NCBI GenBank assembly: GCA_949317995.1
Contig: OX439037.1
Coordinates: forward strand, 19,642,324 to 19,706,323
Origin: Acholoe squamosa
Lineage: Eukaryota; Annelida; Polychaeta; Phyllodocida; Polynoidae
Reading direction: 5' to 3'
DNA length: 64,000 nt
Both the position numbers and the translations under genes were made by a program. Shown here one piece after another: positions 1 through 64,000 of this stretch (position 1 is its first letter; each line of letters begins with the position of its first letter). The notes under the pieces are model-generated. The model saw nothing but the letters and a program-made list of their open reading frames with translations, had not been told where the DNA came from and ran no database searches.

Positions 1-477
1 CGCTACTCGTCCTGGTCACATGATGTGCCGACGGGAACCCGGATGTCGCCACAGCGCCCTCAGTGGCGGAATGCGCCAACAACTGGACGTGTGTGTCGTA
101 CGTCGGTGGCGTCGTTGTCGCGTGATGTGAATGGTGGTGGTCGAGCCCGAGCGTCGTCGTCGCCGACGTCGTCACCGGAAGTCCCAGCTGTGTGGTCGAC
201 GATGAGGTAGTTTCCGGTAGGTAGCCCCCAGAGCGGAGGTACTGTGAGACGGCGCAGCTCTGGTTAGGGGCGGCCTGGGCGGCCAGGTTCCACATGTACT
301 GGTGGTGGCTTTGATGGTGCGGCTGTGTCGGGGCTGGGAGCGCCATGTGGTGCGACTGGTGGTGGTGGTGGTGCGCCCCGGCGGCCGTCATCATGTTGTG
401 CGGCCAAGCGTCTGCCGGGGACGACATGCCAAGAACGCTGCTGAGGTTGGTGCTGACGTCGTGCGCGTACGTCCCTG
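1..477 (-). CDS. Bra: Brachyury coding exon 8, runs off the window
   Basis: Acceptor GTCTTTCAG|CAGG, phase 1. The frame stays open for 158 codons to position 1 with no stop, so the C-terminus lies to the left of the window. The product begins [20 protein letters not shown], then has a five-His run, [10 protein letters not shown], and Thr/Ser-rich tracts ([20 protein letters not shown]). GC and CpG content is clearly above that of the surrounding DNA. Low-complexity activation-type region; no enzymatic domain. Confidence 0.82.
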
Positions 478-3400
478 CTGAAAGACACGAGAACAACAAG
501 AGGTATCAGTGACTGCTGCAAACATAGCTAGGGCAATGAGATGTGAGTGATATGTGTGCTATGTACACTGAGGACGTCCCCAGTAAACCCCGCTCCCTTA
601 TTCCACTCATGCTGCACAAACACGCCCCCTAGTAGCCGCACGGCACATCAAAGACGCCGCCCGCCGCGGGACGCTTTGATCTGTGCCGCCCGGGACCGTC
701 AGGTGACACGGGCCACGGCTCATCGCCGCGGTACGCTTTGATCTCACCAGGTAGCGTTCAGGTAAAGCGCACCTGAGCAAGGCTCTTCTCCCTCCCGTCT
801 CATCCCTTCACCCCCCCCCCCCACACACACACCATGGCTCGCCAGACCATTTCTACTAACTACTAAGATCTGGTCGCCGTCTCACCTGTGGCTATGCGCG
901 CACCGATGGACACTTACACTGGGTACCCAGCGTCCATCTCGGGTAGGGAACAAGTGTCATGGACACCGGAAGTGGATCATAGATCGGCACACACCGACAA
1001 GAGCGCCACCAGGCGGGGAGGCGGGCAGTGAGGGGGGAGGTGGGGTGGAGAAAGGGAAGGGTGTAATTTAAATGAGATTTGAGGTGGAACAAAACCTGTC
1101 GATCCTCCAAACCAAATTGACCAATGAAACACATACCCCTCACTGGCCATGTCTACCCTAAGCCCCCCACCCCTTTCACCCCTATCCCAGCACCTCTTGT
1201 ACCCCGGCCAACAAAAGAAAAAGTGCTCCTCATTCCACTCGTGCACCCACTGCCTCAGGCCGACATTATGATATGGTGGAGCATGGCGGCCGTGCGGGAC
1301 GCGCTACGTGTAATTGTGTGCAGGTGGTGGTTAGGGGAGTAGAGGAGTGTGATTACTGTCTTTGTATTTGTTTTGTGTTTTACGGCCTGTAATAGCGTGC
1401 CAGGTCACCACGCACACGTAAAACACCTTCATACCTGTACTACTGTTTCATACCCACTCACACCTCCCCACCCTTCTCACCTGTGCACAGGTACCCCAGT
1501 CCCCTCTCCCTTACACTGACCCCTTGTGGTCCGGCATGTCGTCACCACCCTGAGATCGTTACCTTGTCGCTAATTACCACACCTGTGCACCGCCTACATA
1601 GGTTCAGCCACCAAAGTCAACTCTTAACGATGTGAGAGTCAATTGCTGCCAGCGGCAAGATTTGACAGGTTTTGTCGCCCTTCCACTGCTACCCCCAGTT
1701 TGAGCTCTGACTATTGTATGCTGTCAAACCATGTAGACACATAGGGATTCGGAACCATGTGTTATTAGTTGTCAACCAACGGTCTTAATTGACAGTCCCT
1801 CAGAAACTCTAGTCTTTGTCTGCGTTTGTGTGTTTTAAAAGGGTAATGTGTACCTGAAAGGTAATGCCCTAGTTAGTGAAGCTACCTCGCTGCATTTGGT
1901 GAACTCTTGAGAGGTAATTGCCAAACGAGGACTCATCTGCCGGGTATTATTTGGCTCTTCTACTATTTGAACCTAGGTGTACATTCTTTGGATCTTTTCG
2001 CCATGAATATGACCTTAGCTGTCGAAATGGCGTTAAACATCTATTACTCACTCACATTCTCTGGAATACTTCAGTTTTAACCAGTTATTCGCCTACTAAA
2101 GCATCCCCTTTCTTCAAGACAATCCTAGATGAATCAAGGTGAGGGTTTTATTCACGTTACAATTCTTCTTAAGCAAACACAAAGCAAGTCGCGGCCGGCA
2201 CACTTTCATAGCCCGGGGGCATGACACCCAATTCACCATAATGCACCACTCAACTAAAGACCATCCCAACCACATTACCCCAGCGTCTGTGGCAGAGTTC
2301 AAGGTCACAACAAGACCAAGGTAATCTTAACTTGTGACGATAAGGCCCAAGGAACACGCCATACAATCACCTTATTACTACGACCCGCTGGGGCTCTGAT
2401 CTGGGGTTGTAAATAATAAAACAAAAAAATGAGAGGGGAACAAGGGGTGAGACAGTGCCCCAGTCAGCTGAAATTGTAGGGTCATGACTTGGCTTATGCA
2501 CAGATAATCATATATCCGTCCCATAGTGTCTAGAGGGCATATACCTGTCTATGATGATGTATGGTACTTGGTACAATGCCGTCACACTTGCATGTTGCCA
2601 TACAATGTAGCTATTTGTGCCTTAGTATAAGATTTAGAGGGACAGGGTCACCAAAATTTGTCCAGAGTTATCTTTGTCAAAGGCTATAGACCGCGCATGC
2701 GCAAATGTAGGTAACCACTAACAGGCCCTGGCCATTGCACTTTAGTCTCTCAATTACCTATCAGGGGTGACTTTGCACGAGGCACCTGCCAATGGTAGGG
2801 ATTTCCGGCCATTGATGGCGCAGATAATGTTGGCACTGAGTTATAGGGTTATAGGTAAACTTTTCAAAGTTTTTGATCTAAACTCTTAAGTTGCAATTAA
2901 GTCCCCTTACCATGTCTTGGATTTGTACATGTGTGCATAACATCGTGTTTTTTTAAATGTAAAGTCAGGTAGCATTGTACACATATTTATGTAATTTTTA
3001 TGTCGATTTATAGTGTTGGAATGACACCCTTGTTTCCTTCAAAATCGGAAGGGACTTTTAGTGAATAGCATCACATTTATGACTTTTAGGAACTGTCATT
3101 TGAATGTCAAGGATTGCTAAGCAGATGTTTGGCTCTGTGCCATTGTATGAAGGCTATACTTTTCACATGTTGGTTTTATCATGTTAATTTGTTTTATTGA
3201 CCACATTAACTTCCTGTGGTACGTTGAATTAAGTTATCGCTGGGTGGTAATTTAGGCATTGCATGTTACACGTTATGAATGGGTGTGTGTCAGGCCTTGT
3301 GTGCGGGGGTCATTAATATTTGCAACTGTAGTAGCGATTAAGCAATAGTTCATCAAAATATGAAACATTCCTTTAAAAAGAAAAGGTTCAAAAATGATTT

Positions 3401-6400
3401 GTTCGCTTCCCGAAATGTAAAAAAACTTGCCAAAACAGTGAATCCATTTTCAGTAAGTAACCTTATTGACCAATGGAAATTAACGATACTGCCGTGGTAC
3501 ATATTTTTCCTATCAATGAGTGAGGTATAGCATTATTCAAAATGGCTTTATCATTATCAAGTGAAATGCCCTTCTGCTCCATCGTACTCACCATGTGCGG
3601 CGGTCCTCCTGTGGAAGGGGTGTGTGTAGGGGGTGTGTCTGTGGTCCCTCAGGGCCCCCAGTCTGTCACACGGGTGGTGGGACAGTCCCAGGGACGTGTG
3701 CAGCTGGTGGGACGTAGGGTAGGCAGCAGAGTGATGCCCTCCTGCAGCTGCAGCAGCCGCACCTAGGTACCATGGGGAGGTCACTGTAATATAATGATAC
3801 AGGGGAAAGTCAAAAATAGATATGATATGCAGTGTAGGATACTAGTAAACACACTAGTACACAGTTGTATAGATGGATGAATTCATGTGCATAAAATTGT
3901 GCTGCTCCCACCGAATGGTCACTGCAGCCGCTTTAAGATCACCATCTCGACTTGCGGTACTTCGTGAATACATGTAGTGAATAGACACATCCATATCAAA
4001 TAGACATTATTTGCATAATACAGTGATGAGAAACATTTCCCATTTACATAACTACATCTAGAAATAAAAGAAGGCTCACGATATTCATATTTACATAGTG
4101 GGTCAATTGTCAGTTTTGGACTACTGTTTTCTTTCATGGGATTATCATTATACACACTGAGGCTTCAAACGAAGATACCCACTATCAGTATTGTACAAGA
4201 AATGGACTCCTGACGTCCCTACAATTTATAGTGATTTCTAGACGTGTGATTTATTAATGCAGACCCATGCTACCACCTAGGCCATAAGGAGGTGACATGC
4301 ATGTGTGGGACCAGGAGCCTACCTGTGTTATTTACATGGAGATTCCTATTTAAACATGTGAAGTTCTCCTGACACTGGAGATAAGAAACCCCCCTATAAT
4401 TCAGCCAGGGTACCTGTGGGTTTAGCGCCACCTCGTCAAGCCCTGACACTACGACCTCTACATGGGGATCTCCCACACAGGAGGTATGGTGGGCCATTCT
4501 CACAGTAACAGCAAAATCCCTGACACTATGACCTATAGGATCTCCCACACAGAGGGCATGGTGGGCCATTCTAACATACCAGGCCCTGACTAGGTGGACC
4601 GTCGGGATCTCAGGGGTACACATACATGTACAGAGGGGCCATGGACCCATGGCCATGGAAATGCATTCCCGATACAATTTTTATATCTCCTTCTCGCTGG
4701 ATGCCCATCGATACTTTCAATCATGATTAATATCAGCCCTGCTTCCCCATCATTCTTGGTATTGCGGGTCATATCGTTATTTCCAGACAATCTCCCTCGC
4801 CATAATCCAATTAGCATTCAAACTGCTCCCTAGGCAACCCCTAGTCCTACCTATTTACACCCCTCCTCAGCGTGAAGGTTCCTATGTGGCAGTTAAGTTA
4901 CAGAACGTGTCCCCTCCCCCCAACACACGACAGAATCAGAACCCCCCCCTCCCCTCTGCTACGTATCACTACTCCTCTCGTAGCAGTATGAAATGGCGCC
5001 AACTTGTCAGATCTAACATGCCAACACCCACCGATCCCCCTATCATGTCAAGGAGGAGATGGGGGGGGGGGGGGTAGCATGGCGCGAGACATGTTTAGAT
5101 GAGAGGAGGGGTTGGAGAGAGTATCACCACTAGGACGATAAGTGAATTCTGTGAAGTTCTCACATGGTTGCCAGACGACATGCTGTAGTGCTCGGTACAT
5201 ACAGGGATCCAAAAGCCACATGCAGTCTCTAACCCCAGACCGACACCCTTATACTGGAACTGGGAGGATGTCCGCTGATCGAGGTTGGATGTATCGATAA
5301 AGACCTTTCCTTAATGGGACATCTCTCGGCTGTCCATTCTAAGGTTACTGTCAATGTATAGCAACATCTATCGATTATTCATTAAAAGCTACCTATACGC
5401 AGGTCTCTATTCAGTTACAGAATGTAATGATCTGTGCGTCAGCTGTTACAGGTGGTTTTGTTCAGGTTTGAGAAACTGAAACAAAGGCTCTTTTCATTAT
5501 ACTACTTACCATAAATGACCCTTAGGGAAGGTGGTGGGTGTGAGTCAAGATTTTCGTCTTCCACACTGTCTACAGTGGGCGACCATTACTGGAACTTGTA
5601 CTGGTGACATCCGGGGTGACATGTACAGTAATCACATATATCACAATGTGTATTGGTGATCTCTATAAAGAGCTCGACAGTAGCATGACATAGACTTGGG
5701 GAATTATCTACAAAAATGTAATTTGTATATATTTTTTCCTTCTGTGGCTATTGGCCCACAGCCCGACCTCGTCATAGTGGTGTGACCCGTGACGGTCCTG
5801 CTGTGGCTTTCTGGTTACATTAATCGCATTCAGGGATTATCTGACCACTCAGAGGCCCTAAATCCCGTCCTGTCCCTCCTCCCCACACACAACCCCCACA
5901 TTTAGGCGCCTGATCCCACCCCCAGGAGCTTGTGGCCAAGGTTAGCATGGACATGTGTGTTGGCGATATTGGCGTATTAGTTGCCGTGAGAACCTCCCGC
6001 TCTTGTCTGATAACCATCTTATAGCAGCACGGAGAACAATCAGGACCCGTATGTAAAGCCTGCTCTATCGCCCCCTGGTGGCCTGGTGGCGGCATGGATC
6101 AGTGGGGGCAGGTCGCAGGGAGCAGGTAGAGGTGATAGGACTGTACTACCTGCGGCCACTTCACACGTCAATACACAGATAACAGGGGTTAGGTGACAAT
6201 GATAGCAGTCACTGACTTTATGTAATATCTCCGTACCTGTAGGTATCAGTGTCCAGTGAGGGGAAGGGGAAGAGGAAGTGGAGTTCTGGATGTGGCCAAA
6301 ACATCTTAACATGTCAACAGTAAGTTGTGGACAGACTGTGGTGTAAAGTGCGTGGGGATTTTGGTTTTGTGCTTCTGGCTATCCTGAATCTACTCCTATT

Positions 6401-9400
6401 TCACATTTTCAATGGAGCTTTCTAAGAAAGGAAAATGGTGCAGGGAGAACCAACGGATCCACTCCCTATTCAAGCCCTACTCCGACTTTCTTTAAAAACA
6501 TAAATCTGACTTCCTGCCTCGACCTTCATCACTTCTCCCAAGTATGCCCACTTCCGACAGGGTGAGTTTGTGGGAAAGGGGAGGCGCACGTTGAAGATCC
6601 CCACATTATTCCATCATGGGGGTTCATCATGGGTGACAAGTACATGTTCCCTCACACCTGCTTGTCCCCAACCAGTTTCCACTCACTCACACACCTCCCA
6701 ACCAGGTACCAGATTAAAGCACGGCCCGCTGGTGATTGGCATGCAGATGGCATGTATCATACACAACGCGGGCTACCAGCGAATAGCCGCCATAAGCTCA
6801 CTATGATTAAGTCGGACTTAGGACTGACATGCCAGCAAAGATTGGTCTTTGCTTTATTGTTAGCGAAGCGTCCAGAAAAATAAACACCACCCCTTTCTGC
6901 ACAAAGACCCTCATTTCTCTGTGAAATGGGCGTGCGTCGGTAAAACCTGCCATATGGTGATGGGGTAGCGGGAGTGTAAGGGTGTAACCTGGTTAGTCTC
7001 TACATAGACTAGATATAACCCCCACTTTAACCCTTTAATTGTTGCATAGTGCATTGATACACTTAGCCCACTGCTGGCTGTGTTGAGTCAACTTGCCCCA
7101 TGCATGACGCTGAGCCTACAGGGTTGTTACACTCCCTAAATGTTGACATGATGCACCAATGCAGCACAGGCGAGTAGACTCACCAGCACTGCTATGATGC
7201 ATCATAATGAGCATGGACACGCTCTTGCATCATGTGGACTATATAGGGTCAATATATTTCTTTTTATACTTTTCCCCAGCACTACAGGTGTATATATAAA
7301 TAATAAAGCTACCTGTTTGCATTGACATGTGATACCCCTCTCAAAGGGTGTGCTACACAAGAATCGTACATGGGCGGGTTGCAGGTGTTACTATTGAAGC
7401 CATCACGATTATTATTTAGCCTATTAGAGCTATTCCTATGTATACATCAATTATTTCACACTGCAGCGACTCTAGAATAAATTTCATCCCATACAGATTA
7501 TTAAACTTGGAAATGAATTAGGAATAATTGGTTTCAAGGTAGCGTTCTGTCAATCTACAGTCAAACGTAATAATGTGTAATGGCGAATCTCACAACAAAC
7601 TTAACCTATACCGTAGGCATTTGTCCTAATCCTAATCACAATTAATCTACAATAGAGGTATAGAATTTCACTCCTCAAGTGAAACTATATCAGAGGTTCC
7701 AGGGCTTAAGCCTTACAGAGCCTTGTTGTTTCTGATAAAGGTAGGTAATACCGGCAGGTGGGGTTGTAAACAACGTTAATCGTGTATGTACATTGTGAAA
7801 TTGTTCGTAAGTCAAGTAAAAACAGCCTGGCCCTGCTAATCCTTGTGTAAAGATAGATCAGAGAACCAAGGGAAATGACTGGGGAAGTGGACTGTAGGCT
7901 GATTAGCCCAAGATTAAGGCGGGACCCCTGCATTCCAATATATTGGATATTGTGTTTGGGTTTATGTCGAGGGCTAGCAGAACAAGGAGAAAGGGGGAGG
8001 AGTGATTAAAAGAAAATCTAATCAACTTAGGAATGTTTATTTTTTCCTCTGAATATCTTAAATTACCAGGGTTCTTGGAATTTTTACCTCGCTCATTTCA
8101 ACCTCCTGCAACCAACCTCGCCCTCAAGCTTAGGTCTCTGAGAAAGCATTGACTGGCATGCCCCTATCTTGATCAATACATTGTATCAATTTTGCCATGC
8201 AGTAGGTTTTGAGAAATAATAAATACACATGTCCATTTTGTGATTATTTAACAATCACAATAATCACACATGCATCTCTGTCGACTTTCACTATGACCAG
8301 ATGAAAATTTAAATAATCACTTTGCCAGCAGAAATGTGAAAGTATGTACCTAAGAGATTGAATGATCTTTATTGAGAGGTGTCATGGCCCATGTCATATA
8401 GTCGTATCACCCCACCATACATCCTCATCTCATGTTATCTCTGCCGCGTTTGTCTATCCTTTGTTGCATTCCGCCATGATAAAGCATTACCCCCTCTGAT
8501 AATGTTTAGATATATGATCTGCCGACCACTATGTTTTTGCATGTGTGAAAAGCGTTGTACTTGATGGAATGGGGTTTGCATTGGGTATCAGAGGAAGAAA
8601 AGAACTGTAAATCATGTCAAAATGAAAAATGTTAATTTGGTTTCAGAAAAAAAGATTGATGAGCTCCTCTAACATCATAAAACGAACTAAAATACTTTCA
8701 ATAACATTTGGTTCAAATTTTGGGGGAAAAGAATCTATTAGATGAGCTCCTCTATGCTCCCGAAATGAACTGAAGAGATAAAGTTACCAGTGGAAGAAGA
8801 TATCTTAAATGTGAGCTGAGTGCATGGCGTCTTGGGCCAATACACAATGATCCACACATGGATATAAACTTTACTCTTTACATTTGAAGTTGTATTTTTC
8901 CTCCTCGGACATCCACAACGGCTATACCCCTAAACCATGTCTGTATCAGGTGGAAATCCTTTCAGCAGCATTATTTGTTGCAGCAAAGCCCCAGATAAAG
9001 CAGTCTATTTCACCAGGGTATGCAGAATCTGATTTATATCTTAATGCTGGGGGCTCACACCTTGTCTTCAACCCAAACAATACACGCTCCCATTTAGCTG
9101 ACGACAGCACAGTTCAACGGGAACCAGAGAAACATATTCCCGCCATTACAGCGCGCCAAAACGACAAAAGCAGACGACACTTACAGTGAGAAAGACGCTT
9201 CTGGTCGCTGTCCATGACGTCATCAAGGCTGCCGGTGTAGTCCTTTTGATCAGGTCTGAAGGAGACAAATGGAGAACACGTGAAGCCAGGTGCGACCAAT
9301 AATCCAGCTAAAGGGCAATTTGGACACATTATAAAAGCGCCCGCAGGCTGGTTTACAAGGCCTTGTATATGGCACCCACTCATGGCTGAGTGGGCGCCTT

Positions 9401-10918
9401 ACAATAGGACTACATTTCAATTTGGGAGAAAACCACCAAGAGACGTCAGTATGGACACATTACTGCCAGGACCTTTTTACATTTATTACGCTGTCTTTTT
9501 GCACTTTGGCACTTTGCCGTCTACATGTGCACTGATAATATGTATCTACTTTGAAGTCCACAAAGTCTATCTGACAGAGAAGAGGAATGACAGCTATTAT
9601 CACAAACTTTAGTCTGTTTTCTGTGTTATTTTGACCGTTTATGTTTAAATGATTGCATAAGGAGACACAAAATAATGCTCAGCTCTAGTCTGACATACGA
9701 ACCTTTCTTTTGCATCTTGGAATGCTTTGGCGAAGGGATTATATTTGATTTTCAATGCTGTGATCTGCGAAGAAATTTATAAAAGATAAATCAATCAATG
9801 TTCTTGTGTTATTTTATGTGGGAAAAGAAACGCTGATCAAAAAGTTATGTTTCAAAAATTGAGCTTTTGTATTTATGTTTAGACCATCTTATTAGTATTG
9901 GGAGACTTTCAAATTCACTTCTTTGCCACTTTCACAATCTGAGATTTTTTTCTAATGGAACCCATGTCAATGCAGTAAAATCAGAATAAATAAAGCAAAT
10001 TTGAGATTCCCATTTTTCTTCAAGTTAACCGTGGGAAAGTTTTGCTATCCAACAGCTGGAAGTAACACATTGTGAGAGGAGTTAGGGCCCATATGTGTTG
10101 GAGAGGGGGTTTAGGCTTCATTTGGTGAGTTTTACTCCAGTTCTAACCCATACTCTAACGAGGTGTGTTCGTGACAACTTGAAACAAGGTGTGAGTGGTC
10201 ACAGAGTGTCAGGTCCCTCTCAAACACCCCCACCCTCTTCTGAATATCTATTGTCTTTGTACAACCACAATCTATATACAGCCAAACAAAATCTTACTTT
10301 TATTTTAAATAATTATCGCATATCTCCTATCTATCAACCGCATTTTCCTTAGAGAACAAAATCAGTCATTCCAAGAGTTGACCTTATGAAAAATGGGCGT
10401 TAAGACGAGTATGTGAGATTGTTATTAAAGTTATAGTTCATTTTCTGAAAAGGATTTCAAATATTTTTTTTTCTTACAGGGCACATGTATCATGAAGGGC
10501 CAGCATATATTTGTCAACAGTAAGCACACATGTCATCTTGCTTCTTTTTGTTTTCTTCTGACCCTTGATAAGCGAGCAAAATGAAATTCGAAGGGCCCAT
10601 TACAAATTTCAACCTTTCCAATCCTAATTTCTTTTTTATATAGAATGTTTCACTTACCTCTTCATTCTGGTAGGCAGTAACGGCAACAAACTGTGTTTCT
10701 GTGAAGGCGTGTGTGGCTATGGTCCTCTTCTCATCCCCTGCACCCATCCTGATAATATGAACCCGGGGTTGGTACTTGTGTAGAGAGTTCAACATGATCT
10801 GTAATATAATGGAGAGAGTTGTGTGAAAGAGAAATGACTAGAAAATATAAAAAATTATGTCAACTGCATTTTTTACAAGAATTCTAAGGCTCAACAATGG
10901 CAGTGGTCCGCAGTCGTA

Positions 10919-10998
<80 letters not shown>

Positions 10999-13900
10999 AA
11001 ACTCAATCTGGAGTCAATACACATCCATGTTCAATAGATGCCGAAACAGTGGTTCATTTCTGAAAACAGACCAACAGTTTTATTTTTTAAAAACATTCGT
11101 TGTTTTTTGTCACTATTTTAAAAAAAAATGCATACCTCTAGATAATTCAGAAATTGATTTTGTCGAAAATAGGATAAAAAAAGACCTAAAATTGGAATAG
11201 AATTTCCCTGCTTGCCCTTAATCTGTATATGGATTTCTTTTCACCCTTTGTACTGTTTACCGTAACCATCACACAGCCAACGATGGAGGTGATTAATTAT
11301 GTAGATTTCAGAATGACCAAAGCAGGTTGTCTATGGGTATTTAATTATCAAGAACAAAGTGGGTGAATGGCCGTGGGAGTAAAACATAAAGGATGGGAAA
11401 TACCCCTAGATGTAGCTCAGTGTCTGGTATAATGGGTTAGAACACGGTGTTAATGGGGAGGAGATGGCTGCGTGTACAGCTTTACCCTTTAAAGGGTGAA
11501 GGGTTGCTTTACCCTTTAAAGGGTGAAGGGTTGCAGATTTGTAATTATTTTACACGAATGTAGCCCTGGCGAGTACCTCGCGGGGGCTACATTCATGCAC
11601 CAAGCCGATCGTATGTTGCACACAGCAAAGGATACATAAGATGCAGTATTGCCCTTTAAAGATTCTCCAGCACAACATGGCAGCACTGCACTGGTGCATC
11701 ATGACGCGAAATGAGTATGGAGTTTCGGGCTTAATCATGCAGCCCTTACAGGGTACACCAAAGGTGGTAGGCGTACAGAATGACTGGGCTGTACAGGTAT
11801 CCAGCACAAGCCAACACCCGGACACAGGAGCGGAAGCCGACTGGAGGATCAATGGAGCTGTGCATCTAATTAAAACGCTGCCATTGATTGGTTAACTAAC
11901 CATTTCCCACGTCCCCACACAGTGAACCCCTTTGATGTACTAACGTTACACGATAGACCATCCCCGTGCTACATCAAGATAACACATATTCACCCCTCCA
12001 GGGGGGGACGATGAGCAGCTCAGCAGAGGTTTATATCTCCATTTTCAGGAAGCAGCTCCCACCCACAGCATCCTGTATCCTGCCGTATGATTAATCCTTA
12101 AAGGGTCAGGTGTTGCCTCCAGATGAGTGGGAGTCAGTAGCTGCAGGTAACTACAGGAGGTCCTGGGTCCCGGATACTTTTCATTAATTGATAGCTTGTG
12201 GGAGGACCTATAATTGGATTCCAGATTAGAGCTGAGATTGTGGGCGGCCAGTGGTAAATATCAAAAAGGTCCTCTAGACCCCTCCCTGGGATCCAATAGT
12301 TTATGCTAGAGCCTAGACTACTAGCCTAGAGGCAAAATAAGATACAACAAATACAACAAACACAAAAGGGCATGTTCTTTTGGGCTGAAAAAAAAAACGA
12401 TCTACGCAGTGGATCCGTATAAAAACTGTTATTGTTGTAATTAAATGGCCTGACATGGTCTAAAAACTTGGGATACCTGTGTTATATGATCCCATGCTTT
12501 AATGTGGCCAATACATGTACCCCACTACCAGTCCAATTGCATTAAAAAACATTTACAACAAATTTCCCTAAACGTAATTATATTCTGAAGGAAATTGAAA
12601 GCCAAGAATCACCTCGAAAGCCTTGATAAGGGATTATTATTATGGGGGGGGGGCGGTAACAGTTGAAATTACATGTATATACAGGTCCAGGTGGTCAATC
12701 AGCCCCGCAATCAGCACTCTAAGTGATTGCTCCGCCAAATACAATGATCATCTGGGATAGGTACAGAATAGAGAGGACAAAGGACGATTTCGGCAGAGAA
12801 AATAAAAATCAGAGGACAAAGGGCACAGGGGATGGGGAGGACAGAGGGTGGACAAGGCAGAGGACAGAAAGGGTATACTGTAGGAGGGAGAGGCCAGAAA
12901 AGGAGAGGAGAGAGGGTTAGCGGAGAGAAAGGGCAGAGGAAGCAAAGGGTAGAGATCTGGGGCAGTGGAGGGCAGAGGAGAGAGCCGAGGACAGGCCAGG
13001 GAGGGGAGAGGGGAGAAGACAGAGAGTGCAGGAGGAGGCAGTCTCACTATTCCTACGGTAAACGAGTATGGTACAGCCGTAGAGTCAGGACCATATGGCG
13101 GGCGCGGCGGGCGTCTTTGAACTCACTGTATACCTCTTATAAATCTGTACCTTACCCACCAGTATCGGCTCTAACATCGGCCACTTGACTAAAACCCGTC
13201 CGGCCGTAATCAGTCCTTGTTAGGCCCAATAAAGTATCCATCTCCCACGCCTGCCCCTCCCCGGCCCTTTACTCCGCCCTCAATGAAAAACACCCCGGGT
13301 ACAAAAGCCCCCTTGTCCACCCCCTCTGTCCCCTGGGAACCCTATGTGCTTTGTACTGTACTATCCACACAGCAACCAATAGTTACAGGTGAAAATTGTA
13401 CCTGGACAAGCGACAAACCCAATTAATAGAGGCCCTATGTGTAAGGTATTGTACAGGAAGGGGTTGAGTAAGGGCTATCATGGGCACAGGTAGAGTGAGG
13501 GGGTGTACACACGGGGCCGGCCCCAGGTGAGGCGGCACCATACCTGGCCGGGCCCCGCTGTGTTGACGCCCGCCGTGCCGCAATGATCGGCAAGTTAGTG
13601 GCAGTGGAGATGAATAGAGATGGTGCCTCTGATAAGGTCAACTGCCAACAACAGAAAAACACTCTATTATCATACATGCACACAACGAGGACGAAGGGGC
13701 AGTGTTGGAGAATAGAATAAGACAAGATGGACGTTAGCTAGAATTCTGGGATAATATTAGCTGTCGGCTAATATACAAAAAGACTGTAATACACATCTAT
13801 GGAGTGATTCTTCTGTGTCTCAGCAAGATCCGACCATGCCTTTGACACTGGTAGGTGAGACGTTCCTCATTACTTCTATTTATAGGTCTCAAGTATGATA

Positions 13901-16900
13901 CGATCAAACAGCCTCCTGTATTGTGAGTTAACCTATATATCCCGTATATAAAACCATGCAAATCATATGTTAATACTCAGGTAATCACGTAGGACTCAAT
14001 TAAGAGAGGCCATAAGTAGAGTTATTCAACAACAAAAAACAGCAACAACCAAGAACTGAGAATTTAAGCAGGGGTAGGGGGTAATGATCCGTAATGACGC
14101 GGAGATAGGGGGTAATCAGTCTACTGTTAACGGGTCGTATGCATACCCGCTACTCAGCCCTAGCACAGGCTTGAAAATCATGAAAATCAAAGCATGGGAA
14201 TGGGGGAGGGGGGGTGGCGGCTTCACGAAAAATAAGTTTTAATTAAAAAAAAAAAAACTAAAAAAAAACCACGGTTCCCGCAAAATCCTCAAACTCAAAT
14301 TCCATGACATTTCCATGAAAAAATGACATTAGTAGACTGACGTTGTTAGTTTATATTGTCAAATGGGCTTGGTTCCGCGGCAAAATTTCTGCGATTGAGG
14401 TGGGAGAGATTATTGTACGTTCCATGGATTTTGCAATAAATATTTACCTTTCCTAATTTGCATGACATTCCATTGACTTTCCCTGACAACCTTTTTTTTA
14501 TTTTTTATTCCATGATATTCCATGACTTTCCATGACAACTTTCTATTTTTATTCCATGACTTATCATGGCGCGTGAGAACCTTGCGATTCATTTATCTCC
14601 TCATTGTCATAAAAGACTGTGTTAATATCCTCCCGTATGAAAGCAGGCCCCCATAGAAAACACGAATATCTTCAAACCTACCTGTCCAGAACCTTGCATC
14701 TTGTTGGTGAGTTTGACCTTGGAGAATGAGACAGGTTCCTTCATCCAATGTGCCCCAAAGTTGGGGCTGTCAGGGTGGACGTAGGCCGTGTTTGGGGAGG
14801 CGGGTTCCGCCTTGCCCCCTGCCACCCACTCGCCGTTAACGTACTTCCACCTGTGGCCGTCCACGGGCACAAAGTCTGCTACCACTGAGTAGATAGCAGT
14901 GGGATCCAGGCCTGTGATGGTCACCCTCTTCACTGGGAACATCCGCCTGGAGAGAAGTGAAAAGAATTTAAGCTATTTGTACAAATGAGCTGGGATAGCA
15001 AGGGTCAAGTAAGAGAAAGTAGCACTACAAGTGAGTCTGTGGTTTCCCCTCTGCAAATGAAATGATTAAGTGAATGGAAAAATAGAGAAAATAATTCTCA
15101 ATGTATAAATTGCCACTTCAGAAAAGAATGTCTAGACCTGGGTTTTTCCTAGCCATAGCTCAGATCCTGTTGAGATTTTCAATGAAACTTACAATAAACA
15201 TTAATCTTATAAAGACGACTCCGTGTCAAAATATTTCTACACAGGGTATAGCATACACTTGTAGAGTTTGGTTCTAAAGCGAAATAAAGACCATTTTGAA
15301 AAAAAAGAAGAGATTTTCAAGATTGCAATTCATAATTTAACAGATGGGTAAATATAATACAGGAATTTTATTCTCTGGGATTTATGCTTTGCAGCTATCA
15401 AACGAGGCTCTATCATTGAAAATACTAAAACAAGCTGGGATGTTGCTGAAAATGGCTAAATGACACTTTTGTATCACCCATGTGGGATGTCTTCACATAC
15501 ATGTGAAAAGGGACCTCCTGTTGTTCCTATATAGAATAGGCCAAGTGGGTAAGCACACTGCCATGAAGGTGTAAGTAAATAAGTCCAGGGAATAGAAAAC
15601 ATTTAAACTGAGAAAATAGCTTCTTCTTGTATATTCAACAGTTTTAGAGATAGTGGCTGTCTAAACTAGAATATTTCCTTTTCAAATGCAGTTTTGTTTC
15701 TGTGGGGTCGGGGGTGGGGGGCAACTACCTGTCATTATATCAATGCTAAAGACCCATGAGTAAACCACTAATACAACTGTCCAATATTCCATCTGCTAAA
15801 CCCAATTAGAGGTATAACAGAAGTATAATATTCTACTATAACAGTGCATCTTTTCGCTCAGTCATAATAATCACTATAATCAAACTTCACGTAGAAGTGT
15901 CTCTATCATTTGGATTTACCATTGTCTTTCTGTTAGTGTTTAAGTTTTATATGTAGAATGTCAACTTAAGTCAGTAGAATATCAACTTTTAACCCTGGAG
16001 ACTAGACCCTGGCCTTCTAGGTGTACCATAGACCTGCCCCCTCCCCTCCCCTACACCAGGGGGCGATTCAGCATGGCTGTGTCACGTGATGAACAAACAT
16101 GGCGTCCATGTGTTGTGTTCTCTTGTTATGATCCTTACTTTACATCTGTATATTTGACCAATGGGTTTACTTCGTCTCCAGTCTATACCATGGCATAGTC
16201 CCACACCTAGACACAGAGAGTATACTATATAAAATACTGACCAGTGGTGTTAATTCTATCTAAACTCTCACGTGTATATAATATCTACAGTGGGGAATTA
16301 TCACGTAGCCCAAGTCTGCTTTGATCATTCGGACCACAGTTTATTTTTGTATATTTTTAGATTTATTTGTTATTTCTGTGAGAGGGGAAAATCAATTCAT
16401 GTGATGTGATGGAATGCTAATAGTTTAGATATCGACAATAAGGACAAAAAGTTTTGTTTCCGGTCGACCGACCTACCTCAGTCAAACAGGGTCGATCTCA
16501 GAATTTATGAGGGAAATTTTCATAAATTTGTCAATTTTTATCATAATTTATTCATATTTTTCATTTTTCCCCATATTTTTCATATCTTTGGATTTTCTTT
16601 GTGTCCAAATGAAGAATCGAAGATTTGGACTCAAGCTTTCTATGAATTGACTGGTAAAATAGATTAAATGCATATGCCTCAGAAAAAAAAAAAAAAAAAT
16701 CCGACCTACCTAACTCAACTTTTTGGACCATGTTACCGGAAACTTACAATTTTTTTTAGGCATAAGGAGAGGTTGCGAACTAGTGAAAACTGAATGAGTA
16801 AATCTAAAGATTACATAGTCTCAACTCAACTGATGAATCTTTCCTTTGTGCACCCTTTCGTTGGGTTTACGAGAAAAAATAAGTCACACAATTCTACTGA

Positions 16901-19900
16901 AATTACCGGTAATAACAATTTGTATATGAGAAAGAATCGTTATTTTGACAAGTTTCAGATTTTATTAGTATCACACTCCCGGGATCACACTACTTAGCAT
17001 TTCGTGCTAATAGCTACAAAGCATTTGTGTCTGTGTAGGTAGCTTGACAAGTTGACAGTTTCCCTGTGACTTTATCTCCAATACAGGACAGAGTCAGGTA
17101 ATTAATTGCTTATTTGGCCCTGGTAAATACCACATTTAGTGGTCGGAAACAGCCCCAAGGCAATATTGATTAGACACCATGCAGTAGGTCTATAAGCATG
17201 TACCCCCCCCCCCCGACTCACGCAGTCCTTCTCCAGACAATGACTATAGCCCAGCCCCTGCACTTACTGACTGTAGGGTACGTCACCTGCTTTACCAAAA
17301 ACCTGAAATAAGGGCCTTTTTTCAGAAATTTCCAATGTCCTTGACTACTAATCCACAATAAGGGGTATTTTTCTCTAAAAATGTCCGTGGATTTTTAAAG
17401 GAGGGGTCATTTTCATCTAAAAAAAATCAATGGATTTCAAAATAAGGGGTAAGATTGTATGGTTAGCAGAAATGAGTTTGATGGGCAGTGATCTATTCCA
17501 CAGAATGATTCATGATGACTAATGATAGATACATGTGATTGACTGTCAAAGGGATGCCTTTATAAGCCTTAAAAGTATGTCAATGTTTTCAAAAATAAGG
17601 GGTATTTTTAGGGCTCAAAAATCAGTGTTTTCTTAGAATAAGAGGTGTAATTTCAGCCCAAAATCAGTAAATAAGGGGTACTTTTGAAAGCTGGTAACGC
17701 AGGTGACGTACCCTTTTGTTAGAGAGTGCAGGGGCTGGGGACTGTAGTCCTTTCGGAGTGATGTATCTATGTAACTATATGTCACTGGAACTCGCTAAAA
17801 CATAGATGAATGAATGGTTTTCACTTTACTATTTAAGGGGATAATATTGTATTTTCAGATATTAGATGGACATTGTTCTACTTTTTCAACGTTTCCACAA
17901 TGCTTTCTGGTGCTCAGATATTCGTTCCTAGGCTCTGAGGTTCTGTCGATCCTTGGTCCTCGTAAAAAAAAAAGCTGCGAAATTACAATTTTGACTTATG
18001 GAAGTATCAAAATGTGCTATCAATCTCAAAGATGCAGGTATTGCCTCTTCTTTATAGAAAGAGAAGTTGCGTTGGTGTGTGAAAAAGAAAAAAAAAACAC
18101 CACACTAGAGACGATGGTATAGTGAGTGGGGACGGGCGCGTCCAGGTTAAGGGCGCTGCACTGCGGCGGCGCCCTCCTTGTGACGCCCGGCGCGTGCTCA
18201 CCTGCAGCCCGTCACCCCATCCAGGTAAACCCGGTCTGTGGACACCGCGCTCCGCCGCCAGGACTCGCCAACATGGTACATTGATCATTGGCATAGTATA
18301 AACTGACAAACTTTCCAAAGGCCAAATCATTGTGGTTCTAAAAAAACAGGGGAGCATTTTCCACCAAAACTAGGGCCCATATTAGGACCGATTTAGGCTC
18401 AAAATGGGGCCAATAAGGGGAATAAAGAAAAAAAAAGGAAGGAGGGGAGGGGGTTGCGCCCTTCAGTGAGTAATTTATTATTCGGAGGAGAAGGCGCGGC
18501 CCAAAAAAGCAGAGGTGCGCACCCCTCCTCCCTATTTTTTCCACCAGAGCTAGGGTCTTACTGAATTTAGGACATGTGGCTAATGAAGGAAATAAAGACA
18601 AAAAGGATGGGCGCTGTCGGGCACTGTCCCGCCTCTTTAGCCCGCCCCCACCCCCATGGCGACCATGGCCATTGGCGTCATAACAACACAGGATATGACT
18701 ATGAGCACAACTTTACCAGCGCACAGTTACAACAGGAGATGACTTGTGCTCTTTTTCAAATGTCCTGTTAAGATGTACATAAAAAGTACATAAACTCCCA
18801 CAGGTGTCGCTCAGGCCCATATCCATGGCTGATTATCTCTTTGAAGGCCGTCTGAGGACACCTCAAAGACACAGCCCTCAAAGTGCACCTGGGTGTGATA
18901 CCACAGATAAGGAGGCAGTTAAGACTTGTCTGAAATGTGATAACAAACATTAAAGTGGTGTGATTCAAGACCCACCCTGCCACACACATGGTATCCGCCC
19001 TACCCACTCCACCACAGGTTTCCGCTTCCGGTTTTTCATTGCGCCAATACCCGCCATGTTACGGAACAAGGGGATTCCCGTGCACCCCTATCTAAAGTAT
19101 CTCTCCTGGTGAAACTCCCGTTCATTAACCCTTTTAAGACTGCATATTAGTAAATCAATTTATGGCTGATGTCCATTTATCGCCGTGGTGCATGACTCAA
19201 GAGATGCCACTCACTGCCTTATAAAAAACAGAAAGGTCTATGCTTTTGGACACCTTTCCGCTAAAAATTGATGAAATTGAATACAGTAATTAACATTTAT
19301 TGAAAACCAGGAATTCCTGGTAAACTCGGAAGAGTTGCATCTCTGATATTAAATATAGCCTTGTTGAGTCGCCCTTCAAGAGTTGTAATGGTACAAATAA
19401 TGAGGACAAGGTCACGTTAAAATGGCGGAATGAAATCTCCTATTCATAAAGATAATTATTGATGAAAAATGATAATAGTATGCCTGCTATCAACCGGGGG
19501 CGTCCCCTGCGTCCAGTCCCTCGACACTGCTGTCACCTCCAGGATGCAGAAGGCACATGCAGATCCAGAGGAGTAGAAATCAAGTTTCATCTCAAGATTC
19601 AAAGATATATCGTGCAGAGTATTAGATATAGACACATGGTCTGTCAGAGTAGAATCCCCCTCCCGAATCTCCTGTACATTGCATGTGTTTCTGTGATGTT
19701 GATATATCTGACACAATATATTTTTTTTTTCTGGTAGGCCTAGCTGTTCGCTGAAATGGCCAAAATGATCCCACCCACTCGGTCTACTCCCCTCCATATA
19801 TCGTTGAAGTCGCAAATTTACTGCATCTCGGCCATAAATTTCAAAATAATTTAAAGTAAATGTGAAAAAGGGATCTCCTCCTCTCAGCACAACCACATCG

Positions 19901-20542
19901 ATATTTGATATCATGTTTGATATCATATTTTTCGTTTTTAACAACATTATTAAAGCCCAACCCCAGATAAAATGGCATTTTCCTGCTCAAAATCACAATG
20001 TTTGACACGGAATTGCCAAATTACACAGATTATAGTATGCATCTGGTTTAACATGAGAAACATTTACATCTAATGATCTATCATCAACTGAAAGTGAAAC
20101 ACGACAAAGAAGCAACGTTTGGCAAAAGGCGGATACATTTGACCACTTGACGAACAAAATTCATATTTATTAACGCTGAGAAGCACTACCAAGTAACCAA
20201 GCAATTAAAAAAAAAAAAATAGCGATGAACTTGAGGGTCGCGATGTATTTTGCCGCATGCCTATGCCAGCCCCCCCCCCTCCCCACGACACAGACACACG
20301 TTAATATCCACAGGTAAATAAGAAGTAGAACAAGAACACCTGTGTATCTCTCACCTGCCTGACTTGGTGACGATCATCTCATTGGTAAGCACCTGGAACT
20401 TGGACCAGAGTTCTCTGTCCTCCAGGGTGACATTAAGTCTCTTCTCTGTAGGGTCTCCCTTGTCCCTTCCTGCGGCCATCTCACTGTCCACAGCTTTCAG
20501 TAACTCCCCCATCTCAGCAGGGTTGGCCTTCATCTCAGGCAT
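1..20542 (-). CDS. Bra: Brachyury (T-box) transcription factor gene, 3' end outside window
   Basis: Brachyury proteins are nuclear T-box DNA-binding regulators of mesoderm, blastopore and notochord programmes that bind AGGTGTGA-type sites. Eight coding exons can be joined with matching phases: 20355-20542, 14682-14946, 10658-10798, 9703-9764, 9185-9255, 6237-6335, 3592-3783 and <1-477 (1495 nt, at least 498 residues). The T domain lies at about residues 39-219 and reads through [82 protein letters not shown]. Seeing [10 protein letters not shown], the FGAHWMK block and a following CDR..LRDHR..PY block together points to Brachyury rather than Tbx1/2/6/20-type genes. The domain is fairly divergent: [20 protein letters not shown] replaces the usual LKVNVSGLDP..MYSFLLDF type. 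Introns are 0.4-5.4 kb. The C-terminal half is Ala/His/Thr-rich. Family assignment is very secure; exon 6 and the start codon are the least certain parts. Confidence 0.93.
478..3591 (-). other. Brachyury intron 7
   Basis: About 3.1 kb. GC-rich with C-runs in the first 1.6 kb, AT-rich after that. One T-box half-site, TCACACCT, at about 1458. I see no exon, transposon end or RNA gene. Confidence 0.7.
3592..3783 (-). CDS. Bra: Brachyury coding exon 7
   Basis: Acceptor ATTACAG|TGACC and donor CATG|GTGAGT, phase 1 at both ends. It opens [20 protein letters not shown] and includes [20 protein letters not shown], matching the conserved CDRY..LR.HR..PYPSPY block of Brachyury transactivation regions. 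It has an alanine run of six. Confidence 0.85.
3784..6236 (-). other. Brachyury intron 6
   Basis: About 2.5 kb. Holds a short tandem duplication (4441-4573) and a G-run near 5060-5074. Nothing else recognised. Confidence 0.6.
4441..4573. repeat. Imperfect tandem duplication, two units
   Basis: CCCTGACACTACGACCT ... ATCTCCCACACAGGAGG ... GGTGGGCCATTCTCAC at 4441-4502 recurs at 4518-4574 with small changes (CCCTGACACTATGACCT, CCCACACAGAGGGCATGG). Confidence 0.75.
6237..6335 (-). CDS. Bra: Brachyury coding exon 6 (probable)
   Basis: Phase 1 to phase 1, 99 nt, between acceptor ACCACAG|TCTG and donor ACAG|GTACGG. It would encode a Ser/Pro stretch and end SPHWTLIPT, which I read as a diverged form of the SQWGWLLPG block found here in Brachyury proteins. 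The donor and frame fit exon 7; the acceptor is less certain and a shorter exon is possible. Confidence 0.55.
6336..9184 (-). other. Brachyury intron 5
   Basis: About 2.8 kb, AT-rich. Contains one copy of the dispersed hairpin repeat (7147-7207) and TCACACCT half-sites near 6651 and 9055. No exon recognised. Confidence 0.6.
7147..7207. repeat. Dispersed hairpin repeat, copy 1
   Basis: ATGATGCACCAATGCAGCAC on the left and CACCAGCACTGCTATGATGC on the right form an imperfect stem around a short loop. Same family as the copies at 22138, 43610, 43700, 48001, 54709, 55521 and 59191. Confidence 0.75.
9185..9255 (-). CDS. Bra: Brachyury coding exon 5
   Basis: Acceptor CTTCAG|ACCTG and donor CACT|GTAAGT. 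Completes DAKER and continues [20 protein letters not shown], corresponding to the RSDHKE-type linker that follows the T domain in Brachyury. Starts in phase 2 and ends in phase 1. Confidence 0.85.
9256..10657 (-). other. Brachyury introns 4 and 3 (around exon 4)
   Basis: Intron 4 (9256-9702) and intron 3 (9765-10657). AT-rich, with no repeat or RNA gene that I can recognise. Confidence 0.6.
9703..9764 (-). CDS. Bra: Brachyury coding exon 4 (end of T domain)
   Basis: A 62-nt exon, too short for a normal ORF search. Acceptor TCGCAG|ATCACA, donor AAG|GTTCGT (a weaker donor). Encodes [20 protein letters not shown] plus two bases of Arg, the invariant C-terminal helix of the T domain that contacts the DNA minor groove. 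Confidence 0.95.
10658..10798 (-). CDS. Bra: Brachyury coding exon 3 (T domain)
   Basis: Acceptor ATTACAG|ATCATG and donor GAG|GTAAGTG. Exactly 47 codons, [19 protein letters not shown] to TAYQNEE. The loop [10 protein letters not shown] is longer and more charged than the GGPQR-type loop I know from vertebrate Brachyury. Phase 0 at both ends. Confidence 0.95.
10922..10996. repeat. (TA)n microsatellite
   Basis: Uninterrupted TA dinucleotides of about 75 bp within Brachyury intron 2. Confidence 0.98.
11480..11535. repeat. 28-bp direct repeat, two units
   Basis: TTTACCCTTTAAAGGGTGAA followed by GGGTTGC occurs twice head to tail. CCCTTTAAAGGG is itself palindromic, and TTAACCCTTTAA-type words recur next to hairpin repeats elsewhere in the window. 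Confidence 0.85.
11668..11706. repeat. Dispersed hairpin repeat, half copy
   Basis: CAGCACTGCACTGGTGCATC with ATGACG: the right arm of the dispersed hairpin family, with the left arm decayed. Confidence 0.55.
12760..13030. repeat. Purine-rich (AG/GGACAGA) low-complexity tract
   Basis: About 270 bp of nearly pure purine on the plus strand, with degenerate GGACAGAG / GGGAGAGG units. It makes false open frames on both strands. Confidence 0.8.
14682..14946 (-). CDS. Bra: Brachyury coding exon 2 (T domain core)
   Basis: Acceptor CTCTCCAG|GCGG and donor CAG|GTAGGT. Encodes residues 63-151, from [16 protein letters not shown] to [14 protein letters not shown]. It includes the DNA-contacting and dimer-forming parts of the T domain ([30 protein letters not shown]). 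Starts in phase 2 and ends in phase 0, matching exons 1 and 3. Confidence 0.95.
16456..16743 (+). mobile_element. MITE with GTTTCCGGT/ACCGGAAAC ends, copy A
   Basis: Starts GTTTCCGGTCGACCGACC and ends TGGACCATGTTACCGGAAAC. The interior holds CCGACCTACCT near both ends and an AT-rich centre with repeated TTTTCAT words. A second copy in opposite orientation is at 21333-21656. 288 bp, non-coding. No clear target duplication. Confidence 0.75.
17250..17739. mobile_element. MITE with about 48-bp imperfect TIRs, hAT-like target duplication
   Basis: The left end CCCAGCCCCTGCACT, then GGGTACGTCACCTGC and TTACCA, is mirrored at the right end with only a few mismatches. Flanks GACTATAG and GACTGTAG are a 7/8 match, consistent with an 8-bp target duplication of hAT type. 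The interior repeats AATAAGGGGTATTTTT. Non-coding. Confidence 0.8.
18355..18600. repeat. Two-unit direct repeat of about 185 bp period
   Basis: TTTTCCACCAAAACTAGGG ... AATAAAGAAAAAAAAAGGA at 18357-18440 recurs from 18536 as TTTTCCACCAGAGCTAGGG ... AATAAAGACAAAAAGGA. Non-coding and decayed. Confidence 0.6.
19456..19947 (-). other. Unrecognised 163-codon open frame in Brachyury intron 1
   Basis: One uninterrupted frame on the same strand as the host gene. It contains [20 protein letters not shown] and [21 protein letters not shown] see no known domain, signal peptide or clear splice boundaries. It could be chance, a transposon remnant or a nested gene; coding status is unproven. Confidence 0.2.
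20355..20542 (-). CDS. Bra: Brachyury coding exon 1
   Basis: Encodes residues 1-62 plus two bases of an Arg codon. The chosen start at 20542 gives [18 protein letters not shown]; the next ATG (20533) is also possible, and the frame stays open upstream to about 20602 without a better [23 protein letters not shown] is the conserved Brachyury lead-in, and [21 protein letters not shown] begins the T domain. The donor is AG|GTGAGA, phase 2, the usual position just before RRMFPV. Confidence 0.9.
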
Positions 20543-21000
20543 ATCTATATTATCTCTATATCCCCACTGGTTAAACTTGGGACACCTTTGTACAGTAGAC
20601 ACTATAGGCTGGTATCCCCCAGCATGGACCTATGTTAAGTATAGGAGGTGTATATTAGAAGTCTATAGTGTATGTGGTACTGTAGGATCCTCCTGTGGTA
20701 TGTTGTAGATTGACTTTGATCCTGGAGTGTCTAGATATCCAGGTGTGAGTGAAGTAGGGGTATTAATATCCTCCAGTGGCTGGTCTATGATAGTAGTAGT
20801 TGGCTGTAGTGTATAATAGTAGCCAGGATCAGGCACGAGTAGTGTGATAGTAGCAGTAGCTGTCCAAGTGTTAAGGCCTACTGACTATTGTGATATCACA
20901 GATAGGTATTATAAGGCCCTCTCTGAGTGGCCGACCTCCTGGAGTGTTCGTGTGATAGATAGTATGTGAGTGCGTGGTGGATATGTGGTGTAGCATGGAG
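20543..21000 (-). promoter_or_regulatory. Brachyury 5' flank / 5' UTR region
   Basis: The first few hundred bases upstream of the chosen start. No sure TATA box or initiator could be assigned. A T-box half-site lies in it (20741-20748). The stretch is rich in TAGTAGT-type repeats (20770-20860). The real transcription start may be further upstream. Confidence 0.35.
20741..20748 (+). promoter_or_regulatory. T-box half-site AGGTGTGA
   Basis: Exact AGGTGTGA about 200 bp upstream of the Brachyury start codon. This is the consensus half-site bound by T-box factors including Brachyury, so autoregulation is conceivable. An 8-mer arises by chance fairly often, and other copies exist in the window. 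Confidence 0.35.
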
Positions 21001-21332
21001 CTTTGGACAGCACCCGTGTCGCCCCCTACAGCAGAGACGTGGAACTAGAGCCTGGAGGGAGGGACGCGGGTTGGTGGCTGGTGTGTGACAGGTGGGGCGT
21101 CTGGTGTGAGTACGATCGCCATGTCATACGGTCCCTCCCACCCCCACCCCCTCCCACCTACCATCCACCCTATCCCCACCCCTGTCATTACAAGCCCCAA
21201 GATCCCCATCCTCTCAGGTTTGTCAGACCCCTCCCCCATCGGGCAATCACAAAAATGACCTTTTTAAAGAAAATATCTTCTAAAGAAAAATAAAAAAGGC
21301 AACGGTCATCTCTAAGGCCAAAAAAATTGCAA

Positions 21333-21656
21333 GTTTCCGGTAACATGGTACAAAAAGTTGATGTAGGTAGGTTGGATTTTTTTTTTTTTTTTTTTTTTTT
21401 GCTGACAAATATGTTGGCCGAAATATTTAGTTTTTATCATTGATGAGATCAATATTAGCTATCATACCTGCCAAAATGTATAAAGCTTCAGTATAAAACT
21501 AGGGTTCCTTGCTTGCATGGAAGGGAAATCTTAAGATACTAAAAATATGAAATGAATGTGAAAAATTATGAATAATATTGAAAAAATTATGAAAAATTTC
21601 TTCATAAATTCTGAGGTCGGCCCTGTTTGGCTGAGGTAGGTCGGGTTACCGGAAAT
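21333..21656 (-). mobile_element. MITE with GTTTCCGGT/ACCGGAAA ends, copy B
   Basis: Begins GTTTCCGGTAACATGGTAC and ends GAGGTAGGTCGGGTTACCGG. Read on the minus strand it matches copy A (16456-16743), including the AT-rich TGAAAAAATTATGA centre. Contains a T run of about 26. It lies about 0.8 kb upstream of the Brachyury start. Confidence 0.75.
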
Positions 21657-24600
21657 CAACCATTTTTTTTTGCCTAAGCAGGAAGCAAAATACAAAGCTC
21701 CCTGTCTCCATCGCCTACACCCTACCCCAAGGGTACATATATCTCATCGCAATCACTCGGTGATTAGCCTCAGTACTCAAAGAAGAAAAGATCCATTTTA
21801 CTTTGATAGAGACTACTGGTAGTACAACCGACATCACCAATTTGCCATTTGCCATAACTCATGAAGGTTTGGTAACTGTTCCTTTTGTACATTTTGTATG
21901 AAAAAACTTTAATAATGAAAGGGAAATAAAACGCATTCCATCACATACCGAGAAGTAAAATTCAAAATACCATGTTTATGTCCCTTGGGATATTTGACGT
22001 TTTATTTCAATTTCAGTAACCCCTCCCCTCCATTCCCACATTCTTACCCCCGGGCCTTACCCTGGACCCCCTAGGTCTATTCACTGATATTTTTTTTAAA
22101 TAGCTGCAAGATTCCGCAGATTTAGCACCTTCGTCGTCATGATGCACTATTGCAGCGCTGCTAAGTCCATTGGCTAGCATTGCACTGGTGCATCATGCCG
22201 ACACTTCTGATGTACAAATTCAGTATGACCACCAGTTGGCATAATACAAACGTATACATTGAATGGTTCTGCGGACCTTGAGTGGTTATGTTCTTCTCTA
22301 TGTGACCAGTAAGAGGCAGGTATGTGACCACAGTTAGGAGAGCTTTGTTTACAAATCTATAATTCGTCTGATGGTATGTACAGGGGGTGTCTTTGATCCT
22401 TGCCGCCCCTAGTCTGTTTCAGACATACCTATATACATACACACATCAGTAGTTTTATTGGTTCTTGCCGCTGTCAGATTTATATTATAACGGCACTGTG
22501 TAGGACTAATGCAGGTTCATACTCCCAAATCTCATACAGGAAAAGCCAACGTGTAGCCTACATTGTGATTCACAGGATCGAGTCATGGAATCCGGGTATA
22601 GAATGAGGAATAAACTATTAAAGTCTTTAAAATTGCACAGGCATTCTTCAAGAATCTTTCCTGAATACCTTTAAATATCAAAACTTGAAACTTTGAGGTC
22701 CACGCACTACCTCGTTGACTCTAAGTTAACCCTGATGTAAAGTCCTCAAATTATCTGAAAATGCTCCAGTAGCTTCCAATCTCTTTTTCGTGAAATATCG
22801 CGAAGTGTTCAGATTTTCTGGTTCGGTCGATAGCCTGGAATACGTTATTTTTACCCATTACAGAATTGGGATCATAACTTTACTGAAACTTGACCAAAGC
22901 ATTACCACAAACAGGGCTCCTTTTCCTTTTCATTGTTTTATTTGGGTTTCTTTGATGACACTCGACCAAAGGCTCGAAATCTGTAGTATGTCGACCCAGA
23001 CGTGTTGCCCACAGTGGTCACACGGATTTAGGAGCGTCGTGCGCCCTGCAGCAGACGACAAACGCCCGCAGCAGACGACCTTCGCGTGAAATTGGCGCGT
23101 TTTCCGTCGCCGCGCGTCCGGGGCGCGCCCACTCTCCATACGCAAATCCCCTTCTTTATGCCCATCTCCGTGCAGTGAACAACTATGGTTGAAGATCTAC
23201 AAGGCCTATGCTCTCCGCCGTCGAAATGGCCGATACCACGGGCAGCCTGCAGCTATGGGCGCCGGTCTTTTCCCCCACCCTCGCTTCCCCCATATCAATG
23301 CACTAAATCCGCTAAAACAAATTCCACTGAGAGGTCTTAGTGGCGGCGGTCCGTTTCAAGTGTATCATTGTTATTGTTGGGGCGAGTTATTGACTCGGTG
23401 AGTGTTTGCATTAGGTACAGAACATCAAGGCGGGTACGTCACGCTCCGGCTTGGGGCCTTTTTCCTCCTGGCTCTACCCTTACCCCAGAAGGTCAACACT
23501 GCCCAATTGGAGTTTACACAGTGATACATAAGCCACCAGCAAAAGACGCTTACCAGCTAATAATCTACCGTAGTGATCTCCCTGTACCTTTTAATGACAA
23601 GCCTACCAGCCCCCACCCCTTACTCAGAACTGAAGCACGCACACAGCAGTTGAATTATCATAATTTATTAATGAAAAACACGGGCATTGCCTTGTGAAAA
23701 ATCGTATTTAACCTGATAAGTCTAAAGTCAATACTTAAACGGTTCGGTGTATCTGAAATAGATTCAATAACACCACATTGGAAGACTTATTCTAAGCTGA
23801 TTACATATACATTTTCCATGTACTACTAGCCACACTTGGTAGAAATCTAGTATAAGTGTATACAAACATAGGATGGTATTTTAGGTACAATCAGAAGCAA
23901 AGGACATATAGCAAACAAGTTTAAAGATTTTTTTTTCATAGAAGCAATTGCTTTGTAAGGTATCGATATTGAGATATAAAGAAGGTTTTTCTCAGCAGGA
24001 GGTCTCCCTTATACAATGGAGAAGTAAATGTTCAGCTTTAAGACGTGCTGCAATCAGGGCAACAGGTAACAACACAATCAGCTAATATAACATACACCAC
24101 ACGACACATTCCCTGCCAAATCACACAAACTCGACACTGTTTTGCTTGAGAATCTCACGCTCTCTCTCCGCTTGTCGTCTGCTAACTCAAAGCTTACTTT
24201 TGCCCGCGCGCCGCTAATTCGCGAGACGCTCACAAGGTGGCACTGCGGGGCACAGGTGTGGTATGGAAATATGGCGACGTTCTCATTAGAGGAGGGTTCT
24301 CATGTTGAGTGACAACGAAACAAATAACACAGCAGTCTACTGAGACCAGGCCGTATTATTATCAACAAGTGTTTATCACATGCCACCTTTTCCAATCCAC
24401 AATTGATGTAGAGGGGTTCTCAATTCGCTGATATATTGGCTTGTAGATACATTGTATACCCGGTACTTGAGGAGAACTTAGGAAGGATTCCATCTGGTCT
24501 CTTTAATACTTTGCTATATACTGTACTGAGGTGTTCTTGCTCAGACTTAAAGTTATAGATAAAAACTAGAAAAAGGCCCACTGTAGCAATTTAGCCACAA

Positions 24601-25950
24601 TGGCAGAAACTGATATTTCATAGATTTCATATATCATAAAATTGTCCCATGTATTCATACATTTTCCAGTCAAATTAAATCTACTTACTTTGGCAGAAGA
24701 GGAGCGCCGTCTCCTGAATAAGCCTGAGCTACTATTATATAGTATTGGGAAGATGGTCAAGCCCCCACATATAATTATGTGCATCCTTTCAAAGATTCTT
24801 GAGTACATAATGATTCCCAGATCAAAAAAAAAAAAATAAAGAGAAGAAAACATAGATTAACCAGCGGCAAGGACAATCATGGGCGAGATCCAAATCTACA
24901 AAATATATAATGCAGTTTATAGAGATTCTAGATGTATCACGGCACGTATATAATACTAAAGGACACCAGATAAATCCTAAAAAAGCACAATAGTGATGAA
25001 TAGAGAAAGGTACACATCTGACAGCTACGTTTACTTGCCGATTTTGACAATTAGGTGAGTAAAATTACGTGTACACAACAATTAGCAAATACACCAGTAG
25101 TCTGAATGAAGACGTGCATGATGTAATACAATAAGGTTGCCACCTATACTACCCCACCCTACCAGGTAAAATTGTTATACTCCACATACACTGAACATAT
25201 CTCATAGTGCAACACATGTATTTGGCGAGATTTGTATCCACACTATTGCAAAAAAAACCCCAAAACACACACACAACAACATCAACAATAAAATAAATCC
25301 TAGGGTCATCATGGCGATTCACGCTAAATGAACTACCCGTAATTGTGTTATCCGTAAAGTCAAAAGGTGATAACAGTGTTTCAACTTCTTTCACCATGAA
25401 GTGGTCAGTGCTGATATCTCTTTACAAAAGAACTTTGTAGAATGGGTTAGGTCAACAGATATATCACCTAAATTGTAGACACGCAAATATCTTTTTTTAT
25501 ACAACATATTCCGAATGTAAAGAGCAGTTAAGAAAAATGCAAACATGTCACTTGAATCATGGATCAGCTTTTATTGTGGAGTGATACAAGAATATTCTGT
25601 AGGAGTTATTGCCTGAATCAACCTTGTGACACACAAAAGAAATCGTGAAATATTGTAAAAAATATGGCAAATCCCCCTTTGAAAAATATACGGAAACCTT
25701 GTTCACTTTACAGTGATCTTGGGAAGACCGGTCAACCCTACAATATTAGTGAAATCCCTGTGACTGCCATTGTCAATGAATCATCTATATTTAAGGGAAT
25801 AATTTCTTCTTGTGTGGTGCCAATTAACGACAGGAGGGCGATTGTGAGGTTTGAGGTTGAGGTTTAACAAGTTTATTTGACTAAAATCATACATGTACGC
25901 TTTTTAGGTCAGCCAAAACACGGCCAAAGAATACGCATTGCAAATCTTGA
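21657..25950. other. Intergenic region upstream of Brachyury
   Basis: No gene recognised. Contains a hairpin repeat (22138-22200) and two short CpG-rich patches: 23030-23130 (GTCGCCGCGCGTCCGGGGCG) and 24190-24245 (CCCGCGCGCCGCTAATTCGC). These could be distal promoters or enhancers, but nothing else supports that. Confidence 0.5.
22138..22200. repeat. Dispersed hairpin repeat, copy 2
   Basis: CATGATGCACTATTGCAGCG pairs with GCATTGCACTGGTGCATCAT around a loop. Member of the family described at 7147. Confidence 0.7.
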
Positions 25951-25953
25951 AGC

Positions 25954-25973
25954 ACAGAGAGAGAGAGAGAGAG

Positions 25974-26058
<85 letters not shown>

Positions 26059-26117
26059 GACAGACAGACAGAGAGGGAGAGAGTGAGAGAGAAAAGAGAG
26101 AGAAAGAAATGGCGAGA

Positions 26118-26162
<45 letters not shown>

Positions 26163-26215
26163 AGAGAGACACATAGGGAGACAGAGACAGTGAGTGACAG
26201 AGTGAGACAGAGACA
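25954..26215. repeat. (GA)n / (GACA)n compound microsatellite
   Basis: GA dinucleotide tracts, a run of GACA tetranucleotides (26026-26066), then interrupted GA again. It produces long false Ser/Leu or Arg/Glu frames on both strands. Confidence 0.98.
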
Positions 26216-28095
26216 GCATGTACACATACCTACACCATGAGAATATACACATTTGTTTCATCATGTCCACAGACAAATTTATCTCGTCCACAAGAAACAA
26301 TAAGCTGTCTCACCCACTACAAGTTGAGAACAAGGTGTTACCTCCACACCACACAATGGGCCCCTGCCCCGCCCACAAATACCACCCCCAGGTCCCATTA
26401 GTCCTGTCAATGTAGCCCTGTAGCAGCCTTTGTCTCCCTCCTACCTGCCAATCTCTGCTGTGTACATGGCACAATATTGTGAGTGTAATGTGACCGATGG
26501 TCCGCTCGTCGGCGCTTTGATGTTAATGAATTTCAGCCAGGTCGCGTAGCTTGCCAAGCAAAGAGAAATGATCAACATGCAATGGTACAGGAGTGGGTGA
26601 AGGGGGTGGGGGTGATAGTTTTCTATCGATTGGCTGTGTATTGGGTCTGGCTTTAGACGACAATGTTCAGTACAGATTGTATGTTTAGAGTTGTACATGT
26701 AGGGGGTTCTCCCCCATGCAGCCCCATACACTAAGGAATTACTTGGACCTTTCTCAAGTTCTGCCCAATGGTAACTGTGCTGTGTAAAATAATGATTCAA
26801 CAGCTTTGACTGGAAAATCTGTCCCATCACATGTTGGTGACTAAAATGATGATTATACAGGCAGAATGAATTTACACTGTAAAAAAGGAAATGTCGAAAT
26901 AACGGTGTCCCTTGTCCCATACTGTCACCTGCACTGATAATAATGATAAACTAATGTCAGAACTGACTCTATACCAGCATATATATTTTGACCCCCATAG
27001 TCAGATGACTATATGCATTAGTCACATATTAGTCATGGAAATAGTCATTATGACTATGTGTAGAGCTCACAGATTGATAATGTCACAGGTTTCTATGCAC
27101 AAAAACAAAGATTACATGTTTGCTGGATGCTGAGAAGAGCCAGTGCCACATCAGGACATTTAAAATCAGGCTTAATGTTCACCCTATCTTGTTCATCCAT
27201 CGGTACTGATCATGTCTGACAATTAAGGGATATTATAGGCATCTATGTATCATGATATTGTGTCATTATTCCAGCGTTTCAAGAGTTATTTTCAGTTTCA
27301 ATTGGGCATCATGGAGTAGGCATACAACAGCCATCTTGGATGGATATTGGTCATCCTGACTATACATATTAGTTATGTCATATACCTATTTCTCATTATC
27401 CTTTATAATTGTTATGATTGTAATAAGTCCTATAGCTACCAATATTGCACTATCCTACAATAGTAATAGCTTTGCACTGAAGTTCCTGTATTAGTAACAT
27501 TCCCCATCAATTGTATTAATGGATGGTGACTACTCTACAAAGTCCTCAGCCCTCTTGTCTCCCAGAAATACTGTTATGACTGCACTGACTGCAAGCCACG
27601 ACTTCCATTTACTATGCAGCCTATTTTTAGTTATAATATCACATTACCCTCACCTGAATCTCATGATTATAGATAATCCTGATGTTTAGATGCACCCTTA
27701 CTCACCATAAATCATGGCTGAATTCAGGGGTGAGCAGCTGTTGCAATGTCGCAGAAATATGCGACAGAGAGCTTGGGAAATGCGACAGTGACATTAAAGA
27801 TAACATGGGATTTCAAAATCTGAAAGAATTTTGTAAATACTCCAAATAGAACCAAAGTTATGACCTTTTCAACATATGCCCAATCTGAAAGAATTTTGTA
27901 AATACTCCAACTTTAGAAACAAAGTTATGAGTCTTTCAATATCCCCTAAAATATATAGAACACTGACCAAAACAATGCACTTGTGTAGATTTTCTATACT
28001 TTCTCATAGTAGGCCCTATGATATGTCTAATCAACATTCTAAAGGGAGAGGGCTTGGAGGGATATGCTCAAATCAATTCATTTAAATTAGGGATG
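26216..28095. other. Intergenic region
   Basis: No gene recognised. A short tandem duplication lies at 27817-27943: ATCTGAAAGAATTTTGTAAA with TACTCCAA occurs twice, each followed by a diverged AAAGTTATGA word. Confidence 0.55.
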
Positions 28096-28905
28096 GAATT
28101 CCTACTTTTCCTTGGGTGCATAGTATCCCACAAATTTAGTTAGAATCTAAATATTCCTCACTATGATTTCACCTTGAGGTCCGAACTCTCACTATTACCT
28201 TGGAGCAATATACTCCTCATTTGTTCCTAAATCTTTTAGATTTTGAAGGAAGAATCTCAAAACATTTCCTGTGGCAGTTTGCATCCTAAATCCCCAGAGG
28301 TCATCAATACTTTAAGGTAGAACAAAATATTTCTTGGACTTATTTGGAGATATTTGCCTCTAAATCAGTCAGAACACACCAGTTTTGATTTACATCAACC
28401 TATAGAATCTGTCTATTTTTCTTGGAGCAATTTACCCCAAAAATGCTGCAAACCCATACATTTTAAAGGTAAAATTTGAAAATTTTCCAAAAGCAATTTG
28501 CCAACCTGTTCCTCCAGAACATTGATGTTTTAAGGTAAAATCCAGAAATTGTCTTGATGTATATTCCTTTAAATCTTTAAAACATAACCTATCTAGAGGT
28601 AGAATCTGAAATGTTCTGATGCTCTGCCTCCTCCCCATCCCTCTCCCTTTAATAATACCCCAATTCAGAAAGAGAATCTGAAAATTGTCCTGGGGCAATT
28701 TGCCTCCAAGGTTCCCATAACACACCCCTTTTCAAGTTTAATTTTTTTTTCTTGCAGCAATTTATACCACCTAAATCCCCAAAGCCATACCAATGTTTAA
28801 AGGCTGAATTTGAAAATATGCCTCCAAAAATCACCAACTTTGACAAGTAGAAGCTGAAAATATTATCAGAGTGATTTGCCCACCAACCCCATTGAAAAAA
28901 CATTG
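28096..28905. repeat. Old degenerate tandem array, period about 75-85 bp
   Basis: A loosely conserved unit recurs about ten times: AGAATCTGAAAATTTTCC, then GGGGCAATTTGCCTCC, then AAATCCCCA and CATTTTAAGGT. Good examples are at 28463-28500, 28530-28560, 28673-28712 and 28800-28830. Strong divergence between units suggests an old array. No coding potential. Confidence 0.65.
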
Positions 28906-29081
28906 CTACAACTATTTGTAAGTTTGCTCCAGCACTGTGCGTTATGCCTACCACTGACTGGATGCTCTAAATGATCCAGAAGTCAATGTTTCAAGGAAGT
29001 AAATATGGAAATTTGGCTGTCTTTTGAAGATGACTGCCCTTGTACCAAAATGAAGCAATATATCCCCGAAACAATTGGTTA

Positions 29082-30266
29082 TAGGGTAAAGTGACCATGA
29101 GTCGTCCACCTGGGCCATCTTAGCACCTACTAGTTAGTCTAGGATCTTTGTAATAGTAGGAAAACTTGCAGGGGTCATCTAAAAATGGATATAAATATTA
29201 CCCAGATGTCTTACTCTTTCCATCCAGCAATGTTACAACTTTCATACCCATACTCATGGAGCTCTTTGAGCACCCATTATTCAATAGATGTGAATTTTCC
29301 TTCATCAGTACCATGAGTCGGCCACTGTGGTACCTTGAGTCAGCCACATCATAAAATGACTCAACTAATTCATAGTAAAGAGTGTGCTTTTGAAGCAAAA
29401 CAAGGAAAACATTTATTCCCGGCTGAGAGATCTTGGTCAGAGTGTTTCTGGAATGATTTTACTAATTATAATGCTGATTAATACCATTCCTTGGGTAAAC
29501 ATAAATTATAGCAAACTTATCCCCATTTATCAGCTGTCCGTCATTTCAAAGTGGCTGTCAATCTATCAGAAGACCTCTCTACCTAATTGGTAGAATATAG
29601 TTGATTTTGTTGAAAAATAATGGATAGTGCTAGATTCACTTTCCCAAAGATGGAGAGATAGCAGGTGCTACAGCACAACATATTCTAGCAGTGTAAATAA
29701 CTTAGAACCCAATGAAATGGTCTCTACTAAGTTCATTTTGGACCAAAAAGCAATAGTGGCCGACTCAAGGTACTTGTATAGTGGCCGACTCAAGGTACAT
29801 GTATTGCTCAAAGACACCTTTTGTCAGTCTTATCATACCACAAGTCAACTTCTATACAGCAGATTGTTGACTTTTGTACTGAACACTATAAAAGGAATAA
29901 TTTCAAGTTAAATGATGTTTGACAGAGTATGAATGCAATGCTTTTTTCCAAGTTTAGTCAGGTTTAACTCTGTTACTTGGTCAATATCACATTATCACTC
30001 ATCTATCATTTTGTTGCTGGAAAATCATCAGAAACCTATATCTGACTTCAAGAATAATTTACAAACTCTAGTGTCATCTAGAGCTCCTGAAAGGTCCTAA
30101 ACCTATATTCCAAAAGATGCTAAGATAGCTTATAGCTTATCTTGCCATATAGCACCAGTGCAAATAGCTTAGAATCCACTAATATATTCATTAACACATT
30201 TATTTTGGGCCCAAAACCAAGCAAAATGGCCGACTCAAGGTACCTGGACGACTCAAGGTCACCCTA
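29082..30266. mobile_element. Non-coding TIR element with clustered GAGTCGGCCA motifs
   Basis: The left end TAGGGTAAAGTGACCATGAG, then TCGTCCA, mirrors the right end GGACGACTCAAGGTCACCCT, allowing a 4-bp gap. A related motif, TACCTTGAGTCGGCCAC, occurs seven times: at 29094, 29310 and 29331 in one orientation and at 29757, 29781, 30226 and 30246 in the other. The motif copies face inward from each half. No transposase frame. I infer a non-autonomous DNA transposon whose motif is a protein-binding site. Confidence 0.7.
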
Positions 30267-31040
30267 ATGCAATGTACATGAAATCAAACCTATTTGGTGT
30301 AGATATATATACATCTTGACCTCTTTTGGCATTATCCAAAATGGACTCTTACTTTTGAACTACCAAAACTGCTACAACCATGTATATGGAGTGTGCTAAC
30401 ACCGAACACATAATATTCCATAAAACTGGTTCTGACGCTGGAAATGATAGAGGCCTAGGAGCCACTTTTAGGTGAAAGATGATTTGCACAAGTTTTTAAA
30501 GCTATTGATATTACCAAGACAAAGGCCAGTAATGACATCAGAAAGTTCTTGTACATGTTTGGACTACACTATATAGGTGAACATAGTGAACTCATGCCCT
30601 CGGAGGTGATTTTCAGCATATATGGCACCCTATCGATATCTCAAAATTGAGAGCCAATAGGCATTTTTTAACCTCATTTTCAGATTCAGCAGCCTCAAAT
30701 TAGGTATAATAGGTATGTTTAGTCTCTGTTTTTTTTTCAGCCGTTGTACAGTGTAATCAGTGACTACAGCAGGTATAGTCGTGAGAGATATATTCACTTG
30801 ACTATAGAAACGTAGTCCGTACTGACTAATAATTCCAGGCCCATTTTTATCAGTGTGGATTCCTTTAAAAACTAGACTGGTTAACTTCAATGCTATACAA
30901 TTACAGTGGTCCACTCTTCAGTTTTACGAGGATCCCTGGTAGATTCAACAGCTTTCTTGTTTTTACAGTGTAGGAGGTCTGAATCTTTTAGGGAGGGAAT
31001 CGTGTACTGCTCTTAGGTACACTTTGATTCTAATACCTAT
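30267..31040. other. Intergenic region
   Basis: AT-rich; nothing recognised. Confidence 0.6.
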
Positions 31041-31116
31041 AGTCCACAGGGCCTCTTCGGCCAATTTTGGCCATACATTCCCTACACAAAAGTCGGCCGA
31101 AGAGGCCCAGTGGACT
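31041..31116. repeat. Hairpin with 22-bp arms
   Basis: AGTCCACAGGGCCTCTTCGG, then CC, pairs with GGCCGAAGAGGCCCAGTGGA, then CT, across a 32-nt loop; one offset at ACA/CAG. GC-rich in an AT-rich region, with no visible genes beside it. Confidence 0.8.
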
Positions 31117-32505
31117 TTTGGGCACTAGCATATCAGGCCATGGAGGCCGCCATCTTGCTTTGCATCATGGGTAGGCCCCGGACTCCACAGCAGTGCATTC
31201 TGGGTAAATTTCTTATCAGCCACTGTTCACACCTCTAAACAATGGTGATTGATAACACTGATAAGTGTGACAAGCTGCACCCTGCCCCTATCTTAATCAC
31301 CTTAAGTACCTCCCTTTTGTTTCAGGTGTGAGGGGAGTGGATTAGCTTGATAGGGAGACAATGGCCTGGGTGTACTCAATGTGGGTGATATGTGACCTTT
31401 TATTGGAACCTTAAGCTTTATTTCTAATGTATTTGAACTATTAGGTTTAAACTAAGCTTATCTAGTTAAAGTTGGCAGTATTTGCTATACAGACATAAAT
31501 TTCAGAAAATAGCTACAAGTAGTTAATGAGGAAGGGAGCATCAAAGTAAACTATACAAAGAGGCGAATTGTTGATCTAGCCCCCGACTACATGAGCCACC
31601 TAGCTGATTCTCTCAGTACTAGCAATATGCTAGTGCCATATAGGTCTTAGCTGAGCTTGCATGATGATGAAGGGATCTCACATGAGATCAAGATGGTGAT
31701 GTGATGACTGGTTACAATCAAGACTTTTATTTAACTAGTCATGTTCTCATCAACCCTGTCATATCACCTAAGTGTATGCTTCCCTTTTATTTTGCATCCA
31801 TTAGTGCAGGACAAGATGGGGTATCGCTATAGTTGTCAGAGCCAGGAAAATTATCTCGTAGTTAGTGAGTTAGAGGTAGTGTGTCTTTCTATATAGTCCA
31901 GAGGTCTGAAACTATATTCACTGTAAAAAATATTGTAGATTTGATATAAGATATATGCATATAAAATGTTTCCAATGCACCTATATTTCCTACACACATT
32001 TTTCAGTGAAAAGGCCTGATCAACTAGTTTGCAGTCGAGAGCCTGTCAGTAGCATTAGCGATCGGGCTGGCTGCTGGGCAAACCAATACACCATCTGGTG
32101 TGAGCAAGTTGTACTAATAGCCTGTCTCCAGTACCCCTTGTCATATACTACTTATATACGGTGTATCTTAAATTCACCCCCTACACTAGAAACTACAAAG
32201 CGACAAACAATTCTTTAAACATCCTAGATATCGTTGTCCCTCGGGTATCCTATGTCTGTAGGTCTGCTATTTTTAGAATCAGGAAGAAGGAGGGAATGGG
32301 GGGGGGGGACCTCACCCTCGCACCACTCTACCCCCACACCCACCTTACCAACATCCTAGGGGGTCTACGCTACCTATATGCTACTGACTTTGAAAATAAT
32401 TACCTAATTAGCAAAAGAGAAATGAATGGTGAAAATATAAAGGTGCGATATGTAAATCTAGATGGAAGTTATATCAGAAAGCCGATGGTCCTACTTCACT
32501 GACTC
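31117..32505. other. Intergenic region
   Basis: No gene seen. T-box half-sites TCACACCT (31228-31235) and AGGTGTGA (31324-31331) lie 96 bp apart in opposite orientation. Confidence 0.5.
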
Positions 32506-32683
32506 GGGGCTGTGTGCAAATGACGTCATGCAGGAGGGGGGGGAGGGGGGGGGGTAGGCCCGGCATGACAGAATTAATTTTCCATATACCTTCGGCATTG
32601 CAAAAATGTCAAAAAGCATGACGAGGGGGGGGGGTGTCAAAAATGGTCAAAAAAAGCATGACGTCATTTGTACACAGCCCCCT
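32506..32683. mobile_element. MITE with about 26-bp TIRs and internal G-runs
   Basis: Left end GGGGCTGTGTGCAAATGACG, then TCATGC; right end GCATGACGTCATTTGTACAC, then AGCCCC. Arms differ at one position. The interior is G-runs plus repeated GTCAAAAA / GCATGACG words. A possible 3-bp CTC target duplication. 178 bp, non-coding. Confidence 0.85.
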
Positions 32684-33632
32684 CAGGTAGGTCGGTGACC
32701 AACTTGGACCCTATTAAAATTGCATCTTATGCACAGGTTCGCTCTATATACGCGAAGTACATGTTCTACAATATAGATTTGCTGGGAGTGACGGTTATAC
32801 TACATAATATTAATTTGAAGCTCTTTAGAGATTGCATTGCCTTCGTGAGTTAACCTCCCCCTTAGAATACCGGCATTTGATTTGACTTCAGTGTTGCCAC
32901 CTGGCAGATTTTACGCGCATTAACACTCCACCTACAGTCCGATGCCCTATCTGGTGTCTGTGAGGTAAACTAATCTTGTATTGAGTAGTATATGAATTGA
33001 CCGCAGTCCATAGCTCTACCACATTGAAAAATATGGTTTCATTTTAACTCTCATCATATTTTTTGTATAGTTGATTCTATAGAAGATGCGATTACAAATG
33101 GTACTATTGTTTCAAAAATACACGATATGTCCACGTCCATGTGGTTGGAGAACATCATTCTCAAGGATTGGTCTTTTTGTAATTGTTAGATAGGGTTTGT
33201 TAGAGCAGCCTTAGCACTGTGCGCACTATATGTTGTGCCATCATGACGACCAAAGTGGCGATTGAGGGGATAGGCTGAAGCACACAGGTCTAGTGTTAGT
33301 ATTAAATATGAATAATGACAGAACACGGTGCACTTTAGATATGCCCTTTTAATACTTCCAATTTTATAAAGAATATAGCTTTCAACAACAGCAGAATGTA
33401 TATTTGGTATTTTGAAAACCACATGATAGCCACAGAGTCCGGGCACTGAGTGCTATATCGAATGAGTGAATCACAACAATGAAACTAATTTTATTACAAC
33501 TTAAAGGTATATGCCCTTTTAGTTGGATAATTCGAATCACACTAAGTGCTTGGACCATTATGTGAAATTACTTACATTACCAATACTATAATTTCTTTTC
33601 CAACCACAACAATGTATGTTGTACATGTAATG
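32684..33632. other. Intergenic region
   Basis: AT-rich; no gene or element recognised. Confidence 0.55.
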
Positions 33633-33692
33633 GAAAACCTCCACGGAGATGGAGGATTTGCCACAAAATCCTCCAGCTCCAAGGAGGTTTTC
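33633..33692. repeat. 60-bp imperfect palindrome
   Basis: GAAAACCTCCACGGAGATGG, then AGGATTT, pairs with AAATCCTCCAGCTCCAAGGA, then GGTTTTC, with a loop of only about 5 nt. Would fold as a long hairpin. Confidence 0.8.
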
Positions 33693-33855
33693 TTACTTAT
33701 ACTCCATCCACAGAAGTTTATATAACAGTAAAACCATGAATATAAGCTTATTTTGACATAAACTGTAGAGGCTTAGAAGAGGATTTGAATCTACTACACT
33801 GACTGTGATACAAAACTATGATAAATATATGGTGTTCTAGGCTACAATCACCAGC

Positions 33856-33926
33856 AATCCCAGCAGTATAATGGTTAGTAGGTCTGACTTTGAATCACAG
33901 AATGTGGGTTCAAGACTGCATGGGGA
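33856..33926 (+). repeat. tRNA-like Pol III promoter remnant
   Basis: GTATAATGGTTAGTAGG resembles an A box and GGGTTCAAGACTG a B box, spaced as in a tRNA. No full cloverleaf. Probably the head of a tRNA-derived SINE. Confidence 0.45.
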
Positions 33927-34068
33927 CACCCTTTTTAACATACAAGGTAAAAGGAGTCTTTGTAAAGGGCCTCCCGCCTCCCCGAAGCCCCTTTTATCCT
34001 ATTGGCATTCAGGGGATGTTAGAATTTGTTGCAAAAATAACAGTGGCCAACTGAGAATAAAAACAATA

Positions 34069-34138
34069 TCACACCAGGGGTTTGAACCTGTGTGGTCTAG
34101 ATTTCTAGTCCCAGGCCTTACCACTACACTACATTGAC
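34069..34138 (-). repeat. tRNA-like sequence, minus strand
   Basis: On the minus strand TAGTGTAGTGGTAAGGC looks like an A box and CAGGTTCAAACCCCTG like a T arm with B box. The acceptor ends do not pair, so this is a SINE head or tRNA pseudogene. Confidence 0.45.
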
Positions 34139-34249
34139 CAGTCAGACTTTCTAAGTGAAATTACCCTCTTTATCTATAATTGATTACTCAGTCATAGTAG
34201 TAGCATATCACCATTCAGTAGATGTTCTAACACCCACAGTATCAGCTGA

Positions 34250-34330
34250 GGACTCATGGTGTAATGGTTAGCACATGAGACTCTGGATCCTAGCACTGTC
34301 TGGTGCATGGGTACGAATCCCATATGGGAC
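34250..34330 (+). repeat. tRNA-like sequence with long variable arm
   Basis: TGGTGTAATGGTTAGCAC is an A-box-like D arm. GCACTGTCTGGTGC forms a 4-bp variable-arm stem as in Ser/Leu tRNAs. ATGGGTACGAATCCCAT is a perfect 5-bp T stem with a near-B box. Acceptor pairing is poor. Pseudogene or SINE head rather than a working tRNA. Confidence 0.5.
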
Positions 34331-34361
34331 AACATTTTCCAAAGAATTCCATCTGCGGTTC

Positions 34362-34496
34362 AAAAATGACCTAATTAATAAAACCTCCTGCTACACTTGG
34401 CCTAATACACAAAACCTCCTCCCAGACTTGATCCAATTCACAAAACCTCCTGCCAGAACTGACCTAATTCATAAAGCCTCCTGCTGGCCGCTCAAC
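34362..34496. repeat. Short tandem array, about 31-bp unit, four copies
   Basis: AAAACCTCCTGC then CAGACTTGACCTAATTCA repeats about four times with changes, directly after the tRNA-like sequence at 34250-34330. Confidence 0.8.
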
Positions 34497-35358
34497 TGTA
34501 GAATGTGGAAATAAACGTACAGTAGGAACAATGGGGTGCAGAGCCAGGTGAAGTATAAGTACCAACTATACGCTACAATTAAAAACAAAACAACAGTACA
34601 TTTCAATTAGTTATTAGTTAACTATGATGACGTAGTGACATTCATAAACCCAGACCAGTCTATAATTAGCAGCCCAAGGATTTAGGCAGTGCAGTCCCCT
34701 TATGATGGACAGTATCTCGGCTTGGACACTCTAATGTATAAGGGACTAAGTATGAGCACTAATTTGATTAAATGCATGAGGGACTAAGTATGACCACTAA
34801 TGTGATTATACTTTATTGCTACAGCAATATCTGAATGTACAGTAGAGAGAAGTTGTGAAATTCAATCATCTAACTTGAATTGTGGATCAGACCTATACTT
34901 TAGAGTGATGCAAGAATATACCATAAGAGGTTGCCTGAACATGATACCTACCATCATACTAGAGAAATGGTGAATCGCTGTAAAAATATGACGAATTTCC
35001 TGTTCCTGAGAACCCCTGCTCACTGTACAGTAAAGCAGGGAACAATGGTGAACTGTAAAATCACGGGGAATCACCGGCACCTGAAGTTGCCAGTGAATGA
35101 ATGTTTTTAAGGGAATTTATTTGACTGTGTAATTAATACTTGTTATACTAGTTAGTACCCTGGGATGTATTAGTCAACTGTGTGTCTCTCTCTCTTTATT
35201 CTTTTTTCTCTCGTTTGTCAGTTGCAAACAATAATATTACTTGATCAATCAATAATATTGATCAATCAATCGATTGTTTAATACAATCAATCAATTGGGT
35301 AAGGTGACATGTTTTTGTGTTACATAATCAATCGATTGATCGAATACCGATCCACCAA
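34497..35358. other. 3' flank of the GPCR gene
   Basis: No gene. 35240-35355 is built of AATCAATCGATTGATC words (self-complementary), and the repeat reaches into the last codons of the receptor ORF. No clear AATAAA could be tied to the transcript. Confidence 0.5.
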
Positions 35359-35961
35359 TCAAAATCGATTGACCGATGAATCACTATTCGAGGCAAAGTA
35401 AGATGACATTGTGCTGAAAAGGCTTTGCAATTGTCGTTGCAGTTTCTGAAAACTGGTTTTCATCGCACTGGCAGCAAAAGGCAAGGTGACGACCATTTTC
35501 ACCACAGGGGATATAAGAGCCACATGGTAGGCTGTTATCAGGAACTCAGGGGTCAGAGGGAACCAGGCAATTGCTATCAGATAGATGGTCTCAGGAGCGT
35601 TACTGGTGATATGGCAAAGGCCATGAGCAACGAGAAGCCAGGTCATCTTTCTCTCTGCACATGACATACCTGAAGCGTTCTGTTGGGTTGTAGCAGCTCT
35701 TGCTCGGAATGATATCGCCTTCTTCAAATGGCCTATGATGGTTATACAGATCACAGTCTCCAGCATCCAGGGCAATACCTGGGCAATTAAAGCCCAGATC
35801 ACCAAACCACCCCACTCGTTGATGGATCCCTCATACGACACAAACATGTACACAGTACAGAACTTGTCAGTAGCTCTGTACCCAGATAGAAGGTTTGATC
35901 TGGTGTATAGAAACACCACAGCCCCAAGTACTGCCGCCAAGATAAGGATGCACAGAGACGC
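35359..35961 (-). CDS. GPCR exon 8, TM4-TM7 and C-tail
   Basis: Acceptor ATGTTGCAG|GCGTC. 200 codons to TGA at 35359-35361. TM4 CILILAAVLGAVVFLYT, TM5 LVIWALIAQVLPWML, intracellular loop 3 with SFRARAATTQQNASG, TM6 WLLVAHGLCHITSNAPETIY, TM7 ITAYHVALISPVVKMVVTLP, then a short Ser-rich tail. Single-exon encoding of TM4-7 is intact with no frameshift. Confidence 0.92.
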   Translation of the reverse strand, partial: ASLCILILAAVLGAVVFLYTRSNLLSGYRATDKFCTVYMFVSYEGSINEWGGLVIWALIAQVLPWMLETVICITIIGHLKKAISFRARAATTQQNASGMSCAERKMTWLLVAHGLCHITSNAPETIYLIAIAWFPLTPEFLITAYHVALISPVVKMVVTLPFAASAMKTSFQKLQRQLQSLFSTMSSYFASNSDSSVNRF

Positions 35962-38900
35962 CTGCAACATAAGAGATCAGTATTTGATCTATCAGTCTGG
36001 AGGCCACACATATAATAGTAGAAATCATTATTTTTTAAAGGGAGATCATTAATCTACTTTTTAATTGACCAGACATGATCCTTTAAGCCTCATCACCCCT
36101 TAATTTAAAACTTACCTTTGCCATTTGTGTTGGGCCTTTCTTCATCAGCTTAAACTTCAGTGGGTGGCAGACGGCAAGATATCTTTCGAATGATTGCATG
36201 GCAGATGAGAGATTTACATAAATCCTTGAGACTACAAAGGTTATGGAAAGCGCCTCACATGGAATCGACTGAAAATTGAAGCCCCCGTCATTGCTGCAAG
36301 AAAGCAAAACAAAGCAACTAAGACCATTATTTATGAATACATTCCATCGCAATTGGTTACTTTTGATGGCATTATTTAACTAGGGTCGTGGTGATTTAGG
36401 ACAGAGGGGTCAGCATCTAAGATTGAACTAAAAAAGGAATAATAAGAAAAAAAATCCACAAATGTCACCTACAGCAACGCAGCAACAAAACACTGCCAAA
36501 GTGAATCTTATGTCGCAAACTGGAGTCCAAAATGATTGCATGACAGCTAAGACCCTGCCTTGGTGAATCTGGCTGTATCACACTCAGTCCTCTTCCTCGT
36601 GGGATACAGCCCAAACTCACCTCGTGGAGAACGATAAAAGAAGTCAAATATCATGACACTTTGTCTAAGTTGATCCTACAACTTCTACGATGACCCCACA
36701 CACACATCAATCAAAACACATAAAAAATATAGAAGAAGAGATATACTCACGTCGATTTGAAGGTGATATATGTGACAGGTTTTCTTATCAATAAGATGAG
36801 AACAATAACGTACACCATGTCGGCTAGACTGCTATTTATGATACTCAGATGCATGAATTTGCAGTCCCTTTCCATGACGACTCCAACCACCTGCACGACA
36901 GAACTCAGTACTATAATTGAAAAAAAAATATGACACTGTAAGTTGATAAAAATACCAGAGGTCATTAACGGTAGCTGTAAAACTATAAAAAAGGCAATCC
37001 CTATGCCGGGGCCCTATCGTAGTCCATACAGGTCCTAGCAGATACTTTTGTAGAGGTCGGCGAAAACATACTTGGAAACACCGGGTTTCGAACCCGGGAC
37101 CTCTCAACTTGCAAGTGAGCGCTATACCACTGAGCTACATCCCCAGACCTGACGTTCTCTACCTTCCACCTACATCTGGATCAGTATGACACAAGGGGGC
37201 AGTGTTCACTGGCTGACCACCCCCTGGGAGCTGGTGCAACCAGAAAAGGGACAGATAGCATACCGCCATGGACTCACAGCCAGAGCTGGCCCCTACACTC
37301 CTCCCCACCAGCTTCAGCCAACCCTACTCCTCCAACCCAAACTCCAGCAGGTGACTAGTTTACCCCTAGCAGGTTGAAGTGTTAACTGTGTCATACCGGC
37401 CCAGCCACCGAGTTCTGTAGCCCCGCCTTACACGGGCAGAGCCACACGGTGTTTCCACCAATGTAGAGGTCAGCGAAAACGTACTTGGAAACACCGGGTT
37501 TTGAACCTGGGACCTCTAAACTTGCAAGCGAGTGCTCTACCACTGGACTACATCCCAAGACCTGACGTTCTCTACCTTCCACCTACATCTGGATCAGTAT
37601 GACACAAGGGGGGCAGTGTTCACTGGCTGACCAGCCCTGGGGGCTGGTGCAACTGGAACGGGGACAGATAGCATACCACCAGCGACTCACAGCCAGAGCT
37701 GGCCCCTACACTTTTTCACTCTCTTAAAAGAAGTAGGGCTTCAGCAAAAACGCATCCCTATACGACAGTTTATTGATGGGTTACTGCTCTTTGATATTTA
37801 GTGATTTGATATGTTAATCAGAACATTGCCATGCTTGTCGTCAGTTACCAATAATTCTTATAAACAAGCCCTTCTGTACCAGTGAGCATGTTACCAGGTA
37901 ATTTTAAGCAACTCCAGATTCAAATAAGACACATTGGCAGACAATCATTTATAAATCATACTAGATACATGTATATGACACTCACATGATAGCGCACATA
38001 TGATGTATACGGCATTAATGGTGATGTCTATACCGAGAGGAGATAGACCTACTCCCATCTTTGAGGAGAACAGGGGTCGGACACAATCCAAAGAGCTGTA
38101 ACCAACTTTAAATACAATGCTGTCTTCGTTTTCCCTCAATGTAGTCAAATCCTGAAAATTCTCCTCAGTAAAGCCACAATTGTTCCTGTGAAATAGCAAC
38201 ATATTAGTGGAATTAAAGGTGGTATCGTGATTAGTTATTAATGACCATGATCAAACCCCATGGATAAGAGTACTGTGTTCTTCTCTTGCAAAGCAATATG
38301 GTCGTATCCTACCACCACGGGTATATTTTGTGATATGCATGTGTTTTGCACAATTTGTTGCCATTGAAACTTAGGTAAAAATCAGTTATGGTTAGATAGG
38401 ATAACAATCTCTCACTAAAACAAAGTACCAACGAGTGGTCGTCAAAAGTGATTGTTTTGGCTTTGAAGAGAGGATGTCTGGTTCTGCAACAAAGTACTGA
38501 TCTAATAAACCCACCAAAACCTGGGTTGGTGGCCACACCATGAAAGACAATGCCATCAGAATAACGAATTGTGGGACAGACCTTTCACCATTATTACCAC
38601 AGAGATTAATTTTAACACAAAGCTTCACTATACCATTTTCTGGGGCTTCATTGTAGAAATCACACAGATTCACAGCATCCCAAATATGGTGATTTACTGT
38701 GTAGTTTAACAGGGCTATCTGGCAGATCCCCAGGTCATTTCTTAGTGTGCGTTTCAAGAGAAATAATGATGCATAATGGAATTAAGCCATTTTCAGAACA
38801 ATGAAACCCAAGAACTTGAGCTAGCAATGATGTGTTGAAAGATAATACTTGCATTATACCTGTAATATTTCCTCAGCTGTTCCTCTGTATCATTCTTTTG

Positions 38901-39806
38901 TAACTCTACGCCTTGAGGGTTGCAATAGTCAATTCTCTGGTCGTACCCGTTTCCACGAAAGAGACAAATGGTCTGTAAAATAAGTCCCAATACTGCATTA
39001 TAATCATTATTTTTCATAACCACACTTAATTGGGACCCAGTTATGACCATATAGAGCGTTCTGATTAGGGAGAGCTCCAAATAGCCAGATAGAGCGTTTC
39101 GAGTAGAGAGAGCTCCAAATGTACGATATCATTGTTACTAGGCAGGTGGATACCAGTGCGACTCATTCTTCTACCATGGCACAGTGTCTTCAAATTCTAG
39201 AGGAGCCAGGTTGTTCTTCTTCCTGATAACCCATACGTAGCAGACTGTGCAAGGGTTGGCAAGTTAAATTTGACAGGTTTTGCCTTGTCCAATCATTCTG
39301 CTATTCTCAGTTTATGAACTCTATTTTTTTTCTGTGTACATGGAGAAATACCATGATAGATACCCTTACCTGGAGCTTGGTCTTGTAGACCTTTTCACCC
39401 GTCTCCTCATCTATTTCTGGCTCTCCACAATGTTCATCAGACGTTAACTCAAACAAAGACGATAGAAGTGGGTCGTCAAGTCTGATATGGTCTACCAGTA
39501 GACATGTCTGAAATTTTTTTTGCGCTTAACACTCCATCTCCAATATTCGACGATTCCAAAAAGCAACGTAAAATCGATGTTATCTTTTTCATGTCGCCAA
39601 ATGCTGCTGAGGTCGCGTTGATTTTGAGACATTTGAATGAGTCGATGTTAAATAGGTTGGCTGTGGCCATATACACAGGCGACTCTATAAAGTATGGGCA
39701 GAATGTTAATCAACAAAACCTCAATGATATTCCTGCTTACACACAGAGAGATGGCTAGATAGATACCGATAGATAGATGGATAGATAGATAAATATATAG
39801 ATAGAT

Positions 39807-39879
<73 letters not shown>

Positions 39880-40686
39880 GGGAGAGAGAGAGAGAGCCAT
39901 AAGCACAGACAATCCGCAGACAAACCCACCTAATACAAACTATAATCAGTTTGACTACTTATAAGGCAAGGCTGCCCCTACTTCTTATCAACCACACATA
40001 ACCCTTAATGTATCTTTAGTCATTTTCTATCTGACAAATACCTGTTGTATTACTATATGGTAAATCGGTACAACCGATGCAGGCCTCCTGAAATCAGAAA
40101 AAAAGAAGACAAAGGCACTTAGACCATAGTCTGCAGCACATATAACTCCTATCAAATCAAGTTTCAATACACATAGCAAAAGATTAGAAGAAAACAATAA
40201 GAAAACGATATATTGCAAAGACTTTAGTTGATCCTTTAAGTGAAGTTGACAATGTACCTATGTAGAAATATCAGCTGAAGAGAGAAACTATTTGGTGCCA
40301 AGTCCTGAAGTCTTGGGTTAAGATGTCTGATGATTGCTTAACATAAGTGGTGTGAACTTTTGTCGAAGAATAAGATATATATCAAGTATGTATGTCTAGT
40401 GGGTCCTCTAACGTAATATATCAGTATGAGAAACTTGTGCTAGAGTTGACTTCTCTTTGTAATATGGTACTGAAGAAGGCGGACAATAGACCTTCTCGAT
40501 TAGCCTACCTATACTTTGAAACAATAGTTTTATACTAACAAAAATCAACAGCAACTGAAGTCAATTGTGGTCCATACTTACAGACGTCACAGGGAGTATG
40601 GGAGAATGTTCAGTGATGTTCCTGCCATAACTAGAAGATAAGAAGAGATAGATAACCAGCAAGGGCACCATGCCATACATGGCCAT
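35359..40686 (-). CDS. Class A GPCR with Cys-rich ectodomain (complete gene)
   Basis: A seven-transmembrane cell-surface receptor of unknown ligand. Exons in coding order: 40582-40686, 40042-40087, 39370-39491, 38860-38972, (38582-38740), 37986-38185, 36751-36910, 36116-36293 and 35359-35961. Without the bracketed exon the joined frame is 1527 nt, 508 residues plus stop; with it, 561. The N-terminus is a signal peptide (GMVPLLVIYLFLSSSYG) followed by roughly 160-200 extracellular residues with paired cysteines. TM1 spans the exon 5/6 junction (VYIICALSLLSSVVQVVGVV). TM3 starts with the disulfide Cys (PCEALSITFVV) and ends in FERYLAVCHPLKF, the DRY-type motif. The partner Cys is in DKFCTVY. 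CWxP in TM6 and NPxxY in TM7 are degenerate (LCHITSNAPE, ISPVVKM). I recognise the superfamily but not the subfamily or ligand. Confidence 0.88.
36116..36293 (-). CDS. GPCR exon 7, TM3 and ERY motif
   Basis: Acceptor CTTGCAG|CAATG, donor AAG|GTAAGT. Encodes PCEALSITFVVSRIYVNLSS, then AMQSFERYLAVCHPLKFKL. The Cys at the top of TM3 and ERYLAVCHPLKF are class A hallmarks. Confidence 0.92.
36751..36910 (-). CDS. GPCR exon 6, TM1-TM2
   Basis: Acceptor AATTATAG|TACTG, donor CGAC|GTGAGT. Encodes the rest of TM1 (LSSVVQVVGVV), a short cytoplasmic loop (MERDCKFMH), and TM2 (SIINSSLADMVYVIVLILLI). The TM1 GN motif is missing; LADMVY carries the conserved TM2 Asp. Confidence 0.85.
37051..37301 (-). repeat. 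250-bp unit with tRNA-Cys-like segment, copy 1
   Basis: Matches 37464-37713 almost base for base, from TAGAGGTCGGCGAAAAC to AGAGCTGGCCCCTACACT. On the minus strand a 150-bp block is followed by the tRNA-like segment and about 22 bp more. Two direct copies 413 bp apart suggest a local duplication or a SINE-like family. Confidence 0.85.
37073..37144 (-). tRNA. tRNA-Cys(GCA)-like gene or pseudogene
   Basis: 72 nt. A box TAGCTCAGTGG and B box GGTTCGAAACC both match consensus exactly. The T stem CCGGG/CCCGG is perfect; the anticodon loop TTGCAAG gives GCA (Cys). The acceptor stem pairs only with four G-U wobbles, and the D and anticodon stems each have one mismatch (C-U). So it is likely a tRNA-derived repeat or pseudogene, but still able to attract Pol III. 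Confidence 0.5.
37464..37713 (-). repeat. 250-bp unit with tRNA-Cys-like segment, copy 2
   Basis: Second direct copy. Its tRNA-like part (37486-37556) has A box TAGTCCAGTGG, B box GGTTCAAAACC and the same TTGCAAG loop. It differs from copy 1 at about a dozen positions over the tRNA part. Confidence 0.85.
37986..38185 (-). CDS. GPCR exon 5, end of ectodomain and start of TM1
   Basis: Acceptor TTTCACAG|GAAC, donor TCAT|GTGAGT. Encodes NNCGFTEENFQDLTTLREN, then LDCVRPLFSS, and the first half of TM1 (DITINAVYIICALS). Phase 2 to 1. Confidence 0.85.
38582..38740 (-). CDS. Probable extra GPCR ectodomain exon, symmetric phase 2
   Basis: Between exons 4 and 5 an open frame is bounded by CACTAAG|AAATG and GAAAG|GTCTGT. 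It starts and ends in phase 2, so it inserts exactly 53 residues between exons 4 and 5 without breaking the frame. The product has four Cys (LGICQIALLNYTV, AVNLCDFYNEAPE, KLCVKINLCGNN) and an N-glycosylation site, in keeping with its neighbours. The donor (GTCTGT) is weak, so it may be alternatively spliced. Confidence 0.5.
38860..38972 (-). CDS. GPCR exon 4, ectodomain
   Basis: Acceptor TTTTACAG|ACC, donor ACAG|GTATAA, phase 0 to 2. Encodes TICLFRGNGYDQRIDYCNPQ and a charged tail ending LRKYYR; two Cys. Confidence 0.8.
39370..39491 (-). CDS. GPCR exon 3, ectodomain
   Basis: Encodes HIRLDDPLLSSLFELTSDEH, then CGEPEIDEETGEKVYKTKLQ; donor CAG|GTAAGG, phase 0. The 5' end is ambiguous: TAG|AC at 39491 (used with exon 2), or TTTCAG|ACATG about 18 nt upstream, which adds TCLLV. 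Confidence 0.75.
39755..39896. repeat. (GATA)n / (GA)n microsatellite
   Basis: GATA tetranucleotides (39755-39808) run into GA dinucleotides to 39896, within the GPCR intron between exons 2 and 3. Confidence 0.97.
40042..40087 (-). CDS. GPCR exon 2 (46 nt, possibly optional)
   Basis: Strong acceptor (TTTTTTTCTGATTTCAG|GAGG) and donor ACAG|GTATTT. Encodes EACIGCTDLPYSNTT. It ends in phase 1, which forces exon 3 to use the weaker TAG acceptor; skipping it would let exon 1 join exon 3 at TTTCAG|ACATG in phase 0. Either form keeps the frame. Confidence 0.45.
40582..40686 (-). CDS. GPCR exon 1, signal peptide
   Basis: 35 codons from ATG at 40686: MAMYGMVPLLVIYLFLSSSY then an N-glycosylation site (NIT). 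Donor TCT|GTAAGT, phase 0. Hydrophobic core and small residues before the likely cleavage site fit a signal peptide. Confidence 0.8.
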
Positions 40687-40870
40687 GTTGGCATTACTCT
40701 GGGTACCAGTTGTACCAGAGAAATGATCCAGCTATACTCAACCAAAACCTCCTTATATACTAAACAATGTACACCGTGATAATGACACTCATAATTACAG
40801 AGAATCTATGTAACAATGCATGTGCATGTACCTGTTTTGAAATGATGAACGTGCCTTGAATTATGTGACA

Positions 40871-40874
<4 letters not shown>

Positions 40875-40946
<72 letters not shown>
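40875..40946. repeat. (TA)n tract left of the TIR element
   Basis: About 72 bp of TA. Together with 42708-42764 it seems to be one tract split by the element at 40947-42704. Confidence 0.97.
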
Positions 40947-40948
<2 letters not shown>

Positions 40949-42702
40949 GTGGGGCTCCAGAAAATGTCCAATTTTGAGAAAAAATGATCAAATTTTTTAA
41001 TTACCCTTAGACTTCTATAGTTTTACATGTCTGTGGAGGAGGTGATAAGCCATGAGAATGCTAAATATTGTGAAGTTGGGATTTTTCCATCATTTTCTAT
41101 TTTTTTTAGCTCAAAATGCATATATTTTAAGCATTAAGAGGGGTGTTACGTTCATCAGATTTGATTAAATGAGATAAAATTGTGGAAAAATGATTTTCAA
41201 ACAATATACCATGATATATATTTACTGGAACCTGGTAGAGATGTATCTCTTCTATGCACAGAATATCATATATAAATTTTTCCTTCGTTTCCACATATCT
41301 TGTGTCATGCTTAAAATATCAGGTAAATTGAGAAAATGATGGATTTGCTCTAAGTTCATTTAAAATTCTTGTAAACAACAAAAAAAATATAAAATTGAAC
41401 AATGTTCCACTAACTGACAATTGGAAATGATTGTATTCCCTTTTATTAGCTATACCTAAAGATATTTCTTTGATCTACTTATGCATTATAAAGGATTTTA
41501 TCTTTGATAAGTCATTAGCCTGAATCCGATGAACGTAACATTTTTGGGGAAAATCATGAAATATCTCCTTAAAGAATATATCTATCTGGAAAATTCATAT
41601 CCCATTCTGATTAGGTTGATTTTCTCAGGTTTACTGGTTGTTTAAAATTTTCTTCATGGATGATTTATGCCATACATATGCTATCATCAGTTTATCCAAT
41701 GAACGTAACAATCTGATGAACGTAACACCAAAAATCTGATGAACGTAACATAAATCTGATGAACGTAACATAAATCTGATGAACGTAACATTTATGATTG
41801 CATTCCTATTACAGCAAAACAATAATCTACATTGAAAAAATTCTTACACTAGCTGGTGCAGTTCACTACTTGGGTACCCTATTGATATTTGTTTTAACTA
41901 TTATTGAAGAATTAGGCAAATTAGAGGTAAATCATCCATGTGAATCCGATGAACGTAACATAAATCTGATGAACGTAACATTTTCAATTTTCTGTCTTTT
42001 ATCATACTTTGAAGTGGAATTTCCGGAATCAAATGGCAAGATCCTTTCCAGGCCCCCCCACACACAGTGTCAACTGAATTTCATCTTTATATGCCTTATA
42101 TTTATATAATAAATTATTCCCCAAAGAAAATAGCCTTAAAAGGGTCATTTTTCTACCCCTCTTTGGGCCTCATTTATGGAGAGAAAACAGTAAAATATTC
42201 AGATTTTTGCATATCTGCTCCAATATGTGGGTGTCAGACTTCTACATACTGTCAAAAAACTACCTCAAATGCATTCTATTCATATAGATAACACATTTTT
42301 TAAATAAAAACATGATTTTATGAGAAAAACTCTATTTTTAAAGATTTTCATCAGATAATGAAAAAATTTGAAAATTTTCTTGAAAATTCACGGTGATGTA
42401 CAGAAGTGTCTCTAAAATATGTTGTATTAATTGCAAAATGGGTTAATACAATGTGAATAGAGAAAAAAATTGAATGAAAATCATTTTTTCTCAGGGGACA
42501 TGGATTTTTTGATATTTTTCAAGCAAAATATGGGTAAATTCAGAAAATAACAGGAAAAATATATTTTATTCCTTAGTTATTACATAAGTACTCATTGAGA
42601 TCTTTGTAACCATGCTGTTCATATCACCTGAAATGATCTTATTACAGAGTTATTAAAGAAAACATGACAAATTTGCTTAATGGACATTTTCTGGAGCCCC
42701 AC

Positions 42703-42704
<2 letters not shown>
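40947..42704. mobile_element. 1.76-kb non-coding TIR element inserted in (TA)n, with GATGAACGTAACA motifs
   Basis: Perfect 24-bp terminal inverted repeats (GGGTGGGGCTCCAGAAAATG then TCCA; reversed at 42681-42704). Flanked on both sides by long TA tracts, fitting insertion into a TA microsatellite. Inside, ATCTGATGAACGTAACA occurs about eight times in one orientation (ends at 41540, 41710, 41727, 41750, 41770, 41790, 41960, 41980) and once reversed (41145-41161). No transposase frame; very AT-rich. A non-autonomous DNA transposon is the simplest reading. Confidence 0.85.

Positions 42705-42707
<3 letters not shown>

Positions 42708-42764
<57 letters not shown>
42708..42764. repeat. (TA)n tract right of the TIR element
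   Basis: About 57 bp of TA; the right half of the split microsatellite. Confidence 0.97.
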
Positions 42765-42767
<3 letters not shown>

Positions 42768-43440
42768 ATGATCTTTTATTATAGCTTCTTGATTAAAAGC
42801 TGAGACTGTAATTAACATCTCCTGCAATGTGAAACTACTGGCCTGATTTAATTAAATGGACGTTTGATATGTTTACAGTGTATCATGCGTTATGCAATAT
42901 TAGGCACAATCTTCCCACAGTAAATTGTCAGCAATTATCACAATTTACCTAATATTTCATTCACTTAAAATTGAAGTTAACTAGCAGGCTATGGGACCTT
43001 CTAACGTTGCCCATCTCTTTGATAATGACACCAACAGATCTTATGAATTTGTGTAACATATGCAAGCTGATCATGCTCTCTAAAATTAATGTACACTATC
43101 ATACTAGTACCTTGCTCATAGGGCCCAGCTTATAATGCGAAATCAACTCCCGCGATTAGTATAGGTCTCAGCCGCCGATTCTTTTCTTTGTTTAATTGCT
43201 GAGATTTGGTCAATTAGAAGTTAATCTATGTTTCGGTGGGGTCTTATTGATTTATTTTATTCATAAAATAAATCATTTTACATCAGCCACCATGTGTTCA
43301 AAATTTTGACCAATAGCTCATCTACTGAAATCCTAGACCTCCACGGGCATAGAGTTACTAGATGAATCATAGCGCCTAGCACATGGTGTAGTGTTTAGTT
43401 CCCATTGAAATCAGGTTGACCTACCTACTTTATGCCCGTG
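42765..43440. other. Intergenic region
   Basis: AT-rich; nothing recognised. Confidence 0.55.
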
Positions 43441-43600
43441 TACACCATAGCAATCTGTCACAAACACTCCAAACTTGTGGACAGGTAGATGATTATAGCC
43501 TTTAGGCTGTGAAGTCACTATACACCATAACAATCTGTCCCAAGCACTCCAAACACACTGACAAGTAGATGATTATAGCCTCTAGGCTGTGCAGTGATCT
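43441..43600. repeat. 80-bp tandem repeat, two units
   Basis: TACACCATAGCAATCTGTCA at 43441 recurs at 43521 as TACACCATAACAATCTGTCC, each unit ending GATGATTATAGCCTTTAGGC-like sequence. Confidence 0.85.
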
Positions 43601-43800
43601 ACTAAAACAGTGCTGGTGAGTAGAATCATTACCACTGCATTGGTGCATCATGATACATTGTGCAGGGCCTCGGTTAGCTATTTAAGGGCATCATGATGCA
43701 CTAAAACAGTGCTGGTGAGTAGAATCGTTACCACTGCATTGGTGCATCATGATATATTGCGCATGGCCCCAATTAGCTATTTAAGGGGGTCATGATGCAC
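43601..43800. repeat. 99-bp tandem repeat, two units, each with a hairpin repeat
   Basis: ACTAAAACAGTGCTGGTGAG begins units at 43601 and 43700. Each carries a CAGTGCTGGTGAG ... CACTGCATTGGTGCATCAT hairpin copy and ends TTAGCTATTTAAGGG. This joins the dispersed hairpin family to the array that follows. Confidence 0.85.
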
Positions 43801-43857
43801 ATCATGATGTCTCGCCAGCTCTTCATTGAAGCATCAAGACGAACATCTTCAAAAAAG

Positions 43858-44792
43858 CACACTTAACCCTTTATGGATGGCATGATGAATTGATGCACAT
43901 TTAAACCTTTATGGATGGCCTGATGCATTGATGCACACTTAACCTTTTATGGATGGCATGATGCATTGATGCACACTTAACCCTTTATGGATGGCATGAT
44001 ACATTGATGCACACTGAAACCTTTATGGATGACATGATGCATTGATGCACACTGAAACCTTTATGGATGACATGATACATTGGTGCACACTTAACCCTTA
44101 TGGATAGCCTGATGCATTGATGCACACTTAACCCTTTATAGATTGCATGATGCATTGATGCACACTTAACCCTTTAGGGATAGCATGATGCATACTTAAA
44201 CCTTTATGGATAGCATGATGCAATGATGCACACTTAACCTTTATGGATGGCATGATGCATTGATGCACACTTAACCCTTTATGGATGGCATGATGAATTG
44301 ATGCACATTTAAACCTTTATGGATGGCATGATGCATTGATGCACACTTAACCCTTTATGGATGGCATGATGCATTGATGCACACTGAAACCTTTATGGAT
44401 GACATGATACATTGGTGCACACTTAGACTTTTATGGATAGCCTGATGCATTGATGCACACTTAACCCTTATGGATGACATGATGCATTGGTGCACACTTA
44501 ACCCTTTAGGGATGTATTGATGCACACTTAACCCTTTATAGATTGCATGATGAATTGATGCACACTTAACCCTTTATGGATGGCATGATGCATTGATGCA
44601 CACTGAAACCTTTATGGATAGCCTGATACATTGATGCATACTTAAACCTTTATGGATATAATGATGCAATGATGCACACTTAACCTTTTAGGGATGGCAT
44701 GATGCATTGATGCACACTTAAACATTTATGGATGGCATGATGCATTGATGCACAGTTAACCCTTTATGGGTGACCTGCTACATTGATGCACA
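43858..44792. repeat. 38-bp minisatellite/satellite array, about 24 units
   Basis: Unit: GCACACTTAACCCTTTATGG then ATGGCATGATGCATTGAT. Units vary in length by a few bases and in sequence (AAACC for AACCC, GACATGATAC for GGCATGATGC), and higher-order repeats are visible: the run at 43860-44100 resembles that at 44270-44480. The core GATGCATTGATGCA is palindromic and resembles the hairpin repeat. Confidence 0.95.
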
Positions 44793-47700
44793 CTTTAAGC
44801 ATTATCATTAACCATGACAAAATACATTACTACGGCTATGTCATGCTTAACTGATTTCCTTAATCCATCAAATACATGCCTCCTTTTTTTTCTTGACAAT
44901 TTCATTTGTGAAATTCTTTCTTAAGCATTTTACACTTACCATTCACTTCATGTCTGCAAACGAGTTCCAAAATGACCATACGATTGTTCGCAATGATTAT
45001 GAAGTTCAATTTTGATGTGAATATCAAGTTCTTATGATAATGCACTATAGTGTGATTATTTTTTCTTGACAGTTTCCTTTGTGAAAGGCCAGTATATAAG
45101 ATTATATAATAAATAATAAAAAATATTTATAACACTTTTGTTCTTTCTTACAATACAATGTTATATATTCAACCTATGATTCATATCATCATTACTTTCA
45201 TATATCATCCCCTTAGTGGTGTTATTTTAAAACATTTTTTTATATTTTAATAGCTATGCTGTGCTACTTCTTCAAACTTGATTTTATTATTAAAAAAAAA
45301 AAAAGCTGATCATTTTGTTTCTTAACCATAACAAATAAATCACCACAGCAATGCTGTGCCTTCCTCACAATTTCCTTAAGTCCTCAAAAATACGCTTCCT
45401 CGTCCTATTATATGAGGCAAGTATTCCTCATAGAAGACCACAGAAGGCAAGAAACGTGCGACGTGAGTCCCATTCTCAAAGAATACCATATTATATGCAA
45501 CATTACTATGGCATACTTAGCATGCATAATTATACCTATACATAAGTGGTGAAGTAGCTCAAAATACGAATCAACACGTCATTGTCAAGTCATTTTGTTA
45601 CACAATTTCCTGTTGATGTATTATTTAGCTCAATATACTGTATTTATCTATATCATGATGGGTCACAATTTCCTGCTCTGATCTAATTAAACAGGATCCG
45701 CACAATTCTCTGCGTAAATGTCAGTTTATGGATATAAATACCTCAATTACTACCTGATGGCAATTTTAGGCGAGGGGACTAGTCAACAACACAAAAACAA
45801 AATGTACAAAATTCAAAACAGAACACAATGCAATTTAATTTCTTTTTTTCTAATACAATCTATAATAAAAGTTACTCGTATGGTTGCAAATCTAGGTCCT
45901 TGTCACACAACCTGCAGTCAAGTTCCGTGCATTTTCCCCTCTTTGGGATGTTTAATTTCAGCTTAAGCATTTTTATGAGCATATACACTTTAACTTATCA
46001 AATCCAGCCACCCTGCTTTCACATACATATGCAGACATCTACAAAAGTGAGAGGCCACAGAAGTAAACACCACAAAGATAAAGACGTACACAGAACCTAA
46101 AATAATGGGTGTTGCATGAATGTACAAGATATGGAATAGATTTTCTGTAGTAAGGATCTGCTAGAGGAGAAGAAATTAACCAGAACAGATATATCAACAC
46201 TTTATACATGCAATTTTGAACCACAAAATATTTGTCACAGATTGCCATAGTTTGTCATAACAAATAAAGCAAATCCACCTGTCCACACACATGTTAATAT
46301 GCCTATTAGCATGAAAAAAAAAGTCTCTTAGGCTACCTGACACTACCTATAGAGCAGAGCCGACCCTAAGTATTTTAATCCAATTTCTAAGTTTTCAGAC
46401 AAATTGGCATTACCATTTTTATTTTAAAATGTGGGCGATCATGCCACATACCATTTTGTGCCCAAGGAAAACAAAACCGATAGTGACATTTTTTTGACCA
46501 GCCTCCCCTAGATTTACAGACCATCTATCCTGAAGCATACCTTCTTACCCTTTTGGCCCAACAGGCATCAAAGGCTGCACACATCACACCTACTTCATTT
46601 TATTTCGTTCACACTGAAAACACCAAGCAGTCAAGGACATGGCATTTTACTCTTTAGATACTGTGATGATCTATCGGTTACTGACATTTTCTGTGGCCTT
46701 CAAATTAAAAGCAGCCATTCTTGTCACTGGTAGGCCTGAGACTAGGTTCACAAGAATTCATCAACACACCAGGGGTTAATTGGATAAAAGGCAGTGACCT
46801 CCTTTTTTTTACATTCTCACACGATCACCAATTGTACAATTATAGTCACTGGTGGTTATGTTGCTCTTTGTGCAACACTAAATATGCAAATGAAGGAACC
46901 ACAAACTATTTGGAACTATGATATAGATAGTGCCAGGGAGGATTCATGATAGTGCACAGTTGTACAAATTCTATAATTTGGTATAAATCTGTATGTCCTG
47001 TCATGCAAGACATATAATCGAGTGTCTGAATAGAAAAACACCAATGCCTCTAACAGATGCACTGGAGTCCATATCACCTCATTCTACTAAAATGAAAGAC
47101 CACCCTTTTGTCCTCATGATCTCTTTTGGTAGCCATTATATTAAATAAAAGGGTTCTGCATTATTAATACCACATCTGCTAGCATAAGGGCAGTGAGGAG
47201 GCTCCTCTGATGTGTTTTATGTCGTCACAATTGGTAAAATGCACCAAATGGTGCATTGATTAAGCTTAGAAGCTGTTGCAACCATGCTTTTAATTATAAT
47301 AATAAAGTGTACCTTTGCAATATATCATGTAGAATACTTAATTTGGGTTATCTAAGGCTAATTACCAGGGGAAACCTGCAAGAAGTGTCAAAAGGACATG
47401 CATGGGTAGCATTTGTTTGTAGGGGAGCAGTGCATTGTAGTCAATACTGTGATGCATTAGATCAATTGTGATGTCATACAATGTGAGAGATGGGCCAGCT
47501 TCTTGCTCTCATAACAGCAGATATGTTATTAAATGTGTTAGAATCTTTTTATTTACTATAAATCCTACCAAAAGAAGTCACCATAGAAGTAGGGTGGTCT
47601 TTTTTTTTAAAGATGGGTCACTCCCTTACAAAGTAACTAGAGCTAGAGAGTGTGTGCCATATGCCGAGAAACTTGCGCAGTGGGCTTACTTTACAAAAAT

Positions 47701-48000
47701 AGATCTACAGCTGTCATTTAGGCTGGACGTAGCCTAGTTCCTTCAATTCACCCCCGTCCGACCTATCTCCCTATGTTATCCAAATAATGACCGATGATCA
47801 GTCTCAGTGCCTAAATATAAACCATGGAAATAACAGAATGGAGGCTTCGTGTGATCTAGAGGACTGAAAGAAAATCTCTAGGAATTCATCTTCAGGTATT
47901 AGGTGCCTTTGATCTCAGATCTCAATGTAACAAAACTCCCCCTTGCACAGGTCTGCATGATGCCAGGCATGATGCTACAGGTTTATGTTCACTTGAAACC
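44793..48000. other. Intergenic region
   Basis: 3.2 kb, AT-rich. I see no exon with convincing protein similarity, no TIR element and no RNA gene. A short ATGCACCAAATGGTGCAT palindrome is at 47237-47254. Confidence 0.5.
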
Positions 48001-48060
48001 ATGGTACACCAATACAGTGCTGGCGAGTTACTCCCCAGCACTACATTGGTGCATCATGCA
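48001..48060. repeat. Dispersed hairpin repeat, one of the best copies
   Basis: GTACACCAATACAGTGCTGG, then CGAGTTACTCCCCAGCACTA, then CATTGGTGCATCATGC: arms of about 24 nt pair with few mismatches. Confidence 0.8.
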
Positions 48061-48421
48061 GGTCAGCCGAGGCTGTAACAACCCTGTTGATGATGCTTGA
48101 TGCGTCACTGTAACCATCATGCCGACCAAATATTAAGCTTCTATACCAGATGGTTACCCTTCAAGGTTTAATAGACTTTGTGAGACATGAACATTATCTA
48201 GCACTAACGTCAGGCACTACCTAAAACCTGACACGATTCTTAGTACATCTAATGGCACATAGTTTTAGGTAAAAGATGGCAGAGTTTTGTAAAGAGAGCA
48301 CGTCCCATGGCTTTTACAATGAAGTATTACATCCACATTAGATAGGGTCGGCACTTTGAGATAAAAATGAACACGGCCATCCCATGGATTGTATCAGTGT
48401 TACGTCGACCGTATTGTATCA

Positions 48422-48442
48422 TAGCATGATACGATCATGCTA
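48422..48442. repeat. 21-bp palindrome
   Basis: TAGCATGATACGATCATGCTA: perfect 9-bp arms around a 3-nt centre. Lies directly beside the larger palindrome at 48448. Confidence 0.9.
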
Positions 48443-48447
48443 TATTT

Positions 48448-48501
48448 AGGGTGTGCCTGTTCTATATATAGATATATCTATATATAGAGAAGGCACACCC
48501 T
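48448..48501. repeat. 54-bp nearly perfect palindrome
   Basis: AGGGTGTGCCTGTTCTATAT at the left mirrors ATATAGAGAAGGCACACCCT at the right with no loop; the only mismatches are at the GT/GA step. Would extrude as a cruciform. Function unknown. Confidence 0.92.
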
Positions 48502-48748
48502 TATTGGTGTTTGGGTGGGTAGAATGGTCTGAAATGGAAGATCCCTTCTGCTCAGAATAAAAGCTATGTAGAGGTAAATTATCTCTCCAATCTATCTGTC
48601 ATGATAGACATAGATGTCCTTCCTATTCTGTTTTCATTTTTTTTTCAAAATATTAAAATTTTATGAAAAAGGTGTTTTCAGGAGGTTAAAATCAAAGACT
48701 AAATTGATTATCTGTATGGCCCTAGATTGCCTGCAGAGGTTTCCTGCC

Positions 48749-49275
48749 CGGGGGGACACTCCCTATATGTTCAATAGTAACCATGTGCATACATGGCCCT
48801 TGACTTGGTACCTCTTTTAGCGGGGGGAAATTCAACCAAAATATACCCCTTTTTGTTTGGAATCAGCTTGGAAAAGTACCCCTTTTGCTGCTGTTAGAGT
48901 GCAAGAAGACAAACTCGCAATTTGAGCAGCTTTTCAACGGATTTTTCACATAAAATGTACCCCTATCCTGGCCACATTTTGAGATTTTTTGGAAAAAGGT
49001 ACCCCTTTCCTGGCCAAAACTGTCAAAATTCCAACTACCCCTTTCCTGGCCATATTATGAGGATTTGCCTGATAAAATGTCGAGATTCTAAGGAAAAAAT
49101 ATACCTTTTGATATCAAACTCTAACTTTGGTTCTAATTTGAATATTTGACAAATTCTTTCGCCATCGAAAAGTCCTTTAAAAATATTGCCCTTTTTGCCC
49201 AAATTGGGCCCAAAAGAACTCACTTACATCGGGTCCGGGTGGGTCTGCCCCTAGGGTCCAAAAAGTACCCCCATT
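48749..49275. repeat. Decayed element with TACCCCTTTCCTGGCCA repeats
   Basis: Begins CCGGGGGGACACTCCCTATA. TACCCCTATCCTGGCCA at 48957 recurs at 48999 and 49035 (ACCCCTTTCCTGGCC). Probably a MITE. The right end is not sharply defined. Confidence 0.5.
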
Positions 49276-49489
49276 CCTGTTGTTTGTGTACAGACATGGT
49301 TTCCAGATATCTACAAGTCCCCCCCTGCAGGGTTTCCTGCCTGCATGGTCCTCAGCTCCCCCCCCCACTACTGCTTGGTCATGGCTCAGCAGTCTCTTAT
49401 ACAATGCCCTAACCATAATAGCCCCACAGGTGCATCTGGGCCGTCTCCACAGCTTGGTCACGGCTCAGTAGTCCTAGTTACTAGTACCT

Positions 49490-50235
49490 GTTCTTTGAAT
49501 TTATAATGTATTTATTGCAGAAAGTGATTTTCAAAATACAATACATTGAAAATTGACTTAGCACGGCATAACAGTAATCCTTAGTGCGATGAGTTAACTT
49601 TGAAAGAAGTAACACTGTAAATCAAGCGCTTGTCATTTAGTATACTACTAATAATGAATGTATCTATGTTAAAGTGCGATGGGTTAGCCAATATCAAATA
49701 ATGATAATGTACATCAAGCACTGTTCTTCTGAATTCTTCAATTTGACAATATAAGTATGAACAGTATTATTTCAAATATATGGAAATGACAAAATTCAAG
49801 TAATAGTATAGAGAGGTTAGTAACATTGAGCATTGTCAGCAGAGAAATATATATGTTGTTGGTCCCTGAACATCTCAGACTACTGGTAAAGGCACAGATA
49901 GTAATTGTACAATTTACAAGTTATGATGAATCATTTGTTACATTTGCAACACCAAATATTTAGGAGTCCTGCCTGACAGAGTTTCATTGCTTACTTTAAC
50001 TGCTCTTTGGCCCAAATCTTTAACACAGTGACCTTTGCCTTGGTTTTAAACACGTCTCTAGAGGTTGTTAATCTACATGAGGCATTAAGTTGGTTCCACA
50101 ATTCCACCCCTCTAAACAATGGGCTTTTCCTATAACCTAGCTTTGCAGCAAGGAGGTAAGTTAGGAGTGCGGTGTTTGTGGAACGGGTGATACGACCACA
50201 GGTGGGTGCTGCCTGTAACTGTATACCCAATGATT
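49490..50235 (-). mobile_element. 3' fragment of a non-LTR retrotransposon
   Basis: The frame at 49991-50230 reads RKSPLFRGVELWNQLNASCR then LTTSRDVFKTKAKVTVL, the conserved C-terminal tail after reverse transcriptase in CR1/Jockey-type LINEs. It is followed (leftward) by an AT-rich 3' UTR, of which 49640-49760 is repeated at 52160-52275. Everything upstream of the tail is missing. Confidence 0.75.
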
Positions 50236-50524
50236 CAGTATCATGTTTTTGCTCGTAGATGTTTTTATTAAGTAATTATTATTATTTATTCAAAGTGTAA
50301 TCATGTTTTGATACGGGGTAATGTTGATGCTATCGCAGTTACCGCTGGAATGACACTGATTTTGAAAAAGTGCCCTTTTATAGTGCTTGACATGTGACCT
50401 GAATTGACCAATCAGAGATGCATTGGTGCATCCATGGATTTTTATTGGTGGATGTGTTTCATTGTAGGTATGGCAACGGATCCATCTGACCTCTGACCTC
50501 AGTGTGTTAAATAGAGTAACTGGG

Positions 50525-50552
50525 CGGTTTCACCTTAGGGGATCTTCAGACT
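50525..50552 (-). ncRNA. Degenerate hammerhead-type motif of a Penelope-like element
   Basis: On the minus strand CTGAAGA (50543-50549) and GAAAC (50527-50531) flank TCCCCTAAGGT. This resembles the CUGAAGA-stem II-GAAAC core known from Penelope-like element hammerhead ribozymes, and it lies about 430 nt 3' of the Penelope ORF. Stem II is only two pairs with a U-U mismatch, so activity is doubtful. Confidence 0.4.
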
Positions 50553-50985
50553 GCATTGAAATAAAATTATTGTTGATGTTTTAGACAGGTCCAAAAAATC
50601 TTAGATAATTCTGGGCGGTACCTAGGCCCAAGGGGCTTAGGGTGAACATATTTCAACTTCAAAATGTGGCATTTTGGGTGTTGAAAAATTTCAAAAGTTA
50701 TGAAATAATTAGTTTTATTTCATAAACAATTTTTGAGGTTAGGCATGGGGCCCATTATCAGTTATTTTTACGACGTAGTATCATTAAAAATAATTTGGTG
50801 GTCTAAATGTCACAACTACTGAGTAGTTGTGTGCAAACATGTCAAGGTTTTATGGGTTAAAAGTGTGGCCCACACTATATAAGAATCACAGGGAGAATTA
50901 TTTTAGGGATTTTCCTCTTGGGGTTTTGGGTTAGGTGTACGTGGCAATATCCTAAAAAGTTTCTCCATGGTGCCTGTGTTGTCAT

Positions 50986-51852
50986 CTAATGGACCAGAGG
51001 GTCACTGACATTCATGCCTCTCGGGGCATTTGTATGGAGTCTCTGGATCCAATTAAATTCAATCAAGTTTCGAAGGTTGATGGCCTTCTTAGATTTTGAT
51101 TGAGCATGGGTAAAGTCTACAACATGGATGGTCATGTCCCGGTGTTTGTAGTCTTGACCTCTTTTAGAGCAGGTGTTCATGTGTCTGGACACCTCACTTT
51201 TCTGGTACTCCTGTCTTTTTATTTTTCCGTGATGGTCGGAAAAACGAGTTTTGATGGCATTTTCTGTCTGGCCGACATACTGTGTGCCACAAATATTACA
51301 GGTGATGCAGTAAATCAAATTGGTGCTTGAGCAACACACATTATATTTACTAGTATATTCTCGGCCGGTGACAGTGCACTTTAATCTGCCCGTTTTGTCT
51401 ATCTGGGGACAATAATTGCATTTTGGCCAGGATAAGCACCTGTTTTTGTTTGGTTTGGGTACTAAGGGTTCCTCAGGAGTCAATTTTGATTTTATCAGCA
51501 AGTCTCTCAGGCTTTTTGAGCGTCTGTGAGACATTTTGAATCCATCATGGTGGATTTGCCTAGTGCTGCACGATTTTCCACGGATGTCCCAGTTTTTGTG
51601 TGCAATACTGTGGATGCCATTAAATCCAGGAATGAAAGTCGAGACTAAAAAAGAGCATTTTAGTTTCTCCTTATCAGCAGATTTGAAGGCTTTAGTCTTT
51701 AATAAGGACATTCTGTCCTTTTCACTGGCTTTTAGGAAGCACTGTGATATAAAGGCCGCTGGGTATCCCCGTCTGACAAAGTGTCTACCACGGTGGATAC
51801 AATGTTCCAGGAAACGTTGATCACTGGAACATATCCGGCAAAGTGTAATCAT
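50986..51852 (-). CDS. Penelope-like element ORF fragment with GIY-YIG endonuclease
   Basis: 288 codons without a stop. Penelope-like elements are retroelements whose protein is a reverse transcriptase plus GIY-YIG nuclease. The N-terminal part (HIHRGRHFVRRGYP-like, residues 16-32) matches the end of the RT/thumb region. Cys-rich CLSWPKCNYCPQI and CCSSTNLIYCITCNICGTQ form the zinc-binding linker, and GTQYVGQTENAIKTRFSDHH carries the GIY-YIG core with catalytic Arg and His. The end WIQRLHTNAPRGMN is typical of the family. RT motifs are absent upstream, so the copy is 5'-truncated, though this part has no frameshift. The frame reads CIHRGRHFVRRGYPAAFISQ at its start. Confidence 0.88.
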   Translation of the reverse strand: MITLCRICSSDQRFLEHCIHRGRHFVRRGYPAAFISQCFLKASEKDRMSLLKTKAFKSADKEKLKCSFLVSTFIPGFNGIHSIAHKNWDIRGKSCSTRQIHHDGFKMSHRRSKSLRDLLIKSKLTPEEPLVPKPNKNRCLSWPKCNYCPQIDKTGRLKCTVTGREYTSKYNVCCSSTNLIYCITCNICGTQYVGQTENAIKTRFSDHHGKIKRQEYQKSEVSRHMNTCSKRGQDYKHRDMTIHVVDFTHAQSKSKKAINLRNLIEFNWIQRLHTNAPRGMNVSDPLVH

Positions 51853-52153
51853 TCTTAGAAGAACGTTTTTCCATGCACCCAGAGTTGATTAACAAACCGA
51901 GGATCAAACTCTGGTATAAGAAATACATCAATATGTCTTATAGCAAGTGTGGATTGGGGTAAATATATATAGAGAATTTGTTATGACACCAGTACACATA
52001 ATACTTATTCTACACTATTGTTGGATAGGTTTGTGAGAGAAGCAGCCATGCACAATGTGAAACCTGCAATGACATGGTTAGGGAGTTAATTAATTAATTT
52101 ATTAATTGGCGATTTGAATAGACGGAGGGTGGGTAGGTGCTGTACCTATGTAC
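51853..52153. other. Spacer between Penelope and non-LTR fragments
   Basis: AT-rich with TTAATTAATTAATTTATTAA at 52086-52105; no recognisable RT sequence. Confidence 0.5.
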
Positions 52154-52876
52154 TTACTGTATACTACTAATAATGAATGTATCTATGTTTAAGTGCGATG
52201 GGTTAGCCAATATCAAATAATGATAATGTACATCAAACACTGTTCTTCTGAATTCTTCAATTTGACAATATAAGTATTTTTCTAACAGATTGACATTAAC
52301 ATCAACTATCAGCCATCTTTCTCCACCAATTAGGAGTGCACCACAGATTTCCACCACAGAATCCATGCATTTCACATAGGTTCCATTAGGTGGCCTGTAC
52401 ACATGAATGAATGATGTCAGTCTATGGTTTTCTTGGGTAAAGTTAATTACCATAGATTCAATATTAGCATCTGTTTTGGAGAGTGGGCTTACAATGCTAC
52501 AATAGGGTGCCATCCTATCACAAACATAGATCAGTAGCCCCCACCAGTCTTGTCCATTACTCGGTCATACCTAAAAAAATCTATATCCAGGGACATACAG
52601 CTTATGATCTGAATATTCCTCAGTTACCCAGCTTTCACTAACACAGAGGATGTCGAAAAGTCTCACAAGGTCATAGAGTTCACCGAACCTTAAGCGAATA
52701 TTATAATGACCAATCTTTAGACCTTTCAATTTTATGAAATCTTTATAATCAGTGGTCATGTGGCCAACCTTACTTTGGTGGTCAGGGTTGTGCAATGCAG
52801 TAAGCAAATATGTAAACCCTTTAAAGGCTGCTAATGTTTTGGGACCCTCGAGGGAAAACCACACCTTCCCCCCCAT
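52154..52876 (-). pseudogene. Non-LTR retrotransposon endonuclease remnant fused to 3' UTR
   Basis: Two frames carry an AP-type endonuclease: LKIGHYNIRLRFGELYDLVR, LFDILCVSESWVTEEYSDHK, VPGYRFF in 52571-52876, continuing after a frameshift at a T-run (RYDRVMDK) and another at the GGGGGCTACTG run as MAPYCSIVSPLSKTDANI in 52275-52513. At about 52275 the sequence jumps into the 3' UTR segment shared with 49640-49760, so the reverse transcriptase is deleted. Dead copy. Confidence 0.8.
52160..52275. repeat. Direct repeat shared with 49640-49760
   Basis: TACTACTAATAATGAATGTA ... AATTCTTCAATTTGACAATA, about 116 bp with only a few differences between copies. Interpreted as 3' UTR of the same LINE family. 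Confidence 0.9.
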
Positions 52877-54708
52877 AATATAGCCACAGTATGCTATATT
52901 ATGCTATGATTTCAAAATTCACTGCTAATATTCCCTAGAATAGCAGGCACACCCTTCCAGTAAAACATGCATTACTCTTAACTACAATGTAGTATTGAAG
53001 TGTTGTATTTTTAAATTTCCAATGACAAGAAGTCATTAAGATCTGTTAGCTTACAGCGATGTTGCTTTCTGTTACATTTCTACAATGATATGTATTTTCC
53101 GTTATGATAATCCTATCGATGATGTTATATAAAGATTTTGAAAATACAGTTCTGTTGGCCATATGAAGGATTTTGTGAAATATTGATAATACATGTTACA
53201 TAAAAACTACCCATCTTTTTTCTTAATTTCCATACACATTATGTCGGACAGGCCTCCGAAGTATGAATTTAATGTAGTTAAATTTAGTTACTGCAACATT
53301 TAAATTCCCTCTCTGTTCCTTTCTATTATTTTTTTTTCACACCTGATGGGACATTTAGCTTGAAACCCCTGCAATGAACCAAGAATGTTGTCAAAGTTGC
53401 CACTAATGTATATGCAGGTACAACATCACCAGTTATGTAAACTATTCTTTTACCCTGTCTGAGGACGTGACATCAAATTGAGACAATAAATTCCCATTGG
53501 TTGGTTGTGGTGTAACCATGGTATCCTAAACAGATATGTTTCCTACAGATGCTTCCTGTCAATTAGGTATTCAGTGGTAGTGTGTAGTTGGAAGCAGACT
53601 TGCTTTCCATTTTCTACCATTCTTATTGACGCTTCCTTTATATCATACACTAGTAAGTCCAACGACCAGTCATCTATAAACTATGGGCCTTTTATTTGCA
53701 CATGTTAATATTTTCTGGGCATTAGCTTGGCTTGTATTGGGTAGTGTATAACCCAATTCGACTACAACCATAGTCATATTTGATGAGTGATAGGAGACAC
53801 ACGTCATATATAATGCACTAAAAGACAACGCTTTCCTGTTGTTCCGGTACTAGAGGAGGCATCCTACCCTAATAAACATGCCCTGTCTGGTATAATGGGC
53901 ACACGTGCCCATTTCTATGTAGCCATTTCCTACCAAGGAAGGCAGAGTATATCATAGTAGCCATATATTCATATTAGTGTATAATTTATTGTCATATACG
54001 ATGTAAATGCTGGGGAATGTATACATCCCCTAAGACAGTAAGCGCCGTTTTTCGCAGTGGAATTCCTTAGCCTAGATAAGATGTATTTCAATTTTGATGG
54101 CCCTGCTGACCGAACAGACGCGCCCCTAAGTTCTTTAATCAGTTAAAAAAGGTATTGTAGATGTTTATTATAGAGTGAATTCTTGAGTTGTTTGTGAGTC
54201 GCTGTTGAGAGTTGTCATTTAAAGGCATTCACAGAAATTTAAACAAGACAAAAGGAGAGATGTGCAACTGGTAGGTACATCAACACCGTTAAGTGTAGGA
54301 ACTACACGTAGCGACAAACCATTCTACTGATAATTAGAGAAAGTAGCCTCTATAAGGGACTGGCTTAGGACATACCCTTATCACTCTTATGGAATCTGAA
54401 ATGTTAAATAAAGTCCCACCTTGAACAAAACGGTCTGCAAAAAGGCTGTGTAGAATTGCACATATAGCAGTGTTGATACACCTAGCAGTTACACAAGCGC
54501 AATTTTCCTATTCATGAAGTACCCGACACTTCTAAATTGGACATGGATTGTATGGCAAAAGTGTGGGCGTGTATACTTCTAGTGTTATCAGTTGGACCTT
54601 ATCAGAAACAAAGCAGATGTCACTTTACAACATGCTGTGACCCCCAGAGACACATTCAGTACTTTAAAGGCCTCATGATGCCTACAGTTTAATGTTTATT
54701 GATGTGGT
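52877..54708. other. Intergenic region
   Basis: No gene recognised. A lone AGGCACACCCTT word at 52947 matches part of the palindrome at 48448, probably by chance. Confidence 0.5.
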
Positions 54709-54754
54709 CATGATGCACCAGTCTCTTTGTCAGCAATGCATTGGAGCATCATGC
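54709..54754. repeat. Dispersed hairpin repeat copy
   Basis: CATGATGCACCAGTCTCTTT then GTCAGCAATGCATTGGAGCA then TCATGC. Imperfect arms of the hairpin family. Confidence 0.65.
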
Positions 54755-55520
54755 GGACACTTTGAAATTGTATCAACCCAATAGGGTCGGGGTAACGCAT
54801 GGGTACAGCCCTGCTGAGTTGTACATGTACATAACAGCGCCCAATATTGCATTAATGCAATATGCCGTCCTTAAGGGATAAGGAGGCATCCAGTACCTGC
54901 AGGCTGACCTTTTACTGTTCCCCTTTGGGCTATGAAGGAACTAGTTGTTATTCTAATGTTTTTCTGCGAAGCAATTACTTCAGAGTTATTGGCCGCATTG
55001 TACTGGGTATCAGCTAGTTACAACACCTCTGGGAACAAAACACATGTATTCAAATGTCTAGTATTTCATATATCGGAAGTAGGCCTGCGGCCATTATACA
55101 TGAAGTGGAATCTGATCCTATTAGTGGGCAGTTTGGGGAAGGGAAAAACAAGGTTAATAACCCTTGGTCCTTTAAGGGCATCGCAGAATACTATTGCAGT
55201 CTACCACACTTTTTTTCTCGCGAAGCATGAGTTTGAGTTTAACCATTTTTATTGGCAGAAAACATCATAACATGTACAAGCTTTTCAGGTCAGCCAAAAT
55301 AGGAAGAAGATCAAAGATAACAAAGTAGAGTGCAGACATGTTCATCGTGAACAAACGAGTCTGCATATAAATTTGGGCTATTTCAAACAGTACGATTTAT
55401 CTAAATATCAAATATCACAGTTTACATTATTAGGGCCATCAGTCTTGTCCAATATGTTCCATTATCAGTGGCTCTTAGACAGGATATGGACCCAGCCAGT
55501 ACATGTGTTTTATGCATCAT
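54755..55520. other. Intergenic region with unrecognised ORF
   Basis: A 112-codon plus-strand frame at 54932-55270 begins MKELVVILMFFCEAITSELL but shows no family similarity I know. Treated as non-coding. Confidence 0.4.
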
Positions 55521-55583
55521 GGGATGCACCAATGCAGCTCTGGCGAGTTACTTGCATCAGTCACTGCATTGGAGCATCATGCC
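55521..55583. repeat. Dispersed hairpin repeat copy
   Basis: GGGATGCACCAATGCAGCTC then TGGCGAGTTACTTGCATCAG then TCACTGCATTGGAGCATCAT. Good arm pairing; adjacent ATGATCATGATATGG is also palindromic. Confidence 0.8.
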
Positions 55584-55867
55584 ATGATCATGATATGGGG
55601 CATCATGCCCACAAAGAACATAAACCGAGAGGTATCATGAATGGTTCAGACCTAGTCGCCCCATCGCCAATCAAAAGTGGTTCAAGGAAATGTAATCCAA
55701 AACCAAGCCTGAAGAGTGTTTCTACGCACAAAACAAACTCTTCAGCTTTTTGTTGTTCAAGAGTTGTAGAATGTTGACCGCTGATGCATTGTGAGCCCAT
55801 GGTACAGATCACGCGTCCAATACATACCCATTATAAGCTAGAACTATAATATCCTCGCCTGTAAGAC

Positions 55868-56066
55868 ACTACCGTAAAGGCAGGATAAGCGCCGGGGTGC
55901 TCATTGATTTCAACCAGGCAATACCCCGGCCCATATTCAAGACAGGCGCTTATTCAACACTTAAATTATAGTGCATTTTGAAATTTCAATATCCCTGTAC
56001 CCCTGGCATTTATTCAAGACCGGCGCTTATTCAAAGACCCGGTGCTTGTACAGGTCGATACGGTAT
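55868..56066. repeat. Probable MITE with GGCGCTTATTCAAGAC repeats
   Basis: ACTACCGTA at the left and TACGGTAT at the right are inverted. The interior has AGGCGCTTATTCAA and CCGGCGCTTATTCAAAGACC plus ATAAGCGCCGGGGTGC. Ends are short, so the boundaries are tentative. Confidence 0.5.
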
Positions 56067-57430
56067 ATGGCTTCAGTCAAAGTCTACACTGCACAACAAG
56101 GGGCTACCCTCACGTACCAGCCGAGGGGTTTTACGGTAAAGCTGGTTGAATTATCGCTTTAGATAACCATGGATCACTATGGATGGTGCATAATTCTGTT
56201 AAGGTGGCTGGCGGGGATAGACTAAAAGTAATTAGATTATTGATCATCATCATTTACGCCACATTCCCATCAGATCCCTAAAACAAGAAAAATGTTGCAA
56301 GGACCACAGATAGGAGTTGCCACTCTGCAGCCGACATGTGACGTCACGGCCGACGTATGATGTCACAAATTGTGTCACAAGGTGACCGTGACGTCACTGA
56401 CAAACCGAAAACATAATGAAGTTGCTACGGTCGCTGCGCTCCCGGCTGCTACGCGGCAAGCAACTCCAAATGACATGTGCCATGCGGGTATGCAATAAGA
56501 ATGCGGGGGACGGGTCCCAAGTATATTTCTGAACTACATAACCTTCAGCCTTACCTATAGGATTCTATAGTATCAATCAATCAACGGAAGACATACACCT
56601 TAAAGATTGTCCATTGTCCATTGAAATACACATCTGCTGTTTGGATTGTATCTACCATGCATGCACAGCACCAAGCCTCTGAAAGATGAATCTGGAATAA
56701 TTCTTTTTGTTTCACTATGAACTAAACAAGTAAACCCTCACGTTTAAGATCAAGAGAAATGTGCATGTATACATTTAGAACCAAAATGTAATTCCATATA
56801 AAAACCAAAGGAATAACATTTATTTTATCAAAACGTGAGTTTTTATTACCTGAAGTACATGTACTTTTTAATGCATGTGTCCTATAAAGTCACCATGTGG
56901 TGAACTTTAAAGTCACTAAAGGCCGGGCCTGAAAGAGTTCAGCAGACCATTGTGGGATGAGGTGCAATGCCTCACGGACTTTGATCTCACAGGCATAACT
57001 GTAGTTCCACGATAATCCTCTGGGTGGCGCTCCAGACGGCGTCCTCACTCGTCCCGTGAAGTCGCCCATCAAGGTGAGAGTTGGCTGTTGGGAGGTTTGA
57101 TGGCGGCACATGGTGTGATGGATATGTTCACCTCTGACCTTGTCATTACCAGCTGATCGAGCTGTTCCCCTTCCTGCAGAGCTACTCACCTTCACACGCC
57201 TTAACCCTTTAAGGGCAGAGCAAAAATGGTTCCCCTGGCCATGGTGACGGTCTCTGAAAAAGGTTTAGTTCCTAGAGGATGAGTCTATTTTCAATTCCTA
57301 TACAAATCCTATATAGGCTAGGGGTCTTATAATAATGGGCGTCGACTATAGTCAATGCTAGGCCTACCATGGTGTCGACTATAGTGAATGCTAGCCCTCA
57401 ATGGGTTTTAAGGACTGCAAAGTGTTTTAA
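56067..57430. other. Intergenic region
   Basis: GTGACGTCAC-type CRE palindromes cluster at 56337-56400 (GTGACGTCACGG, GTGACGTCACTG). The GC-richer patch at 56930-57190 is open on the minus strand but matches nothing I know. A degraded hairpin repeat may lie at 57430-57485. Confidence 0.4.
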
Positions 57431-57489
57431 TGCATCATGCCCTATTGGTTATCCTGATGCAGAACTGCATTCATGTATCGTCTGCACCT

Positions 57490-58560
57490 TACAAGGAGGC
57501 CCTTGATGGGGGGCCCAAATGTCACATGTCGATTTTAAGAAATGCCCATGTCCCATGTCACTAAGCAAAAACCCATGTCACTAGTGTCACTAACATAGTG
57601 ACACTAGTCCCCCCCAAAAAAAGGTAAAATCTAGAGGCCATTTGGCGCATTCTGGATCATTTCTAGACCAAAATTTAGAGGCTACCCAAACCCATTTGAT
57701 GATTTATCACAAAATTCCAGGGGGATGCAGACCTAGGTCAAAGCTGATTGAATTGTCAAGGTATTCAAAGTGAATTTGTAGGTCATATAGGTTGCATCCT
57801 GACTGTGTCCCCTGAACCATGCATAATGATGTGAATTATGAGGGAAAAGAACAAAGATTGGACCATAGTTAGTAAAGCAAAGAGGGAAGGCAATTAGTGA
57901 ATGAGTGGATGGGCAATGTCCTGGGGGCACTGAACAGATAGGAAGAGTGGAAGAAAGGAGGGGGAGGGCAAAGGGACTCACAGGGAGGAGTAAAGTAATA
58001 GAGACAGAGACACTCCAACCTGCCCCCACCATCTAAAAAAGATCGAAATCTCCCAGCTAGTTTATGGGAATACAGAGGATGGGTTAGGGACCATTGAGAA
58101 AATTTTGAAAATATGAATGTCAAAATCTGCATCCTAATGACTAGTCTTTTTTCACAACAGTATGAATATTTGAAAAAATCTTTCACTGATTCAGTAAGAT
58201 GTTAGTAAGAAAATAGGTCTGTGAAAAATAGGGGGTTGCGCTTCTTGTGCCCCCCTAAGTCCGGGCCTGATTTGTCATTTGGAATAAGGAAGTATAGGGG
58301 GTCTGGGGCCTCACTATGAACATTTTGAACGTTACAAGACCAAAAGGTGAATTCTGATGCTTTTTTTAGGACAGCTGAGATCTTTTTCCAGGTCCTTTTT
58401 TTTGCTGTTACTAAGGCCCCATTTTGCATGTCGATTTTAAGAAATGGCCATGTCACATGTCACTAGCATAGCCATGTCCTATGTCGATTTTAAGAAATGG
58501 CCATGTCACCATGTCGATTTTAAGAAAGGGCTATGTCACTATGTCGAATTTAGGGGTCTA
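57490..58560. repeat. Region bounded by ATGTCGATTTTAAGAAATGG direct repeats
   Basis: ATGTCGATTTTAAGAAATG with GCCATGTCAC occurs at about 57528 and again three times in tandem at 58428, 58480 and 58512, plus ATGTCACTA words between. Copies share orientation, so this is not a simple TIR element. Confidence 0.7.
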
Positions 58561-59190
58561 GGGCCATTACAAATGTTGAACCACTCAATCTCTAAGGAAC
58601 AGCATGAACAGGCGTTATGCGGTACATGGGCCTATAAATGTAGCTTGACAATGTCAGGGACAAAGTAAATTTTCGAGCCGCGCTTTTCTCGTGTATGCCT
58701 TAATACTTTAGATTACTTGAGATTAGGCCCAAACTAAAATCAATATTTCATCTGAACAAAGTTTGAAACACTTATCATTAAACCTCCATGCATCACCCGG
58801 CAACATAGTTTCATCACTCTGTGACATCACTTCTGTGGGACTAAAATGAAACTAAAATATTATTCAATGTTCCTGACATTTTCCAATATTTGTTCATCAT
58901 CTATACAAATGTTTTATTCTGTTTCTTTTTATCGGCTCTCAAAGAGATACAAAACATGAAATGTGTTACAAGAAGGGATCTTCACTACATCCACACAACA
59001 AATTCCCTTTTTGTAGTTGTGCTACAAATGATCTTCCAGAATAGCACCCTTAATTTTACACTTTGTTGCAAAATAGCACACTATTGCTTATAAATTACGC
59101 ATTGTCTTAAGATAAAGCAAAAATATCACCTCCCTTTCTGCTGGAAGCTCTAATCATTTATAGGTCTCATAATGACAATAACGTTATAAA
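58561..59190. other. Intergenic region
   Basis: AT-rich; nothing recognised. Confidence 0.5.
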
Positions 59191-59253
59191 TCATGGTTCA
59201 CGAATGCAGTGCTGGTGAGTGTCCTAACCAGCAATGCATTGGTGAATCATGCC
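59191..59253. repeat. Dispersed hairpin repeat copy
   Basis: TCATGGTTCACGAATGCAGT then GCTGGTGAGTGTCCTAACCA then GCAATGCATTGGTGAATCAT then GCC. Compensating changes in both arms (GGTTCACGA / TTGGTGAATC). Confidence 0.75.
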
Positions 59254-59484
59254 TTCTGGACATAAATGCAGCCCTGATGAGGAGATTAACGCATTTTAGG
59301 GGTATAATTCTTAAGCACCAATCGGCATTTAATTTAAATTTTACTTGTCATGGAACTCAGACCGAAACAAACCCCCTGCCCCAACAATAAAAAAAAGGGG
59401 TCAAAGAGAAAACAATAGCAAAACAAGGACACACGAAAGATATGGTGAAAAAACCGACGAGAGTGTCCCCTCATTTTTCTTTTG

Positions 59485-59597
59485 TATACGGAGTGTTGGG
59501 GTATCCCAGAATGCACCGCGCGTGGCAGAATTCCGGTTTGCGCGCCGACAACACAATGGCCCAGCCAGTGCTGGGGTTTAGACTTTGTGGGAAGAAA
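59485..59597 (+). repeat. Shared block around the THAP-like micro-ORF, truncated copy
   Basis: TACGGAGTGTTGGGGTATCC through AATGGCCCAGCCAGTGCTGG to AAGAAAAAAATT matches 60272-60389 and 62879-62996; after AAAAATT the sequence diverges completely. Confidence 0.85.
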
Positions 59598-59779
59598 AAA
59601 ATTTTGGCTGTCCAAATATGTTCTCTATGTGTCCTCCTGTCTGTATTTGTACCAGTGGTGGGTTGATTTGGTCCAAATTAGCAACACAGCCTTCCGAAAT
59701 GCAAACTAAATCCACAACACAAAACCACTGACAGTGACACTGTCACAGATTTTCAGCTCCAATCCACCTCACTGTAAGC

Positions 59780-60085
59780 TAAGGGAGTGGTCATTATTTA
59801 TCAACAGGGGGGAGTGGTGGGTTTTCGCACGGACACGCAAAATTTTTTTACGCCCCCCCTCAATGGCAGTCAAAAATTTTTGCGCCCCCCGCGCCGGAGG
59901 TGCGGAGAGTTTTTCGCGCCCCTCTTTGATCTACAGTAGCACGCTGGCTTTTTTGCTAAAAAGGGTGAATTTTTTTAGCCCCCCCTCAAGAGGGGTCATA
60001 ATTTTTTTAAGCCCCCCCTCGGGAGGGGTCTGAAAATTTTACGCCCCCCTCAAACCCCCCCTTGATAAATAATGACCACTCCCTA
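59780..60085. mobile_element. MITE A, TIR TAAGGGAGTGGTCATTATTT
   Basis: The left TIR TAAGGGAGTGGTCATTATTT, then ATCAACAGGGGGG, is inverted at 60053-60085 (CCTTGATAAATAATGACCAC then TCCCTA). The interior alternates C-runs and A/T-runs. 306 bp, non-coding. The same TIR occurs in elements B, C and D. Confidence 0.85.
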
Positions 60086-60104
60086 ACAATCAATTCTTTC
60101 TAAA

Positions 60105-60170
60105 TAAGGGAGTGGTCATTTTTTATCAACCTCCCCCCCCCCCCGTTGATAAATAAGGACCACTCCCTTA
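60105..60170. mobile_element. Minimal palindromic MITE B
   Basis: Only two TIRs around a C-run: TAAGGGAGTGGTCATTTTTT then ATCAACC, then CCCGTTGATAAATAAGGACC then ACTCCCTTA. 66 bp; a copy is at 62719-62777. Confidence 0.85.
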
Positions 60171-60338
60171 GGCTTAGGTTCTTTGAGGGAAAAACACTGC
60201 ACAGCCCCAGGATGATGGGAAAAGTTTAAGAGCAATCACTTCCTAAAATTCCTGTACAGTTCCAGGCTATACGGAGTGTTGGGGTATCCCAGAATGCACC
60301 GTGCATGGCAGAATTCCGGTTTGCGTGCCGACAACACA

Positions 60339-60449
60339 ATGGCCCAGCCAGTGCTGGGGTTCAGACTTTGTGGGAAGAAAAAAATTGTTGGGTCCTACTG
60401 TTGTGTGTCAGAGTGTAAAAATTCATCTGTTTACTTGAATAAATTTTAA
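60339..60449 (+). CDS. THAP-like micro-ORF, copy 1
   Basis: 36 codons starting MAQPVLGFRLCGKKKIVGSY then CCVSECKNSSVYLNKF and a stop. CCVxxCxN..S is how the C2CH zinc finger of THAP domains begins, and THAP domains are the DNA-binding part of P-element-type transposases. The frame is preserved in the copies at 62947-63057 and 63584-63694. It is too short to hold a whole THAP domain; it may be a first exon or a remnant. Confidence 0.35.
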   Translation: MAQPVLGFRLCGKKKIVGSYCCVSECKNSSVYLNKF

Positions 60450-60479
60450 TGAAACCAAATTTGTTATGGTGCATTAGAT

Positions 60480-60560
60480 ATATAATTATTAATATTCAAG
60501 ATTCAAGATGGCTTTATTGACTAATGTACAGGTACACTTATGTCAGTATCAGGTTTTCAT
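60480..60560 (-). repeat. LINE-like 3' tail (AATAAAG, TTGAATCTTGAAT)
   Basis: On the minus strand TTAGTCAATAAAGCCATCTT then GAATCTTGAATATTAATAA looks like the 3' end of a non-LTR element with a short repeat tail. Repeated at 63085-63145 and, inverted, at 63503-63565. Confidence 0.5.
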
Positions 60561-61177
60561 TTACAATGTTGTAGACAGATAAAAAACATGCACATTTTTT
60601 TTACCAAAATCTCACCAAGGGTCACCTTTTGCACAAAATCCCTCTCACCAAGGGTAAGGGTTGTCAGAGGCCCAGCCGCACACCCCAGTCAGAAGAAATT
60701 CAAGTGCCCCCCCCCCGGGTTTTGGCAGTGTGGGAGGTGTGGCAATGAACACTGAAAATACTTCTAATTTGTGCTGATCTCTGAGCAAAGTAACTAAATT
60801 TAAGTACACAGCTGTTGAGATTGGATACTAAGGGTTGTGTACACCCCTACCTGGGGGGGCTGGTGGGTATGAGGGGGGCGTAAAAAATTCAGACCCCTCC
60901 CGCGGGGGGCTAAAAAAAAATTTAACCACTCTTGAGGGGGGACTAAAAAAGTATACCCTCTCTTTAGGAAAAAAGCCAGTGCGCAACTATAGATCAAAGA
61001 GGGGCATGAAAATTCTCTGCGCCTCTGGTGCGGGGGGGACGGCAAAAAATTTCATAAGCTAAAATATGGTGTAGGTTGCTAAGCACTGTGAGAATTTTAA
61101 GTATTTTTAATATCAGGTCAAAGGTGGAAGACATGTGATTTTTGGATGGCCACAAGGCTTTTGGGGTGGTGACACCT

Positions 61178-61608
61178 TAAGGGAGCGGTCATTATTTATC
61201 AACAGGGGGGGGCGGTGGGTTTTTGCGCAGATGCGCAAAATTTTTTACTACCCCCCTCGACGGCAGTCAAAATTTTTTGCGCCTCCCCCCGCAGCAGAGG
61301 ATTTTTGCGCCCCTCTTTGATCTATAGTTGCGCGCTGGCCTTTTTGCTAAAAAGAGGGTATATATATTCTTTTAGTCCCCCCTTCAAGAGTGGTTGAATC
61401 TTTTTTAGCCCCCCTCGGGAAGGGTCTGAATTATTTACGCCCCCCTCAAACCCAATAGCCCCCCCATGAATTTGTTCAACCCCTCTGATGGTGGGGTCAA
61501 AATAATTTCACCTGTTTTAAGTGGAAAACCTTGCACATTTACTATTAAAAGGGCACTTTTGCACGCGACTTTCGTCACTAAGTTGTTAGGTAATGATCAC
61601 CCCCTTAG
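61178..61608. mobile_element. MITE C of the TAAGGGAGTGG family
   Basis: Left end TTAAGGGAGCGGTCATTATT then TATCAACAGGGGGG; degenerate right end GTAATGATCACCCCCTTA. Interior similar to MITE A (TTTGCGCCTC, TTGATCTATAG). Confidence 0.7.
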
Positions 61609-62176
61609 AAGCTCAAATTTTTTTAGACCCCCATCAGCCTGATCCAGCCTGCAGATCAGGAGGGGTCTGAATTTTTATGTCCCCCTCCCCTTAACTCTTG
61701 AATCGATTCTTGTTCGGTGGATGTTCGTGTTAGGCGGGGAGTGTTCGGTGGATATAGGCCTACTGGTATTTAGGTGGGAGGGTCGGATGGATGTAGGGGT
61801 TAGACAGGGAGGGTCGGATGGATGTACGGGTAAGATGGGATTATATCGATGCAAAATATAAATAGAAGTACCGGTAAACACTTTGACAGCAATACTGCCA
61901 AAATCTATGGCCAGAGGAAGGGCCCCAGATGGGTAAAATCGACAAGGGGACAAGGACAAAGAGGATGGTGTGGATGGGAGATCATATTTCAGATTCCCCC
62001 TAAAAGATGAGAAAAGGACTGCTCTATGGGTAAAAGCTATCCCAAGGAAAAAATGGACTCCCAAAGAATCAAGCTTTTTTTTTTTTTTTTTACAAAACCA
62101 AAAAATCGTAGTCCAACTTATTTTTTTGGTGTGGCCTAATCAATAAGAATACAATAGTATTGTAATCTCCCGCGTA
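61609..62176. other. Spacer with GTTCGGTGGATG-type repeats
   Basis: 61710-61835 holds degenerate repeats of GGGAGGGTCGGATGGATGTA. No gene. Confidence 0.6.
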
Positions 62177-62309
62177 TAAGGGAGTGATCATTTTTTACCA
62201 GGGGGGTTGCATGTGGATGTGCGGAAAATCCGGTTAGGGGGAGTCGAAAAATTCTGCCCCCCCCATCAAACTCAACAGCCCCCCCCATTGTTAAAAAATG
62301 ACCACTCCC
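62177..62309. mobile_element. MITE D of the TAAGGGAGTGG family, compact
   Basis: TAAGGGAGTGATCATTTTTT then ACCAGGGGGG at the left; CCCCCCATTGTTAAAAAATG then ACCACTCCC at the right. 133 bp. Confidence 0.85.
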
Positions 62310-62576
62310 AAAAATAATAATACTGACAGTGACAGGCAGACAGTAGTACTACTACTTAGTCTACTAGTACTCTAGCAGTTCTCTGTCTCCTTGCCAAATG
62401 TAGATCATATAAATGAATTTAACCAGATGCAAGGAATTTCTGGTTTCTAATTCTGTATTTGTGATCCAGGTATTCAGAGGGGAGAGCCATACATACAATT
62501 AATAATATGGATAAGAAAAATTACACCACTGGGAAATACACAGGAGTCAGTGAGTGCTGGCAGATTTGATGTGGGA

Positions 62577-63500
62577 GTGAATTTTTTTAGCCCCCCCCCT
62601 CAAGAGGGGTCATAATTTTTTTAAGCCCCCCCTCGGGAGGGGTCTGAAAATTTTACGCCGCCCTCAAACCCCCCCTTGATAAATAATGACCACTCCCTAA
62701 CAATCAATTCTTTCTAAATAAGGGAGTGGTCATTATTTATCAACCCCCCCCCGTTGATAAATAAGGACCACTCCCTTAGGCTTAGGTTCTTTGAGGGAAA
62801 AACACTGCACAGCCCCAGGATGATGGGAAAAGTTTAAGAGCAATCACTTCCTAAAATTCCTGTACAGTTCCAGGCTATACGGAGTGTTGGGGTATCCCAG
62901 AATACACTGCGCATGGCAGAATTCCGGTTTGCGTGCCGACAACACAATGGCCCAGCCAGTGCTGGGGTTCAGACTTTGTGGGAAGAAAAAAATTGTTGGG
63001 TCCTACTGTTGTGTGTCAGAGTGTAAAAATTCATCTGTTTACTTGAATAAATTTTAATGAAACCAAATTTGTTATGGTGTATTAGGTATATAATTATTAA
63101 TATTCAAGATTCAAGATGGCTTTATTGACTAATGTACAGGTACACTTATGTCAGTATCAGGGTTTCATTTACAATGTTGTAGACAGATAAAACACATGCA
63201 CATTTTTTTACCAAAATCTCACCAAGGGTCACCTTTTGCACAAAATCCCTCTCACCAAGGGTAAGGGTTGTCAGAGGCCCAGCCGCACACCCCAGTCAGA
63301 AGAAATTCAAGTGCCCCCCCCGGGTTTTGGCAGTGTGGGAGGTGTGGCAATGAACACTGAAAATACTTCTAATTTGTGCTGATCTCTGAGCAAAGTAACT
63401 AAATTTAAGTACACAGCTGTTGAGATTGGATACTAAGGGTTGTGTACACCCCTACCTGGGGGAGCTGGTGGGTATGAGGGGGGCGTAAAAAATTCAGACA
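62577..63500 (+). repeat. Composite block, copy 2 (direct)
   Basis: Same order as 59964-60897: right half of MITE A, MITE B, AGGTTCTTTGAGGGAAAAAC, THAP-like micro-ORF, LINE-like tail, CTCACCAAGGGTCACC. Near-identity indicates a recent duplication. Confidence 0.92.
62947..63057 (+). CDS. THAP-like micro-ORF, copy 2
   Basis: Same 36-codon frame as 60339-60449 with the CCVSECKNSS motif intact. Status as a real gene is unproven. Confidence 0.35.
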   Translation: MAQPVLGFRLCGKKKIVGSYCCVSECKNSSVYLNKF

Positions 63501-63502
63501 TT

Positions 63503-64000
63503 GTACATTAGTCAATAAAGCCATCTTAAAATCTTGAATATTAATAATTATATACCTAATGCACCATAACAAATTTGGTTTCATTAAAATTTATTCAAGT
63601 AAACAGATGAATTTTTACACTCTGACACACAACAGTAGGACCCAACAATTTTTTTCTTCCCACAAAGTCTAAACCCCAGCACTGGCTGGGCCATTGTGTT
63701 GTCGGCACGCAAACCGGAATTCTGCCATGCGCAGTGCATTCTGGGATACCCCAACACTCCGTATAGCCTGGAACTGTACAGGAATGTTAGGAAGTGATTG
63801 CTCTTAAACTTTTCCCATCATCCTGGGGCTGTGCAGTGTTTTTCCCTCAAAGAACCTAAGCCTAAGGGAGTGGTCCTTATTTATCAACGGGGGGGGGGGG
63901 TTGATAAATAATGACCACTCCCTTATTTAGAAAGAATTGATTGTTAGGGAGTGGTTATTATTTATCAAGGGGGGGTTTGAGGGGGGCGTAAAATTTTCAG
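63503..64000 (-). repeat. Composite block, copy 3 (inverted, runs off the window)
   Basis: Reverse complement of 62640-63141: TGTACATTAGTCAATAAAGC on the plus strand mirrors GCTTTATTGACTAATGTACA. With copy 2 it forms a palindrome with arms of at least 498 bp and a spacer of about 360 bp. Confidence 0.92.
63584..63694 (-). CDS. THAP-like micro-ORF, copy 3 (inverted)
   Basis: Start codon at 63694 reading left; same 36-codon frame and the same stop. The reading frame survives in all three full copies, but these copies are so recent that this says little about selection. Confidence 0.35.
   Translation of the reverse strand: MAQPVLGFRLCGKKKIVGSYCCVSECKNSSVYLNKF

Follow-up and report, generated by a model that had tools for sequence, protein, structure and literature searches.

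Dispersed hairpins in the Acholoe squamosa genome are the inner part of an old, non-coding mobile element of about 258 bases

The hairpins and the element around them

What are the short hairpins that recur along a 64,000-nucleotide stretch of the Acholoe squamosa genome (the window)? The original prediction listed eight self-complementary copies and a half copy, and all nine are present, displaced by 0–18 bases. The arm CATGATGCACCAATGCAGTGCTGG, allowed up to 6 mismatches, matches the window 16 times; in each of 20 windows simulated with a second-order Markov model it matches 0–1 times. As DNA, the hairpins at 22138, 43692, 48000, 55520 and 59192 fold more stably than 200 of 200 shuffles (z −3.4 to −8.5); against 200 shuffles each, the fold is weak at 7147 (z −1.97) and 54709 (z −1.67), and two folds, those of the hairpin at 43592 (z −0.21) and of the half copy (z 0.49), lie at shuffle level. 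The hairpins are real, but the arms are longer than the 20–25 nt first assigned, reaching 36 bp in the genome-wide consensus with 35 of 36 positions identical, and the inner loop is palindromic as well.

The 60-base hairpins lie within a larger mobile element, about 258 bases long, which is old, abundant and non-coding. This can be seen in a 258-bp consensus drawn from copies in the window's own 1.48-Gb genome, which reads in order TTAA and a CCCTTTAAGGGC TIR, a spacer, the hairpin originally described (HP1), a centre, a sister hairpin (HP2), a second spacer, and a TIR followed by TTAA. The TIRs are TTAACCCTTTAAGGGC, and the element terminates in TTAACCCTTTAA, as piggyBac-type elements do. The two halves of the consensus are inverted copies of one another in 106 of 128 columns, each half holds its own near-perfect palindrome, and the fold computed for a single strand is a cloverleaf (z −26). 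Unit length, TIRs and nested palindromes are all observed directly. Since in the consensus the ends of the element lie 45 and 141 bp from HP1, no target duplication was seen when the hairpins were first described. Eighteen copies had both ends; one (149 bp) was excluded, and the majority consensus of the remaining 17, in which some 20 weak left-spacer bases and a few HP2 bases were set by eye, was used for folding and for querying the genome. Plain majority letters were used for the palindrome and half comparison, for the orientation and conservation analyses, and for K2P divergence, which was computed for the copies that made the consensus.

The element is too short to encode a transposase, carries TIRs at both ends and occurs in many copies, as a MITE does. 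The earlier guess of a very short MITE therefore named the right kind of element but the wrong unit, the hairpin being internal to about 258 bp. Copies internal to a longer known transposon had been named at the outset as grounds against the original prediction; they are internal to a longer element, but one matched to no named transposon.

A profile built without window sequence identified nine copies at E≤1e-3 in addition to an element at 43.2–45.4 kb discussed below; the best match in the reversed window had E 1.3. Near-full-length copies lie at 7027..7252 (minus strand; profile 4-258, E 2.5e-33; HP1 at 7147-7206; ends TTAA and TCAA, the latter TTGA read inward) and 54662..54877 (plus; profile 7-253, E 1.5e-29), where HP1 at 54709-54753 has a deletion. 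The full-length copy at 11508..11757 (minus; profile 4-255, E 4.9e-16; ends TTTA and TACA) contains both the predicted half copy, which ends at 11703, and a hairpin at 11548-11604 that a covariance model assigns to the HP2 type (E 1.4e-5). The copy at 19125..19340 (minus; profile 161-257, E 6.9e-5) keeps the right TIR and some of HP2, with TTAA at 19125 and the terminus TTAACCCTTTTAAGACTGCAT. At 22101..22288 (plus) the left half (profile 13-121, E 3.3e-17; HP1 at 22138-22197) and the right end (190-257, E 0.0029) flank an unmatched middle, and the copy at 47971..48171 (plus; profile 22-258, E 5.2e-28; HP1 at 48000-48058) lacks part of the left TIR and has a TTAA end. Left halves with HP1 at 55520-55581 and 59192-59251 occupy 55512..55639 (minus; profile 37-113, E 5.5e-13, and 19-63, E 0.016), which has the shared flank, and 59151..59258 (plus; profile 2-122, E 1.6e-13). 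Finally, a right-half fragment with HP2 and the right spacer lies at 57407..57493 (minus; profile 138-251, E 2.2e-6). The original inventory had passed over the hairpin at 11548-11604 and the copies at 19125-19340 and 57407-57493.

Collinear similarity continues beyond the hairpins of the window copies. The ends visible in the window are weak: 3 of 14 flanks match a 38-bp unit described below at p<0.005, a simple pairwise TIR search returned no significant partner for any of 7 window termini, and the divergence of five window copies was too great for MAFFT to resolve the body of the element. Those 7 termini left TIR pairing unclear, and it took genomic copies to define the ends of the element. 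Among 74 hairpin copies from 58 genomic loci, a left flank was found in 26, a right flank in 53 and both in 18 (score ≥40, a cut-off set without a null), and termini with at most 3 of 14 mismatches on the left in 41, on the right in 33 and at both ends in 18. Members of this set were selected for resemblance to two hairpins of the window, which biases its HP1 conservation; across 26 copies with less of that bias, conservation of HP1 (0.79) does not exceed that of the TIRs (0.83 and 0.79).

Insertion site and transposase class

Where does the element insert, and what moved it? Ends were located by searching with CCCTTTAAGG and without using TTAA itself. Left ends were found in 49 of the 74 copies, 19 with an exact TTAA and 32 with at least 3 of its 4 bases; right ends were found in 43, 19 and 25 of them respectively. 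The background of TTAA in the window is 1/38. Positions −4 to −1 are conserved as T, T, A and A, and positions −8 to −5 are near random. Among 47 distinct full-length copies, exact TTAA stands at both ends in 16, at one end in 14 and at neither in 17. The TTAA ends, found on both sides as in piggyBac-type MITEs, are a matter of direct observation, and the consensus CCCTTTAAGGGC supplies the CCC / CCCTT terminus of that type. CCCTT, adjoining TTAA, is described in part of one source as the most conserved start of piggyBac TIRs (PMC10813416).

The genome contains 90 matches to the piggyBac transposase family PF13843, two of them near-complete and without stops. PF13843 genes lie at C3:84102671 and C8:52428409, among other places, and a multi-exon group includes C13:20732224-20734588. 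None of the 90 falls within the window, where a Pfam scan of 20 open reading frames returned T-box and 7tm_1 domains only and no transposase. For full-length copies whose flanks were long enough, the two flanks were joined and compared with 363 kb of DNA; a single spanning match came up, which lay in the locus that the flanks came from and was no empty site.

Might the element instead be a MITE of the Kolobok/T2 kind, in which AGGRR directly follows TTAA and the boundary would be the inner TTTAAAGG? Some left ends, such as that of the copy at 54709, do read TTTAAAGG, and portions of a study of Kolobok T2-MITEs define them by TTAA plus AGGRR (PMC6004289). In our consensus, however, CCC follows the outer TTAA and separates it from TTTAA, so that AGGRR is not found directly after TTAA, and conservation ends outside the outer TTAA, although the search with CCCTTTAAGG presupposes the CCC. 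We regard this assignment as very unlikely.

We conclude with high confidence that the hairpins are the internal stem of a roughly 258-bp non-coding DNA transposon, a MITE, with TTAA insertion and CCCTTTAAGGGC inverted repeats, most likely mobilized in trans by a piggyBac-type transposase. We infer the class of the transposase and the cut-and-paste mode of movement. The MITE would have inserted at TTAA, and a piggyBac-type enzyme acting in trans would most likely have moved it. The order TIR, HP1, centre hairpin, HP2 and TIR, in which the right half is related to the left by inversion, suggests that the element may have arisen when a half-unit already containing a palindrome was duplicated in inverted orientation.

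Palindromes, copy number and derived repeats

Are the palindromes maintained? Changes in one arm had been said to be matched in the other, suggesting that the fold is kept. In the eight window copies this comes down to one pair altered on both sides, at a single site of a single copy (59192, G-C to T-A), which was equalled in 433 of 500 shuffles; arm identity is 0.755 within copies and 0.755 when arms are re-paired. Adding a related hairpin at 11553 brought the matched changes to 5, where 1.9 would be expected (p 0.064). That hairpin turned out to be of the HP2 type. Ongoing covariation in the eight window copies is ruled out: their arms drift independently. The idea that the fold is kept does not hold for them, and a modest two-arm excess appears only genome-wide. 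Outside the subfamily column, 72 genomic copies show 32 matched two-arm changes against 18.0 ± 3.6, with 0 of 1000 randomizations as high (arms re-paired within subfamily; 2 HP2-like rows of 74 dropped), and both arms have changed in concert throughout one subfamily (A,A in 22 of 74 copies; C,C in 42 of 74). Selection or arm-to-arm copying, as in a structured RNA, a protein site or templated repair, would produce such an excess, but so would nested subfamilies derived from palindromic source copies; the same 72 copies carry 323 one-sided changes, and Rfam has no match to the hairpins. We hold persistence by selection or copying to be very unlikely. The related idea that the self-similar palindrome and its cloverleaf are themselves a substrate, spreading or having their arms re-matched via an extruded or single-stranded form, so that one arm templates the other and new subfamilies change both arms together, seems to us similarly improbable. 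Under the MITE reading, source copies would have kept near-perfect palindromes and inserted copies would have decayed arm by arm. The earlier guess of a structured RNA fares poorly, no Rfam family reaching its gathering score save two tRNAs elsewhere in the window. A bacterial or viral origin was also considered and rejected: the exact 24-mer arm is absent from viral contigs, and a 17-mer occurs there 4 times, never followed by a second arm within the next ~60 bases.

The element is abundant. Querying the genome with the consensus gave 2877 first-look candidates, and the 40 places that were scored all match (83 rows). Many copies are partial. Around other loci, 75,485 bases gave 17 profile matches, and the same search of the reversed control gave none; both orientations occur (10 plus and 7 minus; 4 plus and 5 minus). 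Judged by match lengths, the element makes up about 2–4% of the sampled sequence. By extrapolation from these 17 and the nine in the window, neither being a random sample, copies or fragments would number on the order of 10^5. The divergence of copies from the consensus is directly observed, and because no long match among the 40 scored genomic copies exceeds 91% likeness to the consensus, the family is apparently inactive.

Two of the predicted hairpins have a different history. Those at 43610 and 43700 are MITE pieces borne within a separate, younger element of 2.16 kb (43244..45403, plus strand), whose left and right ends are each common to 11 of 12 genomic loci compared and at which no target site duplication (TSD) was seen. 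TRF places them in two 99-bp tandem units with one HP1 hairpin each (43592..43800, plus); the 40 scored among 261 genomic candidates for these units gave 88 match rows, with 40 places at 96–100%, the window locus included. A second array (43857..44795, plus; 25.2 copies by TRF) repeats the 38-bp unit TTAACCCTTTATGGATGGCATGATGCATTGATGCACAC, the majority of 19 full-size units among 24 found; it gives profile matches and resembles the right terminus of the MITE. Such arrays of MITE pieces inside a younger element illustrate a route from MITE to satellite-like repeat. The hairpin units of this element, which lack a full MITE around them, and the many genome matches limited to the hairpin (query 121-180) would also be expected of a free-standing mobile palindrome of about 60 bp that hopped into larger elements. 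Many copies nevertheless share flanks in identical order, and the predicted half copy lies inside a full-length element; we consider this origin extremely improbable.

Dispersed hairpins that resemble small RNAs or regulatory palindromes are thus explained as relics of one abundant MITE, which should be masked before small-RNA and regulatory annotation of this genome, and which provides an example of a TTAA element made of palindromes nested in a palindrome.

Comparison with known systems

Mobile palindromes are familiar from yeast mitochondria, where they are named GC clusters. In the portions of PMC4478555 considered, they are, like the hairpins here, dispersed, short and taken as mobile; they are mitochondrial, however, whereas ours belong to a TTAA element on chromosome-size contigs. 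The Kolobok T2-MITEs of Xenopus (Xmix/Xstir), as described in parts of PMC6004289, share the TTAA target, very long-lived prevalence and amplification of an internal segment into a repeat family, but their terminus is AGGRR and not CCCTTTAAGG. With the piggyBac superfamily the element shares the TTAA target and CCCTT terminus (PMC10813416, in part), and the genome around it contains PF13843 genes; at 258 bp it has no room for a transposase.

Finally, the CMITE families of Acropora corals (PMC2872659, portions) are likewise small and non-coding, with a TTAA target and CCCTTT... TIRs, that of family II being CCCTTTAAGCCCTA; they too have an internal region, of 75 bases, common across TIR types and form tandem arrays. 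The main text of that paper contains no word beginning with palindrom, hairpin or stem. Compared by description in those portions, CMITEs measure about 100 bp against 258 bp here, and, unlike them, the present element has a body of nested palindromes and arrays that are element pieces inside another element.

Hairpins in the window and their flanks

The original prediction described a family of ~60-bp hairpins with copies at 7147, 22138, 43610, 43700, 48001, 54709, 55521 and 59191, and the hairpins are indeed present there. The hairpin arm has 16 matches in the window versus 0–1 per simulated window (20 simulations), and the window is animal DNA, as two minus-strand open frames match T-box. 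Folding is strong in five hairpin copies and weak in two, while the 43592 hairpin and the half copy at 11668 fold no better than shuffles. The paired arm changes from which a maintained fold had been suggested amount to one site in one copy. Both-sided changes across the eight copies number one pair, at least as many arising in 433 of 500 shuffles, and arm likeness is 0.755 both within copies and after re-pairing between copies. Arms thus drift independently: these copies decay arm by arm. When the related 11553 hairpin is added, matched changes number 5 versus 1.9 (p 0.064).

What is the mobile unit? It is not the hairpin: the flanks of different copies are alike beyond it, and collinear alignments reveal a single body flanking the hairpin on both sides. 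The best flank pair, 7147/54709, scores 63, and none of 360 shuffled pairs exceeds 48. With real background segments as the null, 24 of 172 flank pairs pass p<0.05 and 8 of these p<0.01; one of those eight consists simply of two hairpin arms, three touch the 43.6 kb tandem units and four are clean. Window copies carry possible TTAACCCTTT termini, for which the window on its own gives weak support, p<0.005 being reached by 3 of 14 flanks, and a partner search among seven window termini yielded none that was significant.

A 258-bp palindromic element

We searched the species' own genome (1.481 Gb, 63 contigs) with the 48000 copy (424 first-look candidates, 40 scored) and the 7147 copy (844 candidates, 40 scored), and took 74 hairpin copies from 58 loci. 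These copies reveal a longer palindrome, hereafter the MITE, whose parts keep a constant order: TTAACCCTTTAAGGGC TIR, spacer, HP1 (the hairpin originally noticed), centre CCGACCCT...AGGGTCGG, the sister hairpin HP2 (CATGATGCATGAATGCAGCCCTGGCGAGT...), spacer, TIR-TTAA. Flanks match at a score of at least 40 on the left in 26 of 74 copies, on the right in 53 and on both sides in 18; termini with at most 3 of 14 mismatches are found in 41, 33 and 18 copies, respectively. The 258-bp consensus was built from 17 of the 18 copies bearing both termini. Its left half and inverted right half are identical in 106 of 128 columns, and the two arms are identical at 35 of 36 sites in HP1 and 33 of 35 in HP2. 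As a single DNA strand the consensus, in which some bases were set by eye, folds at −126.5 kcal/mol, its shuffled versions averaging −43.3 (z −26).

Termini were located by CCCTTTAAGG alone, so TTAA was not used in finding the ends. The four bases just outside are TTAA far above chance, with an exact match at 19 of the 49 left ends and 19 of the 43 right ends versus 1 of 38 occurrences of the same motifs elsewhere in the window; the next four bases are near random. Among 47 distinct full-length copies (363 kb of DNA), exact TTAA is found at both ends in 16, one end in 14 and neither in 17. Such incomplete retention is as expected for old copies; K2P distances to the consensus are 0.11–0.40 for the 17 copies that built it.

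We then scanned the window with a profile made from genomic copies that lie elsewhere. Apart from the 43.2–45.4 kb element, nine places reach E≤1e-3: 7027–7249, 11511–11754, 19126–19340, 22101–22207 (right end reaching 22288), 47971–48171, 54662–54877, 55512–55583 (left end to 55639, E 0.016), 57407–57493 and 59151–59258. The best E in the reversed window is only 1.3. The predicted half copy at 11668 is present, as part of a full-length copy whose second hairpin is of the HP2 type. Two minus-strand exons of a T-box gene (14622–14972 and 10514–10837) flank this copy (11508–11757); the former, compared with PDB, is closest to Brachyury.

The window holds further repeats and frames. A near-perfect palindrome of 54 bp, AT-rich at its centre (48448–48501), lies near the 47971–48171 copy, outside it. 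A 151-bp direct repeat (37049–37199 and 37462–37612; 413 bp apart, 93% identical) contains a predicted tRNA-Cys (37072–37145) in its first copy, the second not being called as a tRNA. Long direct and inverted repeats cluster at 59485–64000 with TAAGGGAGTGGTCATTATTTATCAAC hairpins and C/G runs; here 60133–60503 and 63530–63900 are 99% complementary over 371 nt. A 300-residue minus-strand frame (50986–51888) has no Pfam family at E 0.001; judging by its motif, it may be the end of a Penelope-like retroelement.

Abundance, age and mobilization

Profile matches number 17 in the 75,485 bases sampled around other loci and nine in the window; extrapolation from these two non-random samples gives roughly 2–3 × 10^5 MITE copies or fragments in the genome. 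The consensus query returned 2877 first-look candidates, and all 40 places scored match. Recent activity appears unlikely, provided that the best copies were among those chosen at the first look, because matches of at least 190 bases among those 40 are at most 91% identical to the consensus.

One C/A subfamily column changes on both arms together (A,A in 22 and C,C in 42 of 74 copies). With this column left out, 72 copies hold 32 matched two-arm changes and 323 one-sided ones; re-pairing arms within subfamilies gives 18.0 ± 3.6 matched changes, with 0 of 1000 trials as high as 32. This excess could point to arm templating, a source we consider very improbable; palindromic source copies together with nested subfamilies would explain it. 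In 26 less biased copies, conservation is 0.79 for HP1 and 0.71 for HP2, versus 0.83 and 0.79 for the TIRs. The hairpins do not exceed the TIRs in conservation and are therefore not specially conserved.

According to PMC10813416, the best conserved signature of piggyBac is TTAA together with CCCTT. PF13843 has 90 matches in this genome, two of them near-complete without stops. We infer that a piggyBac-type enzyme moved the MITE. Kolobok elements also have TTAA, followed by AGGRR (PMC6004289), a start at odds with the CCC in our consensus; that the MITE is of the Kolobok kind seems to us very improbable. The titles and abstract openings listed, which for some searches cover part of the papers found, contain no description of the piggyBac-like MITE's architecture, and the family may already be named in Dfam or Repbase. 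Among described elements, those closest to it in kind are the CMITEs of corals, small TTAA elements (PMC2872659).

The younger element

The hairpins at 43610 and 43700 are two tandem units within a separate, younger 2.16-kb element (43244–45403). Its ends are sharp (5' TTATTGATTTATTTTATTCATAAAATAAATCA, 3' ...CACAGCAATGCTGTG...CTTCCTCGT), the left and the right each being common to 11 of 12 genomic loci; two of the 12 carry the left 30 bp once more, and no target duplication was seen among the loci compared. Its 5' part is 94–99% and its 3' part 93–98% similar to the copies with which it was compared. The hairpin unit is found at 96–100% identity in 40 places including its own (40 scored of 261 candidates), and unit number varies among copies of the element. 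An 80-bp tandem duplication (43441–43595) lies just ahead of these units.

The element also carries a 38-bp array, with units TTAACCCTTTATGGATGGCATGATGCATTGATGCACAC, close to the MITE right terminus. A left end derived by majority from five loci of the dispersed hairpin copies matches this unit at 20 of 26 bases, with a genomic p of 5e-5; its fit to the other two termini tested is poorer (p 0.03 and 0.14).

By general make-up, rather than by defining features, the young element is possibly HINE/Helentron-like: as in the elements described in PMC4067079, it shows no target site duplication, has palindromes near both ends and contains a tandem core.
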